A DNA stretch of 64,000 nucleotides from Actinopolyspora alba (GTDB lineage: Bacteria > Actinomycetota > Actinomycetes > Mycobacteriales > Pseudonocardiaceae). Below, in pieces: positions 1 to 64,000 of this stretch. How positions within the stretch are numbered: position 1 is the stretch's first letter; the number at the start of each line of letters is the position of its first letter. The DNA lies in the NCBI RefSeq assembly GCF_900112765.1, contig NZ_FOMZ01000001.1:248001-312000 (forward strand), written 5' to 3'. Position numbers and translations under genes: made by a program. The notes below the pieces were generated by a model. That model was not told where the DNA came from, searched no databases, and worked only from the letters and a program-made list of their open reading frames with translations.

Positions 1-1
1 C

Positions 2-160
2 TGGGACGCGCTGGTGGCGGGCACTCCGGTTTCGGTCACGATCGGGTGGGCCGATCTGACGGAACCGTTCGGGTTGTCCGGCACCCTCGAAACGGCGGAC
101 AGGGCCATGTTGAGCCGCAAGCGGGCGAACCGGGAGACGGTGGCCGCCGAGACCCCGTAA
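2..160 (+). CDS. C-terminal fragment of a GGDEF-like (diguanylate cyclase-type) protein, 5' end outside window
   Basis: An open frame enters from the left edge and stops at a TAA at 158-160, giving 52 residues. The segment has a VTIGWADL strand followed by ADRAMLSRKRANRE. This resembles the end of GGDEF domains, where a (V/I)SIGVA strand precedes an ADxALYxAKxxGRN helix. The active-site GGDEF motif would lie upstream, so activity cannot be judged. It precedes the DUF4288 gene in the same direction by 47 bp. The assignment rests only on the tail pattern and is moderate. Confidence 0.5.
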   Translation, partial: WDALVAGTPVSVTIGWADLTEPFGLSGTLETADRAMLSRKRANRETVAAETP

Positions 161-207
161 CGGGTGGGTGTCCGATGTCCCGGCACCGCTAGTGAGAAGG
201 TGGGGTC

Positions 208-693
208 ATGAGCAACCGCGGCAGCGAGCCGGATTCCGAGCAGTCTCCCGATATGCCTCCGCCGGTGGAGCTTCCCGACGAGCTGGTGGAAGGCGCGGAC
301 CGTTCGATCAACATCGGCGGCGAGCCCACCACGGGAGGCAGGGCCTCCGCTTTCGCGGGGGCGGAGCCGGAGGCCTACGTGGCGGTGCTGGTAACGGAGT
401 CGACCTCGGACTCACCCGACTTCCAACCGCTGTACGAGGAGTCGTTCGTGCTGTTGACGGCTCACTCGGAGGAGGAAGCCCACGAGAAGGCGCGCGAGTA
501 CGGCAAGCAGCAGGAGATCAGTTACCACAACGAGCACCAGCAGCTGGTGACCTGGCGGCTCAAGCACGTCGTGGAGGTCAAGCAGATCGAGGACGCGACC
601 TTCGACGACGGCTCCGAGCTCTACAGCAGGTTCTTCCGGGACTACGCGCGGTACCGCTCGTTCGAACCGACCCTGGAGGGCGAGGAGCCCTGA
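208..693 (+). CDS. DUF4288-like small cytosolic protein
   Basis: This gene encodes a 161-aa acidic protein with no signal peptide or membrane segment. The first ~55 residues are low-complexity, rich in P, E, S and G. Residues ~55-160 form a compact domain beginning EAYVAVLVTES, with the region EEEAHEKAREYGK and then YHNEHQQLVTWRLKHVVEVKQI. This pattern (exposed strand, A-rich helix, Y-N-x-x-x-x-x-x-x-W strand, then 'V..I') is that of DUF4288 proteins; no biochemical role is known to me. The start is an ATG with AGAAGGTGGGG upstream. It lies between a GGDEF-like gene and guaB1 and is probably a conserved flank gene rather than part of the biosynthetic cluster. Confidence 0.65.
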   Translation: MSNRGSEPDSEQSPDMPPPVELPDELVEGADRSINIGGEPTTGGRASAFAGAEPEAYVAVLVTESTSDSPDFQPLYEESFVLLTAHSEEEAHEKAREYGKQQEISYHNEHQQLVTWRLKHVVEVKQIEDATFDDGSELYSRFFRDYARYRSFEPTLEGEEP

Positions 694-816
694 CCGCCCG
701 GTTCGGTTCGGGGGCGCGGCTTCGGGTTCGTGGTTTCGCACGAACGCCACGGGCCGGTGGGGGCTGGGACTGGCGAATCGGCACAACATCGCCGTCGACC
801 GGCCACGTACGGGTGA

Positions 817-2289
<1,473 letters not shown>

Positions 2290-2297
2290 CCTCTTCC

Positions 2298-2324
2298 GGG
2301 GCCGAGCGACACCGACTCGGCCCC
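2298..2324 (+). terminator. Hairpin terminator after guaB1
   Basis: A perfect 9-bp stem (GGGGCCGAG / CTCGGCCCC) with a 9-nt loop starts 9 nt after the guaB1 stop codon. There is no long T-run, as is common for actinomycete terminators. It insulates the housekeeping gene from the cluster. Confidence 0.75.
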
Positions 2325-2960
2325 CTTCCGCTCCGGAACGAGCGCAGCCTCCCAGCGCCGGAGTGACTCCGTTCCTCAGCTTTCAGGAGACGCGGCGGGC
2401 GCTCGCGCCCCGCGGTGGAGCCTCTCGCGCACCGCTTCGACACCCCGGGCCTCCAGAGACCGGGCACGGCCGGGAGCGTAGTAATACCGATCACGCCTCG
2501 ACGAAGCGTTACCGGGACCCCGCGTGGGGCGGGGTCCCGCGCGAACGAGCACCGACGTCCGGCGCGTGAGCACTCGGAATCGTTCGAACCGGGAAGACAC
2601 GATTGTCGAAATCCCGGGATTCGTGCCACGACGGCGAAAATGATGAAGCGGCCATGCCGAGCCCGCTGACCGTCGGTAATTCCGCGAACACTCCCGGCGT
2701 CCGACCGCGCCGCCGGCGGAGTAAGCGGCCCCACGCCCGGGCTTCAGTCTACGTAACGGATTACTGATGCACACCGTGTCGAGATCGACTACACATAACG
2801 AGTGAAGGTTGGCCCGTTCTACGGGCTCGGAATCACTGAACGAGAGCACCGGGCAGCGAGTGAGCCGAAAAGGCTGATTACCACCAGCAGGTGGTCGAAC
2901 AGGCGATCGAGCAGTTATGAGAACGGTCTCCCGAACCCCGCCCCACGGAAAGCTGTAGCA
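2325..2960. other. Intergenic region, left boundary of the biosynthetic cluster
   Basis: I see no credible gene in these ~640 bp. Open frames here lack ribosome sites and family resemblance. The last ~250 bp are lower in GC than their surroundings and probably hold the promoter of the small LysR-type gene that follows. No insertion sequence, integrase or direct-repeat attachment site is visible. Confidence 0.5.
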
Positions 2961-3302
2961 ATGCAAGAAAGAGAGATTCGCGCCTTCGTGACCATCGCCG
3001 ACGCCAGGCGTATGGACCGTGCCGCACAACAGCTCGGATATTCGCAACCGGCAATCAGTTACCAGATCAAGTGCTTGGAGAAGTCGCTGCGCACGAAGCT
3101 CTTCGAACGAACCCCGGAAGGGGTGAGGCTCACCGACTCCGGGAAGCGGATCCTCCCGTCCGCGCGGGAGATGTTGGCACTCGTGGAGCGCATGAAGCGG
3201 ATCTCCGAGGTCGGCGGGAACTCAGGGGCCAACGGGGCGGCGTCCGAGCTCGACCACCTGCTGAGCGGAGGGCACGGGGCACCTTCGAACGCCCCACGGT
3301 AA
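2961..3302 (+). CDS. Small LysR-type HTH protein without an effector-binding domain
   Basis: The 113-aa product begins MQEREIRAFVTIADARRMDRAAQQLGYSQPAISYQ (shown here in overlapping parts: helix 1 'RAFVTIADA', recognition helix 'GYSQPAISYQIKCLE'). This is a clean LysR winged-helix domain with its linker helix, spanning residues 1-75. The protein stops where a normal ~300-aa LysR would begin its co-inducer domain; the tail is low-complexity G/A/S. ATG 2961 was chosen because it matches the LysR N-terminus; longer in-frame starts add unrelated residues. It sits at the cluster edge, convergent with the DUF3995 gene. It may be a stand-alone DNA-binding regulator or antagonist of full-length LysR proteins. 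Calling it a truncated relic is the alternative. Confidence 0.7.
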   Translation: MQEREIRAFVTIADARRMDRAAQQLGYSQPAISYQIKCLEKSLRTKLFERTPEGVRLTDSGKRILPSAREMLALVERMKRISEVGGNSGANGAASELDHLLSGGHGAPSNAPR

Positions 3303-3321
3303 CGCGCACGGTGGGGTCCGC

Positions 3322-3352
3322 GGCCGGGAACCGACCCCTGGGGCTCCCGGCC
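3322..3352. terminator. Hairpin between convergent genes
   Basis: An 8-bp perfect stem (GGCCGGGA / TCCCGGCC) with a 15-nt loop lies between the small LysR gene (+) and the last gene of the minus-strand operon. It may serve both strands. There is no T-run. Confidence 0.5.
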
Positions 3353-3393
3353 CCGTCCCCCGACACTTCCTCGCACGACCGTGGCCGGAAAGA

Positions 3394-3891
3394 TCAGCGG
3401 CGACGGGTGAATCCCACCATCGCCGATCCCAACAACACTCCCCAGACCAGAAACCACATGTCCCAGACGTAGAGATGTCCACGCAGCGCGGTCCAGTCCA
3501 CTTCTGGCGGAGCGGGAATGATGCCGATCTCGAGTGCCGCGGCGGCACCGACGAGCACTCCTCCGTACCCCACGAGCACGGCCGTTCCCGACCAACCGCA
3601 CACCAGCAACAACCAGCGGGGGAACACGCTCCCCCACGGTTGAACGAGTGCCAGCGCGAACAGCGCACCCCCGAGTTTGACCAGCACGGTGACGGCGAGC
3701 ACGAACATCATAACCGGGTTCCGCTCGACCACGGCCCGCGCGAGCCGACCTCCCACCGTCTCGAGGGCGAACGTGCCGCCCAATGTCCAGTAGAGATTGA
3801 CGATCGCGAACAGCAGCCCGCACCAGAACGCGGCCCAGGCGCTCCGGAGTTGCCCACGGCTCGGGTCTGCTCGGGTGGCGGACGAAGACAT
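3394..3891 (-). CDS. DUF3995-like four-helix membrane protein
   Basis: This 165-aa hydrophobic protein has four predicted membrane helices: around FWCGLLFAIVNLYWTLGG, VMMFVLAVTVLVKLGGALFALA, RWLLLVCGWSGTAVLVGYGGVL and YVWDMWFLVWGVLLGSAM. The W-rich first helix and the VWDMWF segment before the last helix resemble DUF3995 proteins. Several ATG/GTG codons are stacked at the start; ATG 3891 has AGGAAGG at good spacing. It is the last gene of the long minus-strand NRPS operon and may contribute to self-protection or export. That role is only contextual, since DUF3995 proteins are also common outside clusters. Confidence 0.6.
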   Translation of the reverse strand: MSSSATRADPSRGQLRSAWAAFWCGLLFAIVNLYWTLGGTFALETVGGRLARAVVERNPVMMFVLAVTVLVKLGGALFALALVQPWGSVFPRWLLLVCGWSGTAVLVGYGGVLVGAAAALEIGIIPAPPEVDWTALRGHLYVWDMWFLVWGVLLGSAMVGFTRRR

Positions 3892-3946
3892 CATCACCTT
3901 CCTGGAACAGCCAGGTGTGTTCGGGTGTCACGGGGGAGGAGCCGGG

Positions 3947-4513
3947 TCACGTCCGGTCTCCCCGGGTTCGGACGCGTCGGGACAGCGCGGCGAGCATGTC
4001 CCGACGGATGAGCCCGCTGCCTGCCCGGATCATCAGCCAGTAGAGCGCGAACTTCCGCCGGGTGGCCTGATCGGTGGCGTACACACGGGTCTCGGTGGAC
4101 ACAAGAGTTCCGGACCCCTGGCTACGCAGTTCGAAGTTCATCACGACCTTGGTCCACCCCGGTTCGGAGAAGGAGCGGAATTCCGCGTCGTCCCGCGGAG
4201 CTCGCTCGGGTCGCACGGGGCGCGCCCCGGTGTAACGAGCCACATCCGCGTGCAGGATCTCGCGCGGTGGATCCTCGATCAGTCGTCGCGGCCCGATCGA
4301 GTCCAGGACGAGGAGCTCACCGACCTCGCCCGCACCGTGTCGCCAGGCGGACGGCCCACCGCGCGCACGCAACAACAGGCCCGTGACGCGGAGATCGGCC
4401 ATGCGCAGCGCGAGCAGCGTTTCGAAGGTTTCCACCTTCCCGGCCGGAACCCACTTCCGATGACGTTCGCGGTAATCGTACTCGGGCATGACTCGTTCGA
4501 GCAGTTCGTTCAT
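3947..4513 (-). CDS. Hypothetical protein, SRPBCC-like
   Basis: This gene encodes 188 aa with no signal or membrane segment. The N-terminal half is helical (MPEYDYRERHRKWVPAG...ETLLALRMADLRVTG). The C-terminal half alternates strands (TKVVMNFELRSQ, GTLVSTETRVYATDQATRRKFALYWLMIR) and ends GSGLIRRDMLAAL. The strand-rich body and the long C-terminal helix recall SRPBCC/START-like hypothetical proteins of actinomycetes, but I cannot name a ligand. The ATG lies eight bases after the glutamate mutase E stop, so it is very likely co-transcribed and possibly coupled. A role in handling the hydrophobic intermediate is speculation. Confidence 0.5.
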   Translation of the reverse strand: MNELLERVMPEYDYRERHRKWVPAGKVETFETLLALRMADLRVTGLLLRARGGPSAWRHGAGEVGELLVLDSIGPRRLIEDPPREILHADVARYTGARPVRPERAPRDDAEFRSFSEPGWTKVVMNFELRSQGSGTLVSTETRVYATDQATRRKFALYWLMIRAGSGLIRRDMLAALSRRVRTRGDRT

Positions 4514-4520
4514 CGGATCG

Positions 4521-5819
4521 TCAGATCTCCCCGGGCTCGATTCCCTCGGGTTTCACGCACGCTTCGTGTGATGCGCGTCGGTCGTATTTTCGCTGAACGT
4601 AGTAGAGCGAAGCCAGCAGATCCGAACCGGTGATCTCACGGGTATCCGCTACCTGCCCGATCGGCATCGCACCGACCGAGGCCCAGCGCAAACGACCGGT
4701 CTCGTCCACATAACTGCGAGCGCGACCCGGATTGTCCGGATGCAGGCAGTACGGTACGTCGAGCAGTCCGCGCTCGAAGGCACGCCCCAACGCGGTTCCC
4801 GGATCCTCGCCGAGTTCGAGTACCGCTTCGATGAGCGCACCGGCTTCCTCGTAGATCCCGGTTTCCCGCCGAATACCGCTCGTCCCGGCATTCCCCACCT
4901 CGGCGGCGGCAGCGGCGGCCAGCCGGAGCGATCGGACGTTCTCGGCGATGGTGGGAATCCGGTGCGCCTCCGCGGGCGTCTTCACGAGCAGTCTTCTGGC
5001 ACCGCCGCGGACGGCCAGTTCCGCCGCGTCGCGGAGCAACGCCTCGGCTGCGAGGCGTTCGAAGGGGTATACCCCCATGTAGGCATAGACGACCGTGTGC
5101 CAGTCGATGTCGGAGAGGAACTCCTGTCCCAACCGACGAAGTGCCGTCAGCGCTTCCAGATCCTGCTCGGGATGTGTCTGCTGTGCATAGCTCAGTGAAA
5201 CGCTGGTAAGCCCGTGCGCACGGAAGAAAATCCCCTCGAGGACCGTGAGGGCCAGCAGCAGACTGGGCGGGCACAACTGCCCCAGCATGCAGCCGCCGAA
5301 GCTCTCCACGTGCGGGAGCACACCGCGTCCCGACGTCGCCGCGAAACGTTCACAGGCTCTGGCCCACGCCTCGATGGAATCCTCGAGCGGTACTCTGCTG
5401 TACGGCAGACAGTAGGAGACCGGCCCTCCCTCACTGGCATCCAGCCCCAGATCGGAGATGGCGGCGAAAATGTCTTCCGGCAGTGGGCAACCGTGCCTTA
5501 CCTGTACCGGGAACTCACTGCTCCATACCCCTTCGAGAACACTCGCCGTCACCTCGTGGGGATAAGTGACGATCGGGAAACCGTTCAACGACACGCCGTC
5601 GTCCAGTGCACGGCGCAACGCCTGGTAATCACCGGTTCTGGTGTAGCTGTCCAGCGTGATCGTTCCAACGGTCGGTACACCCGACCGCCGGACCTCGATC
5701 AGTCCCCGTCGCATCGTCTCCGGTGCGCTGAACCCCATTCGGGGCTGCACGACCAGATCGCCGGAACGGTAGGCGGAATCGACGTATCCCCCGAAGGAGG
5801 CGGACGGATAGGTCAGCAC
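4521..5819 (-). CDS. glmE: Glutamate mutase (methylaspartate mutase) catalytic subunit E
   Basis: Together with the S subunit this adenosylcobalamin enzyme interconverts L-glutamate and (2S,3S)-3-methylaspartate. The 432-aa product carries the family N-terminus YPSASFGGYVDSAYRSGDLVVQPRMGF (split: FGGYVDSAY and VVQPRMGF), the TIALDSYTR-like TITLDSYTRTGDY, NGFPIVTYPHE, and the substrate-channel motif FGGCMLGQLCPPSLLLALTVLEG in its C-terminal half. GTG 5819 overlaps the S-subunit stop and is preceded by a GGAG/GGGG stretch. Upstream in-frame codons give non-family sequence. The operon position next to an NRPS whose last A domain has an Asp-type code says the mutase supplies 3-methylaspartate as a building block, as in friulimicin-type clusters, rather than serving glutamate fermentation. 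Confidence 0.88.
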   Translation of the reverse strand: MLTYPSASFGGYVDSAYRSGDLVVQPRMGFSAPETMRRGLIEVRRSGVPTVGTITLDSYTRTGDYQALRRALDDGVSLNGFPIVTYPHEVTASVLEGVWSSEFPVQVRHGCPLPEDIFAAISDLGLDASEGGPVSYCLPYSRVPLEDSIEAWARACERFAATSGRGVLPHVESFGGCMLGQLCPPSLLLALTVLEGIFFRAHGLTSVSLSYAQQTHPEQDLEALTALRRLGQEFLSDIDWHTVVYAYMGVYPFERLAAEALLRDAAELAVRGGARRLLVKTPAEAHRIPTIAENVRSLRLAAAAAAEVGNAGTSGIRRETGIYEEAGALIEAVLELGEDPGTALGRAFERGLLDVPYCLHPDNPGRARSYVDETGRLRWASVGAMPIGQVADTREITGSDLLASLYYVQRKYDRRASHEACVKPEGIEPGEI

Positions 5820-6307
5820 GCCGGTCCCCTCTCCGAACGCATCGCCCCCGCCGTTGTGGTGGGCAGACTGCGGAGAAAGCTTTCGAGTTCGACGAAGTCC
5901 GAGTCGTCGGGGAACACCGCGTCGAACCCGAGCCGCACCAGTTCCCGGATACGATGCCTGTCCGAAGCACCGGCGATGCCGAGTTTTCCACCGATAACGA
6001 TCGGTATCGACCTCGACGAAGGCCGCGCGCGGAATTCGCCGATGAGATGCCTGCCGTCGGGGTAACCGTGCCCGTTGACGGTACTGATCACGACAACGTC
6101 GGGCCGCCAGTCGTCGACCGCGTCCAGCAGGGATGACGTGGGAACGCACGCCCCCAGGTTGCGTACCCGGATACCGGCCTGTTCCAGAGCCAGCTGCAGG
6201 AAAACCAGATTCCAGGTGTGCGCGTCCGAGGGCACGCTGGACAGCAGAACGCGCATCACCCCGTCCTCGGCGGACCCAGTTGGACGCACGGGTCCGGAAC
6301 CGGTCAT
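5813..6307 (-). CDS. glmS: Glutamate mutase cobalamin-binding subunit S
   Basis: This is a 164-aa B12-binding (Rossmann-like) protein. The cobalamin motif appears as SDAHTWNLVFLQ near residues 27-38, where Asp28-x-His30 gives the lower axial histidine; the usual glycine of DxHxxG is Asn here. It is followed by the SLLDAV helix region and the GGKLGI loop that lines the nucleotide tail. ATG 6307 overlaps the ketoreductase stop (ATGA). A second Met 17 residues later (MRVLLSSVPSDAH) is a plausible alternative start that would match shorter homologues. Its stop overlaps the start of the E subunit, so the two subunits are likely made in equal amounts. Confidence 0.85.
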   Translation of the reverse strand: MTGSGPVRPTGSAEDGVMRVLLSSVPSDAHTWNLVFLQLALEQAGIRVRNLGACVPTSSLLDAVDDWRPDVVVISTVNGHGYPDGRHLIGEFRARPSSRSIPIVIGGKLGIAGASDRHRIRELVRLGFDAVFPDDSDFVELESFLRSLPTTTAGAMRSERGPAC

Positions 6308-7044
6308 AACGTGATGCCTCCGTCGATGCGCAGCACCTGTCCGGTTATGTAGCTCGCCCGCTCGGAGACCAGATAGGACACCAGCTCGGCCACCTCGTAC
6401 GGCTCCCCGACCCGGCCCAGCGGGACCGATTCGAGCGTCTTGGCCCGGGCTTTCTCCGAGACTTCGGCGGTCATATCGGTATCGATGAAGCCGGGAGCCA
6501 CCACGTTGACCCGGATACCGAACGAGGCCACTTCCTTTGCCAGGGATCTGCTCATGCCGTTGATCCCCGCCTTGGCAGCGGAATAGTTCGTCTGTGTCGG
6601 GCTGGCGCTCACTCCCGCGACCGAGGAAACGTTCACGATCGCGCCGCCCTTGCGTTTCATCAGACCGAATACCATGGATCTGCAGAAGTGGAACGTTCCG
6701 TTCAGATTGGTGTCCAACACGGTGTTCCACTCTTCGATTCCCATTCGCACCATCGGGTTGTCCCGAACCACTCCGGCACAGTTCACCAAAGTGTCGAACG
6801 GACCGATTTCCCGCTCGGCCTCACCGAGAAACGCCCCTACCGCATCCGCGTCGGTGACGTCACATGCCGCGTGGTGGACCCGCGCACCGGAACGGCTCAA
6901 CGATTCGGCCACGTCCCGCGCCGACTCGGATTCCGAGCGGTAGCAGAACGCGATGTCGAATCCCTCGTCGGCCAGCCGCTCGGCGACGGCTCTGCCGATT
7001 CCGCGTGACGCGCCGGTCACCACCGCTCGCCTTCTGCCGGACAT
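6304..7044 (-). CDS. FabG-type 3-oxoacyl-ACP reductase (ketoreductase)
   Basis: This 246-aa short-chain dehydrogenase has the NADP motif TGASRGIG (11-17), NCAG (88-91) and the catalytic Ser140/141, Tyr154 and Lys158 in VSSVAG and NYSAAKAG. The length and the C-terminus ITGQVLRIDGG are those of FabG. It would reduce the 3-oxoacyl-ACP formed by the type II KS/CLF pairs even though it is encoded in the NRPS operon, far from them. It is the only ketoreductase in the cluster. The last leucine codon is TTA (before TGA), so translation could depend on the rare bldA-type tRNA. A 211-bp gap separates it from mbtH, leaving room for its own promoter. Confidence 0.85.
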   Translation of the reverse strand: MSGRRRAVVTGASRGIGRAVAERLADEGFDIAFCYRSESESARDVAESLSRSGARVHHAACDVTDADAVGAFLGEAEREIGPFDTLVNCAGVVRDNPMVRMGIEEWNTVLDTNLNGTFHFCRSMVFGLMKRKGGAIVNVSSVAGVSASPTQTNYSAAKAGINGMSRSLAKEVASFGIRVNVVAPGFIDTDMTAEVSEKARAKTLESVPLGRVGEPYEVAELVSYLVSERASYITGQVLRIDGGITL

Positions 7045-7255
7045 GACACCTACTTCCGTAATCGGAACACCACCGGCACGACGAGTCGGACCGTTCGCGC
7101 GGAGGGGTTCAGAACACCCGGTTCGACCGGAACCGTAATCGTGCGAGCGGGCGAACAGAATCCGTGTCTGACCGAATTGCAGCTTTCGGCAACGGATCGA
7201 CCGGACCAAGGGCCGCTGAACTGTTCGGCCGCTCGCACTCTTGCGTTACGGGTTC

Positions 7256-7465
7256 TCATTCCGCCATAGCCTCGATGAGGCTGCGGGGGCGCATGTCGGT
7301 CCAGTTTCGTTCGATGTAATCCAGGCAGGCGTCCCGCTCTCCGCTGTGTACGGTCGTCCAGCCGGCGGGAACCTCGATGAAGTCCGGCCAGAGTGAATGC
7401 TGCCCCTCGTCGTTGACCAGCACCAGAAAGCTTCCGTTCTCGTTGTCGAAGGGGTTGGTGCTCAT
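7256..7465 (-). CDS. mbtH: MbtH-like protein
   Basis: This 69-aa protein is a typical adenylation-domain chaperone. The hallmark residues are visible: [28 protein letters not shown], and the C-terminal [15 protein letters not shown], with the invariant tryptophans at SLWP, GWTTVH and NWTDMRP. MbtH proteins bind A domains and are needed for solubility or activity of many of them. The ATG overlaps the stop of the NRPS gene (ATGA), consistent with co-translation with its partner. Confidence 0.95.
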
Positions 7466-10400
7466 TGGTCTTCCTTTCCTGCCGACGGTTGCGTGTTCAT
7501 TTGTTCGGCCAGTACGCGGCCGATACGAGCCAGCGGTTCCGAATGAGTCATGTCGTTGTGCCTGACCTCGACGGGGTACTCGGTGACCTCGCCTGCCACG
7601 TAGGGGTGCCAGGCCACCTTGCCCGGGCCGGGACGTTCGTCAGCGGTCGCCACGAACAGGAGCGCGTCACCGGTGTAGTGGCTCGGCGTGTGCCCGCGTG
7701 CCAGCCTGGTGTTGTTCAGAAAGACCCGGTGCAACGCGCGGAGCCGATCCTCGGTGAGATCACCGAAGACACCGCCCTGTTCCCGCACCAGCCGTGCCGT
7801 TGACTCGGCGTCCAGATCCCGCTCACTCAGACCGGCCCGGTCGTATCCCGCGAGGTCGAGCATCGCGAGATAGAGTTCGGCCTCCTCGACATATCCCTCC
7901 TCCGATTCCTCGGCCGTCTTCGGGAAGCTGTCCAACATGGCCAGTAACTCGACTTCCTCGCCCTCGTTCCGCAACAAAACCGCCATCTCCTGAGCTATCA
8001 GTCCGCCGAAGGACCAGCCGAGGAGTCGGTATGGGCCGTGAGGTCGCACGGTGCGGACACGTTCGACGTAGTCATGCGCCACCTCGGTGACCGTGTCGGG
8101 AAGCGATTCCTCCCCGTCGAGGCCACGGGACTGCAGTCCGTAAATCGGCACGTCCGGTTCGAGGTGCTTCATCAGCCCCGCGTACGACCAGGCGAAACCA
8201 CTGGCCGGATGCACGCAGAACAACGGGGACCGCTCGCCGCTCGCTCGCAACGGCAGCAGCACGTCGAAACCGTCGGAGTCGTCGTCCTCGCCCAATCGAG
8301 AGGCCAGCGCGGCGACGGTGGGTGCCTCGAAGAGCGTACGCATCGCGGTACGTACCCCGAACGCCGAGCGCACCCTGGATATCAGCCTGGTGGCCAGCAA
8401 CGAGTGGCCGCCCAGTTCGAAGAAACCGTCGTGCACGCCGACCGTGGTCGTGTCCAGGACTTCGGCGAACAGTTCGCGGAGGACGCGTTCGGTCTGGTTG
8501 CGAGGTCCCTGTGCCGCCGCGGTTCCCTCGACCTCGGGGGGCGGCAGTGCCTCGCGGTCGAGTTTGCGGTTCGGTGTCGTCGGCAGCTCGTCGAGCTCGA
8601 CGAAAGCGGTGGGAACCATGTAGGTGGGCAGCACCTCGGACAACGTCCGTCGCAAGCTGGAAGGGTCGAGTTCGGCGCCGTCGCGTGTGACGACGTAGGC
8701 GACCAGACGTTGATCACCGGGACGGTCCTCGCGGACGACCGCGGCAGCCGAGGCGATTTCGGGCCGAGCGGTCAGCAACGCCTCGATCTCGCCAGGTTCC
8801 ACGCGGAAACCGCGCAGTTTTACCTGATCATCGACACGCCGCACGAACGCCAGCTGCCCGTCGGAGCGCCACCGCACGATGTCGCCGCTGCGGTACATGC
8901 GTTCGCCGGGGGGTCCGAACGGATTCGCCACGAACCTGCTCGCCGTCACACCGGGACGGTGAAGATACCCGCGCGCGAGACCCGTACCCGCGATGTAGAG
9001 TTCGCCGGCCACACCGATCTCGACCGGCAGCAGGTTCTCGTCGAGAACGTAGACCCGGGTGTTGTCCAACGGTTCGCCGATCGGCAGCGGCCCGGAGGGA
9101 ATCCGCTGTTCCGGTTCCACCCGGTACTCGGTGCAGTTGACCGTCGTTTCAGTGGGACCGTACATGTTGAACACCGTCACGCCGGGGTTGCGCTCCCGCC
9201 ACTCGTCGACACGTTCGCCGAGCAGCAGCTCACCACCGAGCAGCAGCTCCCCGTTCGGGGAGAACTCCTCGGGAAGCGTGTTCAGCACCGGCAGATGGCT
9301 CGGGGTTCCCTTCAGGAAGGTGGGCGGATGGTCGCGAAGCATCTCCACTGTCCGCGGATCGGAATCGTCGAGTCCGATCACGTGCACGGTTCCACCCACG
9401 GTGAGCGGCACGAACATGGCCGTCACGCTCAGATCGAACGACACCGGCGAATGCAACGGAACGGCACCGCGAACCCCTTGATAGTCGTTGCCTCCGAAAA
9501 CCAGGTAGTCGGACAGCGAACGGTGCTCGACCACGACCCCTTTGGGACGGCCGGTGGACCCCGATGTGTAGATGACGTAGGCGGGGTTCGAGAACGCCGG
9601 TGCGGTCGGTTCGGCCTCGGGCAACTCGGCGGTTTCCTCGAACAGGACCGTACGCTCAGCAGCCGTCTCGACGCCGGATCGACGCAGCTCCGCGAGCACA
9701 TCACCGTCGGTGAGCAACAGCTCGGGGGCGGCGTCGGCGAGCATGAACCCGATGCGGTCGGCCGGGTAGTCCGGATCCACGGGCAGGTAGGCACCGCCCG
9801 CTTCGAGTACCGCCAGCAACGCCACCACCATCTCGACCGAACGCGGTAGTGCCACGGCGACGAACCGTTCCGGTCCGACGCCGAAGGCGGCCAACCGCCG
9901 TGCGAGACGACTCACGCGTTCCGCCAGTTCCGCGTAGGACAGTTCGCCTCGTACGGTACGGACGGCGGGAGCGTCCGGGGTTGTGTGCGCCTGTGCGGCC
10001 AACATCTCGGGCAGTGTTCGGTCGGCGCCCGCTGTGGAAGTGTCGTTCCACTCCCCGAGCACCAGCTCACGCCGCTCGCCACGCAACAGTTCCACCGAAC
10101 CGATGCGCCGATCGGGATCGGCGAGGAAGGACTCCAGCATGTGAAGCAGCCCGTCCACCATGCGTAGCACCGTGCTCCGGTCGTAGAGGTCGGTGCTGTA
10201 CTGCAGGTCACCGATGATTCCCGCGGCCTCGCCGTCCGAGTCGCGCCGCTCGGCCAGGTTCAACGACAGGTCGAACTTGGCCGCACCGGGATCGAGCGGA
10301 AGCGTTTCCACATCGAGTCCGTCCATCTCCGCGTCCACGGTCTCGTGATTGCGGAAGGAGAGCATGACCTGGAACAACGGGTGTCGGGAAAGCGCTCGGG

Positions 10401-13400
10401 GTGGGTTGAGTTCCTCCACCAACCGCTCGAACGGCAAATCCTGATGCGCATACGCCGCCAAATCCGACCGACGCACCCGAGCCAACAACTCCCGAAAACT
10501 CGGATCCCCACCCGTATCCGTCCGCAACACCAACGTATTCACGAAAAACCCGACCAACCCATCCAACGCCTCATCGGTCCGCCCCGCCACCGGCGAACCA
10601 ACCGGCACATCCGCCCCAGCACCCAACCGCGTCAACAACCCCGCCAACGCCGCCTGAAACACCATGAACAAACTCGCCCGCTCCCCAGCGGCCAACCCCA
10701 GCAACCCCCCATGCACCCCAGCCGAAATCTCGAACGGCACCCGGGCGCCGCGATGGCTCGGTACAGCGGGGCGGGCGCGGTCGGTGGGCAGGTCGAGTTC
10801 CTCGGGGATTCCGCTGAGGGCGTGTTCCCAGAACCGAAGCTGGCGGGACAGGGGACTGTCGGGATCCTGCTCGTCACCGAGGGCCTCGCGCTGCCAAAGG
10901 GTGAAGTCGGCGTACTGCACCTCCAGCGGCTCCAGCAGCGGCTCCTCTCCCGAGCAACGCGCTCTGTAGGCCGTGGACAGGTCCCGTGCCAGTGGAGCCG
11001 CGGAACCGCCGTCGCTGGCGATGTGGTGCATCAGCAGCAGCAGCACGTGCTCCCGTTCGCCGGTGCGGAACAGCCGGCTTCGGAGCGGTGTCTCGGTGGT
11101 CAGGTCGAACTCGGTCCGCACGAGCTCGTCCAGCCGTTCGGTCAGCTCGGCGTTGTCGAGCGTTTCGAGCGGTGTCTCTGGCCGGGCATCGGGCAGCACC
11201 ACCTGGTGCGGCTCCTCACCGTGCTGCGGAAAGACGGTGCGCAAGCTCTCGTGCCTGTCCACGACGTCGCCGATCGCGGCTCGCAGCGCGGCCACGTCGA
11301 GTTCGCCGGTCAGTCGTAGCGCCAGGGGCACGTTGTAGGCCCCCGCCGTTTCCGAGAAACGGTTCAGAAACCACAGTCTGCGCTGTGCGAACGACAGCGG
11401 GACACGTTCCGGGCGTTCGAACTTCCGGGGAGCGCTCCGAGCGTGCGAGGGGGTACCGAGGCGCTCGGCCACTCCCGTCACGGTCGGGGTTTCGAACAAG
11501 GCACGCATCGGTACTTCTTCGCCGCTGACCGAACGGATCCGGTTCACCAGCCGCGTGGCCAACAGGGAGTGACCACCCAGCGCGAAGAAGTCGTCGTCGA
11601 CATCGACCCGTTCCACTCCGAGCACTTCGGCGAACAGCAGGCACAGCACCTCCTCCCGCGGTGTCGCGGGCTCGCGTCCCGGAGAGGAGGTGGGGAACTC
11701 CGGTTCGGGCAACCGGTTGCGATCGACCTTGCCGTTGGGGCTCAGCGGCAGTGTCTCCAGCGGCACCAGCACGGTGGGGGTCATCGCCTCGGTCAGGTTC
11801 CCCGCCAGTGCGGCGCGTACGGCCGTCGTGTCGGAGGTACCGGTTACGTACCCCGCGAGCCTGGCCTGACCGGCGGAGTCCCGATGAACCGTGACCACCG
11901 CGTCACGCACTTCCTCGGCGGCCCGCAGCGCCGCCTCGACCTCACCGAGTTCGATCCGCTGCCCGCGGATCTTGACCTGCTGATCGTCACGGCCGAGGAA
12001 CTCCAGCTGTCCGTCCGCCCGGTACCGCACCTGATCCCCGGTGCGGTACAGCCGGGTACCGGCTTGCCCGGAGAACGGGTCGGGCACGAATGCCAGCGCG
12101 GTTTTCACCGGATCCCCGAGATAGCCGTGGCCGACTCCCACCCCGCCGACGCAGAGTTCTCCCGGTACGCCGTCGGGAACCGGACGCAACGCTTCGTCGA
12201 GGACATAGAGGCTGGTGTTGCGCACCACGCGACCGATGGGGATCCGTACCTCGTCGGTATGGGACTCGGGTGTGATCACGGCGTGCGTGACGTCGTCCGA
12301 GCACTCGGTCGGTCCGTACGCGTTGACCAGGGGGACAGCGGGTTCGTACTCGAACCATCGCCCGCACAGGTCCGGCGGCAGGGCCTCGCCGGTGACCATC
12401 AACCACCGGAGGGCGCTCTGGGGCGAACCACCGGCTTCGCGACCTTCGGAACCCGGTGCGCTCACCACGGTGTCCCAGGTGTCGAGCGCGGCACGCAGCA
12501 AGGAGGGAACCACCTCGAGTACCGTGATCCGCTCCTCGCCGACCACTCGGAACAATCGTTCCGGGTCGCGGGCGGTCTCGTCCCCGACGACACGGGTACG
12601 ACCACCCACGAGTAGTGGTGCGAGCATCTGCCACACCGAGATGTCGAAGGTCAGCGGCGCGTTCTGCACCAGAGTGTCCGACGCTGTCATGGCCAGGTCC
12701 TCCACCTTCGCGAACAGATGGTTGACCATGCCGCGACGGTGCACCAGTGCTCCCTTGGGTGCCCCGGTCGAACCAGAGGTGTACAGCACGTAGGCGAGGT
12801 CGTCGGGGCCGCCCCTCGGTTCGAGCAGCTCGTCGGGACCGTCCTGGCGATCGTCGAGCGGCAGGACCTCGGCTGAGGAGATCTCGGCCATCCGGGCGGC
12901 GAGTTCGTGGTGGTGCTCATCGGTGAGCACCACGCTCGCACCGCTCCGCGCGAGGATCCGTTCGTTGCGGGCACGCGGCGCGTTCGGATCCAGCGGCAGG
13001 AAGGCGGCTCCCGATCCGAGCACCCCGAGGACGGCCACCGGAACGCTCAACCGCCGCTCGGCGCAGAGAGCGACCAGGCTGCCGCGTGCCGCTCCCGCTT
13101 CCAGCAGGCGCCGGGAGAGCGCACTCGCCCGACGAACCAGGGTTCGGTAGTCCAGCTCGGAGTCGTCGTCGGCGAGGGCGACCGCAGCGGGGGAACGCAC
13201 CGCGTGCTCCCGCACCCTGGAGACCAGATCGAAAGTCTCCGTCGCGCGTTCGCTGCGGTTGCGCTCGACCAACAGGCGGTGTCGCTCGTCCGGCCCCAGC
13301 AGATCGACTTCCCCGATCGGCCGGTCCGGATCGGCCACGACGGCTTCGAGGAACCGTCGGAAACGCTCGACGATCGATCGTGCGGTGCTCGGGTCGAACA

Positions 13401-16400
13401 GCTCCGCGCTGTAGTCCAGCCGAGCGCTCACTCCCGCGGGAGCGTCGTCGTGTCGCTCGGTGAGGTCCAGTGAGAGGTCGAACTGCGAGGCGTAGGCACC
13501 GACGGGCTCGGAAACGCTGCGCAGCCCGGGGAGGTCGAGCTCGGGCTCGGCGTTGTTCTGCAGCACCAGCATCACCTGGAACAGTGGGTTGCGTCCCAGC
13601 GCTCGGGGTGGGTTGAGTTCCTCCACCAACCGCTCGAACGGCAAATCCTGATGCGCATACGCCGCCAAATCCGACCGACGCACCCGAGCCAACAACTCCC
13701 GAAAACTCGGATCCCCACCCGTATCCGTCCGCAACACCAACGTATTCACGAAAAACCCGACCAACCCATCCAACGCCTCATCGGTCCGCCCCGCCACCGG
13801 CGAACCAACCGGCACATCCGCCCCAGCACCCAACCGCGTCAACAACCCCGCCAACGCCGCCTGAAACACCATGAACAAACTCGCCCGCTCCCCAGCGGCC
13901 AACCCCAGCAACCCCCCATGCACCCCAGCCGAAATCTCGAACAGCTCGGTGCCGCCACGGTAGGTGGGAGCGAGCGGGCGTGGGCGATCCGTGGGGAGCG
14001 GTAGTTCCTCGGGAAGATCGGCCAGCTCGGACTTCCAGAACGCGATTTGGCGAGCGATCGTGCTGTTCGGGTCGTCCTCACTGCCCAGCACCTCACGCTG
14101 CCACAGGCTGTAGTCGGCGTACTGCACCTCCAGCGGTTCACGCTCGGCTCGTTCGCCCGTCAGCCTCGCGACGTACGCCCGGGAGAGGTCGTCGGCCAGC
14201 GGCGCCATCGACCAGCCGTCACCCGCGATGTGGTGCAGCACGATCAGCAGTACCCGCTCCCGCTGCCCGATTTCGAACAGCGTCACCCGCATCGGTGGAT
14301 CGGCCGGCAGGTCGAACCCGATCCCGACGCGGTCCAGCATCGCCTGCGGCAGCTCCTGCTCGGTCACGGAGAGACGTTCGATGTCCGGGGCCGCGTCCGA
14401 AGCGCGCAACACGCGCTGGTGCGGTTCGCCGTCCACATCGGGATAAACCGTTCGCAGCACCTCGTGCCGCTCAACCACGTCCCGGAAGGCACCACGCAGC
14501 GCTTCGACGTCGAGCGAGCCGCTGAGCCGGATCCCGACCGGGATCTTGTAGGGCGAGCCGGCACCTTCCAACGCGTTCAGGAACCACAACCTGCGCTGCC
14601 CGTAGGAGGCCGGCACGAGCTCGCCACGGGGCATCGCTCGCAACGGGGTGCGGGCGGCGGCGGCTCCGCTCATGGCCTGAGCGATACCGGCCACGGTGGG
14701 GGTTTCGAAGAGGTTTCGCACGGCCAGCTCCACGCCGAAGGTGGCGCGTACGCGGCTGATGAGGCGAGTGGCGAGCAGGGAGTGCCCGCCGAGCGCGAAG
14801 AAGTTGTCGTCGATGCCCACCGAGGTCGCGCCGAGGACGTCGGCGAACAGACCGCACAGTACCTCCTCCTCCGGAGTACGCGGACGCCTGCCGCCACCCG
14901 CCGTACGGGTGGGAGCGGACAGCTCGGCGCGGTCCAGCTTGCCGTTGGCGGTGATCGGCAACGACTCCAGTTCCACGAATACCGAAGGAACCATGTACTC
15001 GGGCAGTGCGGTTTCGGCCACGGAGCGCAACATCTCGGTGTCGATTCCCTCCCCGGTGGGGACCACGTAGGCGACCAGGCGTTTGTCCCCTGGTTCGTCC
15101 TCACGGGCGAGCACTGACACCTGCGCCACCTCGGGTCGTTCGGCGAGCGCGGTCTCGATCTCACCGAGCTCGATCCGGAAGCCGCGCACCTTGACCTGCT
15201 CATCGACGCGCCCGACGAACTCCAGCGCTCCCTCGGAGTTCCACCGCACGATGTCGCCGGTTCGGTACATCCGAGTGCCCGGCGACCCGAACGGGTCGGC
15301 GACGAACCAACTCGCGGTCAGCCGCGGGTTGTCCAGGTAACCGCGTGCCACCCCATCACCCGCGACGAAGAGCTCACCGGGTACGCCCGGCGGCACCGGA
15401 AGCAGGTTGGTGTCCAGGACGGAAACGCGCATGTTGTCCAGCGGGGAACCGATCGGGACGTTGTTCGGCACGCTCGTCGAGGAATCCATCAGGTACCGGG
15501 TGGCGAACGTAGTGGTCTCGGTGGGCCCGTAACCGTCTCCGACGACCAGGGAGGGGTTGACCTCCAGTACCCTGCGCACCATCGCGGCGGGCACCACATC
15601 ACCACCCGTCCAGACCTCGCGGACACCCGCGAAACACTCCGGACACTCCTCGGCCAACAGCCGGAACAGTCCGGCCGTCAACCACAGGGCGGTGATCCCG
15701 CTATCGGTGATCGTGGCGGCCAGCTCGGCGATGTCCAGCTCACCCGCGGGTGCCACGACCAGTTCGCGTCCCGACAGCAGCGGAACCCACAGTTCGTAGG
15801 TGGAGGCGTCGAAAGCGTGCGGCGAGTGCAGCAGAACCCGCTGTTGTCGCTCGGTTTCCCAGCTTCCGTCGTGGGCCAGGCTCACGACGTCCCGGTGGCG
15901 AACCGCGACCCCCTTCGGCTCGCCGGTGGACCCCGACGTGAACATCACGTAGGCCAGCTGGTCCGGGTGAGCGGGTACTCGGGGATCGGTCTCGGATTCT
16001 CCGGAGAGATCCGTACGCCCGAGGACGACGATCTCCGCCTCGTGGGTCAGCGGCAGTTCGCACAACACCGGGTCGGTCAACAGGATCGCCGCACTCGTGC
16101 GTGAGAGGATCCGTTCCAGCCGTTCGGCCGGACTGCGGGCGTCGAGGGGAACGTAGGCACCGCCGGCCTTGAGCACGGCCAGTGTCGAGACGACCAGCTC
16201 AACGGAACGCTGCTGCAGGATCGCCACCGGCTGCTCCCCGCTTACTCCGAGACGAAGCAGCCGGTTCGCCAAGATGTTCGCTCGCCGATCGAGCTCGCGG
16301 TAGGTGATCCGCTCCTCTCCCACGAGCAGCGCGGTGGCTTCGGGAAAGCGTCGCACCTGCTCGGTGAACCGATCATGCACCGTGGTCGTGCCGACCACCG

Positions 16401-19400
16401 TCGGTGTTCCCGCTGAGTAACGCGCGAGCAGCTCGCTGTCCTGCTCGGTCAGCGCGTCCACCGCCGCGAGCGGGACCTCGGGGTCGTCGAGCAACAGCTC
16501 GACGAGTCCGTACAAACGCTGTGCGATCGCGTTGACGAACGACTCGTCGAGCACGTCCGGTCGGTAGTTGAGTCGCAGTTCCAGTGCGTTTCCCGGCAAG
16601 GCCACCAGGGTCAGCGGATAGTGCGTCGCATCGCGACCGTGTACTCCGGTTACCTCGAGTCCGGTCCCCGGCAGCCGCAACGTGTCCGGATCCAACGGGT
16701 AGTTCTCGAAAACGGTGAGCGTGTCGAACAGCTCGCCGGTACCGGTGAACCGCTGAATCTCGGTGAGTCCGGTGTAGTGGTGTGCCATCAGCTCGGCCTG
16801 CTCGGATTGCAACCGCTGCAACAGTTGGCGCAGCGACTCCTCGGGAGCGAGTCGCACGCGCACCGGGATGGTGTTGATGAACAGGCCGATCATGGACTCC
16901 GCGTCGGGAAGTTCGGGGGGACGTGCCGACACGGTGGCCCCGAAGACGACGTCCTGACGCCCGGTCATCCTCCCGAGCAACAGTGCCCACAGCGCCTGGA
17001 CCACGGTATTGCCGGTCAGCCCCGAGGAACCGGCAAACTCGTTGACGCGGGCGGTGGTGGTCTCCGGCAGTCGCAGGGTGATCCGCTCCGGTAGAGCCGA
17101 TTCCTCCGTGGTCGCCCGGGAGCCCGCCAGCAGGGTTGGTTCATCCACACCGGACAGTGCCGATCGCCAGATCCGCTCCGACTCACCCCGGGGACGGTTG
17201 GCCAGCCATTCGAGGTACTCACGATAGGGAGCGGGTTCGGAAAGGGCGGACGCGTCGCCCCCAGCCGCGTAGATGTCGAACAGTTCGCGGAGCAGCAGCG
17301 GAGCCGACCAGCCGTCCAGCAGGATGTGGTGGTGCGTGAGCACGAGACGACTGATTTCGGCATCCAGCCGGAAAACCGTCAACCGAAGCAGCGGCGGATC
17401 GCTCACGTCGAACCCACGTGCACGATCCTCGTCCATCAGCCGGGTGACCTCGGTCCGGTCGCTGTCGCGGAGGTCGATCTCCTCGCAGGCGACTTCGACG
17501 CTCTCCGGGACGAACTGCACCGGTGCACGCAGTTCCTCGTGGCGGAACCCACCTCGGAGGTTGGGATGCCGGACCAGCAGCACGCGCGCGGACTCACGCA
17601 GCGAATCCGCATCGAGCGGCCCGCTCAGATCCAGGGCGAGCTGCACCGTGTAGGCGTCCGAGCCACTGTCACCGTAGGCAGCGTGGAAGTGCAGTCCCTC
17701 CGCGAGCGGGGACAGCGGAAGCACGTCGACGAGCGGGGGAACCGCCCGCTGGAGGTCGTCGAGCTCGGACTGGTCGAGTTCGACGAGCGGGAAGTCCGAG
17801 GGCGTGTGACCTGTCGTGCCCGAGTGGTTCGTGCTGTCGACGATCGCCGACAGTGCCTCCCGCCACAGCGCGGCGAGTTCGTCGATTCGCTCGGTACCGA
17901 ACAGTTCATGTGGCCAGGAAAGCTCGGCGACAAGAGTCGATCCGTCCGCACCGTCGTAGGCGGTGGTGGTGACCTCCAGAGCGTGCGGAACCGCCGCCCT
18001 CCCGTCCATCCGTCCACCGATCGCGCCGCTTTCGGCGGCCGGTTCGAACGCCGCGCCGTTACCTCCCGCACCGAACCGGCCGAGGTAGTTGAATCCGACC
18101 TGGGGCGCGGGACGGCCAGCCAACGCGACGGCGGCCTGCGGATTCAGGTAACGCAGCAGGCCGTAGCCGATCCCCTCGGGAAGTGCCCTGAGCTGCTCCT
18201 TGACCTGTTTCACCGCTCGCGCGGCGGCCGTTCCGCCGGAAAACGCCTCGCCCAGATCGACCTCGGAGATGTCGAGCCTTGCCGGATACATGGTGGTGAA
18301 CCAACCGACCGTCCGTGACAGGTCCGTATCGGACACCTCGTCGGATCGGCCGTGCCCCTCCAGATCCAGCAACAGGGACGCACCCTCGCGCCCCCGGCTC
18401 GCCAGCCAGCGGGCCATCGCCATCGCGAACCCGGTGAGCAGCACCTCGTCCACCCCCGCGTGGAACGCGGCGGGAACGGTGGTCAGCAGTGGTTCGGCCA
18501 GCTCGCCGGGAAGTCGCAGCGTGGTCCCGCGCAGCGAGGCAACGGTGTCTCGCTCCGAATCGAGCGCGCGCTGTCCGAGCTGCCCCCCACCCGACGAGAG
18601 GACATCCGTCCAGGTTTCCAATTCGGCGAGCACGGCCGGATCGTGCGCGCGGGCCGTGAGTTTCTCGGCCCACCGCCGGAGTGAGGTGGGGACCGGTTCC
18701 AGCGAGGGGTCCCGACCCGCCGCGGCGGCCTGCCAGGCTGCCCGCAGGTCCGGCACCAGTATGCGCCACGACACGCCGTCCACCACCAGGTGATGGACCA
18801 CGACGAGCAACCGCCCGGACGAGCGCGAGCCCGTGTCGATCCAGACCACCCGGATCATCTCCCCCGCTTCGGGGTCCAGCTCCGAGGCGGCGATCCTTTC
18901 CTGCTCGGCGACGTGGGTGGCCGTGTCCCTTCCATCGGTCGCGTCCACCCGCCGCACGATGTCGCGGGCGTGTACCGAGCCGGGTTCGGGAACGTGCAGC
19001 CCCCACAATCCCCCTGTTGTGCTCAGCCGCGCGCGCAGCGCATCGTGCCGGTCGATTACCGCCCGAACCGCGGTAAGCAGGTCCGCTTCGGCCAGTTCCC
19101 CGGGGGCGTTGAGCAGCACGGACTGGCAGAACTCACCGATAGGACCGCCGCGTTCACGCAGCCAGTGCATGATCGGGGTGAGCGGCACCGTCCCCACACC
19201 GGAGTCGTGTTCTTCCCCACCGCCGGAAGAGCCCGTCAGGACGGCTGCACCGGCCGAGGCCGCCAACTCGGCCACGGTCCGGTGCGTGAATACGTCTTTG
19301 GGAGTGAGGTGTATCCCGGACTTCCGCGCCCTGCTCACCAACTGGATCGAGGTGATGCTGTCGCCGCCCAGTTCGAAGAAGCTGTCGTGCACCCCGACCC

Positions 19401-22338
19401 CGGAGAGGTTGAGGACCTCGGTGAACAGCTCGGCCAGCGATTGCTCGGTGTCGGTACGCGGGGCGGTTCCCTTCGTGGTCGGTTCGAACACCGGGGCCGG
19501 CAGGGCGTTGCGATCCAGTTTGCTGCCGTTGGCGGTCATCGGAAGCGTGTCCATCGGCACGAACACCGCGGGCACCATGTGTTCGGGCAACCGCGCCCCC
19601 ACGTGGGAGCGCAGCTTGTCGTTCTCCGGCTCCGTACCCTCGGTTCCGACGACATAACCGACGAGTCGCTTCACACCGGAACTGTCCTCGCAAGCCACGA
19701 CCGCGCAGCGGGAGACGTCGGGATGGGCCGACACCACGGTTTCGATCTCACCCGGTTCTATCCGGAACCCCCGGATCTTGACCTGGTCATCGGCGCGTCC
19801 CAGAAACTCGAGCTGACCATCGGCACGCCAGCGTACGAGGTCACCGGTTCGATAGAGCCGGGAACCGGCGGGGCCGAACGGGTCCGCGACGAACCGGGTG
19901 GCGGTCAGGCCACGGCGTTCCGAATAGCCCCGTGCCAACCCGGTCGTGGCGACGTAGAGCTCGCCTTCCACACCGGGTGGCACCGATCGCAGGGCCTCAT
20001 CGAGTACATGGGACCGGGTGTTGGGCAGTGGACGGCCGATGGGAGGTGTCTCCCCCGGCGAAAGCCGGTCGCTGATGGTGGCGGCGACCGTGATCTCCGT
20101 GGGGCCGTACGCGTTGCGCATCTCGCGCCCCCGCGCCCACCGTTCGACCAGCTCCGCGGAACACGCGTCACCACCCACGATCAGGCAGCGGAAGTCGGGC
20201 AGCTCCACCTCCGGCAGGGTCGCCAGTACGGCCGGCGGAATCAGGGCGTGTGTGACGTGCGTTTCCGCGAGGAGTCGGGCAAGCGGCTCCCCCGCCACCG
20301 CCTCACGGGGCGGCACGACCAGGGTCGCCCCCGCGTACCAGGCCATGCACATCTCCAACACCGAGGCGTCGAAACTCGGCGCGGAGAAGCGAAGGACTCT
20401 CGAATCGTGCCGCACGTCGAAACGTTCCACTTCGGTCTCGGCGAAGTCGTGCAGCCCCGCGTGGGTGACCACCACTCCCTTGGGCAGGCCCGTCGAACCC
20501 GAGGTGTAGATGAGATAAGCAGGATTGTCCGTGCGCAGCGGAGCGACTCGATCCCGGTCGCCGACCTCCCCTGTGGAGTACGAGTCCAGCCTCTCCAGCG
20601 TGCTCGGGTCGTCGAGGACCACCACGTCAGCCACCCGGGTGGAAAGCTCCGAGTCCTTGGTGGTCAGCACCACTTCGGGGCGGGCGTCGTCGAGCAGGAA
20701 CGAGATCCGCTCATCGGGATGGTTCGGGTCGATCGGCACCCATGCCGCACCCGCCTTGACCACCGCCAGGCTCGCCCTCACCGACTCGATCGAGGTCGGC
20801 AGGAACAACGCGACACGGCTCTCCGGCCCGACACCGTGGTCGATCAACAGCCGGGCGAGTCGGTTCGATCCCGCGTCCAACTCCCCGTATGACACCGCCG
20901 CGGATTCGTCGACCACCGCCGGGGTGTCGGATCCGTTGTGAGCACCTCGCTGGAACAGTTCGGGCAGCGTGCGGGGACCTGTCGAGCGTTCGGTGGCATT
21001 GCGCGTGCTCAGCAGGTTCCGTTCCGTCTCATCGAGGAGGTCCAGTGAGCCGAGGGGCCGCCGCGGCGCGTCGAGCATCCGCTCCAGCAGGAGACGCAGT
21101 CTGTTCAACACGGAACTCGCCTGTTCCCGATCGAACAGCTCGGCTCGATGATCCAACCGGAGTGTGAGGCTCTCCCCGGGCAGCACTACCAGGGTGAGCG
21201 GATAGTGCGCGGCGTCCTCACCTCGGACACCGGTCAGCTCCAACCCCGTGCCCGGCAGCGCCAGCGCTTTCGAGTCCAGCGGGTAGTTCTCGAAGACGAC
21301 GAGGGTGTCGAACAGCTCCCCGAGCCCGACGGCGCGCTGGATCTCCCGCAACGGGGTGTACTGCTGCTCCAGCAGCTCCGTCTGCTCTCGCTGGACCCGG
21401 CGTACCAGTGCGGAAGTGGACTCGGCCGGGTCCAGCAGGACGCGTACCGGAACGGTGTTGATGAACAACCCGATCATGGAATCCGAACCGGCCAGCTCGG
21501 GCGGCCTGCCGGAGACCGTCGAGCCGAACAGCACGTCCCACTCACCGGTCAGGGTTCCCAGCAGTGTCCCCCAGGCCGCCTGCACCAGCGTGTTGGGAGT
21601 GATTCCCTCCGTCCGGGCGAAAGCGCGTACCCGCTCGAGCAGTTCGTCGGGGAGTTCGAGCGTCACGCTCTCGGGCCGTGTCGGAGAACGGTCCGGTTCC
21701 GGGGCGGCCAACAGGCTCGGCTGGTCCACTCCCTCCAACGCTCGTTGCCAGACGGCCGTCGCCTCGGCGCTGTCGCGCTGATCGAGCCAGCGCACGTAGT
21801 CCCGGTAGGAAGCGCTCTCGGGCAGCGGGTCGGTGGCGGACTCCCCCGCGTAGAACGTGAACAGTTCACGCACCAGCAGTGGGAGCGACCAACCGTCCAG
21901 CAGGATGTGGTGCGCGGTGATCACGAACCGGTAACGGTCTTCATCGAACCGCAGCAGCGAGCACCGCAGCAGCGGAGCCACGTTGAGTCGAAACCGGCCG
22001 GTCTCCTCTACCTCGATACGAGTGGCCGTCTCCTCCCGCTCCGGAGTCGGCAGGTCCGTCAGGTCGATCTCGCGCCACGGCAGCTCGACCTCGGAGGAGA
22101 TGACCTGTACCGTCTCGCCGCTCTTACGCTGTCTGAAGGCCGCCCGAAGATTGGGGTGCCGGGAAAGCACCCGGTACATCGAGTCGCGGAGACGTTCGCC
22201 GTCCAGCGCTCCGGCCAGATCGAGCACGAGCTGGACCGTGTAGACATCATCCGCGTCTTCGTCGTAGACGGCGTGGAAGTGGAACCCCTCCTGCAGCCCG
22301 GACAGCGGCAGAACATCCTCGACTCGGGCACGCTTCAC
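7462..22338 (-). CDS. Four-module NRPS with terminal thioesterase (modules 3-6)
   Basis: The protein has 4958 aa. Domain order from signature motifs (approximate residues): C3 HHILLDG 144; A3 613; T3 GGDSI 994; E3 HHLVVDG 1184; C4 HHILLDG 1673; A4 2133; T4 GGHSL 2516; C5 HHIAGDG 2704; A5 3187; T5 3588; C6 HHIASDG 3772; A6 4257; T6 4643; TE GWSFGG 4775. C3 and C4 follow epimerisation domains and have the D-C-L-type motif; C5 and C6 look L-C-L. Ten-residue codes read by alignment to GrsA: A3 DALLIGAVAK (unassigned); A4 DAYWWGGTFK (Val type); A5 DIWEMTADDK (diaminobutyrate/diaminopropionate type); A6 DLTKLGMVNK (Asp/Asn/methyl-Asp type). The A10 motif of A3 reads NGSKLDR with one extra residue. 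GTG 22338 overlaps the upstream NRPS stop (GTGA). C5 and C6 share a 345-bp exact repeat. The TE should hydrolyse or cyclise the hexapeptide. Confidence 0.93.
10391..10735. repeat. 345-bp exact direct repeat, copy 1 (inside C6 of the NRPS)
   Basis: Reading both copies base by base I found no difference between this stretch and 13598-13942. It encodes the C-terminal half of a condensation domain ([16 protein letters not shown] to EELNPPRAL). Codon choice inside it shifts sharply: Leu is nearly always TTG and many third positions are T or G, while flanking DNA prefers C/G-ending codons. The neighbouring C-domain sequence diverges immediately outside. Confidence 0.95.
13598..13942. repeat. 345-bp exact direct repeat, copy 2 (inside C5 of the NRPS)
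   Basis: Second copy, 3207 bp from the first (one module apart), in the same orientation and frame of the same gene. The distance equals one C-A-T module, so recombination between the copies would cleanly delete or duplicate a module. Confidence 0.95.
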
Positions 22339-25300
22339 CACAGTTCGCCCTCCGCTTCCAGTTCGTCCTCGAACAAGTCGATCTCGTCCTGGTCGAGCCC
22401 GACGAGAGTCAGGTCCGACGGTGTGTGTCCGCCCGCGTTCGTCCCGCCCGCGTGCTCGATCAACGCGTACAGCGTCCGTTCCCACAGTGCGAACAGTTCG
22501 GATTCCGCCGAGTCGCTCAGCAGCTCCTTCGGTCGGAGAGCGGTGAGCGTCAGCTCGGGTCCGACCGGCCCCTCAGCCACGGCCGCCGTAATGTCCAGCG
22601 CGTGGGTGACCGGCATGTCGGCATCGGCTCCGCCGTGCGGTCCCGGTGACTCCGGCACGGGGCCGAAGTCCTTCCCGGAATCGTTGGCGGGAAGCCTGCC
22701 GAGGTAGTTGAAGCAGACGTCCGGCGATTCGGACGGCAGGTCGACGGGCTCGGTGTCCGAACAACCGAGCAAGCCGAAACCGACCCCCGTTCCAGGGACC
22801 GAACGCAGTTGTTCCTTGATCCGCTTCAGAGCCCTGCCGGTGGCGGGCCCCGCGACGAGCACTTCCTCGATGTCCGGCTCGGACACTTCGAGCCGGACGG
22901 GATGGATGCTGGTGAACCACCCGACGGTGCGTGAAACATCCATGCCGCTCACGAGCTCTTCACGTCCGTGCCCCTCCAGATCGACGAGGACAGCCCCGGA
23001 GGACCGCCCGTGGCGCTTGCGCCAGACCTCGACCGCGACGACGAACCCGGTGAGCAGCACCTCGTCCATTCCCGCGTGGAACGCGGGGGCCACGGTGGTC
23101 AGCAGCTCACGGGTGGCTTCGACGGAGAGTCGCGAATCGTGCCGCCGCAGCGTGCCCACCGTGTCGGAGGGGCCCGGTTTCCGGTCCGCCACGTGTGCCT
23201 CATCGCCTCGGTACAGCGTCCGCTGCCAGAACGGGGCCTGTTCCCGCACCGCCGGCGAGTCCGCCAGCTCGGCCAGTCGGGAGGACCAACTCCGGAAGGA
23301 CGTCGGCACCGGCTCCAGCTCGGGCTCCGCGCCATCCGCGACCGCTCGATGGGCGAGCTCCAGGTCGGGAAGCAGGACACGCCAGGACACCCCGTCGACG
23401 ACGAGGTGATGAATCAACAGGAGCAGTCGCCCCGGTTCATCGATCCCGAAGTCGAACCAGACCGCGCGAACCATCGCCGCTCGACGCGGATCGAGCTCCT
23501 GCTGCGCGCCGAGGTGCTCGGCGCGGATCAGTTCGCTCGCATCGACCACTCCGGAGGCGTCGACGCGTCGAACCACGGCTTCGACGTCGATTTCGCCGGG
23601 CGGTGGTACTCGCAGCACAGGCCGCGGACCGTCGTCTACGAGCGCGGCGCGGAGCACGTCGTGGTACTCCAGGACCGCTCGCAGCGAGCGCACCAGTGTC
23701 GTTCTGTCCAACCCGGCCGGAGTTCGGACGAGCATCGACTGGTGGTAACCGGAGATCGGCCCACGCAGCGCGATGAGCCGCCGCGCGATCGGCGGAAGCA
23801 CCACGTCCCCGACGCCCGCTCCGTCGGACTCGACGGGAGCTCGTGAGGTACTCGTGCACACTCCCGCCAACAGGGCCGGTGTGCCGCGCTCGAAAACGTC
23901 CTTCGGTCTGAAGTGCAGCTCGCGTCCGCGTGCTCGGGAAACGAGTTGGATCGACATGATGCTGTCACCGCCGAGCGCGAAGAACCCGTCGTCGACACCG
24001 ACCTCGTCGAGGCCGAGCACGCTCGCGAACAGTTCGCACAGCCGCGCCTCCACCACCGTCCGGGGCGGGGCGGGCGAACTCTCCCGGACACCGACCTCGG
24101 GCTGGGGAAGTGCGGCACGGTCGAGTTTGCCGTTCGCGGTGACGGGAAGCTTCCCTATCGACACCAGGAACGACGGCACCATGTACTCGGGGAGCGTGCC
24201 CGCGAGATACGTCCGCAGCTCGGAAGTGTCCGCCCCCTCCCCCACCACGTATCCGACGAGCTGCCGGTTTCCGCCGGTGTCCTCTCGATCCACCACCACC
24301 GCCGCCGACACGGCAGGATGCCGGGTGAGCACCGACTCGATCTCGCCGAGCTCGACGCGGAAACCACGGATCTTGACCTGCTCGTCGACTCTGCCGAGGA
24401 ATTCGAGCGCACCGTCCTCGCGTCGCGTGGCCAGATCACCCGTCCGGTAGAGCCGAGTGCCGGAGGTGTCGAACGGATTCGCGACGAATCGCTCCGCGGT
24501 GAGCCCGGGACGATTCAGATACCCGTGCGCCAGTTGTTCGCCCGCCAAGTACAGCTCACCCGGAGTCCCCGGTGGAACCGGACGCAACGCGGCGTCGAGC
24601 ACGTGGATCCGGGTGTTCCACACCGGATACCCGATCGGAACGGTCGTCCCGGCCTGTTCGGCACAGTCCCACGCGGTCACGTCCACGGAGGCCTCGGTCG
24701 GTCCGTAGAGGTTGTGCAGCTCGGCGTCGAACGTCGCGCGGAATCGTTGACGCGCCGATTCCGGAAGTGCCTCACCGCTGCAGATCACCCGGCGCAGACT
24801 CGAACAGGCGGTCGGATCGGCCTCCAGCAGGAACGCTCGCAGCATGGACGGGACGAAGTGCAGGGTGGTGATTCCCTCGCGGGCGATGAGCCCGGAAAGG
24901 TATTCGGTGTCCCTGTGTCCCTCCGGCTCGGCCAGTACCACCGAGGCTCCCGAGATCAGCGGGAGGAAGAACTCCCAGACCGACACGTCGAAACCGGACG
25001 GGGTCTTCTGCAGCACGCGATCGGTGGCGTCGATCCCGTAGTGGTCGCGCATCCACAGCAGTCGGTTGACGATGCCGCGGTGCGGCACGACGACGCCCTT
25101 GGGTCGTCCGGTGGAACCGGAGGTGTAGATCAGGTAAGCCGGATCGTGCTCGGAGAGTACCGTGCCGCGCTCCTCGGCCGAGATGTCGTCGGCGGGCTGC
25201 CGTGAAACGGCGGCACGGAACCACTCGGTGTCCACCCGTAGCCGGGGGAGCTCGACTTCGATCTCGCCAACGGTGCCGGAGGTGCAGAGCAACAGGGTGG

Positions 25301-28300
25301 GGGCGCAGTCCGAGAGGACGTACTCGATCCGTTCGGCCGGGTAGTCCGGGTCCAGCGGCACGTAGGCCGCACCGGTCTTGTGCACCGCGTACAGTGCCGT
25401 TATCAGTTCGAGGGAGCGTGGCAAGGCGACCGCCACTCGCGTACCGCGCCCCGCCCCACTGGCGAGCAGCAGCCGGGCCAGTCGGTTCACATCGGCGTTG
25501 AACCGCTCGTAGCTAAGGCTTTGATCACCGAAGACGACGGCTCGCGCCGCCGGATCGAGACGCACCCGCCGTTCGAACAATTCGGGAAGGGTGGTCGTGG
25601 GAACTTCCCGCTCCGTTCGGTTGAGCTCTGTCCGCAGCCGGTGTCCCTCCTCCGGTTCGAGCGGATCGATCCGTCCGACCAGCGTGTCCGGGGCCTGCGT
25701 GAACACGTTGAGGACACGCCGAAGCCCGTCCAGCATCCGTCGCGCGGTAGCGGCTCCCACCGCGCCCGGCCGGTGGTCCAACCGCAGCCTCAGCCGCTCT
25801 CCCGGGGTGATGTTCAACGTCAACGGGTAGTGGGTGGAGTCGGTGCCGTGCACGTCGGTTACTTCGATGGCCGCACTCTCAGGAGAGAAAGTGCCGTCGC
25901 TGAGCGGATAGTTCTCGAAGACCACGAGGGTGTCGAACAACTCGTCGAATCCGGCGGCACGCTGCACATCGGCGGGCCCGAGGTGTTGGTGCTCCATGAG
26001 CTCGCTGTGATCGCGCTGCAGTTCGTGCAGCACTTCGTGCAGCGGGCGTTCCGGAGCCATCAGCGCCCGTACCGGGACGGTGTTGATGAACAGCCCCACC
26101 ATCCACTCGACGTCCGGCAGTTCCGCGGGGCGTCCGGCGACCGTGGCGCCGAAGACGACGTCGTCCCTACCCGTGACGAACGCCAGCAACACCGCCCAGG
26201 CACCGCGCAGCACCGTGTTCAGTGTCAGCCCGTTCCTACGTGCGGTGGTGGTTAGCTGGAGGGTCACCGCTTCCGGAAGCTCGAACGTGTTCGCCTCCGG
26301 CAACCGGTCTTGCGGAGTACCCTCGCTGACCAGAGTCGGAGTCGCCCCGGCCAGGTAGTCCGCCCAGGCCGATTCCGCCGCTTCGCGGTCCCTGCCGGCC
26401 AACCAACGCTGGTAACCGCGATGGTCCGGGGCGGTGGGCAGCACCGAGTCGTCGCCGTCGGCGGCATAGAGCCGAAACAGCTCCGAGGCGAGCACGGGCA
26501 ACGACCATCCGTCGAGCAGGATGTGGTGGCAGGTGAGCACGAGCGTGTAGCGCTGTCGCGCGGTTCGCACCAGGGCGAACCGCAACAGCGGTGGAGTGGA
26601 CAGGTCGAAGCGGCGCACTCGGTGTTCCCGGCGCAGCGAGCGCAGTTCCGCCGCCGCGTCGGGGAGGTCAGCGAAGTCGTACTCTTCCCAGGGAACATCG
26701 ACCTCGGCGAGCACGTAGTGCAGGGGTCGACGAAGGTCCTCGTACCAGAACGCGCCGCGCAGGACCGGATGACGACGCGACAGATGTCGCGCGCAACTTC
26801 GAAGCAGTTCGGACTCGACCGGACCGCTCATGTCGAAGCACACCTGCACGGTGTAGACATCCACGTTGCCGTCGTCGTAGAGCGCGTGGAACAGCAGCCC
26901 CTCGGCGAGCGGAGCGGGACGGAACAGGTCCCACACGTCACCGACCCCCGCCTCGACCGCGGCGACCTCCTCACCGTCGAGCTCGACCAGGTCGAAATCA
27001 CTGGGTGTGAGCGCCCCACCGGGACGATCGGAACGCGTGCCGCACCACAGACGCAGCTCCTCGAGTTCGCGCAGCCAAGCGGTCACGATCCCGTCGATGC
27101 CGGTTTCGTCGAAGGCGGTGTCGAGATAGGTGAGCCGAGCCGTAAGACGCGGCTCGTCCGCGCTTCCCTCCGCCAACACATCGATTTCCAGGGCGTGCGC
27201 CGGAGGGAGATCCTCATCGGAGGAGACCGTCGCTCCCGCGCGTCGTAGCGTCCACCCCGTTCCGGAGTGGACGAGCCTGCCGAGGTAGTTGAAGCCGAGC
27301 CAGGGGCGTTCCGCCGCGGCCAGTTCAGGGGCCGTGTCGGTGTTGAGGTAACGCAGCAGGCCGAAACCGAGGCCGTGCTCGGGAACGGCGCGAACACGTT
27401 CTTTGACGCACCGGAGCGAGCCGAGCACCCCGTCGCCCTCGTCTCCGGTGAGATCCAGTCGAACCGGGTGGATACTGGTGAACCAACCGAGCGTGCGGTA
27501 AGGAGCCTCTCCCGGAGCGATCTCCTCGCGACCGTGGCGTTCCACGTCGACCAACAACGGCCGTCCGGCGGTGTCGATCCCGACGTCCCGCATCGCACGG
27601 GCTATGCCTGTCAGCAGCAGTTCGTCCACACCCGCGTGCGTCGCCGCGGGCATCTCGTTGAGCAGCGCCTCGGACAGGGCGTCCGGTAACGCCACCATGC
27701 GAGCGTGTACCTCACCGGATCCCTGCCCGGAGGGAACAGGAGGTTCCGCCACCGGCGCGGACAGCACTTCCTTCCAGTGGTCGAGTTCGGCGACCACTTC
27801 GGGCTGTCTCGCCAGTTCCGACAGACGGAGTGCCCAGTGCCGGTAGGACATCCCGCCGTGCTCGTAACGCAGTCGCCTACCTTCGGCCAGGGCCGACCAG
27901 CCCTCCTCCAGATCGTCGAACAGGATGCGCCAGGACACACCGTCGACCACGAGGTGGTGCGCCACGAGCAGGAGCTGCTTCCCCCTCCCGTCGTCGCCAC
28001 ACCCCTCGAACAGGACCGCTTGCACCATCCCGGCCGCGCGCGGCCGCAGCCTCCCGCGCGCGGACTCGGCCTCGGACTCGACCAGCTCAGCCATCTCGGA
28101 GTGCGGAATCCCGGAAGCATCCACCACCCGGACCTGGTCATCGACGTGCACCGACCCGGGCTCTTCCACGAAGAGCCCCCAGGTCGAATCCTCCTCCACC
28201 GTCAGCCGCATGCGCAGTACGTGATGTTGATCCACCAATCGACCGAGCAGGATGACCAGGTTCTCGCGATCCAGGGCGGAGGGCGCCTCCAGCAGCACGG

Positions 28301-31300
28301 ACTGATTGAAACCGTCCACGGCGTCGCCGCGCTCGCGCAGCCAGTGCACGATGGGCGGCGGGGGGACGGCACCGGTGGCCGCCTCCGAGTATTCGACCGG
28401 CGTGCTCTCGTGCCGGGCAGCTGTGGCCAACCGCTCCACGGTCTTGTGGTCGAACACGTCGCGCGGCGTGATGGACAACCCGACCGATCGAGCCCGGCTG
28501 ACGAGCTGGATGGCGACGATGCTGTCGCCACCGAGATCGAAGAAGTTCTGCTCCGGTGAGACCGAGCGCAGATCGAGCACCTCACTCACCAACCGGCACA
28601 ACACTTCCTCGCCACTGGTGCGGGGGAGCCGGTCGGAGACCACGGCCGAGTAGTCGGGCGCGGGCAGTGCGGCACGATCGAGCTTTCCGCTGGGGTTCAG
28701 CGGGAACGAGTCGAGCACCACCACGGCGGCCGGAACCATGTAGTCGGGCAGCCGCGCGGCCAGCCGGTTACGCAGCCGATCCGGTTCCGGATCGCTCTCG
28801 GCCGCGCGGACCACGTAGGCGATGAGTTGTTTGCCGCCCGAGGTGTCCGTCCGAACCACCGCGGCGGCCCGTGCCACGTCCTCGTACGTGAGCAGTGCGT
28901 TCTCGATCTCCCCGAGTTCCACCCGGAAACCGCGTACCTTGACCTGATCGTCCGCACGGCCCAGATATTCGAGCTCGCCCAGGGCGTTCCAACGGACGAT
29001 GTCACCAGTGCGGTACATGCGGTCTCCCGGCTCGCCCAATGGGTCGGCGACGAACCGGTGAGCGGTGAGTTCCGGGCGACGCAGGTAGCCCCTGGCCAAC
29101 CCTGTACCTGCCAGGTACAGCTCACCGGAGAAGCCGACGGGGACCGGACGCAACGCCGCGTCCAGCACGTATGTGCGGGTATTGCTCAACGGATGGCCGA
29201 TGTTGGGCGCCTCGGATCCGTTCCCGCCCCCGAACCAGGCGCTCGCATACACCGTGGCTTCGGTGGGACCGTAGATATTGGCTATCAGGGCCCCCGGTAT
29301 CGCGGCGCGGATCGACTCCAGGTGGTGCGCCGACAACGGCTCGCCTGCCAACACGACCATGTCGGCACGCACGTCCACGTCCCCGTGGGCGAGCAGCGCC
29401 GAGAGCGCGGAGGGTACGGCGCTGACCAGCGTTCCGTGAAAGCTCCGGTTCGGTCGTTCGGCCAGGGCGAGCACATCACGGACCACTTCGATACGGCCGC
29501 CGCAGGTGAGCGGCCCGAACATTTCGAAGACCGAGACGTCGAAGTTCAGCGATGTGGCGGCCAGGGTCCGGGCCAACGTGTCGGGACCGATCGATTCCCT
29601 CGCCCAGCGTGCCAGGTCGGCGGCACTGCGGTGCGACACGACGACCCCCTTGGGGCGTCCCGTCGAACCGGAGGTGTAGATGGTGTAGGCGGGATTGTCC
29701 GACCGCAGTGGACGGACCCGGTCGGCGTCGGACAGCGTCGCTTCGGGCAACCGTGCCAGTTCCTCCGCCAGGTTGCGCGAATCGAGTACCGGCACCTCGG
29801 TATCGGGCAGTTCGCGGGGCGCGGCGGTGATCACCAGCGCGGGTTCGGACTCGGTGAGCATGACCGCGATCCGGTCCGCCGGATACTCGGGGTCGATCGG
29901 AACGTAGCCCGCACCGGAGCCCAGGATCCCCAACAGGGCGACCATCATCTCGGCCGAGCGAGGGACCGCCAGTGCCACGAGATCCTCGCTGCCGACTCCC
30001 CGTTCGGCCAGTAGCCGTGCGAATCGGTTCGCCCGGCCGAGCAGTCGGGCATAGCTCAGCTCCACCTCGTCTGCCACCACCGCGATGGCCGAAGGTGTAC
30101 GCGCGGCCTGCTCGGCGACGGCGTCGTAGAGCGTCGTCTCCGCCACGGGGCGAACTCTTCCGGCGAACTCGGTCAGCACCTGGTGGCGTTCCCAGCGTCC
30201 GGCCATGTCGATCTCGGCCAACAACCGGTCCGGATCACGATCGGTGATGTCGCCGATCAGTTCGACGAACCGCTCGCGCATGAGCTCGAACTCGTCGGGC
30301 TGGTAAAGCTCGGGGTTGACGTCGAAGACGAGGTCGGCCCCGCCGTCCCCGCCTCTCCGGTCGATCACCAGCGACAAGTCCTCCACCGGCCCGCCGGCCA
30401 GGTTCCGGGCGCTGCCGCGAATCCCCGCGAAGTCCAGCTCGTAGTCGGTGAGCACGATGTTCACGTGCGGGCCGACCAACCGCTGGTCCTCGGCGAGCAG
30501 GTTCAGGTCGTGGCGCAGGTCCTCATAGCGGTAGCGCTGGTGCCGTGTGGCCTCGTGCAGCGCCTCGGACACCTCGCTCACCCACTCGCGCAGGGTGATC
30601 TCCTGCCGCACGTCCAGGCGCAGCGGCACAATGTTCGACGTCATTCCCGGAACCGAGTTCCGCGCCCCACCACGTCGGGCCGCCACCGGAAGCCCCAGCA
30701 CGACCTGCTCCCCGCCGGAAGCCCGGTTCAGGTACAGCCCGAACGCCGCGACCAGCACCGTGGGCCAGCCCATTCCGAACCGGCGGGCCAGTGCGTGCAC
30801 GGCCTCGATCCGAGCTGCGCTGAGTCTCACCACACCGCGCGAGAGGCGGGTGGGCATTCGGGGCGGCCGGTCGGCGAGTGTGGCCGGAGCCGGCGTGTCG
30901 GACAGGAGTTCGTTCCAGTAGGCGCGGTCCCGTCGGTACTGCTCGGAGTCGTGGTACCGCGCCTCGGCGTCGACGAGCGTGCGCAACTCGTCGAAGCCGC
31001 TCTCGGGCACCGGCGTCCCCGCAACCAGGGCGGAGTACACACCGGCCACCCGGAGCTCGATCAGCGCCATACCGACCCCGTCGAGCAGCACGTGGTGGTA
31101 GCGCTGAAACCAGCGGGTCTCCCCGGCGGAGAGCCTCAGCAGGGTGAACGAGAACGGAGCGGGATCCCGCGGATCGATCGGTTCCTCGAGCGCGGCGCGC
31201 GTCCACTCCGCGGCGGCCGCCTCGGGGTCGGGCTCTCCGGAGAGGTCGACGTGCTCGAACGGCGGTTCGACCCACGAGGCGATCTCCAGGGAGGTTTCCC

Positions 31301-31514
31301 CGGCGCGCTCGTCCACGACGACACGCGAACGCAACACCTCGGCGTCGGCCACGGTGCGTCGCAACGCCTCGTGGAAAAGCGTGACGTCGATCGATCCGGG
31401 AATCCGCACGCACTCGGCGACATTGTAGATCGGATTCGACGGATCGAGCCGCTGCGCGAAGAGGATTCCGCGCTGTGCCGCTGTCAACGGCACTGCTCGT
31501 CGGATTTCGGGCAT
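22335..31514 (-). CDS. Two-module initiating NRPS (C-A-T-E, C-A-T-E)
   Basis: The protein has 3059 aa. Motif order (approximate residues): C1 HHVLLDG 138; A1 YTSGSTG 615; T1 GGDSI 995; E1 HHLVVDG 1185; C2 HHILLDG 1663; A2 2130; T2 GGDSI 2516; E2 HHLVVDG 2703. An N-terminal C domain with an intact HHxxxDG motif, and no upstream module, is the mark of a starter C domain that acylates the first residue. A1 code read by eye is DVFSVAIVYK; its first six positions resemble codes I recall for piperazate-activating domains, but no piperazate pathway genes are present, so residue 1 stays open. A2 is DVWHISLVDK, a serine code. Both residues should be epimerised. ATG 31514 was chosen by its match to the C-domain N-terminus. 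It is the first gene of the minus-strand operon and faces the ABC transporter genes. Confidence 0.93.
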
Positions 31515-31742
31515 GTTCGTCCAGCCTCGATTCACCGAATTTCCCCGCTCTGTTCGCACGGGCCCGTCGTGTGGGAGACGAAGCTGCGCGCGAGTTGGTC
31601 GATCTCATCCCATCCGGGCCGCGCCCACCGAACAACCTGGCTTGCAGCAACAGGAAGGTTTCGCCAACCGACTTCTCACGTGCCGGATCGATCCTGTTGC
31701 CTGGGATCGCCCGCTTCGACGACCGCAGGCGAGGTAACCAGT
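31515..31742. promoter_or_regulatory. Divergent promoter region between NRPS operon and exporter/Dap operon
   Basis: These 228 bp separate the NRPS start (minus) from the ABC ATPase start (plus). Promoters for both main operons of the left arm must lie here or be read through. I could not pick convincing -10/-35 boxes, and no long palindrome is visible. Confidence 0.5.
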
Positions 31743-32717
31743 TTGGACAACGTCATCCAGGCGGAGGGACTCCGCAAGAACTACGGTGATCGACTCGCCG
31801 TGCGATCGGTCGATCTATCGGTGCCCGGAGGCAGTGTGCTCGGTGTGCTGGGCCCCAACGGCGCGGGCAAGACGACGCTGGTGCGAATGCTGGCGACGTT
31901 GCTCGATGTCGACGGTGGACATGCCGAGGTCGCCGGGTACGACGTCACGCGGCACCCCCGAAAGGTTCGGGAGCGGATCGGGCTGACCGGCCAGTACGCC
32001 GCTGTCGACTCCCGGCTGACCGCACGTGAGAATCTCAGGTTGATCGGACGACTGCATCACCTGGACCGGTTCGCGGCGGAGCGCCGCGGCGAGGAACTGT
32101 TGCGACGATTCGATCTGCTCGACGCCGCCGACCGGTACGTCGGAACCTACTCCGGCGGGATGCGCAGGCGGGTGGATCTCGCGGCCAGTCTCATCGGCGA
32201 GCCGATGGTGCTGTTTCTGGACGAGCCGACAACAGGGCTGGACCCGGCGAGTCGACAGGTGCTGTGGGACAGCATCACCGAGCAGGTAGAAGCGGGTACG
32301 AGCGTGTTGTTGACAACGCAGTACCTGGAAGAGGCCGATCGGCTGGCCGACCGGGTCGTCGTGATCGACGAGGGGTCGGTGGCCGCCGAGGGCAAACCGG
32401 CCGAGCTCAAGTCCAGGGTCGGCGGTGAGCGACTGCGGGTCGTGGTCCGCGAGCGGAGCGAGTTGCCCGGGGCGATTAGCGCACTGGCTCCGATCGCGCC
32501 CGAAGAGCCCGATGTGGACACCGCGACCGGCGAGGTGTCGATCGAGTTGCGGAACGGCGTCGAGTCACTCGCCCAGGCGGCCGAAGCGCTTCGCGGGGCC
32601 GGCGTCGAACCCGACGAGTTCGGGTTGTACCGCCCTTCACTGGACGACGTGTTCCTTTCACTGATCGGAGACCGCACGGTCACCGAGCAGTCGGCGCTAG
32701 GAAAGGCCCGAACGTGA
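31743..32717 (+). CDS. DrrA-type ABC transporter ATPase
   Basis: This gene encodes a 324-aa ATPase with Walker A GPNGAGKTT (37-45), signature YSGGM, Walker B LFLDEPTTGLDPA and the switch region TTQYLEEAD. The C-terminal ~90 residues with YRPSLDDVFLSL are typical of daunorubicin-resistance (DrrA) ATPases. The start is TTG 31743, set by GAGGT seven bases upstream; no ATG gives the LDNVIQAEGLRK N-terminus. Its stop overlaps the permease start (GTGA). It very likely energises export of the finished peptide and gives self-resistance. Confidence 0.9.
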   Translation: MDNVIQAEGLRKNYGDRLAVRSVDLSVPGGSVLGVLGPNGAGKTTLVRMLATLLDVDGGHAEVAGYDVTRHPRKVRERIGLTGQYAAVDSRLTARENLRLIGRLHHLDRFAAERRGEELLRRFDLLDAADRYVGTYSGGMRRRVDLAASLIGEPMVLFLDEPTTGLDPASRQVLWDSITEQVEAGTSVLLTTQYLEEADRLADRVVVIDEGSVAAEGKPAELKSRVGGERLRVVVRERSELPGAISALAPIAPEEPDVDTATGEVSIELRNGVESLAQAAEALRGAGVEPDEFGLYRPSLDDVFLSLIGDRTVTEQSALGKART

Positions 32718-33505
32718 TCGAACTGATGAACGATTCCCGGGCGCTGCTGGGACGGCACATCCGACACCTGGTGCGGATGCCGGAAAAGCTGATCAGCATG
32801 ACCGTCATGCCCGTGGCCTACGTCGCGGTGTTCGGAGTGCTGTTCGGCAGCGCGATATCCCTGCCCGGAGCCGAGTACCACGACTATCTGATGGCCGGGA
32901 TCTTCGCGCAGACGATGCTCATGAACGTCTCCGGAACGGGCCTGGGAGTGGCCGACGACCTGAACAACGGCTTGGTGGACCGATTCCGCTCCCTGCCGAT
33001 CACCAGCACTCCGGTGATGATCGCGCGCACCACCTCCAACGTGCTGTTGACCGTGCTGTCCAGCATCGCCATGTCCGTGGTCGGATTCGCCATAGGCTGG
33101 CGCACCGAGGCGGGGCCACTGTCGGTGCTCGGCGGTTTCGGTCTCCTGCTGTTACTGGGTATCGGCATGGCGTGGCTGGGGGCGTGGCTGGGCCTGGTAC
33201 TGCGCAGTCCGGAAGTGATCAACCCGGTCACCTTCATGGTGATCATGCCGCTGACCTTCCTCTCGAACGCCTTCATACCGCTGAACGGGTTGCCGAGCTG
33301 GTTGCGCACGATCTGCCAGTGGAATCCGTTGAGCGTGGTGGTAGCCGCCTGCCGGAAGCTCTTCGGCAACGACATCGCTACCTCGCAGGCCGGAGCACTG
33401 GTCGTCCGAAACCCGGAGCCCCGCGCACTGCTGCTCACGGTGGCCCTCTCGGCGATCATGGCGCCGCTGGCTGTACGCGCCTACCGGAAAGCCGCAGCCG
33501 GATGA
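32714..33505 (+). CDS. DrrB-type ABC transporter permease
   Basis: The 263-aa ABC-2 type permease has about six membrane helices, from LISMTVMPVAYVAVFGVLFG through LLLTVALSAIMAPLAVRAYRK. The region between helices 2 and 3 (NGLVDRFRSLPI) and the AWLGLVLRSPE segment are characteristic of DrrB-like exporters. GTG 32714 overlaps the ATPase stop. Its stop overlaps the ATG of a 53-aa ORF. ATPase and permease together form a complete ABC-2 exporter (two half-units of each) at the plasma membrane. Confidence 0.9.
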   Translation: MIELMNDSRALLGRHIRHLVRMPEKLISMTVMPVAYVAVFGVLFGSAISLPGAEYHDYLMAGIFAQTMLMNVSGTGLGVADDLNNGLVDRFRSLPITSTPVMIARTTSNVLLTVLSSIAMSVVGFAIGWRTEAGPLSVLGGFGLLLLLGIGMAWLGAWLGLVLRSPEVINPVTFMVIMPLTFLSNAFIPLNGLPSWLRTICQWNPLSVVVAACRKLFGNDIATSQAGALVVRNPEPRALLLTVALSAIMAPLAVRAYRKAAAG

Positions 33506-33663
33506 CCGGTACCGGAAACATTCAGCTGGCGCGGGGCACGGCCACCCCCGAACCGTCCGACGAAGGACCTCACCTCCCCGCGAGCGGGCAACCGTGGGAA
33601 CGGATCGGACGATTCCCGCCCGCCGGAGACATTCCGATCGACCACCGGAGCATCACACGATGA
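33502..33663 (+). CDS. Hypothetical 53-aa translationally coupled ORF
   Basis: The ORF starts with an ATG that overlaps the permease stop (ATGA) and ends in a TGA that overlaps the next gene's ATG (ATGA). It fills the 154-bp gap between the two genes exactly. The product (MTGTGNIQLARGTATPEPSD... ending IPIDHRSITR) is P/G-rich, has no recognisable domain and no signal peptide. It may be a real small protein, or simply a device that hands ribosomes from the exporter to the SbnA-like gene. Sequence alone cannot tell these apart. Confidence 0.45.
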   Translation: MTGTGNIQLARGTATPEPSDEGPHLPASGQPWERIGRFPPAGDIPIDHRSITR

Positions 33664-34673
33664 CCCCTCGTCCCCTGCAACAGCGTCTCGCGGGGCTCCG
33701 CGGTGCGATGCCGCGCACTCCGATCTCCCGTCTACCGCACGGCCGATTCGATCTGAGGGCCAAACTGGAGTACTGCAATCCCAACGGCAGCTCCAAGGAC
33801 CGCTCCGCGTTCTGGATCCTGAAAAACGCCATAGAGCGCGGGGAGATCACCGAGGGGACCACCGTGGTCGAATCCTCCTCGGGCAACTTCGCACTGTCGC
33901 TGGCCTCGTTCTGCCGCGTGCTGGGTATCGGTTTCGTCCCGGTGATCGATCCCAACGTGAACGCCTCCACCGAATCCTTCCTGCGAATGCTGTGCGACCG
34001 CGTGGAGAAGGTGACGGAGCGCGACAACTCGGGCGGTTTCCTAAGCACGAGGCTGAGCCGGGTCGCACAGCTGCGCTCCGAGCTGGCGGAGGTCTACTGG
34101 CCCAATCAGTACGGCAACCCCGACGCGCTGTCGGCGCACTACCGGCTCACCGGTGAGGAGATCTGCGACGAGCTGAGCCACGTCGACTACCTGTTCGTCG
34201 GCACGAGCACGGGTGGAACGATCAGCGGTCTCTCGATACGTGCCAAGGAGCGCTGGCCCGACGTACGGGTGATCGCGGTGGACGCCGAGGGATCGGCGAT
34301 CTTCGGCGGCGAACCGGGCGTGCGCCGACTTCCCGGCCTGGGCTCCAGTATCCGTCCCCCGCTGTGTGAACGGGCGCTGATCGACGACGTGGTGCTGGTG
34401 CCGGAACTGGAGGCCGTCCGCGGCTGCCACGCCCTACTTCGCGAGTACGGGCTCTACACGGGAGGCTCCACGGGAAGCGTGTACGCCGCCATCTCACAGT
34501 ACTTCGCCGGAGACGTGGAACCCCACTCGGACGATCATCCCGTGGTGGCTTTCCTGTGCGCCGATCGTGGCAACGCCTATGCCGACACCGTCTACGACTC
34601 GTCGTGGATCGCCGCGACCTTCGGCGAGGACATGAATCCTTCCGCCCATCGTTCGCGGATTCTGCCGGTTTGA
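33660..34673 (+). CDS. sbnA: SbnA-like PLP enzyme for 2,3-diaminopropionate synthesis
   Basis: The 337-aa protein is a fold-type II PLP enzyme of the cysteine synthase family. The PLP lysine is in NPNGSSKDR (Lys46), the asparagine loop is ESSSGNFAL and the phosphate-binding loop is GTSTGGTISG. In staphyloferrin B biosynthesis SbnA condenses O-phosphoserine with glutamate to give N-(1-amino-1-carboxy-2-ethyl)glutamate, which SbnB oxidises to Dap. The SbnB homologue lies 22 bp downstream, so the pair is complete. ATG 33660 has GGAG upstream. The NRPS A5 code of diamino-acid type gives the product a clear destination. A plain cysteine synthase is unlikely in this context. Confidence 0.88.
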   Translation: MTPRPLQQRLAGLRGAMPRTPISRLPHGRFDLRAKLEYCNPNGSSKDRSAFWILKNAIERGEITEGTTVVESSSGNFALSLASFCRVLGIGFVPVIDPNVNASTESFLRMLCDRVEKVTERDNSGGFLSTRLSRVAQLRSELAEVYWPNQYGNPDALSAHYRLTGEEICDELSHVDYLFVGTSTGGTISGLSIRAKERWPDVRVIAVDAEGSAIFGGEPGVRRLPGLGSSIRPPLCERALIDDVVLVPELEAVRGCHALLREYGLYTGGSTGSVYAAISQYFAGDVEPHSDDHPVVAFLCADRGNAYADTVYDSSWIAATFGEDMNPSAHRSRILPV

Positions 34674-34695
34674 CTCGTCATCACGGGAGCTGAAC

Positions 34696-35712
34696 ATGCC
34701 CGAACTATCCGACCTGCCGTTTCGTGTCATCTCCGCCGAGGAGGTACTGGCACGGGTGGCCGCCGACAGACCGGCCTGCGTCGACATGGTGCGACGCGGT
34801 TACCTCGCGCACGACGCCCTGCGGAGCGTGGTGCCCCACAGCGGCTTCCTGCGGTTTCCGCACCGGGAGTCGGACCGGATCATCTCGTTGCCCTCCTATT
34901 TGGGGGGCGAGTTCGATGTCGCGGGTATCAAGTGGATCGCTAGCTTTCCGGAAAACACGGAGCAGGGGATACCGCGGGCCTCAGCGGTGTTGTTGCTCAA
35001 CGACTGCGCGAACGGATACCCGTTCGGTTGCCTGGAGGCATCCATCATCTCCGCCACCCGCACCGCGGCCTCCGCCGTACTGGCCGCGGAAACGCTGTCG
35101 GGCTCGAGAGAAACCGCCTCGATCGGCTTCATCGGCACCGGGCTCATCGCGGATCATGTCCGGAGGTTCTTCCGTGATCTCGGCTGGAAGGTCGGCGGTT
35201 ACCGACTGTTCGACCTAGACACGACGGCTGCCGAGAGGTTCGCGGCGCTGCTCGCCGAGGACGGTGCCGACGACGTGGAGATCGTCGACGGCCCGGAGGA
35301 CGCCTTCGGTGCCGACGTGGTGGTCCTGACCACTGTGGCGGGACAACCGCACCTGCACGATCCGGCTCTCCTGGAGCACAACCCCCTCGTGCTGCACATC
35401 TCGCTGCGGGATCTGGGCCCGGAACTGATCAGGAACTCGTTCAACATCACCGACGACGTGACCCACGCCTTGCGGGAGCAAACCTCGCTGCACCTGACCG
35501 AGCAGGAGGACGGGCACCACGAGTTCGTCCACGGCACGATCGGCGAGCTGCTCAGCGGCAAGATCGAGCGTGCCGACGACCGAGCCACGATCTTCTCCCC
35601 GTTCGGGCTAGGAGCACTGGACCTCGCGGTGGGCAAATGGGTGCACGAGCGTGTGACAGCCGAGGCCGGTGGCACTGCTGTCCCGGATTTCTTCACGGGC
35701 GCGGCCGGATAA
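34696..35712 (+). CDS. sbnB: SbnB-like ACEGA dehydrogenase (ornithine cyclodeaminase family)
   Basis: The 338-aa protein belongs to the ornithine cyclodeaminase/mu-crystallin family. The stretch AGIKWIASFPENTEQGIPRAS and NDCANGYPFGCLEASIISATRTAA is the SbnB-like signature, and GFIGTGLIADHV (about 144-155) is the NAD-binding loop. SbnB oxidatively cleaves ACEGA to L-2,3-diaminopropionate and 2-oxoglutarate with NAD. It is the last gene of the plus-strand operon and is followed by a strong hairpin. Together with the SbnA homologue it should supply L-Dap to module 5. Confidence 0.88.
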   Translation: MPELSDLPFRVISAEEVLARVAADRPACVDMVRRGYLAHDALRSVVPHSGFLRFPHRESDRIISLPSYLGGEFDVAGIKWIASFPENTEQGIPRASAVLLLNDCANGYPFGCLEASIISATRTAASAVLAAETLSGSRETASIGFIGTGLIADHVRRFFRDLGWKVGGYRLFDLDTTAAERFAALLAEDGADDVEIVDGPEDAFGADVVVLTTVAGQPHLHDPALLEHNPLVLHISLRDLGPELIRNSFNITDDVTHALREQTSLHLTEQEDGHHEFVHGTIGELLSGKIERADDRATIFSPFGLGALDLAVGKWVHERVTAEAGGTAVPDFFTGAAG

Positions 35713-35726
35713 CGTCGATGTTCGGT

Positions 35727-35764
35727 GTGGGCTCGGGGCGGCCTCCCCGACTCCCCGAGCCCAC
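35727..35764. terminator. Bidirectional hairpin between SbnB-like and LuxR genes
   Basis: A perfect 12-bp stem (GTGGGCTCGGGG / CCCCGAGCCCAC) with a 14-nt loop fills the gap between two convergent genes, starting 14 nt after the SbnB-like stop. Confidence 0.8.
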
Positions 35765-35773
35765 GAAGCACCG

Positions 35774-36775
35774 CTAGAACAGTCCCAACCGGGCCGCCCG
35801 GACACCCGCTTGGAACCGGCTTCGGGAATCCAGTCTGCTCATGGCGGAGGCCACATCGTTGCGAACGGTGCGGACGCTCACTCCGGTCCGGCGCGCGATG
35901 CCGTCGTCGGTCAGTCCCTCCGCCAACAACCGCAGCACCGTCGCGTGCCGCGAGCCCGCGACTCCCGCACCGCCGTCGGAAGTGCCGTCCGAGCGAACCG
36001 GTGTAGCCGAGTTCCACAACTCCGCGGCGATCCTGCGCACTTCGGCCACTTGTCGCGCACCGCGAAGCACGCGTACTTCCTCGTCATCACCCACCACGGC
36101 GACCGCGTCGTCGACCAGTACCGCTCGAAGCGGGACCGAGCGCACCACGCGCACCTCGAAGCCCTGACTTCCCAGCCAGGCGCTGTGCGCTCGCCGCGAT
36201 GCCGACCGGATCGCATCGGCCCGCCAGACATTCCGCACGGTCAGGCCACGCCGGGAAGCCCACTCAGGAATCAGCCGGGAGAACTCGTAAGGGGTCTGCT
36301 CGCTCTCCGGCACCAGCATCACCACTTCACGGCCCGCGTGCGACACGAGACGCTCCACCACCGCGGCGAGTTCATCGAGTCCGGCCATCTCGAACTCACG
36401 TGCCGAACGTCGCTGTTCGCGTAGGTTGATCAACCCCTCGACGGCCTCGGGGCGAGGAACCGGTTCGATTCCACGGGTGGCGCACAGCCGCCGGGCAGCC
36501 AGCGCACGCAGGGCCAGGCAGGGTTCGACCGCCCGGACAGCACCGGGCTCATCGGCGGAATCAGCCACCAGCCCTTCCTGTCGCAACCCCTCGACGACCT
36601 CTGCCACCCGTTCCACGTCGTAGCTCAGGCACTCGGACAGCTCCGAGAGTCGCGAACGTGGCGAACCGAGTATGGCCCGGTAAACGGTTTCACTCGACCG
36701 GGAGATCCCGAGCGGCACGTGATCGACGAACTCCCGTTGACTCGAACGTAACGGTGACTCGGTAAAGACTGTCAC
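35774..36775 (-). CDS. LuxR-type regulator with N-terminal winged helix
   Basis: The 333-aa product has a TrmB/MarR-like winged helix near residues 25-75 (SSETVYRAIL, LSELSECLSYDVERVAEVVEGLRQEGLV), a middle region of unknown ligand, and a C-terminal LuxR HTH (LRLLAEGLTDDGIARRTGVSVRTVRNDVASAMSRL). GTG 36775 is chosen because a GGGGG tract lies four to eight bases upstream and the extra N-terminal residues of the longer frame look random. It lacks a receiver domain, so it is not a classic response regulator. It is likely a pathway-specific activator placed between the two arms. Confidence 0.75.
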   Translation of the reverse strand: MTVFTESPLRSSQREFVDHVPLGISRSSETVYRAILGSPRSRLSELSECLSYDVERVAEVVEGLRQEGLVADSADEPGAVRAVEPCLALRALAARRLCATRGIEPVPRPEAVEGLINLREQRRSAREFEMAGLDELAAVVERLVSHAGREVVMLVPESEQTPYEFSRLIPEWASRRGLTVRNVWRADAIRSASRRAHSAWLGSQGFEVRVVRSVPLRAVLVDDAVAVVGDDEEVRVLRGARQVAEVRRIAAELWNSATPVRSDGTSDGGAGVAGSRHATVLRLLAEGLTDDGIARRTGVSVRTVRNDVASAMSRLDSRSRFQAGVRAARLGLF

Positions 36776-37244
36776 GTAACCCCCACGGATGATTCGTGTG
36801 CACTCGTCGCTCACAGGTACCGAGGTGATCCTGGCGGTTACCGCGGGAAACCACGTTCCCCCGAATTTTTCGAACTCCCCCGCGAACGGACGTCGCCGAT
36901 TCCTCCCGCCACAGAACTCTCGCGCGGACAGCGCGCCGCACGAGGAAAAATCGGCCGAACCGTCGCAGGCCCGAGAAACCCGAACCACTCTCGACAAGAG
37001 AGAAACACGGTCCATCACGGATGTCAAACCGCCCCAGCGAAACGCGGAACGCCACGAAAGTTAATCCCGCGGAAACGAGTCGAGCGCAGCACGAGAATCA
37101 CCTGGTAGACGGATTGACAGGAAAATACCGACAGTAGCTTCGAACGCGGAACGAAACCATGAAAAAATCCATATGGAAATTTTCAAATCGGAGCGAAGGA
37201 ACCACCCGGAGGGTCTCTCCGAATTCACCCCCGCGGGCAGGGCG
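36776..37244. other. Intergenic region between the two LuxR-type regulator genes
   Basis: About 470 bp with no gene. GC content is lower than in the coding DNA. It holds the promoter of the smaller LuxR gene, and a 24-bp AT-rich imperfect palindrome at 37161-37184. Confidence 0.5.
37161..37184. promoter_or_regulatory. AT-rich 24-bp imperfect palindrome
   Basis: The centre is the perfect 10-mer TCCATATGGA; arms GAAAAAATCCAT and ATGGAAATTTTC pair at 10 of 12 positions. It lies 61 bp past the LAL stop and about 390 bp upstream of the next regulator start. It could be a regulator-binding site or an intrinsic terminator of the LAL gene. Confidence 0.4.
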
Positions 37245-39893
37245 TCAAAGGAAGTCACCGTAGATCCGCGCGAGTTCGTCCCTGGAATGCACTCCCAGTT
37301 TGCGATAGGCGTTCTGCAGATGCGACTCGACCGTACGGGTGGATATCCCCAGGCAACCGGCTACATCAGCCGACGAGCTCCCCGCGAGCACCCGACGCAC
37401 GATCTGCTTCTCCCGTTTGGTCAGTGGCACTTCGGCCGACCGGGCAGCGGTTAGCAGACTTCTGGCGCCCAACGACTCGGCCAGACCGGCACCGGAGTGC
37501 TCCACGCCCGCGGCGGCGACCGTACGACCACGAGCGCGGAACTCACCACCCGCCAGCAGCAGAGCCTCCGCGGCCAACAGCCGCATCCCCTTCTCATCCA
37601 ACTCCTCGGAGATCCGCACCAGCCCATCCGGTTCCCCTTCCGCGATCGTCCGTACGTAACGGATCCAGCTCGCCACGACCACCCCCTGCAACTCCCCCTC
37701 GATCTCGGCCAGCGCACGAGACGCCTCTTTCCCCCGGCCGAGGCGTGCTATATCGAGCAACGTGCGTGCCGCGGACAACAGCGCGCCCGAGCTCCTTGCC
37801 GCGGCAACACAGTCCCACAGTTCTTGCCGCCTCCGGCCCAGGTCGGTACCACCACTCTCGAGCCACGCCCTGGCACTGGCGAGCTCGGGCACGAAGCACT
37901 CCCGCAGGGGCAACTCCTCGCCCTCTTCCAGTGCGCGTTCCGCCTGTTCCGACTCCCCGCACATGGCAGCGACCTGAGCCAAGTTCCCCAGGCAGGAACC
38001 GTGCACGGCTGGGCCCAGACTCGTGGGGCGGCGCCGCATGATGCCCGATGCCTCCAGCAGACACGACATGGCCGTCCACAGATTCCCCGTGAGCATCTCC
38101 ACTTCGCTCCACGCCGTGGCCCACATCGCCTGCTCCGGAAGTCTGCGATTGCGCAGCGTCTCGTAGTAGCCGGAGCGAGCGCGCCGACGGGCCTCGTGGA
38201 ATTCCCCCGCGTAGGCGAGCGCGGTGATGGACACGATCTGGTCGAGATCGGACGGCGGACGCTGGTCCGGGCCGGAGACACGTGTCAGGGAGCCAACGGC
38301 ATCGATCGCCTCGTGCAACCGGCCCGTCCAGGTCAGCGCGCTGACCCTGGCGGCGGTCAGGGCCGGGATCGAGCACTCGTCCACTTCCGCGAGTTCCGCG
38401 AGGAGCTCGTGCATCCGTCCCGCGTTCGCCGCCATGCCAACCCGCAGCGCCACCGCGTACTGATACCGCGAGTCCTCGGGTGGTAGCTGTGCGGTGATCT
38501 CGTTCACCAGCTCCTCGGCGGCCTTCGCACGGCCGGCGACCATGAACAGGTTGGCGGCCAGCCCCAGAGTGAGGTCGGCACGCACGTCCTTGTCCGAGGT
38601 ACGACATCTGGCCTGTCTGAAGTAACTCTCCGCCTCGTCCACGCGTCCCAACCACAGCCCGCACTCACCGGCGATGGCCAGTGCCTCGGAAGTCGCTTCG
38701 GGAGAGTCCGCTCCCGCGAAACGGCTGAGCTCCCAGCCGATTCCGTAGTCTCCTCCGTCCATCGCGGCACGCGCGGCCCGCAGCACGAGCTCCGTATCGA
38801 CCTGTTCACCGCGATCCTCGCTGTCACACAGCACGTGAACCAGTTCCGCGCTGGCGATGGGAGTATCAGCGAGCATCGAACGGAGGAGCGCGGAGTGCCG
38901 TCTGCGATGCTCCAGCCGGGAGGTGCGTTCGCGCAGCAGGCCTCCGTAGAGGGGATGGGTCAGTCGGACCGAGTCACGCCCCTCCAACCGAATTACGCCC
39001 TCGGCTTCGGCCACGGAGGGAACAGGGTGTTCCAACACCCTCTCCAACGCCGATATCGGCAACGTGTCCCCCGCCATCGCCAGCCATGTCGCCACTTCGA
39101 GAGTTTCCGGCGAAGCGTGGCGCAACCGGTCGTTCAACAGCTGCTGTAGCCGGTCCGACAACGGCGGGACTTCGACCAACTCCCAGAGACCGTCCTGGGT
39201 GCGTGCGATGGCTCCGGCTTCCAGCGCGCCGCGCAGCAACTCCCGCATCCAGAGCAGGTTGCCCTCGGTCGCCTCCGCCACCGAGCGCACCAGGACACCG
39301 TTCACCGGCCCTCCGAGGGCCTCGTGCAGGTAAGTGGAGATCTCGGTGATGAGCAACGCGCGCAGGGAGACCAACCGGCCGCCCAGGTCCTTCCACAGCG
39401 CGGTCACCGTCTCCGGACACTCCGCGTCGGCGTCCAGAGTCAGCACGACGAGCGCGTGGCCGCTTCCCGCGAGCGCGTGCAACAACGTCGCCGATTCGGG
39501 ATCGAGCAGCTGCGCGTCGTCGACGGCGACCACTTGGCGGATTCGCGAGGACTGCTCCGCGTACAACGCGACCATGGTGCGAATCAGTTCGGTGGGGGCC
39601 GACCATCCCGAAACGTGTTGCGGCAGCATCCGTGCCACGGCACCGAACGGGATGTTCCGCGCGGCGGAGGTGGCCCGGGCGAGCTCCACCGACGCACCGA
39701 TCTCCTGCGACATTCGCAGGGTGGCGTCGAGCATCCGGGATCTACCGGTGCCCCGAGAGCCGGTGATCGCGATCACCGAACACCGGGGATCGGTCAATCC
39801 CTCGTACACTGCCGCGAGTTCGGCTTCCCTACCCACGAATGGTTCACGATCCAGCACGATCGTATTTCTAGTCCATTCGTGGTTACGGGCCAA
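37245..39893 (-). CDS. Large ATP-binding LuxR (LAL) family regulator
   Basis: This 882-aa protein has an AAA-type ATPase segment at residues ~18-330 (FVGREAEL; ITGSRGTGRSR; VVAVDDAQLLDPES as Walker B), a helical TPR-like middle and a C-terminal LuxR HTH (LTKREKQIVRRVLAGSSSADVAGCLGISTRTVESHLQNAYRKLGV). LAL proteins are common cluster-situated activators. The P-loop is GSRGTGRS with arginine where the invariant lysine is expected, so ATP use may be weak or lost. TTG 39893 with GGAG upstream is preferred; GTG 39857 is an alternative. It follows the KS genes on the same strand after 206 bp. Confidence 0.85.
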   Translation of the reverse strand: MARNHEWTRNTIVLDREPFVGREAELAAVYEGLTDPRCSVIAITGSRGTGRSRMLDATLRMSQEIGASVELARATSAARNIPFGAVARMLPQHVSGWSAPTELIRTMVALYAEQSSRIRQVVAVDDAQLLDPESATLLHALAGSGHALVVLTLDADAECPETVTALWKDLGGRLVSLRALLITEISTYLHEALGGPVNGVLVRSVAEATEGNLLWMRELLRGALEAGAIARTQDGLWELVEVPPLSDRLQQLLNDRLRHASPETLEVATWLAMAGDTLPISALERVLEHPVPSVAEAEGVIRLEGRDSVRLTHPLYGGLLRERTSRLEHRRRHSALLRSMLADTPIASAELVHVLCDSEDRGEQVDTELVLRAARAAMDGGDYGIGWELSRFAGADSPEATSEALAIAGECGLWLGRVDEAESYFRQARCRTSDKDVRADLTLGLAANLFMVAGRAKAAEELVNEITAQLPPEDSRYQYAVALRVGMAANAGRMHELLAELAEVDECSIPALTAARVSALTWTGRLHEAIDAVGSLTRVSGPDQRPPSDLDQIVSITALAYAGEFHEARRRARSGYYETLRNRRLPEQAMWATAWSEVEMLTGNLWTAMSCLLEASGIMRRRPTSLGPAVHGSCLGNLAQVAAMCGESEQAERALEEGEELPLRECFVPELASARAWLESGGTDLGRRRQELWDCVAAARSSGALLSAARTLLDIARLGRGKEASRALAEIEGELQGVVVASWIRYVRTIAEGEPDGLVRISEELDEKGMRLLAAEALLLAGGEFRARGRTVAAAGVEHSGAGLAESLGARSLLTAARSAEVPLTKREKQIVRRVLAGSSSADVAGCLGISTRTVESHLQNAYRKLGVHSRDELARIYGDFL

Positions 39894-40099
39894 CCGGCTC
39901 CAGGCGACGAAAACGGGAAACCGGGACGATGTCCCCGCGTCATTCGCCTGCGGGATTCACGCTGTCGAACTTCGTCGTCGAGAACCGGTTCCCCATGGCG
40001 CGGAAGCCGGGCACGCTCGACCTCCCAGCGGGATCGGGAGTCCTGGGTGTTCGGGAGCGGCCCAGCGCACTCGGAACGCTGGACGAACGTGGCGCGGGG

Positions 40100-41359
40100 T
40101 TACGGTTTTTCCCCTTCCCAACGTCGAAGCACCATCGCCGCGTTGCCCCCACCGAATCCCAGGGAATTCACCAGAACCGTACGCGGATCGGCAGCACGAG
40201 AGTGGTTCGGCACACAATCCACCGGACACTCCGGATCCGTGGTGCCGTGATTGACGGTGGGCGGCAGAAAGCCGTGCTGCAAGGCGAGAATCGCGGCGGT
40301 GCAACTGTGCGCGGCGGCGGCTCCCATGGTGTGACCGATCATCGACTTCGGCGCCGAGACCGGAGGTATCCCGTCGAAACCGAACACTCGGCCGAAAGCC
40401 CTGGACTCCAGGGAGTCGTTGATGGGAGTTCCCGTTCCGTGCGCGAGGACCAGGTCGACTTCCGCGGGGGAGATGCCCGCGTTACGCACCGCACCCGCCG
40501 CACACGCGGTCACGCTGTCCTCATCGGGTCTGGTGGGATGCATCGCGTCGCAGTTGAGGTGATACTCCAGCACTTCGGCCAGCACTCGCGCCCCTCGGGC
40601 CAACGCCGATTCGAGCGATTCCAGCACCAGGACAGCCGCGCCCTCACCGAAGACCACGCCGGCGCGATCCCGATCGAACGGTCTGCACAGATCCGGCGAG
40701 AGCGCTCCCATCCGGTAGAACGACGCGAACGTTCGACGGCATACGGACTCGGCACCGCCACACAACGCGAAGTCGACGTCGCCGGCCCGAAGCGCGTCCA
40801 GTCCGTACCCGAGGGTGTAGTTGCCCGCGGCACACACGGTGGGCATCGTGGCCACTTCGACGTCGGACAGCCCCAGTTCACGCGCCACCGCCGTGGACAG
40901 CCGAGCGGGCCGTATCCGTCCCGCTCTGTTCGGCTCCGCACCGCCGGACGAACCGTGTCCGGAGACCGAAGCCGCCAGCTCGTCCAGATCGAGTGACTCG
41001 CCGTCCGTGGTTCCCACCGCTACCAGACCGGATCCCGTCGGCCCTTCGTCGAACCCGGCGTCGGTCGCGGCCATTCGGGCAGCGGCGGCCGAGAACCGAC
41101 CGACCCTGCCGAATTCCTCGGCATGAACGGTACGCAGCACCTCAGCGGGGTCGAAGTCGGTGACCTCGCACCCGTTCCCGTGCCGGAATCCCGTGGTGTC
41201 GAACAGCGATATCGGCCCGGTACCGCACCTGCCCTCGCGCAGCCCCGCCAAATATGCCTCGCGACCGCTGCCGATGCTCGATATCACTCCCAGACCGGTG
41301 ACCACGACGCGCCGCGTCGAGTTCGCACGGTCCACCGGAACAGGCGTGGACGTGGTCAT
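40100..41359 (-). CDS. Type II ketosynthase (KS-alpha, third copy)
   Basis: The 419-aa beta-ketoacyl-ACP synthase has a full Cys-His-His triad: Cys176 in PTVCAAGNYT, His in LAHGTGTPIND, and His in KSMIGHTMGA. The C-terminal NSLGFGGGN loop is intact. ATG 41359 has GGGAGAG upstream; earlier in-frame codons give non-KS residues. It would catalyse decarboxylative condensation of malonyl-ACP with the growing chain. It closely follows a KS-beta gene (14 bp), but its true partner may be either that KS-beta or the separate one at 54537-55604. Similarity to polyene-type rather than aromatic-type KS proteins is my inference from the accompanying KR, DH and isomerase genes. Confidence 0.88.
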   Translation of the reverse strand: MTTSTPVPVDRANSTRRVVVTGLGVISSIGSGREAYLAGLREGRCGTGPISLFDTTGFRHGNGCEVTDFDPAEVLRTVHAEEFGRVGRFSAAAARMAATDAGFDEGPTGSGLVAVGTTDGESLDLDELAASVSGHGSSGGAEPNRAGRIRPARLSTAVARELGLSDVEVATMPTVCAAGNYTLGYGLDALRAGDVDFALCGGAESVCRRTFASFYRMGALSPDLCRPFDRDRAGVVFGEGAAVLVLESLESALARGARVLAEVLEYHLNCDAMHPTRPDEDSVTACAAGAVRNAGISPAEVDLVLAHGTGTPINDSLESRAFGRVFGFDGIPPVSAPKSMIGHTMGAAAAHSCTAAILALQHGFLPPTVNHGTTDPECPVDCVPNHSRAADPRTVLVNSLGFGGGNAAMVLRRWEGEKP

Positions 41360-41372
41360 CTTCTCTCTCCCT

Positions 41373-42491
41373 TCACACCGGGTGGCCGGAGGTCCGACCG
41401 CTCGACAACCGCAGCAGGGTGGCCGCTGCCGTACCGCCGGGGTCGAGCGCACAGATCACCGCGGTTCTCTCCCGCGGCGGCGTTTCCCGTTCGGCGGAAA
41501 CGATCGCTGCCAACATCGCGAAGACACTCGACACCGAGTCGAGCTCACCGAAGCGGTCCACGCTCGGCACCCGGGCGAGCGCACTGTCGCCGAACACTCC
41601 TCGCAGCACCCGGGACTCCAGAAGCCCGAGAGAGCCCTGGGCACCGCTGCCCACCGCTGCCCAGACCTCCGCCGGTTCAGTGCCGGTACGAGTGAGCAGC
41701 GCGTGCACGCACTCGGGCAGTGCGGTACCGATCTCATCCGGCAATCGCGTTCTGGTCTCCATCGCCACCACTTCGGCCCGTCCCGCACCATCGTCGGGGA
41801 CTACCGTCGAGTCGGGACGATCCAGCACCAGCAGTCCGCAGCCCTCGCCCTGAGGCACCACCGTTTCGCCGTCACGCCGGGCCAACCACCCCCTGGCAGG
41901 CGAGCACTCCTCGGCGGCGCCGACCAGGACGCGCTCGGCTCTACCCGCTCCGAGCAACCGGTTCGCCTGGACGAGAGCGAGCAACCCCGCCACCCGGCCA
42001 CCGGCGACGGTCGTGTTGGGGCCGGTGAGACCGTGCCGAATGGCGCACTCGGCGGCCGCACGGTTCATGATGGCGTTCGGCAGCAGCGCCGGATCGACCT
42101 CATAGGGCCTACGACCGGTGAGCCCCTGCCGGGTGAACTCCATCGCGCTCTGCGAGCTGCCCGCCGTGGTACCAAGCACCAGGCCGACCCTCTCGGTCTC
42201 GGTCAGCCCGGCGTCGTCACCCAGCAGTCGACTGACGGTGGCAGCCGCGAGCCCGGTCAGCCGATCAAGCGAACGAGCGCCCTTGCGCCCCAACAAAGCG
42301 GGGATGTCGAAGTCGGGAACGAGACGAGCCCGGCCGGGGGAGTCCAGCGGCCACTCCCACTCGACACGCGTGTCATTCCCGGCATCGGTGCACAGGCCGT
42401 CCACGAAAGCCGCACGGCCGACTCCCCCCGGTGAGAGGGCGGACCAGGCGCTGATCAAGGGGCGTCCACCGGGTACGGCAGCGGGGGTCAT
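41373..42491 (-). CDS. KS-beta / chain-length-factor-like protein
   Basis: The 372-aa thiolase-fold protein lacks KS catalytic residues. Where the active cysteine should be, the strand reads TVAGGRVAG, placing Arg at that position. The HGTGT and GHxxGA histidine motifs are also absent (SGAQGSLGLLE, FGELDSVSSVF). It therefore resembles a chain length factor that dimerises with a KS-alpha to shape the cavity, but without the Gln usual in aromatic CLFs. ATG 42491 overlaps the stop of the preceding KS gene (ATGA), which supports a KS-alpha/KS-beta heterodimer from one message. Confidence 0.8.
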   Translation of the reverse strand: MTPAAVPGGRPLISAWSALSPGGVGRAAFVDGLCTDAGNDTRVEWEWPLDSPGRARLVPDFDIPALLGRKGARSLDRLTGLAAATVSRLLGDDAGLTETERVGLVLGTTAGSSQSAMEFTRQGLTGRRPYEVDPALLPNAIMNRAAAECAIRHGLTGPNTTVAGGRVAGLLALVQANRLLGAGRAERVLVGAAEECSPARGWLARRDGETVVPQGEGCGLLVLDRPDSTVVPDDGAGRAEVVAMETRTRLPDEIGTALPECVHALLTRTGTEPAEVWAAVGSGAQGSLGLLESRVLRGVFGDSALARVPSVDRFGELDSVSSVFAMLAAIVSAERETPPRERTAVICALDPGGTAAATLLRLSSGRTSGHPV

Positions 42492-43729
42492 CGTGCTCTC
42501 CCGTCGTGTTTTCCGAAGATCACGACGGCGTTGCTGCCGCCGAAGGCCAGCCCGTTGCTCTGCACGATCCTCAGATCGGCCTCCGCCGCACGGTTGGGTA
42601 CGCAGTCGATCGGGCACTCCGGATCGAGCTCCCGATGGTTGACGGTGGGCGGAACGAATCCGTGGGTGATCGCGGAGACGCACGCTATCGCCGCCAGCGC
42701 ACTCGCCGCTCCCATGGCGTGCCCCAGCATCGACTTCACCGACACGGTCGGCGGCGGTGACTCACCGTACACGTCGAGCACCGCTCCGACCTCGGTAACG
42801 TCGTTGCGGCCGGTTCCGGTGCCGTGCGCCGAGACGAGATCGACGTCCCGGGGTGCGATTCCCGCGTCCCGCAGGGCCGTACGCATGCAGGAGGCCACGC
42901 TCGCCCGGTCGGGTGCGACGGGATGCAGCGCGTCGCAGTTGAGCCCGTAACCGAGCACCTCCGCGTGGATGGGAGCACCGCGCGCCAGTGCGGCACTCCT
43001 GCGCTCCAGCAGGAGCATCCCTGCCCCCTCCGACAGGAGAATGCCCGCCCTGTCGCGGTCGAACGGGCGGCACGCGTCGGGTGCCAGCAGCCCCAGCCGC
43101 GAGAATCCGCTGAACAGTTTGCGGCTCATGGCATCGGCTCCCCCGCAGAGCGCGAACTCCGCGGCACCGGAACGAACCGCGTCGACGCCCTCACCGATGG
43201 CGTGGTTACCAGCCGCGCACGCCGTTCCCGGCACGGACGGGACCGCCGAGGGCAGGTCCAACTCCTGGGAGACCGAGGTGGCGAGGTTGTGCGGCAGAAC
43301 CGTCCCCGTAGGCAGCGGATCACGAGTCTCTCCGCCGGGAAGCGCCTCGGTTTCCACGAGACGTTCGAGCTGTGGCCCGCCCCCGTTGGTCGTACCGACC
43401 GAGATCACCCCGTCACCCCGGAGCGTCTCCTCGGGCGGCCGCGCATCGAGCACGGCCATCCGGGACGCGGCCACCGCGAACCGCGCCGCTCGGCCGAGTC
43501 GTTCGACGGGCAGACGCCGGATCCACCGGTCGGGCCGGAAACCGTTCACCTCGCAGCCGACCGGGTGTTCGAAGCCTCTGGTGTCGAAACCGGTGATCGG
43601 CGCGGCACCGGTGCGTCCGGCTCGCAGCCCCGCGACATAGTCGGTCAGCTCGCTGGCGATGGGAGACACCACACCCATACCTGTCACCACGACCCGCTCA
43701 CCGGTGTCGTCACGATCCGGAAAAGTCAT
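42488..43729 (-). CDS. Type II ketosynthase (KS-alpha, second copy)
   Basis: This 413-aa KS has Cys171 in PGTACAAGNHA, His in SAHGTGTGRND and His in KSMLGHAMGA, so it should be active. N-terminus RVVVTGMGVVSP is standard. ATG 43729 is preceded by GGAG. It is translationally coupled to the KS-beta gene after it. With the KR, dehydratase pair and isomerases encoded around it, it likely runs iterative rounds that leave conjugated double bonds rather than poly-beta-ketones. Confidence 0.9.
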   Translation of the reverse strand: MTFPDRDDTGERVVVTGMGVVSPIASELTDYVAGLRAGRTGAAPITGFDTRGFEHPVGCEVNGFRPDRWIRRLPVERLGRAARFAVAASRMAVLDARPPEETLRGDGVISVGTTNGGGPQLERLVETEALPGGETRDPLPTGTVLPHNLATSVSQELDLPSAVPSVPGTACAAGNHAIGEGVDAVRSGAAEFALCGGADAMSRKLFSGFSRLGLLAPDACRPFDRDRAGILLSEGAGMLLLERRSAALARGAPIHAEVLGYGLNCDALHPVAPDRASVASCMRTALRDAGIAPRDVDLVSAHGTGTGRNDVTEVGAVLDVYGESPPPTVSVKSMLGHAMGAASALAAIACVSAITHGFVPPTVNHRELDPECPIDCVPNRAAEADLRIVQSNGLAFGGSNAVVIFGKHDGRAR

Positions 43730-43934
43730 CACAACTCCAGTCGCCGGTCGGGGCGCCGCCGGTCCACTCCGCCGGTCCACTCCGAGCCGAGTGACCGCAC
43801 GTGGTTCGTACGTAGGGGCGGCACGAAGTCTAGGTAAGCGCTCCGTTCCCCGACTCCGGAATTGCCGGTACCTGCAACAGGCGCCGAACCCGCCGCGGGA
43901 GGAGCGGAAAGTGATTCGGCGGGAAGCGCGCCCG

Positions 43935-44549
43935 CTATCCCTCGTTCAACATGGCGGCGAAGCTCCGCGACCATTCCGCTCCCCAGAGCTTCTCCCTACC
44001 GGCCACGAAGAAGGGAGTGCCGAACACGCCGTCGCGCTCCGCCCTTTCGAGGACTTTCCCGGCCTGTTCGCGGAGAACGGCATCGTCGGAAACGGCGCGT
44101 CGCACCTCCGAACCGAGGCCGAACTCCTCGGCGACACCGCCGATCTCCTCCAGGGTGCACACATCGCGACCCCCCTCCCACCGGGCCCGGTAGACCGCGC
44201 CGGCGAACTCCGCACCGCGACCGTGCCGTTCGGCGACGAGATAGGCCAGGTGGGGAACCTCCCAGCTCTCCGACTCCTCGACAGGCCAGCTCATCGTCAG
44301 ACCACGTTTCCGAGCGATCCGGTTCACGTCCTGCCGCACATAGCGTTCCTTGGCGGCCGACATTTCTCCCCCGGGCAGTCCGGCTCCCTCGCCACGTCCC
44401 CACCCGGAATCCGAGAGGTCCCATACCGGCAGCCACTCGATCGCTCGAAACCGTTCCGGGAAGGATTCGCTCAGCTCCTCGAACGCGAACCGGCAGTACG
44501 GGTTGTGGAACGAGAAATACCAGCGAGCTCGGTTGCCATCAGTGTTCAC
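43935..44549 (-). CDS. DsbA/HCCA-isomerase-like thioredoxin-fold protein (copy 2)
   Basis: The 204-aa product has the DsbA-family arrangement of thioredoxin fold with helical insert: WYFSFHNPYCRFAFEEL at the N-terminus, WEVPHLAYLVAERHG in the middle, and a cis-Pro loop GVFGTPFFVAGREKLWG near the end. There is no CxxC; the site reads NPYC, as in 2-hydroxychromene-2-carboxylate isomerase-type proteins, which use glutathione-like thiols. I recall related proteins in cinnamoyl-lipid polyene clusters linked to double-bond geometry. GTG 44549 has GAGG five bases upstream; GTG 44567 is an alternative. It lies between the dehydratase pair and a KS. Confidence 0.72.
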   Translation of the reverse strand: MNTDGNRARWYFSFHNPYCRFAFEELSESFPERFRAIEWLPVWDLSDSGWGRGEGAGLPGGEMSAAKERYVRQDVNRIARKRGLTMSWPVEESESWEVPHLAYLVAERHGRGAEFAGAVYRARWEGGRDVCTLEEIGGVAEEFGLGSEVRRAVSDDAVLREQAGKVLERAERDGVFGTPFFVAGREKLWGAEWSRSFAAMLNEG

Positions 44550-44579
44550 GTTGTCCTCGCAGTTCACATCCCGTGTCGG

Positions 44580-45041
44580 TCAGCCGAGCACCCGCCCCGA
44601 GGGGCGCAGGGCGAGTACGGCGCGTTCCAACTCGAACACCCGGTTACCGCTCACTTCGGTGCGTCCTTCGAACAGCAACGTGTCGCCCGCTTCGCGGGAC
44701 AGCGACACGTGATGCTCCAACACGTCGCCGGGATAGACGTCGCCGTGGAACTCCGCTTTGGCCATGGACCCGAACAGCAGCACTTTGTCACCGAATCCCC
44801 CGGCTCGTTCACCACCGAGCGCGGCGAGCAGTGCTGCCGACTGCCCCCAGGACTCGACGAGCAACGAGGCTGGGTATCTCGGATCGGTGTCGTCCGCGAC
44901 ATCCGCGTAGCAGGGTTCGTTGATCGTGACCGCCTTGCGCGCCACGAGCCTTTCGCCCGGTACCGCATCGACGACCCGATCGACGAGCAACATCGGATAG
45001 CGGTGCGGCAGCAGGGCACGGATCCGTTGGACGGACAGCAC
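44580..45041 (-). CDS. FabZ/FabA-like hot-dog dehydratase subunit carrying the catalytic Glu
   Basis: This 153-aa hot-dog protein opens with the FabZ-like LPHRYPMLLVDRV. The helix segment SLLVESWGQSAALL carries Glu63 in the position of the FabZ acid residue. The catalytic His of the usual GHFP loop is missing; the loop reads DDTDPRYPA. In FabZ dimers each active site is built from the His of one chain and the Glu of the other, so this chain can only supply Glu. The GTG start has GGAGG upstream and lies two bases from the stop of its putative partner. Confidence 0.8.
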   Translation of the reverse strand: MLSVQRIRALLPHRYPMLLVDRVVDAVPGERLVARKAVTINEPCYADVADDTDPRYPASLLVESWGQSAALLAALGGERAGGFGDKVLLFGSMAKAEFHGDVYPGDVLEHHVSLSREAGDTLLFEGRTEVSGNRVFELERAVLALRPSGRVLG

Positions 45042-45043
45042 TA

Positions 45044-45445
45044 CTACTCCTCCCGGTACGACAACCGCATGTTGGCCACGGCGAGCTCGGCGCGGTGGAC
45101 CGAGGCGGAGACCGACCAGGGTTCGTCCCGTCCGGCCGGTTCGGTCCAGCGCAGCTCGATCGTCAGGTGATCACCGGGGTACACCGCGGCGCCGAACTTG
45201 GCGCTGCGTACTCCGCTCAGCCTCACGCGCCGTCCCGGCGGACCCCCCTGTACCGCCGTCCGGTGCACGAGGTCGAGAACGCACACCCCGGGGAAGACGG
45301 GGAAACCGGGGTAGTGTCCGGCGAAGACCGGTTCCTCGGGCGTGACCTCGACCTCCGCGCGCACCGTTCGGTCGGGCCCCACGGGCTCGTCCAACTCCAC
45401 CGGGGCCGTCACGGGCGAGACCACGGCCCTGATCGTGCTGTTCAC
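45044..45445 (-). CDS. Hot-dog dehydratase subunit carrying the catalytic His
   Basis: The 133-aa hot-dog protein has the FabZ-type loop FAGHYPGFPVFPGV with His44, but the following helix reads VLDLVHRTA with Asp58 where FabZ has Glu. It is the complement of the 153-aa neighbour, which has Glu but no His. GTG 45445 has GGGAG upstream. The pair most simply forms a heterodimer with one complete His/Glu site that dehydrates 3-hydroxyacyl-ACP to enoyl-ACP. Paired dehydratases of this kind (ApeI/ApeP) are known from Gram-negative aryl polyene systems. Confidence 0.75.
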   Translation of the reverse strand: MNSTIRAVVSPVTAPVELDEPVGPDRTVRAEVEVTPEEPVFAGHYPGFPVFPGVCVLDLVHRTAVQGGPPGRRVRLSGVRSAKFGAAVYPGDHLTIELRWTEPAGRDEPWSVSASVHRAELAVANMRLSYREE

Positions 45446-45488
45446 TGTGAGCTCCCGACGAGCGTGTGCGCTCTCGTTGTTCCCCGGA

Positions 45489-46553
45489 TCACCGGTGATC
45501 TCCGGACAGGGCGCGCAGCGTCGACTCGTCGAAGGTGACCAGCTCCCACGTCCCGCCGGACCGTTGGGTCATGTAGCCGTGCGTGATTCGCCCGGTGGCA
45601 GTGGGTACCAGCCGACCGTCACGAACCACGTAACAGTCCATCCGCGAGGTGTAGAGCAGGCTCTTGAACACCTCTTCCACGGTGTAGACGGTGTAGAGGT
45701 CCTCTTCCATTCGCACTTCGTCCAGCAGGTCGAGTCGCGAGTGGGTCACCACCGGAATCCAGTTTCGCTCGTCCAGCACCCGTTTGACGTCGAGGCCCCG
45801 ATCGGCGAGGAACAGATCGACCACTTCCTCGAGCTGCCGCAGGAAACCGGACATCGGCATCCGGTCGCCGAAATGGCAGTAGAAGTAGGGCACTCGCCAT
45901 TTCCACCCGAACGCGTTGTCCGCACCGATCAACTCGTTCAGCACGGGATCCTGTCCCGATTCCCGGCCCCCCGTGGTGCCGCGTCCCGAGTCGAGGGCCG
46001 TGCGCGGCACCGGCGCCGCGGCGAGCTCGATCGGCTCGGCCGTGCCCAACCGCTCGGTCACGAACCGCTCGAGCTCGGCAGGCACGGGGAACCGCGCGTC
46101 CACACCTGGCTCCACGCGCAGCAGCACTTCGAGTACGGTCCTGGCGTTGGTGACGGACCGGCCCGCACGCGACACCGTGGAGGTGACGTCGAACCGCATC
46201 CGCGTGTCGTCCGGAGTGTGCACCGGCTTGACGGACAGCGTTGCCAGATCGTCCACGTGCAGGTTCTTCGGCAATCGCGTGTCGATGTGGACGACGTCCA
46301 GCCCGAGCCCGAACTCCTCGTAAAGCGTCCCGGGGGCCAGCCCGGCGGAGCGGAAGTGTTCCAGCACCGCGGCCTCGGCCAGGTAGTTGATGTGTCGGAA
46401 ACCGAGCGAGGTGCTGACGGTGCACCCCTCGTACCCGGGACGCAACCGGGTGCTGCCGCTGGTTTCCAGCAGATTCCGGACGGCTTCGTCCCATGGACCG
46501 CCGGTGTCGTGTTCGGCGGTTTCCTGGGTCTTCGAAGTCGGTACGGCGGTCAT
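45489..46553 (-). CDS. Tandem hot-dog (4HBT-type) thioesterase-like protein
   Basis: The 354-aa product looks like two hot-dog domains in one chain. The first half has LGFRHINYLAEAAVLEHFRSAGL (the long 4HBT helix region) followed by strands LATLSVKPVHT and RMRFDVTSTV. The second half has WKWRVPYFYCHFGDRMPMSGFLRQLEEVVDLFL and the strands WIPVVTHSRLDLL and VYTVEEVFKSLLYTSRMDCYVV. Such proteins hydrolyse or transfer acyl groups from CoA or ACP. It may release or edit the polyene chain. Its ATG overlaps the hydrolase stop (ATGA). Confidence 0.6.
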   Translation of the reverse strand: MTAVPTSKTQETAEHDTGGPWDEAVRNLLETSGSTRLRPGYEGCTVSTSLGFRHINYLAEAAVLEHFRSAGLAPGTLYEEFGLGLDVVHIDTRLPKNLHVDDLATLSVKPVHTPDDTRMRFDVTSTVSRAGRSVTNARTVLEVLLRVEPGVDARFPVPAELERFVTERLGTAEPIELAAAPVPRTALDSGRGTTGGRESGQDPVLNELIGADNAFGWKWRVPYFYCHFGDRMPMSGFLRQLEEVVDLFLADRGLDVKRVLDERNWIPVVTHSRLDLLDEVRMEEDLYTVYTVEEVFKSLLYTSRMDCYVVRDGRLVPTATGRITHGYMTQRSGGTWELVTFDESTLRALSGDHR

Positions 46554-47464
46554 GCGCTCACCTCGTTCACTGTTTCGGGGGCGGACTGTGGAGTCCCCGG
46601 CTCGTCCAGTTCGGCCAGAAATCGGCTCGCGGCGGCCACGAACTGCTCGGGAGCCTCGATCATCGGGAAGTGGCCGCAGTCGGAAAGCGACCGAGCACGT
46701 GCGTCCGGCAGGTTCTCGGCCAGCCGGAATCCCTCCTCCGGGGGCGCCGCCGCGTCGGATTCACCGACCAGCACCCGGCACGGCGAGGTGATCCGCTCGG
46801 TGAGCAACCAGGGTGTGCTCAGATAAAGATTGAAAAAGCACAACCAGCCGTAGGGCCCGATCTTGCGGCACATCAGTCGTCCGAGCTCCTCCGACTTCTC
46901 GTCGGAAAGGCGCCCTCCCGCGTGCAGTCGAATCCCGTCCCGGATCGTTCGCTCGAAATCGTGCAACGAGGTCGTGATCGACTCCCACTCGAAGTCGCCG
47001 GGATCGGAGCGATAGAAGGGTGAGACGAACACCGTTCCCGGGGTTCTTTGCCGACGCGGTTCGACGTCCCCGGAACGAGAGGTGCCGTACTCGGCCGGAT
47101 CGAGCGAACCGTTGGCCAAGGCATCCAGCAGCAGACTCGCGGACAGCGAGTGAGCCACCAGCAGATCGAGCCCACCGGGAACGAGTTCCATCGCCGTACG
47201 CACCCACCGGGAGGAGTCGCCGCTCAACGACCACGTCGCGTCGAAGCCGCCCCGCCAGGGCAGATCGGCCGCCCAGACCTCGGTGTCCTCCGGCCAACCG
47301 CGCGAAACGGCGTTCCACACCGCCGCGCTGTTGGACAGTCCGTGCAGCAGCAGCACGCGGCGGCGGGGGCACTCCGCCGCCACCGTCCGGTGCAGTCGCA
47401 CGGCGGCTTCGACACCGTTTCCTCGATCCGGTGATTCGATCGGCCCCGGTTCTTCGCCACTCAC
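46550..47464 (-). CDS. Alpha/beta hydrolase
   Basis: This 304-aa alpha/beta-hydrolase-fold protein has the oxyanion segment LLLHGLSNSAAVW, nucleophile elbow VAHSLSAS (Ser106), the acid region VGESDAAAPP and the late histidine in CGHFPMIEAPEQF. The elbow is A-H-S-L-S rather than G-x-S-x-G, a small departure. It lies between a KS-beta gene and the tandem hot-dog gene, overlapping both by four bases. It may be a type II thioesterase that clears stalled ACP chains, or an acyltransferase that passes the chain to the NRPS. Confidence 0.7.
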   Translation of the reverse strand: MSGEEPGPIESPDRGNGVEAAVRLHRTVAAECPRRRVLLLHGLSNSAAVWNAVSRGWPEDTEVWAADLPWRGGFDATWSLSGDSSRWVRTAMELVPGGLDLLVAHSLSASLLLDALANGSLDPAEYGTSRSGDVEPRRQRTPGTVFVSPFYRSDPGDFEWESITTSLHDFERTIRDGIRLHAGGRLSDEKSEELGRLMCRKIGPYGWLCFFNLYLSTPWLLTERITSPCRVLVGESDAAAPPEEGFRLAENLPDARARSLSDCGHFPMIEAPEQFVAAASRFLAELDEPGTPQSAPETVNEVSA

Positions 47465-48399
47465 CGGTACTCCTTCGCCGACTCCAGGACGACACCCGCG
47501 CTCGCGTCGTCCGCGTCACTTCCGGCTACGGCATGGACCGATCCGTGCTCTCCCGAGTCGAACCAGCCCACCGCGGCCACGCACTGCAGCACACCGAGCG
47601 CTCCCGAAGCCGCCCCCCAGGTGGCGGAAAGGTCGGTTCGCGCCACTCCCGTCAACAACCGCTCCGGTAGCGATTCCCCGTCCGTTTCCGGCACCAACCA
47701 CATGCCGGGCCGCGTTCGGACGTTGCCGCTCAGCAGTTCGAGGCATTCGGACACACCCGATGAACGAACACAGCTCACCAGTTCCGCGCGCGTCCGCGCG
47801 CCGCGCTCCCGCGCCGCCTCGGCGGATTCCAGGACCATCGCGGCCGCACCGTCGAGGCACCGTCGCTTTCCCGTGAAGGCGCGCACCGTTTCGTTGTCCG
47901 GTTCCACTCCGAGCACCAGGACCCGATCGGCTCGTTCGGCCCGCAGCAGCAGACTTGCCCACCGCACGGCGTCCACTCCGGAGGTGGGGCCGTTGCACAG
48001 CGTCAGGTTCGGGCCGCGCAGTCCGAACCTGATAGCTATCTCGGAGGCGATCACGTTGCTGGACGCGTTCGCGGTGTCCATCGGGCTGACCCCACGCGTG
48101 GTCTCGTCCGCTATGGTCCGAGCCACCCGGCAGACAGTGTCCAGATTCCCGAGGTTCGAACTGACCACCACCGCTGTGGCCGGATCGGCCCTGCCGTCCT
48201 CGCCGAGCAGCTCGGCGTCCCGCAGCGTCAGCAGCGCGGCGGCCAATCCCAGGGTCGTCGCGCGGTCCTTGTAGCGCAGTCCCTTCCTGCCGAGTACGGC
48301 GGCCGGATCGACTCGCTCGCCGGTCGGCTGCCGGGTGAGCAGATCGGTCGCTTCCGAAGCCCCCGGCAGCATCGGAAACGTTCCCGTGATCACGTTCAT
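47461..48399 (-). CDS. KS-beta / chain-length-factor-like protein (short)
   Basis: At 312 aa this is shorter than a usual CLF (~400). The thiolase fold is visible (VVVSSNLGNLDT; MDTANASSNVIASEIAIRFGLRGPN; RCLDGAAAMVLESAEAARERGAR). At the nucleophile position the strand reads TLCNGPTSG, which aligns Pro with the KS cysteine (the Cys present is three residues early). Both catalytic histidines are missing. ATG 48399 overlaps the stop of the active KS gene (ATGA), so the two are probable heterodimer partners. Confidence 0.75.
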   Translation of the reverse strand: MNVITGTFPMLPGASEATDLLTRQPTGERVDPAAVLGRKGLRYKDRATTLGLAAALLTLRDAELLGEDGRADPATAVVVSSNLGNLDTVCRVARTIADETTRGVSPMDTANASSNVIASEIAIRFGLRGPNLTLCNGPTSGVDAVRWASLLLRAERADRVLVLGVEPDNETVRAFTGKRRCLDGAAAMVLESAEAARERGARTRAELVSCVRSSGVSECLELLSGNVRTRPGMWLVPETDGESLPERLLTGVARTDLSATWGAASGALGVLQCVAAVGWFDSGEHGSVHAVAGSDADDASAGVVLESAKEYR

Positions 48400-49550
48400 G
48401 GGTGCGACACCTCCAGGACCGCCACGGCGTTCACTCCGCCGAAGCCGAAGGCGTGCACTTGCGCCAACGACATCGATTCGGTGACCGGCCGCTCGCTCAC
48501 CAGCCGGATCCCCTCGGCTTCCGGAGTCGGCGTGGTCAGCCCCGTGATCGGTGGGACCACTCCCGTTTCCAGGGAACGCACCGCCGCGACCAGACCGAGC
48601 AGTCCGGCGGAGCCGGAAGTGTGTCCGGTCATCGACTTGATGCCGGTTACCAGCGGTCGACCGACGCTGTTCCCGAAGACTCGGTGCAGCGACTCGGCCT
48701 CCACCTTGTCGTTCATCGGCGTACCGGTGGCGTGCAGCATCACCATGTCCACATCGGATGCTTCGACTGCCGCTCGCCGGTGCGCCTGGCGAATGCTCTC
48801 CGAGACGCCGTCCGGATCCGGCGCGGTGACGTGGTGCGCGTCGCAGTTGATCCCCACCGAACGCAACGACGCTCTGGGACCGGCATCGACCGAGTCGGAT
48901 GCGCGCAGCACCACCGCGGCCGCGCCCTCACCCATTACGGCCCCCTTACGATCCAGGTCGAACGGGCGCGGCCCGTCGGTCGGCACCTGTTGGAACCTGT
49001 CGGTGAGGCCGAACATGCTCTCGGTGATCACGTCTGCCCCCGCCACGACGACGGTTTCGGTCTCGCCCAGTTCGATCAGATCGGTTCCCAGCGCGAGCGC
49101 GTACAACGAAGCCGAACAGGCACCGGAGAGGGTGTGCGTGTCGGCCGCTCCCAGCCGTCGGCGGAGTGCTGTGCCGAAGTGCAGGTGCTCGGCCCGGAAT
49201 TCCGCCTCGTCACGCCACCAGAGCTCGGCCGATCGCAGCTCGCGGAGGCCGGTTCCGACCAACACCGGGACCTCGGTCGGGCCGGTGTACGAATCGTCGA
49301 GGTCGATTCCGGCATCGGCGAGGGCTTCCTCGACGGCCCGCAGCAGGAATCCGGTCGCGCGTCGCGGCTCGTCCACTCCCGGCTCGGGACGATCGTCTAT
49401 CTCGAACAACCGCTGCGCGTTGTATCTGGTCCGATCGAATCCACGCATCTCCGCGAGGGCGCCCCGCCCCGAACGGAGATTCTCGAAAACGGTGTCGACA
49501 TCGGCACCGATACCGGCCACCGCGCCGAGACCGGTTATTCCCACCGTCAT
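48396..49550 (-). CDS. Type II ketosynthase (KS-alpha, first copy)
   Basis: The 384-aa KS has Cys145 in LSGACSASLYA, His in MLHATGTPMND and His in KSMTGHTSGSAG, a complete triad. The loop HAFGFGGVNAV is intact. It is shorter than, and different in sequence from, the other two KS copies, with HATGT in place of HGTGT. ATG 49550 has GGAAGGAG upstream. It is the first gene of the minus-strand block 49550-40100 and is divergent from the ACP gene. Confidence 0.88.
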   Translation of the reverse strand: MTVGITGLGAVAGIGADVDTVFENLRSGRGALAEMRGFDRTRYNAQRLFEIDDRPEPGVDEPRRATGFLLRAVEEALADAGIDLDDSYTGPTEVPVLVGTGLRELRSAELWWRDEAEFRAEHLHFGTALRRRLGAADTHTLSGACSASLYALALGTDLIELGETETVVVAGADVITESMFGLTDRFQQVPTDGPRPFDLDRKGAVMGEGAAAVVLRASDSVDAGPRASLRSVGINCDAHHVTAPDPDGVSESIRQAHRRAAVEASDVDMVMLHATGTPMNDKVEAESLHRVFGNSVGRPLVTGIKSMTGHTSGSAGLLGLVAAVRSLETGVVPPITGLTTPTPEAEGIRLVSERPVTESMSLAQVHAFGFGGVNAVAVLEVSHP

Positions 49551-50008
49551 ACGGCCACTCCTTCCACCCTGTCGTGCCGAAATCCCGGAAGGCACGACGA
49601 GCGTGGTTCACAAAAGCACGCGTACTCGTTTCCGGAGCCGTATCGCACGAACCGGAGAATCACCCGAAAAGGGTGTCACGTCCAGCGCTCGTTCCGTTTG
49701 CGGCAACGAGCGTTGGTGTTCGGCCCGACAACGTGCTACGAGAACTCGGCCGGTTCGGCCTCCACGATGCTCGAAGCGCCGAGTCCGGCGGACGAGCAGT
49801 CCCCGGAACCGACCCGGCCACCGGTACGGACGGGGGAGAACCTTGCAGGTTCCGGCAGCCGCGGGAAAACGGACATGGTGGAATCCGTCTTCGGACGGTA
49901 GAACAGGGATCACACGATTCTTGCGGAATCCCGCCCGGTTTCTCGATGAGGTCCAGTATTCCGCCCCGGCACGACAAGCGGTTCGAACAGAACAGGAGGC
50001 CGAGAAAC
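49551..50008. promoter_or_regulatory. Divergent intergenic region between KS and ACP genes
   Basis: This 458-bp gap holds no credible gene. It should contain the promoter of the large KS operon (minus) and that of the ACP (plus). I see no obvious long palindrome. Confidence 0.45.
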
Positions 50009-50257
50009 ATGACGACTTCGGTGAACGAGCGTCACGCTCGGATCAAGGAACTCGTATGCGAGGTCCTCGAACTCGACCAGGAGGAAGTAACCGACACCAG
50101 CCTGTTCATCGAGGACCACGAGGCGGACTCGCTGCGGGCCATAGAGATCCTGGCCTCCCTCGAAAAGGAATTCGGCATAACCATCGACCAGTCCGAGCTG
50201 CCGCAACTGGTGAACCTGGAAAGCGTCTACACCGTTGTGGACCGCGAGATGGGGTGA
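50009..50257 (+). CDS. Acyl carrier protein of the type II PKS
   Basis: This 82-aa ACP has the phosphopantetheine serine (Ser41) in EADSLRAIEILASLEKEFGI, the canonical DSL motif followed by helix II. AGGAGG lies eight bases before ATG 50009. It is the only free-standing ACP in the window and the only cluster gene of the right arm on the plus strand, sitting between two minus-strand operons with its own terminator. It should carry the growing aryl-polyene chain for all three KS pairs and deliver it to the starter C domain of the NRPS. Confidence 0.93.
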   Translation: MTTSVNERHARIKELVCEVLELDQEEVTDTSLFIEDHEADSLRAIEILASLEKEFGITIDQSELPQLVNLESVYTVVDREMG

Positions 50258-50278
50258 ACCGCTCACCGCATTACGAAT

Positions 50279-50313
50279 CGGTGCCCGCGTCGGTGACGCG
50301 GGCACCGGCTTTT
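50279..50313 (+). terminator. Rho-independent terminator after the ACP gene
   Basis: A perfect 13-bp stem (CGGTGCCCGCGTC / GACGCGGGCACCG) with a 3-nt loop is followed by GCTTTT. It starts 22 nt after the ACP stop. Being nearly symmetric it may also stop the convergent minus-strand operon. Confidence 0.88.
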
Positions 50314-50345
50314 CGGGCACCGGCGTAGTGGGCAACCGATCCGCC

Positions 50346-51047
50346 TCAACCACACCCCCCGGCGTGCCCGTAGTCCAGGGTCCACACGGCTCTCCCCGAC
50401 TCGTCGTCAGCCGTGCTCTCGGACGACACTCGGGGAGAGCGGACCTCCTCGACGAACTCCTCCAAGCGGTCCACTCCCCAGAAGCGGGCGGAACCGGTGA
50501 CGAAGAACGGCACTCCGAAGACCTCCTCGGCACCGACTTCCAGCAGGCACCGTACCCCGCGCTCGCGCAACCCGGGATCGTCCGAGGCGGTGGCCAGCTC
50601 GTCCGGATCCAGCCCCAGCGATTCGCCGATCTCGGCCACCGTCGAGCGATCGCAGATGTCGCGTCCCTGTTCCCATCGAGCTCGATACGCCGCCGCCACG
50701 TACTCGGCTCCGCGCCCGTGATCGTGGGCACGCAGGTACGCCAGATGCGGCACCTCCCACACCGGCTGCCTGTCCAGCGGCCACTTCATCGCAGTACCGG
50801 ATTCCCGGGTGCGGCGAGTGACGTCGCGCAGGATGTAGAGGTTCTTCGCACGGGACATCTCCGTGTAGACGACCGAACCGCCCATGGCGCGCAACGCACT
50901 CTCGGTGGACTCGTCCGGCTCCCACGTGGGTATCCATCGCAGTCCGTGAACCAGGTCCCGGTGACGCTCGACGAACCGCAGGTAGGAAAGCCACGAGTAC
51001 GGACTCCGCAGCGAAAAGAAGAACTTCGCACGTGGTTCCTCCGGCAT
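50346..51047 (-). CDS. DsbA/HCCA-isomerase-like thioredoxin-fold protein (copy 1)
   Basis: This 233-aa protein begins AKFFFSLRSPYSWLSYLRF, where the S-x-x-SPYS pattern replaces CxxC, as in 2-hydroxychromene-2-carboxylate isomerases. It has PVWEVPHLAYLRAHDHG and the cis-Pro loop EVFGVPFFVTGSARFWG. It is a clear paralogue of the protein at 43935-44549, sharing the VPHLAYL and YRARWE segments, and has a longer, low-complexity tail. GAGGAAC precedes ATG 51047. It is the last gene of the KS-beta/PAL/CoA-ligase operon. Isomerisation of a polyene double bond is the favoured role; simple redox activity is excluded by the missing cysteines. Confidence 0.72.
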   Translation of the reverse strand: MPEEPRAKFFFSLRSPYSWLSYLRFVERHRDLVHGLRWIPTWEPDESTESALRAMGGSVVYTEMSRAKNLYILRDVTRRTRESGTAMKWPLDRQPVWEVPHLAYLRAHDHGRGAEYVAAAYRARWEQGRDICDRSTVAEIGESLGLDPDELATASDDPGLRERGVRCLLEVGAEEVFGVPFFVTGSARFWGVDRLEEFVEEVRSPRVSSESTADDESGRAVWTLDYGHAGGCG

Positions 51048-51056
51048 GTGAGTTCC

Positions 51057-52871
51057 TCACTCTCCGAGCGGGGTGACCACCGACGGGGCGACGTGGTCCC
51101 GGTACAGCGCCTCGACGAGCTCGGCGCGGTTGTCGACGACGGCGGTCGCGTTCACGTACCCCTTGTCGGTGATCTCGCCCGCCTCGATTCGGGGCGGACC
51201 GGCCAGCGGCAGGAACCGTCGCACTCGCGCGGAGGGGGCGGAATCCGCGTTGGCCGCTCGCAGGGCCTCGGCCAGCGTCTCTCGCAGCTTCTCGTGTTCG
51301 AGCAGCTCGGCGATGTCCGCGGCGGAGGTTCCCAACAACTCATTGGCCGGCTCCAGGTTGATCCAGCCGAGTGCCGCCACGTACGGCCGATTCGTACCGA
51401 GCAGTACGACATCGGTGATGAGGGCGGTCGCGTCCAACAACGACCGGCGCACCCGCGCCGTGGATATCCATGTGGCATTGCTCAGCTTGAAGTTCTCGGC
51501 CGCCCTGCCCTCGAACACCAGCCCTCGGGCGGGGACGGTCTCGTCGACGAACCGAGTGAGGTCACCGGTGCGGTAGTACCCCTCGTCGTCGAGGTCCAGC
51601 GATTCACCACCGAGATAGCCCGGGGTGACGGAGGGACCGTGCACCCGGGTTTCCAGCCCCGTCCCGTGCGGTACGAGCTTGACCGAAACGCCGGGAAGCG
51701 GAATGCCGATCCCGGACTCGGCCGACCCGTGTGTCGAGGTGGCCGCCGGTCCCGTTTCGGTCGCTCCCCAGGAGGAGACCACGGCTATGTCGCGCCCGCT
51801 GGTGGCGCGTGCGATCCTCGCCAGACGGGTGCGGAGTTCCCCCGGCATGTCCGCGCCGGCGTAGAGCAGGATCCTCGCTTCGGAGAAGATCCGCTCACCG
51901 AGCGCGGGGTCGCGCTCCACGCGATCGGCCAACATGGCGTACCCGGAAGGCACGTTCACGCATATGGTGGGAGGAACCTCCCGTAGGGCCTCGATCGTGC
52001 GCTCGAAGTCCGCATCGCTCGGTTTGCCGTCGTCCAGATGGATAGTGCCGCCGTTGTAGAGCGCCAAATGGAGATTGTGATTGCCGCCGAAGGTGTGGCT
52101 CCAGGGCAGCCAATCGGTGAGTACCGGTGGCTCATCCGCCAGGAACGGCCAGATCTGCCGCAGCATCTGCTGGTTGGCGCACAACATCCGATGAGTGTTG
52201 CGCACCCCCTTCGGAGTGCCGGTGGATCCGGAGGTGAAAAGGATCTTGGCCACGCTCTCCGGAGTGACTGCCCGACGCGCCCGCCGCACCGCCTCGGAGG
52301 GTTCGGTGGCGCACAGTTCACCGTAGGTGAGCTGGCCATCGCCGGGGGAACGCGAAACGACGGGAACACAGCTTCCCGCTGTGGCGGAGACCACCGTACG
52401 AAGCGCTTGCCGATAGGTCTCACCGTCCTCGGCGTACACCGCCCCGGGGGTGACGAGTTCCGTCATGGCGCGCAACCGCTGATGATCACCGGAGCGCAGC
52501 GAGTAGGCGACACTGACGGGGACAACCGGGATGCCGACGGTGTAACAGGCGAGCGTGATCATCAGATGTTCGAGCGAGTTGCCGGACAGCACCATCATCG
52601 GGCGCGTGCCGTCCAGCCCCCGAGCGAGCAACGAGGCGGCGATGCGCAGGGCGCGGGCCGAGCTGTCGGCATAGCTCGACGAACACCATCGCCCCGCGGA
52701 GTCCCGTTCGGCAGCCAGGACCCGATCGGGAGTGTGCTCCGCCCAGTACCGGAGTACCTCGCCGAGTGAGTCGGGGTGTGCGGCCAGTGGTTCCGCGGCA
52801 CGCAGTACCCGGGTGCCGTCCGGCCGTTCCTCGTCCAGGACGTCGTGGGACGCAAAGGTCGCGAGAGTCAT
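51057..52871 (-). CDS. Cinnamate/ferulate-type acyl-CoA ligase
   Basis: The 604-aa adenylate-forming enzyme has the P-loop FTSGSTGTPKGV, SWGATETGPA (A5-type motif), YYRTGDLTRF (A7) and a C-terminal EITDKGYVN. The N-terminal layout (LGEVLRYWAEHTPDRVLAAERD) and the TDKG ending are those of feruloyl-CoA synthetases rather than 4-coumarate ligases or NRPS A domains. It would activate an aryl-propenoate as CoA thioester. Its ATG shares a base with the PAL stop (TGATG), so translation is coupled and the substrate is most simply the PAL product, cinnamate. Confidence 0.85.
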   Translation of the reverse strand: MTLATFASHDVLDEERPDGTRVLRAAEPLAAHPDSLGEVLRYWAEHTPDRVLAAERDSAGRWCSSSYADSSARALRIAASLLARGLDGTRPMMVLSGNSLEHLMITLACYTVGIPVVPVSVAYSLRSGDHQRLRAMTELVTPGAVYAEDGETYRQALRTVVSATAGSCVPVVSRSPGDGQLTYGELCATEPSEAVRRARRAVTPESVAKILFTSGSTGTPKGVRNTHRMLCANQQMLRQIWPFLADEPPVLTDWLPWSHTFGGNHNLHLALYNGGTIHLDDGKPSDADFERTIEALREVPPTICVNVPSGYAMLADRVERDPALGERIFSEARILLYAGADMPGELRTRLARIARATSGRDIAVVSSWGATETGPAATSTHGSAESGIGIPLPGVSVKLVPHGTGLETRVHGPSVTPGYLGGESLDLDDEGYYRTGDLTRFVDETVPARGLVFEGRAAENFKLSNATWISTARVRRSLLDATALITDVVLLGTNRPYVAALGWINLEPANELLGTSAADIAELLEHEKLRETLAEALRAANADSAPSARVRRFLPLAGPPRIEAGEITDKGYVNATAVVDNRAELVEALYRDHVAPSVVTPLGE

Positions 52872-54484
52872 CACGCATCTCCTTCGAACGCGGCGGTGCG
52901 CAGCTGCCCGGAAGCGATCAGCGAGGTCACTGCTTCGATGTCGCCGTCCAACGGCCTGTCCCGCTCGAGGAAATCCGATACACCGCGGATCCGCTCGTAG
53001 ACCGCGCGGGTGGCGTTGGTGAGCACCTCGGTTCCGCGAAGATCCACGGCCTGGCACAACGCGATCAGGTGGATCGCGGTGACCTGCTGGGCGAGCTCCA
53101 CCACCGAACGGGCGTCGCGCGCGGCGATGGTGCCCATGCTGACCTTGTCCTGGTTGTGGGCCTCGGTGGACCGCGAGAACGAAGTCGCGGGATTCGTCAA
53201 CTTGAGTGCCTCAGCGGTGAGGGCGGAAGCCGTGAGCTGCATCCCCTTGAACCCGTGACACAACCCGGCCTCGTAGTCCTCGGCTTCCGTCCTGGGCGCG
53301 AGGTTCGGGGTCAGACCGTTGTTGAACTTCTCGTCGACGATCAATTCGAGCTGCCGGTCCAGCATGTCGGCGACGCTGGCGACAGCCGTCTTCAACGAGT
53401 CCATGGCCTGTCCGACATGGCCGCCGTAGAAATTGCCCCCGTTACGGACGACCGAGTGCTGCACGTCGAACAGCGGGTTGTCGTTGGAGGAGTTCACCTC
53501 GACCGAGAGCCACTTGTTCACCCAGTCGACCGTGTCCCGCAGTACTCCGGCGACGTGCGGACAGCAACGGACCGAGTAGCGGTCCTGGATCGGGCGTTCC
53601 AGAACCCGAAAGTCCACGTCCGGAGCCGCTTCGGACTGCCCTGCCAGATACTCCGCCTCGTCGACCAGCATGTTCCGGATGGTCTCGGCGCTGGTGATCA
53701 TCCCCGGGTACGGCTTCTGCTCGGCCAGGAAACCGGCGAAGTGTCCGGGGTTTCCGAGCAGCACCTGGGAAGCGAGCGCGGTGCACACCTCGGCCGCGTG
53801 GGCCAGCTGCTCGGCGTCGTGCGCGGCCAGAACAGCGTAGCCGGACATGAACGAAGTGCCGTTGACCAGCGCCAGCCCCTCCTTCGGCTCCAGCGATATC
53901 GGCTCCCGCCCGACTTCGCGCAGCGCCTGCCACGCTGGTTTGCTCTCTTCGCGGTGCCACACGGTCGACTCGCCGGTCAGCATTCCCGCCAGATAGGCCA
54001 ACGGAACCAGATCCCCACTGGCACCCACTGACCCCCGTTCCGGAATCCGCGGCAGGATCCGCTCGTTGATGCAGTCCACCAGCAACTCGACCAGTTCCGG
54101 GCGTACGCCCGACCATCCCCTCGCCAGGCAGTTCGCCCGCACGATCATGGTGGCCCTGGTCACATCGTGTGTCGCGTGTGGTCCGATACCGCAGGAGAGG
54201 AAACGGACCAGGCTGTGCTGCAGCGAACCGGACTTTCGTTTGGAGATCTGACGAGTGTTGCTGTCACCGAAACCCGAGGTGACTCCGTAGATGGGTGCTC
54301 CGGTGTCGATGAGCTGGTGTTTGAATTCGTCGGATCCCGCGATCCGCTGCCGGGCCCCCTCGGAAAGTTCCACTGTCCCGGCCCGCGGGTCCCGGGCGAG
54401 GCGGACGATGTCTTCGAGTGCCACGTCGTGACCGTCCAGCGTCATACTGCCGACGTGCTGGCACGGAACGAGCGATTGTGTCAT
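52871..54484 (-). CDS. Aromatic amino acid ammonia-lyase (PAL-like, MIO family)
   Basis: This 537-aa enzyme of the HAL/PAL family carries the MIO-forming triad Ala155-Ser156-Gly157 in GSVGASGDLVPLAYL. The lid tyrosine is in APIYGVTSGFGD (Tyr66), and NSSNDNPLFD follows later. The selectivity pair after LQHSLV is Phe95-Leu96, as in plant PAL; histidine lyases have Ser-His there and tyrosine lyases usually His-Leu. It should convert L-Phe to trans-cinnamate and ammonia. No hut genes are nearby. An MIO aminomutase giving beta-Phe is the main alternative, but the coupled CoA ligase favours the lyase. ATG 54484 has AGGGG upstream. Confidence 0.85.
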   Translation of the reverse strand: MTQSLVPCQHVGSMTLDGHDVALEDIVRLARDPRAGTVELSEGARQRIAGSDEFKHQLIDTGAPIYGVTSGFGDSNTRQISKRKSGSLQHSLVRFLSCGIGPHATHDVTRATMIVRANCLARGWSGVRPELVELLVDCINERILPRIPERGSVGASGDLVPLAYLAGMLTGESTVWHREESKPAWQALREVGREPISLEPKEGLALVNGTSFMSGYAVLAAHDAEQLAHAAEVCTALASQVLLGNPGHFAGFLAEQKPYPGMITSAETIRNMLVDEAEYLAGQSEAAPDVDFRVLERPIQDRYSVRCCPHVAGVLRDTVDWVNKWLSVEVNSSNDNPLFDVQHSVVRNGGNFYGGHVGQAMDSLKTAVASVADMLDRQLELIVDEKFNNGLTPNLAPRTEAEDYEAGLCHGFKGMQLTASALTAEALKLTNPATSFSRSTEAHNQDKVSMGTIAARDARSVVELAQQVTAIHLIALCQAVDLRGTEVLTNATRAVYERIRGVSDFLERDRPLDGDIEAVTSLIASGQLRTAAFEGDA

Positions 54485-54536
54485 GCGCGCCCCTGCGTAA
54501 CTGTTCGTTCTCCGTGAAGAAGTTCTTTCCGGGACA

Positions 54537-55604
54537 TCAGTGGATACGGAACAATCCGCAGCCGACTTGCCCATCGGGATCCACCGAAGTGACGAGGAGA
54601 ATGTTTCCGCCCGGAACGGGATCGCGTCTTGCCCGGACGAATCCGCCCAGCAGTTGGAAACAGCCGGATGCCCCATCGGTATCGCCGATCAGATGATCGA
54701 CGGCGAATGTCCTGGGCTGGTCGCGGATCGTGCTGCTGACGGCGTGCAACTCCTCGATCCGCGTGGCTCCCTCCGGAGCGGACACGGCGACGGCCCACAC
54801 GTCCTCGGCGACCAGCCCGGAACGACGCAGTGCCCTCGTGATCCGGTGGGCCAGCACCTCACCCGCGGACTCCACCGACGTCGCCGTTCCGAACTCGAGC
54901 GCGAGGATCCCGATCAGGTTCGAGCGACCGTGTCGCCGGGCGGACTCCTCGGATTCGGTCAGAAAGACGCACGCGCCCTCACCGAGCGGTGACCGACGTT
55001 GCCCGTGAGCCTGCTCGACCAGACGACAGCGCTGCTGGTTGAGATCCTCGATCGCGCCTGCCAGGACGACGTCCGCTCGACCACGCTCGTGCATCCGTCG
55101 CGTGTAGTTGAGAGCCGAGAGCCCGGTGAGCCTGCCCGTGGTCACGGTCGAGTTGAGTCCCTTGAGACCGTAGCGGATCGCACACTGCGAACTCGGATAG
55201 TTCATCGCGCTGCCGGGCAGCAGCTTGGGATCCACATGGTACGGCGCCGTTCCGGTCAGTGACTCCCGCATGATGCTCATCGAGCGATCGGCCGTCATCA
55301 TGGCACCGCCCAGCACGATGCCACGTCGCTCGGCGACGGTGCTTTCGGTGTCGTACTCGTCGAGCAGCAGTCCGACGGTCCCCATCGCCAGGGCAGCGGG
55401 CCTGCCCAGCCTGTCGATGTTGACGGAGTCGTCGCCGAGCACGGAACGCACGTCGAAATTCGGGACCCGCGCCACCCCGGGAACGGGCCGACCGTCATCG
55501 GAATCAATTGTGGACAGCGCACACCGTTCGTCCCCGATTCCCGACTCGAACGCGGAGAAGCCGATACCGTACGAGGAAATCACAGAAAACCCGGAGATAA
55601 TCAC
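54537..55604 (-). CDS. KS-beta / chain-length-factor-like protein (third copy)
   Basis: The 355-aa thiolase-fold protein resembles the KS-beta at 41373-42491: RGIVLGGAMMTADRS, ESLTGTAPYHVDPKLLPGSAMNYPSSQCAIRYGLKG match segments there. The nucleophile strand reads TVTTGRLTG with Arg in place of Cys. No His triad motifs remain. No ATG precedes the domain; GTG 55604 (VIISGFSVISSYG) fits the KS N-terminus and has GGGCGG upstream. It heads the KS-beta/PAL/CoA-ligase/isomerase operon. Its KS-alpha partner is not adjacent; the KS at 40100-41359 is the likeliest by elimination. Confidence 0.78.
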   Translation of the reverse strand: MIISGFSVISSYGIGFSAFESGIGDERCALSTIDSDDGRPVPGVARVPNFDVRSVLGDDSVNIDRLGRPAALAMGTVGLLLDEYDTESTVAERRGIVLGGAMMTADRSMSIMRESLTGTAPYHVDPKLLPGSAMNYPSSQCAIRYGLKGLNSTVTTGRLTGLSALNYTRRMHERGRADVVLAGAIEDLNQQRCRLVEQAHGQRRSPLGEGACVFLTESEESARRHGRSNLIGILALEFGTATSVESAGEVLAHRITRALRRSGLVAEDVWAVAVSAPEGATRIEELHAVSSTIRDQPRTFAVDHLIGDTDGASGCFQLLGGFVRARRDPVPGGNILLVTSVDPDGQVGCGLFRIH

Positions 55605-55966
55605 GAATAACTGCCCGCCCTTCGAAAACGATCGGCACGCTTGGTGCCGCGGACCGGGCTCGCCCGGCGTCGGCTTGCTCCACTCATCACACTGTTCTCG
55701 TCCACGAATCGCGGCGGTTTCCGCCGTCGAACGGTGTCCGGTTCCGAATGTCGTCCCCGGGTAAAGCCGGTGATCCTCCCGGGCCGTGTGCTGTGCGTCG
55801 ACTCCGCCGAGGACGCTAGACCAGCTCGGCACGACGCGGGAAGCCAACGAAGCTCACCCTGCAGCTTCCGGCAACACCCGGTTCCCGAGAACGGTCACTC
55901 GCCGACGAGCGGGGGCCGCGCGCCGCGTCCGCGCGGGCAGTGGAGCTCCCCGAGTCGGGCGAGGCA
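55605..55966. other. Intergenic region, right boundary of the biosynthetic cluster
   Basis: About 360 bp without a credible gene. The left part should carry the promoter of the KS-beta/PAL operon; the right part is the 3' flank of the LysR gene. No integration site or mobile element is visible. Confidence 0.5.
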
Positions 55967-56839
55967 TCACAGCAACTCCAGCAGCGCGTGCAGCGCCGGG
56001 TTGTCGTTGCCGTTCCGCCAGGCCAGGTGCAGCTCCACCGGTTCCGGTTCGGGCAGGCGCACCTCCCGGAACACGACACCGTCCAGCCGGAGCCGGGTGG
56101 CGATGGAGGGCACGAGGGTGATCCCCAGCCCCACCTCCACCAGCGCCAGCAGGGTGTGCACCTGGCTCACGTGCTGCACGTAGTTCGGCCGCACCGCGGC
56201 ATCCCGGAAGACGCCCACCAGCAGCTCGTGGAAGTAGCGCGCCTCGGAGGGCGAGTAGGTCACCACGTCGGCGCCGTCGAAGGCGCTCAACTCCAACGGT
56301 CCGGGTTCCGAGGCCAGCGGGTGTTTCACGGGCAGCGCCGCCAGCAGCGGCTCACGGCGCAGCAGCCGGGAGCACAGGTCCTGCCTGCCCGGCGGTCGCA
56401 CCAGCCCGAGGTCGAGCGCTCCGGAGGAGAGCCGTTCGAGCTGCTCCCTGGTGACCAGTTCGCGCAGCACGAGCTCGACGTGCGGCAGGTGCTGTCGAGC
56501 CGTGTCGATCATCCCGCCCAGCACACCGTAGGCCGAGGTGGCGGTGAATCCCACCCGCACCACCCCTTCCTGGCCCTCGGTCACCCGACGCACCGAGAGC
56601 GCGGCGCTGTCGGCCTCGTAGAGCAGCCTGCGAGCGTCCGGCAGGAACGCACGCCCGGCCGGGGTGAGCCACACCGTCCGGCTGTCCCGGTGGAACAGCC
56701 GGACCTGTAGTTCCTTCTCCAGTTGCTGGATCTGCCGACTCAGCGGGGGCTGGGTCATGCGCAGCCGCTGCGCGGCCCTCCCGAAGTGGCCTTCCTCGGC
56801 GACCGCGACGAAACCGGACAGCTGGGTCAGTGTGAACAT
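55967..56839 (-). CDS. LysR-family transcriptional regulator
   Basis: The 290-aa full-length LysR has an N-terminal winged helix (FVAVAEEGHFGRAAQRLRMTQPPLSRQIQQLE, residues 10-41) and a co-inducer domain starting about residue 92 (VVRVGFTATSAYG). The ATG faces the kdgD gene across 108 bp, the classic arrangement in which a LysR protein controls its divergent neighbour and itself. It probably senses a sugar acid or pathway intermediate. Nothing links it to the peptide cluster. Confidence 0.88.
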   Translation of the reverse strand: MFTLTQLSGFVAVAEEGHFGRAAQRLRMTQPPLSRQIQQLEKELQVRLFHRDSRTVWLTPAGRAFLPDARRLLYEADSAALSVRRVTEGQEGVVRVGFTATSAYGVLGGMIDTARQHLPHVELVLRELVTREQLERLSSGALDLGLVRPPGRQDLCSRLLRREPLLAALPVKHPLASEPGPLELSAFDGADVVTYSPSEARYFHELLVGVFRDAAVRPNYVQHVSQVHTLLALVEVGLGITLVPSIATRLRLDGVVFREVRLPEPEPVELHLAWRNGNDNPALHALLELL

Positions 56840-56873
56840 CGATGCTTTCGGGGTATTGGTGGATGCTTAATCG

Positions 56874-56901
56874 GAGTTAGACGTGCATCGATGGTTAACT
56901 C
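56874..56901. promoter_or_regulatory. Candidate LysR operator
   Basis: The inverted repeat GAGTTA-N16-TAACTC lies midway between the divergent LysR and kdgD starts. Location and symmetry fit a LysR recognition site; the short arms make it tentative. Confidence 0.4.
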
Positions 56902-56947
56902 TAGCGTCACCTCCAACCAACGTTCTTAACCGGAGGAAGACGAACCG

Positions 56948-57868
56948 ATGCCCCACCTCTCACCATCCGAGGTCGCCCGACGGCTGGCTTCCGGGCTGCT
57001 CTCGTTCCCGGTGACACACTTTCGGCAGGACCTGAGCCTCGACGAGTCCGCCTACCGCGCGAACATCCGATGGCTGGGCGGGTACGGGGCCGCCGGGCTG
57101 TTCGCGGCGGGCGGGACCGGGGAGTTCTTCTCCCTCACCCCGGCCGAGGTCGAGACGATGGTCACCGCCGCGGTCGAGGAGGTGCCACGGGACCTGCCGG
57201 TGATCGCCCCCGCCGGATACGGCACGGCCACCGCGGTGGAGATGGCCCGGGCCGCCGAGCGGTCGGGAGCGCACGGACTGCTGTTGCTGCCGCCCTACCT
57301 CACCGAGGCCGACCAGGAGGGGCTCGCGGCGCACGTTCGCCGCGTCTGCGCCGCCACCGACCTCGGCGTGATCGTCTACAGCCGTGCCAACGCGATCTTC
57401 ACCGACACCACGGTGGCGCGACTGGCCGAGGACTGCCCGAACCTGATCGGTTTCAAGGACGGCGTCGGCGACATCGAGCGGATGACGCGCATCTACTCCC
57501 GCCTGGGCGACCGCCTCACCTACATCGGAGGGCTGCCCACCGCCGAGACGTTCGCACTGCCCTACCTGGAAATGGGTGTGAGCACGTACTCCTCGGCGAT
57601 GTTCAACTTCGTGCCCGAGTTCGCCCTGCGGTTCTACGAGGCGGTGCAGCGCCGGGACCGGAACACGGTCCACCGCTACCTGAACGAGTTCGTACTGCCC
57701 TACTGCGAGATCAGGGACCGCCGGGCCGGTTACGCGGTCAGCATCGTCAAGGCGGGCATGCGGGCGATCGGCCGTCCCGCGGGGCCGGTGCGGACGCCGC
57801 TGGTGGATCTGGACGAAACCGAGCAGGCGATGCTCGACAACCTCGTGCAACGGATCTCGAAGGAGTGA
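56948..57868 (+). CDS. kdgD: 5-dehydro-4-deoxyglucarate dehydratase
   Basis: This 306-aa enzyme of the DapA/N-acetylneuraminate lyase family begins [13 protein letters not shown]. The family loop [13 protein letters not shown], the tyrosine in [10 protein letters not shown] and the Schiff-base lysine in [10 protein letters not shown] are visible. FPVTxF and YSRANA are characteristic of KdgD, which dehydrates and decarboxylates 5-keto-4-deoxyglucarate to 2-oxoglutarate semialdehyde. The downstream dehydrogenase would finish the route to 2-oxoglutarate. It belongs to D-glucarate/galactarate catabolism; the first dehydratase is not in the window. Confidence 0.88.
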
Positions 57869-57873
57869 GAACG

Positions 57874-59457
57874 ATGACGCGACCCACCGGACACATGCTC
57901 GTCGCCGGAACGGAGATCGCCGGCAAGGGCGCGGGGATCCGTGCCGTCGATCCGGCCACCGGGCAAACCCTGGAGCCGGAGTTCGGCCACGGCAGCCCCG
58001 CCGATGTCGACCGCGCCTGCACCGCCGCCGAGGAGGCGTTCCCCGTCTACCGCGCCGCCCCGCGCAACGACCGCGCGGCGCTGCTGGACCGGATCGCCGA
58101 CAACATCGACGCGCTCAACGAGACGCTGGTCGAACGCGCGCACTCCGAGAGCGGGCTGCCGAAGGCACGACTGACCGGCGAGGTCGGCCGCACCACCGGG
58201 CAGCTGCGGATGTTCGCCTCATTGGTCCGACAGGGCGACTTGGAGGCGCCACGCGTCGACCCGTCACCCGCCGCCGACGGCTCCCGTTCGCGGCCCGACA
58301 TCAGGCAGCGTCGGATTCCGCTGGGACCGGTGGCGGTGTTCGGCGCGAGCAACTTCCCGCTGGCCTTCTCCGTCGCGGGTGGTGACACCACCTCCGCGCT
58401 GGCCGCCGGTTGCCCGGTGGTGGTCAAGGCGCACGACGCCCACCCCGGCACCTGCGAGCTGGTCGCGCGAGCCGTGACCCGGGCGGTCACCGAGCTCGAC
58501 ATGCCCGCAGGCACCTTCTCGATGCTGTTCGGCTCCGGGCCCGAGCTGGGCACCGCACTGGTGACGGACCCGCGGATCCAGGCGGTCGGCTTCACCGGTT
58601 CCCGCTCCGGCGGACTGGCGCTGCTGGCGGCGGCGCAGTCACGGCCGCGCCCGATCCCGGTGTTCGCGGAGATGAGCAGCACCAACCCGGTGTTCCTGCT
58701 GCCGAACGCGCTCGCCGAGCGGGCCGGGGACATCGCCACCGGTTTCGTCGGGTCGCTGACCTCGGGAGCAGGCCAGTTCTGCACCAACCCGGGGCTGGTC
58801 GTCGCGGTCGACGGTCCGGAACTGCGGGAGTTCCTGAGCGCCGCCGCCGACTCGGTCGCGGCGAGCGAACCGAGCACGATGCTCACACCCGACATCGCCC
58901 ACGCCTACGCGGACCGGCTGGGCGAGCTCGCGGCACACCCCTCGGTCGAGGAACTGGCACGGGGAACCGGGACGGACCGGCCGAACACCTGCCGCCCCGC
59001 TCTGCTGGCCACCGATGCGGGCGAGTTCCTCGCCGACGAGTCGCTCCACCAGGAAGTGTTCGGCGCGTGCTCGCTGGTGGTCCGGTGCCGCGACGCCGAG
59101 CAGCTCCGCGAGGTCGCGCGGAACCTGGAGGGCCAGCTGACCGCCACGGTGCACGCCGCGACGGCCGACCACCCCGAGGCCGCCGCGCTGCTGCCACTGC
59201 TGGAACGGTGCGCGGGGCGCGTCCTGTTCGACGGCTGGCCGACCGGGGTTCAGGTGGGTCACGCGATGGTCCACGGTGGGCCGTTCCCCGCCACCTCGGA
59301 CTCCCGGGGCACCTCGGTGGGCACCCTGGCCGTGGAGCGGTTCCTGCGGCCGGTCGCCTACCAGGACGTCCCCGAGGCACTGCTGCCCGACTCCGTCGCG
59401 CCGGGCAACCCCGAACAGCTGTGGCGCCGGGTCGACGGCGAACCGGGACGGCACTGA
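57874..59457 (+). CDS. 2-oxoglutarate semialdehyde (2,5-dioxovalerate) dehydrogenase
   Basis: This 527-aa NAD(P)-dependent aldehyde dehydrogenase lies five bases after kdgD. Motifs: FGASNFPLAFSVAGGDT (cofactor entry), VVVKAHDAHPGT, FTGSRSGG, the general base in FAEMSSTNPVF, and the nucleophile in GAGQFCTNPGLV. The HAHPGT-like segment and the FxEMSSxNPV motif are typical of 2-oxoglutarate semialdehyde dehydrogenases of sugar-acid catabolism. It converts the KdgD product to 2-oxoglutarate. Confidence 0.85.
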   Translation: MTRPTGHMLVAGTEIAGKGAGIRAVDPATGQTLEPEFGHGSPADVDRACTAAEEAFPVYRAAPRNDRAALLDRIADNIDALNETLVERAHSESGLPKARLTGEVGRTTGQLRMFASLVRQGDLEAPRVDPSPAADGSRSRPDIRQRRIPLGPVAVFGASNFPLAFSVAGGDTTSALAAGCPVVVKAHDAHPGTCELVARAVTRAVTELDMPAGTFSMLFGSGPELGTALVTDPRIQAVGFTGSRSGGLALLAAAQSRPRPIPVFAEMSSTNPVFLLPNALAERAGDIATGFVGSLTSGAGQFCTNPGLVVAVDGPELREFLSAAADSVAASEPSTMLTPDIAHAYADRLGELAAHPSVEELARGTGTDRPNTCRPALLATDAGEFLADESLHQEVFGACSLVVRCRDAEQLREVARNLEGQLTATVHAATADHPEAAALLPLLERCAGRVLFDGWPTGVQVGHAMVHGGPFPATSDSRGTSVGTLAVERFLRPVAYQDVPEALLPDSVAPGNPEQLWRRVDGEPGRH

Positions 59458-59680
59458 AGCGGGCGGTCGAAAGCACTTTCCGCCGGATCCTTCCGCCCCC
59501 AGCAGGAGGCGATAATGCCTACCGCGGGGACGGCTCACTTGGAACGGGTAGCTCCGTAACCCCGGGTTGGCCGCGGCTGCCGCAGCCTCGATCTCACCCA
59601 AGTCGGTGGAGATCCCGAAAGCATTGCGAATCGTCAGCACCGAGTAGTGACTATTCCACGAATTACCGAGGTTTTTGCTG

Positions 59681-60973
59681 ATGGAACGAGAAGAAGGCAA
59701 CAAGGCGGCCGTGGACACCCCGGATAGACCATTCCTGGGCCGAATCCGGAACTTCGGCCCAGGAATCGTGGCCGTCCTGAGCATGATGGGAGCCGGTGAC
59801 CTCGTCACCGCCTCCGTGTCGGGCTCGAGCTACGGGTACAACCTCATGTGGCTGCTCGCCCTTTCCCTGATCGTTCGGTTCGTCATCGTGAACCTCATGG
59901 GCAGGTATCAGATTCTGAACCTGAAGGGGCAGACGATAGTCGAGGGCTACAGCGATGTCTCCAAGTACTACCCGTGGTTCATCGGCATCGCCATCCTCGT
60001 CAGTGGCCACTTCTTCAATGCCTACATGATCACCGGGGCGGGGGAGTCCCTCGCTTGGATATTCAATATCGGCCATCCGTTCATGTGGTCATGCGCGGTG
60101 GTTCTGGTCAGCCTGTTCGTCATCGGTCGTAATGTCTACAACACCATCGAGAAGCTCCTCAAACTCCTCCTGGTGTTGATGACGACCGCCTTCCTGGGGC
60201 TGGCGATCTACTCGGTTCCCGACGTGGGTGGGATCGTCAAGGGCACGGTGGGATTCGGCATCCCGAGTGATACCGGCGCGTTCGGGGTCTTCGCCGTCGC
60301 CCTCTCCCTGATCGGAGCGGTGGCGGGATCGATGGCCAACTTCCTGTACCCCTACTTCGTGAAGGAGAAGGGCTGGAAGGGTGTGCGCCACAAGAGGATC
60401 CAGCGCAACGACATCCTGTTCGGCATCTGCGCCGCCATCGTGATCAACCTGACGGTCTGGGTCGTCGGCGCCGAGATCCTCAGCCCGAACAACATCGAGG
60501 TCAACAGCTTGGAGGACATCTCCAAGGCGCTGTCGCTGCACCTGGGGACGTTCGGCGCCGTCGTCTTCTACCTCGGGGCGTTCGGAATCCTCTACAGCAG
60601 CGTGATCGGGTACGCGAACGGTTTCCCCAAGATCATAATCGATTGTTTGCACATGATCAGGCCGGAGCGCCGGGAGAAGTTCGGGCGGAAATTCGACGAC
60701 GACCCGTGGTTCAAGTGGTTCAGCCTGTTCATTCTGATCTCGCCCATCATCTGGTCCATCCCCGGGATGCCCGGATTCGTCGAGATGGCGATCTTCGTCA
60801 CCGGGATGCAGGCCGTCGTCGTGCCGATCACGGCGATCGGCCTCATGATTCTCGTGAACAAATCGAGCCATTTGGGCGAGCACAAGGCGAGCATCGCGGA
60901 GAACACCGTTCTGGTTCTGACCACCGCCCTGGCGATCTGGGTGAGCATCAAAGCGGTCATGGGGTGGTTCTAG
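59681..60973 (+). CDS. Nramp-fold transporter lacking the canonical metal-binding motifs
   Basis: The 430-aa membrane protein has about eleven helices and clear Nramp-family architecture (FGPGIVAVLSMMGAGD in helix 1; LIGAVAGSMANFLYPYF in helix 6). Canonical Nramp helix 1 has DPGN and helix 6 MPH; here the equivalents are GAGD and MAN. A divalent-metal function is therefore doubtful. ATG 59681 has GAGG upstream; TTG 59675 is possible. It follows the glucarate-type genes on the same strand after 223 bp and could import their substrate. Its base composition is less GC-rich than its neighbours, as expected for helices rich in Phe, Ile and Tyr. Confidence 0.7.
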   Translation: MEREEGNKAAVDTPDRPFLGRIRNFGPGIVAVLSMMGAGDLVTASVSGSSYGYNLMWLLALSLIVRFVIVNLMGRYQILNLKGQTIVEGYSDVSKYYPWFIGIAILVSGHFFNAYMITGAGESLAWIFNIGHPFMWSCAVVLVSLFVIGRNVYNTIEKLLKLLLVLMTTAFLGLAIYSVPDVGGIVKGTVGFGIPSDTGAFGVFAVALSLIGAVAGSMANFLYPYFVKEKGWKGVRHKRIQRNDILFGICAAIVINLTVWVVGAEILSPNNIEVNSLEDISKALSLHLGTFGAVVFYLGAFGILYSSVIGYANGFPKIIIDCLHMIRPERREKFGRKFDDDPWFKWFSLFILISPIIWSIPGMPGFVEMAIFVTGMQAVVVPITAIGLMILVNKSSHLGEHKASIAENTVLVLTTALAIWVSIKAVMGWF

Positions 60974-61065
60974 TACCGCGGCCGGACGCTGGTGCTCGTG
61001 GCCGGCGCTGGGCCGGACCCGGTTCTTCCCCAGCGAATTCGTTCCGCGGGAAAAGGAGTTCCTAG

Positions 61066-61101
61066 GAGGCGGTGCCCGGTCGGTTCGCCGGGCACCGCCT
61101 C
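61066..61101. terminator. Bidirectional hairpin between convergent genes
   Basis: A perfect 14-bp stem (GAGGCGGTGCCCGG / CCGGGCACCGCCTC) with an 8-nt loop lies between the transporter (+) and the FAD oxidoreductase (-). It is the most stable hairpin I found here. Confidence 0.85.
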
Positions 61102-61123
61102 ACGTGCGGCAACATCCCCTCGT

Positions 61124-62212
61124 TCAGCCGTCCAGGTTCAGCAGTGCCGTGTAGACCTCGCGACGCATACTCGTCCCTTTGAGCCGCGAGGTCCGCTCCG
61201 CCCCGAGCACACCGGCGGACGGCGAGTAGGAGACCCCGCCCGCCGGGCCCAGCGGTAGCGAGATCGCCGGTGGAGCCGGTTCGTAACGGGTGAGCTCGCC
61301 CTCGTCGTCCGCCAGGGCCCGGATGTTGGCGGCCACCACCCCGGCGTGCAGTTCGGCCGCCTTTGCCGTCTTGGCCTCCGGGATCGAGGTGAGGTCACCT
61401 ATGGCGAACACGTGGTCCTGGCCGGGCAGCCGGAGTTCCGAGGTGACGTCGAGCGCCCCGTCCTCCCGGCGGGCCACCGCGAGTTCCTCGTCCAGGTATC
61501 CGCTGGTGGGCACCACTCCGTAGCAGCGGAACCAGAGATCCGCGTCGATTCGCTCGCCGGGACGGGTGGTCACGGAGAACGCCCCCGGTTCGCCGGGTTC
61601 GGAGGGCGGTTGTTCGGCCAGGGGGTTGCCGAACGAGAGCTCCACGCCGAGCTCGTCGAGCTGGCGCCGCAGTTCGGCGCGCAGCTCCGCCGGGAACGGC
61701 ACCGCCGAGAGCGGTTCGGGCGCGGGATCGACGACGGTAACGGACTTGTTCGGCCAACCGTGCTTGATCTCCCCCGCCAGCTCCAGCCCGGCCGGCCCGG
61801 CCCCCAGCAGCAGGACGCCGCGCGAGTCGGCCAGCGCGTCGTGCGTGGTGCGCAGCTTCTTGACGGCGAGGGCGCTGTCGGTGACGTCCACCTTGGCCGG
61901 GAACGGATAGGAAGAGCCGGTGGCCAGCACCACGTAGTCCGCCTCGATCCGCTCGCCGGAGGCGAGTGTGACGGCCGAGTGGTCCACGCGCACCGCGCGG
62001 TCGCGGATCACCCTTCCGTTGCCGAGCAGGTTGTCGTAAGGCAGGAAGATCAGGTCCAACCAGGACGGTTCGACCAGCGCCCGGAGAGCCGCGACGTTGT
62101 GCACGAAGGTGTCGCGGGGTTCCACGAGCACGACCTCGGCGAACTCGTCGATCGCCCTGGCCGCCGTGATACCGCCGTATCCGCCACCGACAACGACGAC
62201 GGTTGCTGTCAT
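61124..62212 (-). CDS. FAD-dependent NAD(P)H oxidoreductase (NDH-2/AIFM2-like)
   Basis: The 362-aa flavoprotein has two dinucleotide-binding folds: VVVVGGGYGGITAARAI at the N-terminus for FAD, and VLLLGAGPAGLELAGEI near residue 140 for NAD(P)H. ATGSSYPFP and the later FAIGDLTSIPE complete the pyridine nucleotide-disulphide reductase pattern, without the redox cysteines. The length and pattern match AIFM2/FSP1-like quinone reductases. GGAGGAACC sits just before ATG 62212. It is divergent from a MarR gene that probably represses it in response to quinone-like or oxidant stress. Confidence 0.82.
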   Translation of the reverse strand: MTATVVVVGGGYGGITAARAIDEFAEVVLVEPRDTFVHNVAALRALVEPSWLDLIFLPYDNLLGNGRVIRDRAVRVDHSAVTLASGERIEADYVVLATGSSYPFPAKVDVTDSALAVKKLRTTHDALADSRGVLLLGAGPAGLELAGEIKHGWPNKSVTVVDPAPEPLSAVPFPAELRAELRRQLDELGVELSFGNPLAEQPPSEPGEPGAFSVTTRPGERIDADLWFRCYGVVPTSGYLDEELAVARREDGALDVTSELRLPGQDHVFAIGDLTSIPEAKTAKAAELHAGVVAANIRALADDEGELTRYEPAPPAISLPLGPAGGVSYSPSAGVLGAERTSRLKGTSMRREVYTALLNLDG

Positions 62213-62278
62213 GGTTCCTCCGATATCCACGGGCCGTCACCCGCCTCGCGTTCGGGAACGGCTCGTTCCGCGTCAAAT

Positions 62279-62317
62279 ATTAATGTCATTATGTAACAGT
62301 TACAGTATGACATTAAT
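62279..62317. promoter_or_regulatory. 39-bp palindromic operator between oxidoreductase and MarR genes
   Basis: Arms ATTAATGTCAT and ATGACATTAAT are perfect inverted repeats. The 17-bp spacer holds a second perfect palindrome, TGTAACAGTTACA, with the same centre (62298). Only two base pairs across the half-sites fail to match. Size, AT content and position between divergent genes fit MarR binding. Confidence 0.8.
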
Positions 62318-62342
62318 TTGGCGGGTGGATAGAGTTGCACTC

Positions 62343-62822
62343 ATGAGCGAGCACGAGACACGTCCCCCGAGCCTGCTTTCGCTGCCCTCCTACCTGGCGG
62401 GGCACGTCGCGCGTATCGGCCACCGGGAGCTGGACGGGGCGCTCGCCGAACGAGGACTGCGGTTACCGCACTTCGCGGTGCTCACGGCGCTCTCGGACTT
62501 CGGGCCGCTGACGCAGCACGTGCTCGCCGATCGGCTCCGGTTCAACCGCAGCCATCTGGTCGGCTACCTCGACAAGCTGGAGCAGCGGGAACTGGTGCGC
62601 CGGGAGCGCGACCCCGAGGACCGACGTCGGCACCGGGTCACGCTGACCACGGCCGGAGCGGAACTCGCCGGGGAGATGACAGCGGTCGCCCGGTCCGCGC
62701 AGCGAGAACTGCTCAGCCCCCTCACGGACGAGGAACGTGACACGCTGGTCGAGCTGCTGGGACGCGTGCTGGCCACCGACGACTCGGGGCGGAACTCCGC
62801 TGCCGACCGGGCTGCCGACTGA
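62343..62822 (+). CDS. MarR-family transcriptional regulator
   Basis: The 159-aa product is a winged-helix MarR protein: dimerisation helix SYLAGHVARIGHRELDGAL, HTH segment LTQHVLADRLRFNRSHLVGYLDKLE, and wing RRERDPEDRRRHRVTLTTAG with the conserved D-x-R (EDRR). ATG 62343 is followed by MSEHETRPP. It is expected to bind the palindrome immediately upstream and repress itself and the divergent flavoprotein. Confidence 0.9.
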   Translation: MSEHETRPPSLLSLPSYLAGHVARIGHRELDGALAERGLRLPHFAVLTALSDFGPLTQHVLADRLRFNRSHLVGYLDKLEQRELVRRERDPEDRRRHRVTLTTAGAELAGEMTAVARSAQRELLSPLTDEERDTLVELLGRVLATDDSGRNSAADRAAD

Positions 62823-63011
62823 GTCCGGCACTCTTCGGAGAGACGCGCACCCGTCCGACGGACGGAACTCGCGCGTCCGACGTAAGCGACCGCTCGTGCG
62901 GGCACCGCTCCCTGCCGATGCTCACATGCACGCGACGCCTGATTGGGTACTCGTCCCGAGAAACGGTGAATTCACCGGCTTCGGCGCGCCATGACGTGAA
63001 CAATCGATGAC

Positions 63012-63211
63012 ATGGCACAGACGACCAACAAGCAGGGTGAATGGCTGAAGAGCTCCTACAGCGCGGTAGCCAGTGACAACTGCGTGGAGGTGCGACTCAC
63101 CGGCACCGCCGTGGGCGTCCGCGACTCCAAGAACCCGACGGCCCCGTCCACACCTTCACCCACCACGCCTGGCACGCCTTCCTCCGCGCCACGACCGAAC
63201 CGACCGAATAG
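63012..63211 (+). pseudogene. DUF397 protein gene disrupted by a one-base deletion
   Basis: Codons 1-41 read MAQTTNKQGEWLKSSYSAVA...CVEVRL..VGVRDSKNP, an exact DUF397 start (W-x-KSSYS, CVEV, VRDSKNP). The original frame then runs into unrelated S/T/P-rich sequence to 63317. Shifting frame at about 63134-63137 restores the family end: DGPVHTFTHHAWHAFL and a TAG at 63211. One C appears to be missing from the run at 63134-63136. DUF397 proteins pair with XRE regulators such as the one at 63674 and often act as small antagonists. It is either a pseudogene or a sequencing error in a C-run. Confidence 0.8.
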
Positions 63212-63309
63212 GACCGTTTTCAGTGACAACAACGCGTCAAGACGGTGTCGTCGGTTCAACTCACGAAACCGACGACACCCGTCGAAAACACCGATGACGA
63301 CCAACGCGC

Positions 63310-63543
63310 TCACATAACAGTCAACGGCTCACCCTCGACGTCGAGTTCAGCGATGGCACGGCTGCCCAGCGATACCAGCTGTTCAAGTGCGTCGCGATCC
63401 AGACTGAGCACGAAGCTCTCCGAGGAACCGAACGCGAGGTTGGCCTGCTCGTTGAGCCGGTCCACCTCACAGCGGACCGCCACCCCACGGGCCATCTCCA
63501 CGTAGGACTCCACCGATACCCCGGTGTGCCGGTAAAGACTCAT
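63310..63543 (-). CDS. Hypothetical 77-aa protein
   Basis: The product (MSLYRHTGVSVESYVEMARG...) is acidic, soluble and without recognised domain. It contains one long amphipathic helix region (SFVLSLDRDALEQLVSLGSRAIAEL). ATG 63543 has GGAG upstream; the longer frame adds 23 unlikely residues. It is divergent from the XRE regulator gene, with a 19-bp palindrome between them, so it is probably a target of that regulator. Confidence 0.6.
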   Translation of the reverse strand: MSLYRHTGVSVESYVEMARGVAVRCEVDRLNEQANLAFGSSESFVLSLDRDALEQLVSLGSRAIAELDVEGEPLTVM

Positions 63544-63615
63544 GATCCACGCTCCTTGCTGGTCGATACGATGATTGATCGAGCTGACAGGAATGGTGGC
63601 CACCACAACCAAGAT

Positions 63616-63634
63616 AAGACTGACCGTCAGTCTT
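63616..63634. promoter_or_regulatory. 19-bp perfect palindrome, candidate XRE operator
   Basis: AAGACTGAC-C-GTCAGTCTT is a perfect 9-1-9 inverted repeat 39 bp upstream of the XRE gene start and 72 bp upstream of the divergent hypothetical gene. The position suits autoregulation. Confidence 0.6.
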
Positions 63635-63673
63635 TGACAGCCATCTGATCGGGTGAGTTACGAGAGGAAGCGC

Positions 63674-64000
63674 ATGGGCCGTGCCCGTCAGACGTTCGAG
63701 CGGCGGCAACTGGGGCTCACCCTGCGTCGACTCCGGGAACAAGCAGGCAAATCACAGCACGCCGCTGCGCAGGAGATCGGCAAGGCGCGCTCGCGGTTGG
63801 TCCAGATCGAGGACGGTGAGGGAACCCTGCCACCGGACAGCCTCGACAGCCTGCTCGATCTCTACTCGGTAGAGCCTCAGGAACGGGAAACGGTACGAGC
63901 GCTGGCGAGCTCGGCCCGAAAACGCCAGAAACGCAGGGCGTACGTGGACACGCTGCCCGACGCCTACCAGCGGTTCGCCGACCTGGAAAGCAACGCGACC
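63674..64000 (+). CDS. XRE-family regulator, cut by the window end
   Basis: The visible 109 codons begin MGRARQTFERRQLGLTLRRLREQAGKSQ. An N-terminal XRE helix-turn-helix spans residues ~14-70 (LGLTLRRLREQAGKSQHAAAQEIGKARSRLVQIEDGEG), followed by KRQKRRAYVDTLPDAYQRFADLES. This is the start of the C-terminal domain found in actinomycete XRE/DUF5753 regulators that sit next to DUF397 genes. GAGGAAG lies just before ATG 63674. The frame is still open at 64000. Confidence 0.82.
   Translation, partial: MGRARQTFERRQLGLTLRRLREQAGKSQHAAAQEIGKARSRLVQIEDGEGTLPPDSLDSLLDLYSVEPQERETVRALASSARKRQKRRAYVDTLPDAYQRFADLESNAT

Follow-up and report, generated by a model that had tools for sequence, protein, structure and literature searches.

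A CCNP-type type II PKS and NRPS island in Actinopolyspora alba that is probably primed with phenylalanine

The 64,000-nucleotide stretch of Actinopolyspora alba DNA analysed here (the window) contains a biosynthetic island of 54 kb (~2291..55965) that is probably a CCNP-type cluster, with a highly reducing (HR) type II PKS and an NRPS, that has been re-primed with phenylalanine. In cinnamoyl-peptide (CCNP) pathways the ring is believed to derive from acetate. Judged from its genes, the island would represent the meeting of two lineages, a CCNP block and a ketosynthase (KS) pair linked to a phenylalanine ammonia-lyase (PAL) and an aryl-CoA ligase. The gene inventory of the original prediction was recovered in full by Pfam and NCBIfam scans and a KS alignment, and is extended here by a glutamate mutase S subunit, an ABC exporter ATPase, an MbtH-like protein, LAL and LuxR-type regulators, and hotdog and alpha/beta hydrolase genes that recur in CCNP clusters. 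Its description of the PKS as simply aryl-polyene-like has to be replaced, since most of these genes form a block of the skyllamycin/kitacinnamycin (CCNP) type, with the isomerase of that type.

The island is absent from one congener (G165), which has an empty site: positions 1-2290 and 55966-60364 of the window align there about 135 bp apart (blastn, window against L215). Two further congeners, G177 and G097, have the whole cluster in synteny, with the same order in all three species, and the compared island proteins are 80-98% identical, the exception being one regulator at 73-74%; the LuxR query of this comparison contained an internal stop. Given this synteny and the block-wise absence from G165, the cluster is more than a chance association of genes.

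The predicted PAL (52871..54484, minus strand; Lyase_aromatic, 534 bits) has the MIO motif Ala-Ser-Gly and an F-L selectivity pair, and adjoins a feruloyl-CoA-synthase-like aryl-CoA ligase (51057..52871, minus strand; AMP-ligase). The ligase scores 641 bits with NF009232, below the cut-off of 777; we take this model (PRK12582) to represent the feruloyl-CoA synthase group, an assignment backed by 40-41% identity to plasmid proteins annotated as feruloyl-CoA synthase. The F-L pair is shared with the PAL 1w27 in the alignment, the sole check on what is presumably a signature of a phenylalanine substrate. Among 102 distinct MIO sequences, which are not phylogenetically independent, F-L or F-M occurs in all 11 that are ligase-adjacent (the island lyase included), compared with 10 of the 91 without a ligase in the DNA compared. 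A Phe-type pair and a putative aryl-acid ligase beside the lyase, both features of a PAL-primed aryl polyene, are therefore present, though the NCBIfam scan is contrary: the lyase falls below every cut-off, and the top model is a tyrosine ammonia-lyase (BagA/FevW). Use of tyrosine, which would give a 4-hydroxyphenyl head, is nevertheless quite improbable, as the score with that model is 648 bits against a cut-off of 1000, and the pair found in 74 of the 102 sequences is Y-H or F-H rather than F-L.

The ligase adjoins PAL in several lineages (this genus, Amycolatopsis, Actinomadura, Solirubrobacterales and Herbidospora), and the KS phylogeny points in the same direction as the selectivity pair. 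In the KS alignment (where the comparison sequences 213_KSb1 and 011_KSa have one internal stop each) the three KS-alpha proteins keep Cys-His-His and the three KS-beta proteins lack the Cys and both His residues. In trees of 52 KS-alpha and 46 KS-beta segments, taken from tblastn, KSa1 (40100..41452; closest PDB relative 6kxd, 'Ketosynthase') and its partner type KSb3 (54537..55847, next to PAL) each fall in a clade of seven in which 7/7 members come from PAL and ligase clusters (support 1.0), and the KSa1/KSb3 type tracks PAL and ligase across three genera. From this phylogenetic linkage they are a candidate aryl-priming pair, against which it counts that the two genes are 13 kb apart in the island and adjacent in the Amycolatopsis and Actinomadura loci. 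Domain scans, the alignment and the trees place KSa2 (42488..43780) with its partner type KSb1 (41373..42683), and KSa3 (48396..49595) with the short CLF-like KSb2 (47461..48399) as the CCNP second pair; all six KS genes are on the minus strand. The proposal that phenylalanine would supply the ring and prime the polyene is thus supported by comparison, through the F-L pair, the feruloyl-CoA-synthase-like ligase and a KS pair that occurs only with PAL and ligase in the set. Two observations count against a general rule. In the 20-35 kb compared from the Amycolatopsis loci L007 and L008, PAL and ligase are present and KS genes of these types are absent, so that PAL and ligase do not always mean this PKS, and in the Actinomadura loci the PAL module sits with type I KS/AT genes, with no NRPS in the 21.6 kb tested.

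CCNP clusters are characterised, as outlined in PMC6510318, by the KS, KR, DH, ACP and isomerase of an HR type II PKS clustered with an NRPS, and the island contains this set. The ketoreductase (6304..7209, minus strand; FabG/KR type) is 52-62% identical to those of CCNP-type and related clusters. Domain scans identify two FabA-like dehydratases, DH1 (44580..45041) and DH2 (45044..45445), and ISO2 (50346..51047), a putative polyene isomerase resembling DsbA and 2-hydroxychromene-2-carboxylate isomerase that is 40-53% identical to isomerases of CCNP-type and related clusters. ISO1 (43935..44567) is a divergent DsbA-like isomerase that has NPYC in place of the conserved motif SP[YF]S. The isomerase alignment covers loci other than L144-L151, and thus does not include the distant homologues L147 and L148. 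A hotdog-type protein (45489..46553; PF13279) and an alpha/beta hydrolase (46550..47464; domain scan and cluster comparison) are conserved in CCNP clusters; these genes, like those for the dehydratases and isomerases, are on the minus strand. The single acyl carrier protein (50009..50254; PF00550, 6.2e-13), with a DSL motif and 70% identity to the first ACP of L089, is on the plus strand, opposite the other PKS genes, whereas several Streptomyces-type CCNP clusters have two.

Comparison with 16 other CCNP-type records, selected by the hotdog gene or its neighbours, assigns KSa3/KSb2, the hydrolase, the hotdog protein, the dehydratases and ISO2 to the CCNP block. The hotdog protein has segments of 38-59% identity in the 16. 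The analysis covered 4 of the 7 plasmid records with a hotdog match, and all 12 non-own genomes. Some of the stretches are short (5.7 kb for G380, 20 kb for G632), so that a gene absent from them may lie outside. PAL and an island-type ligase were found in the fetched DNA of 0/16 of these records, where the ligase query gave only 25-32% matches, and accompany the CCNP block in 3/3 species of this genus. In L088 and L090 an isomerase is present and the hotdog protein, hydrolase and KSa3/KSb2 are absent, which suggests that an isomerase may function where the other block genes are missing.

The genes expected to close a polyketide ring were not found in the island. As originally predicted, a phytoene-dehydrogenase-like enzyme is lacking: no homologue of the L143 oxidase was found in the window (E up to 0.01), and Pfam scans of the cluster genes named no phytoene-desaturase-like oxidase. 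Eight of the 16 other CCNP-block records have a block of three genes, one of them of the DsrE family. By homology search this block is absent from the window, and no match to its second gene was found in the whole genomes of the three species that have the cluster (G000, G177 and G097). This block, which is not named in the open-licence literature searched, is the likelier candidate for the ring-closing trio Kcn17-19. The L089 gene order fits, by our own count, the numbering kcn4-15, with the ketoreductase as kcn14. The hotdog and hydrolase genes had been considered as part of the trio, and were dropped when the same comparison placed them as kcn8 and kcn9. Absence of the block does not by itself mean that no polyketide ring is made, since the fetched DNA of the other 8/16 records, which have no PAL, also lacks it. 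Moreover, the epoxinnamide cluster is described in PMC9321520 as lacking homologues of Kcn17-19 and YssX, and its product nevertheless has a benzene ring; ring-closing genes are therefore not a firm mark of CCNP membership, and their absence is not decisive on a second ring.

A possible but doubtful sub-case of phenylalanine priming, which overlaps the preferred explanation, is that the polyene, once isomerised, undergoes 6-pi electrocyclisation to a second benzene ring. This closure would be spontaneous or catalysed by an enzyme that does not resemble the three-gene block, and the acyl group could then be, for example, of the 2-styryl-cinnamoyl (stilbene) type. That three species retain the CCNP block, both isomerases and KSa3/KSb2 is consistent with such a ring, as is the epoxinnamide precedent, whereas the missing DsrE-type block and oxidase, the lack of any other recognised aromatase candidate, and the isomerases of L088 and L090 argue against it. 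A shade more doubtful is the full form of this proposal, a doubly aromatic acyl group with a Phe-derived terminal phenyl, a second ring from isomerase-driven closure and a dedicated aryl-priming KS/CLF pair, which would amount to bacterial styryl-cinnamoyl (stilbenoid) peptides from a type II PKS.

The NRPS has six modules, encoded by NRPS1 (22335..31559; starter C-A-T-E, C-A-T-E, modules 1-2) and NRPS2 (7462..22401; C-A-T-E, C-A-T, C-A-T, C-A-T-TE, modules 3-6), both on the minus strand, with E domains after modules 1-3 and a terminal TE. The first C domain falls together with its N-terminal counterpart from L088 (support 0.998) and is, by this one reference domain, predicted to be of the starter type seen in CCNP clusters. 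The A-domain codes were taken by motif from our own alignment and interpreted with code tables, from which module 2 is presumably Ser-like, module 4 Val-like and module 6 Asx-like. The Asx-like residue is probably 3-methylaspartate, which would be supplied by a glutamate (methylaspartate) mutase with an E subunit (4521..5810, start approximate; PF06368, 2.2e-86; TIGR01503, 166 bits, below the cut-off of 390) and an S (B12-binding) subunit (5813..6256; PF02310, 1.2e-15; its frame differs from that of the long ORF), both on the minus strand. Members of the SbnA (33594..34673; TIGR03945, 379 bits) and SbnB (34696..35712; TIGR03944, 386 bits) families, above cut-off and on the plus strand, are assigned to synthesis of 2,3-diaminopropionate (Dap), which is probably built in by module 1, 3 or 5, outside the Ser-, Val- and Asx-like modules. 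Coprisamides contain 3-methylaspartate, Dap and a long alkenyl cinnamoyl group, and are heptapeptides, against six modules here. Accessory genes include, on the minus strand, those for an MbtH-like protein (7256..7465; PF03621, 3.4e-27), a conserved 188-aa protein (3947..4513; no Pfam or NCBIfam match, 93% in G177 and G097), a LuxR/TrmB-type regulator (35774..37027) and a LAL (large LuxR) regulator (37245..39893), and, on the plus strand, a DrrA-like ABC exporter ATPase (31734..32717) and an ABC-2 membrane protein (32714..33505), the last four identified by domain scan.

The peptide also bears on whether this is an ordinary CCNP cluster, acetate-primed and with a polyketide ring, in which PAL and ligase serve another unit such as beta-phenylalanine or a plain cinnamoyl group. 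Most of the PKS genes are indeed of CCNP type, and some MIO enzymes act as aminomutases, the lyase matches including AdmH and a tyrosine aminomutase; an andrimid-type MIO role (beta-Phe) was set aside as a separate candidate and is covered here. This arrangement is improbable, because the ligase stands beside PAL in several lineages and the KSa1/KSb3 type follows both across three genera; that none of the six modules has a known Phe-type code adds little, with modules 1, 3 and 5 unassigned.

By gene content, the skyllamycin, WS9326A and kitacinnamycin clusters share with the island the HR type II PKS (KS/CLF pairs, KR, DH, ACP, isomerase) and a multimodular NRPS. The island differs from them in its PAL, aryl-CoA ligase, PAL-linked KS pair and second, altered isomerase, and in lacking the DsrE-type block and phytoene-desaturase-like gene. 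In Gram-negative aryl polyenes and flexirubins, as proposed for the island, a MIO lyase supplies the aryl unit from which an iterative KS system starts; these pathways are not known to include an NRPS. Among Gram-negative loci fetched by PAL similarity, neither the KS nor the MIO type of the island was found: the KS proteins are only 25-37% identical to KSa1 and KSa3, and nearly all the lyases have Y-H or F-H, then G, in place of F-L. The uncharacterised Amycolatopsis-type loci G213 and G259 and Actinomadura loci L010 and L011 share PAL, ligase and the KSa1/KSb3-type pair. G213 and G259 also share KSa2/KSb1, KR, ACP and SbnA/B, with a stand-alone C domain in G213, while in L010 and L011 type I KS/AT genes take their place. 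The fetched cluster DNA of these four lacks KSa3/KSb2, the hotdog and hydrolase genes and an isomerase, and an isomerase homologue occurs elsewhere in G259 and in the L010 genome.

The original prediction also considered the combination new for an actinomycete, and no actinomycete case of PAL priming of a CCNP-type PKS was found by title or start of abstract in the open-licence literature, a search that gives weak evidence. The nearest case found is a precedent for the Phe-derived starter outside the actinomycetes: for the butuanimides of the gamma-proteobacterium Teredinibacter, PMC13151354 proposes a Phe/PAL-derived starter, a CoA ligase, an aryl-polyene type II PKS and an NRPS. The likeness to the island lies in the starter, ligase, type II polyene PKS and NRPS. 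As described there, the butuanimides differ in their Gram-negative aryl-polyene-type PKS, andrimid-type succinimide end and epoxyquinone head, and the biosynthesis section mentions no CCNP block or isomerases.

From the genes, motifs, module order and conservation observed, and from the linkage of the KS pair to PAL and ligase, a phenylalanine-primed route can be drawn up in which each reaction, the chain length, the double-bond geometry and the residue identities are predictions. PAL would convert phenylalanine to cinnamate, to be activated by the ligase as a CoA or ACP thioester, and KSa1/KSb3 would carry out the first condensation or condensations on this aryl starter. The ketoreductase and DH1/DH2 would give an E-polyene, KSa2/KSb1 and KSa3/KSb2 would extend it further, and ISO2, perhaps also ISO1, would set Z double bonds. 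The aryl-polyenoyl group would then pass from the ACP to residue 1 through the starter C domain of NRPS1, and the six modules would build a six-residue peptide with Ser-like, Val-like and Asx-like residues (the last probably 3-methylaspartate) and probably Dap, to be released by the TE.

If this is correct, an acetate-primed cinnamoyl-peptide PKS would be re-primable by the addition of a lyase-ligase-KS/CLF cassette. In G213 this cassette is accompanied by another KS pair, Dap genes and a stand-alone C domain, and in Actinomadura by type I PKS genes, contexts which suggest that it is a portable aryl-starter part. With its KS/CLF pair named as KSa1/KSb3, priming becomes directly testable in vitro, and the SPYS to NPYC change in ISO1 and the conserved hotdog and hydrolase proteins offer further testable points of CCNP biosynthesis.

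The island runs from ~2,291 to ~55,965, since matches to window positions 1-2290 and 55966 onward nearly abut (~135 bp apart) in the congener G165. These limits are near the 2,961-55,604 of the original prediction, and every gene that it listed was found in its place, including three KS-alpha with Cys-His-His intact in the KS alignment, three KS-beta from which the Cys and both His are gone, and an NRPS of six modules, the first three each ending in an E domain, with a terminal TE. The ACP gene (50009-50254) lies on the plus strand, and that for the glutamate mutase S subunit (5813-6256) precedes the E-subunit gene in a different frame. A DUF3995 protein is encoded at the island edge (3394-3897); on a Streptomyces plasmid (L143), two DUF3995 genes stand beside a cluster of the cinnamoyl-containing nonribosomal peptide (CCNP) type.

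PAL matches at E <=1e-140 occur in 26 of 297 genomes of the family and in three of the ten listed genomes of the genus, namely this one, G097 and G177. Both of the latter have the complete cluster with its gene order conserved, and compared proteins are 80-98% identical, except for one regulator (73-74%). The corresponding site in congener G134 (G134:C15:312001-324000) contains only pieces, including a LAL regulator region matching window 37040-39908 at 91% and other, shorter matches between 2724 and 5186, and looks like a decayed or partly deleted copy.

The lyase (52871-54484, minus strand) contains Ala-Ser-Gly and aligns with the selectivity pair F-L, as in the PAL 1w27; a contrary sign is that its top NCBIfam model is tyrosine ammonia-lyase, at a score far under the cut-off. 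Among 102 distinct MIO sequences, all 11 that adjoin the ligase have F-L (nine) or F-M (two); these occupy at least three places in the tree but are not independent draws. F-L is found in ten of the 91 with no ligase beside them, several of which have short flanks only. The ligase (51057-52871, minus strand) shares 40-41% full-length identity with plasmid-encoded proteins that carry the annotation feruloyl-CoA synthase. At E <=1e-100 it was detected in two of 394 class-level genomes, this one and G386, whose ligase-bearing 6.8-kb contig has no PAL. Seven of 80 named PAL-like loci compared have the ligase (at least 40% identity), two of them with a KSa1-like KS (at least 50%). The Pseudonocardia plasmid pLS2-2 (NZ_CP013856.1 51219-82751; typed as mobilizable) encodes an F-L-type MIO lyase along with carboxyl transferase, KS-alpha/beta-like, ACP, acyltransferase and P450 genes and is, on gene content, another PAL plus type II PKS arrangement.

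KSa1 (40100-41452) and KSb3 (54537-55847; both minus strand) each fall in a clade of seven sequences (support 1.0) from this genus (three), two putative Amycolatopsis genomes (G213 and G259) and two Actinomadura loci. Because both clades hold only sequences from PAL plus ligase clusters, we infer that KSa1/KSb3 are the aryl-priming pair. The corresponding genes are adjacent in both the Amycolatopsis and the Actinomadura clusters. KSa2/KSb1 (42488-43780 and 41373-42683, minus strand) group with the second pair of G213/G259 (support 0.981 and 0.983). In the Actinomadura loci, PAL, ligase and the KSa1/KSb3-type pair adjoin type I KS/AT genes, and one locus (L011) additionally has a chalcone-synthase-like gene.

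The third pair, KSa3/KSb2 (48396-49595 and 47461-48399, minus strand), groups with the CCNP second pair in KS trees. Adjacent to it, and conserved with it in CCNP-type clusters, are neighboring genes for an alpha/beta hydrolase and a hotdog protein (45489-47464); for the latter, a sequence search with an E cut-off of 0.01 gave no relative of solved structure. The comparison covered 16 other records with the hotdog protein, comprising four of seven hotdog-bearing Streptomyces plasmid records (L087, L089/L143, L141 and L142) and 12 genomes, which are all the non-own matches (13 of 394 class-level genomes matched). KSa3/KSb2, hydrolase, hotdog protein, dehydratase pair, KR and isomerase recur across them, although not all genes are seen in each record, some records being cut by contig ends. 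Judged by gene order and by the text of PMC6510318, this would be the CCNP set, and the window has the clustered genes of a CCNP. In the 6-80 kb examined per record, PAL was absent from all 16 and the ligase query gave only 25-32% matches.

The aligned isomerases from outside the genus share the site SP[YF]S, except in the related cluster L090 (SPYN). ISO2 (50346-51047) has SPYS. In ISO1 (43935-44567; both minus strand), which none of the compared clusters from other genera encodes, the site is NPYC in each of the three species, with most other motifs retained; this protein may act on a different bond or assist ISO2.

Three small genes, one of them annotated as DsrE family, form a block in eight of the 16 CCNP-type records. 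This block presumably encodes the Kcn17-18-19 complex, to which ring closure has been attributed (PMC9321520). It was searched for in the 64-kb window and is absent, so that the putative ring-closing genes of a CCNP have no counterpart there. A search of the three species' whole genomes with the second gene of the block gave no match (both controls were positive, one being the query's own record). A phytoene-desaturase-like oxidase, found in three of the 16 records, gave only weak partial matches (25-46%) in these genomes; G213 has a homologue (58%) ~0.8 Mb from its PAL. The missing block points towards a ring that comes from Phe without being conclusive, because eight of the 16 PAL-less records likewise lack it in the fetched DNA, and epoxinnamide reportedly has the ring although its cluster has no Kcn17-19 or YssX homologues (PMC9321520).

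The NRPS opens with a C domain that falls together with the N-terminal one of a related cluster (L088; support 0.998). The A-domain codes look Ser-like in module 2, Val-like in module 4 and Asx-like in module 6. Dap and 3-methylaspartate are predicted residues, from SbnA/B and from a glutamate mutase whose E subunit matches under its NCBIfam cut-off.

A Phe-primed polyene-peptide precedent has been proposed from genes and structures for the butuanimides, whose production is abolished by btmB disruption (PMC13151354). Judging from its sequence, the Actinopolyspora system would operate as a polyene synthase primed by PAL and coupled to a CCNP assembly line.
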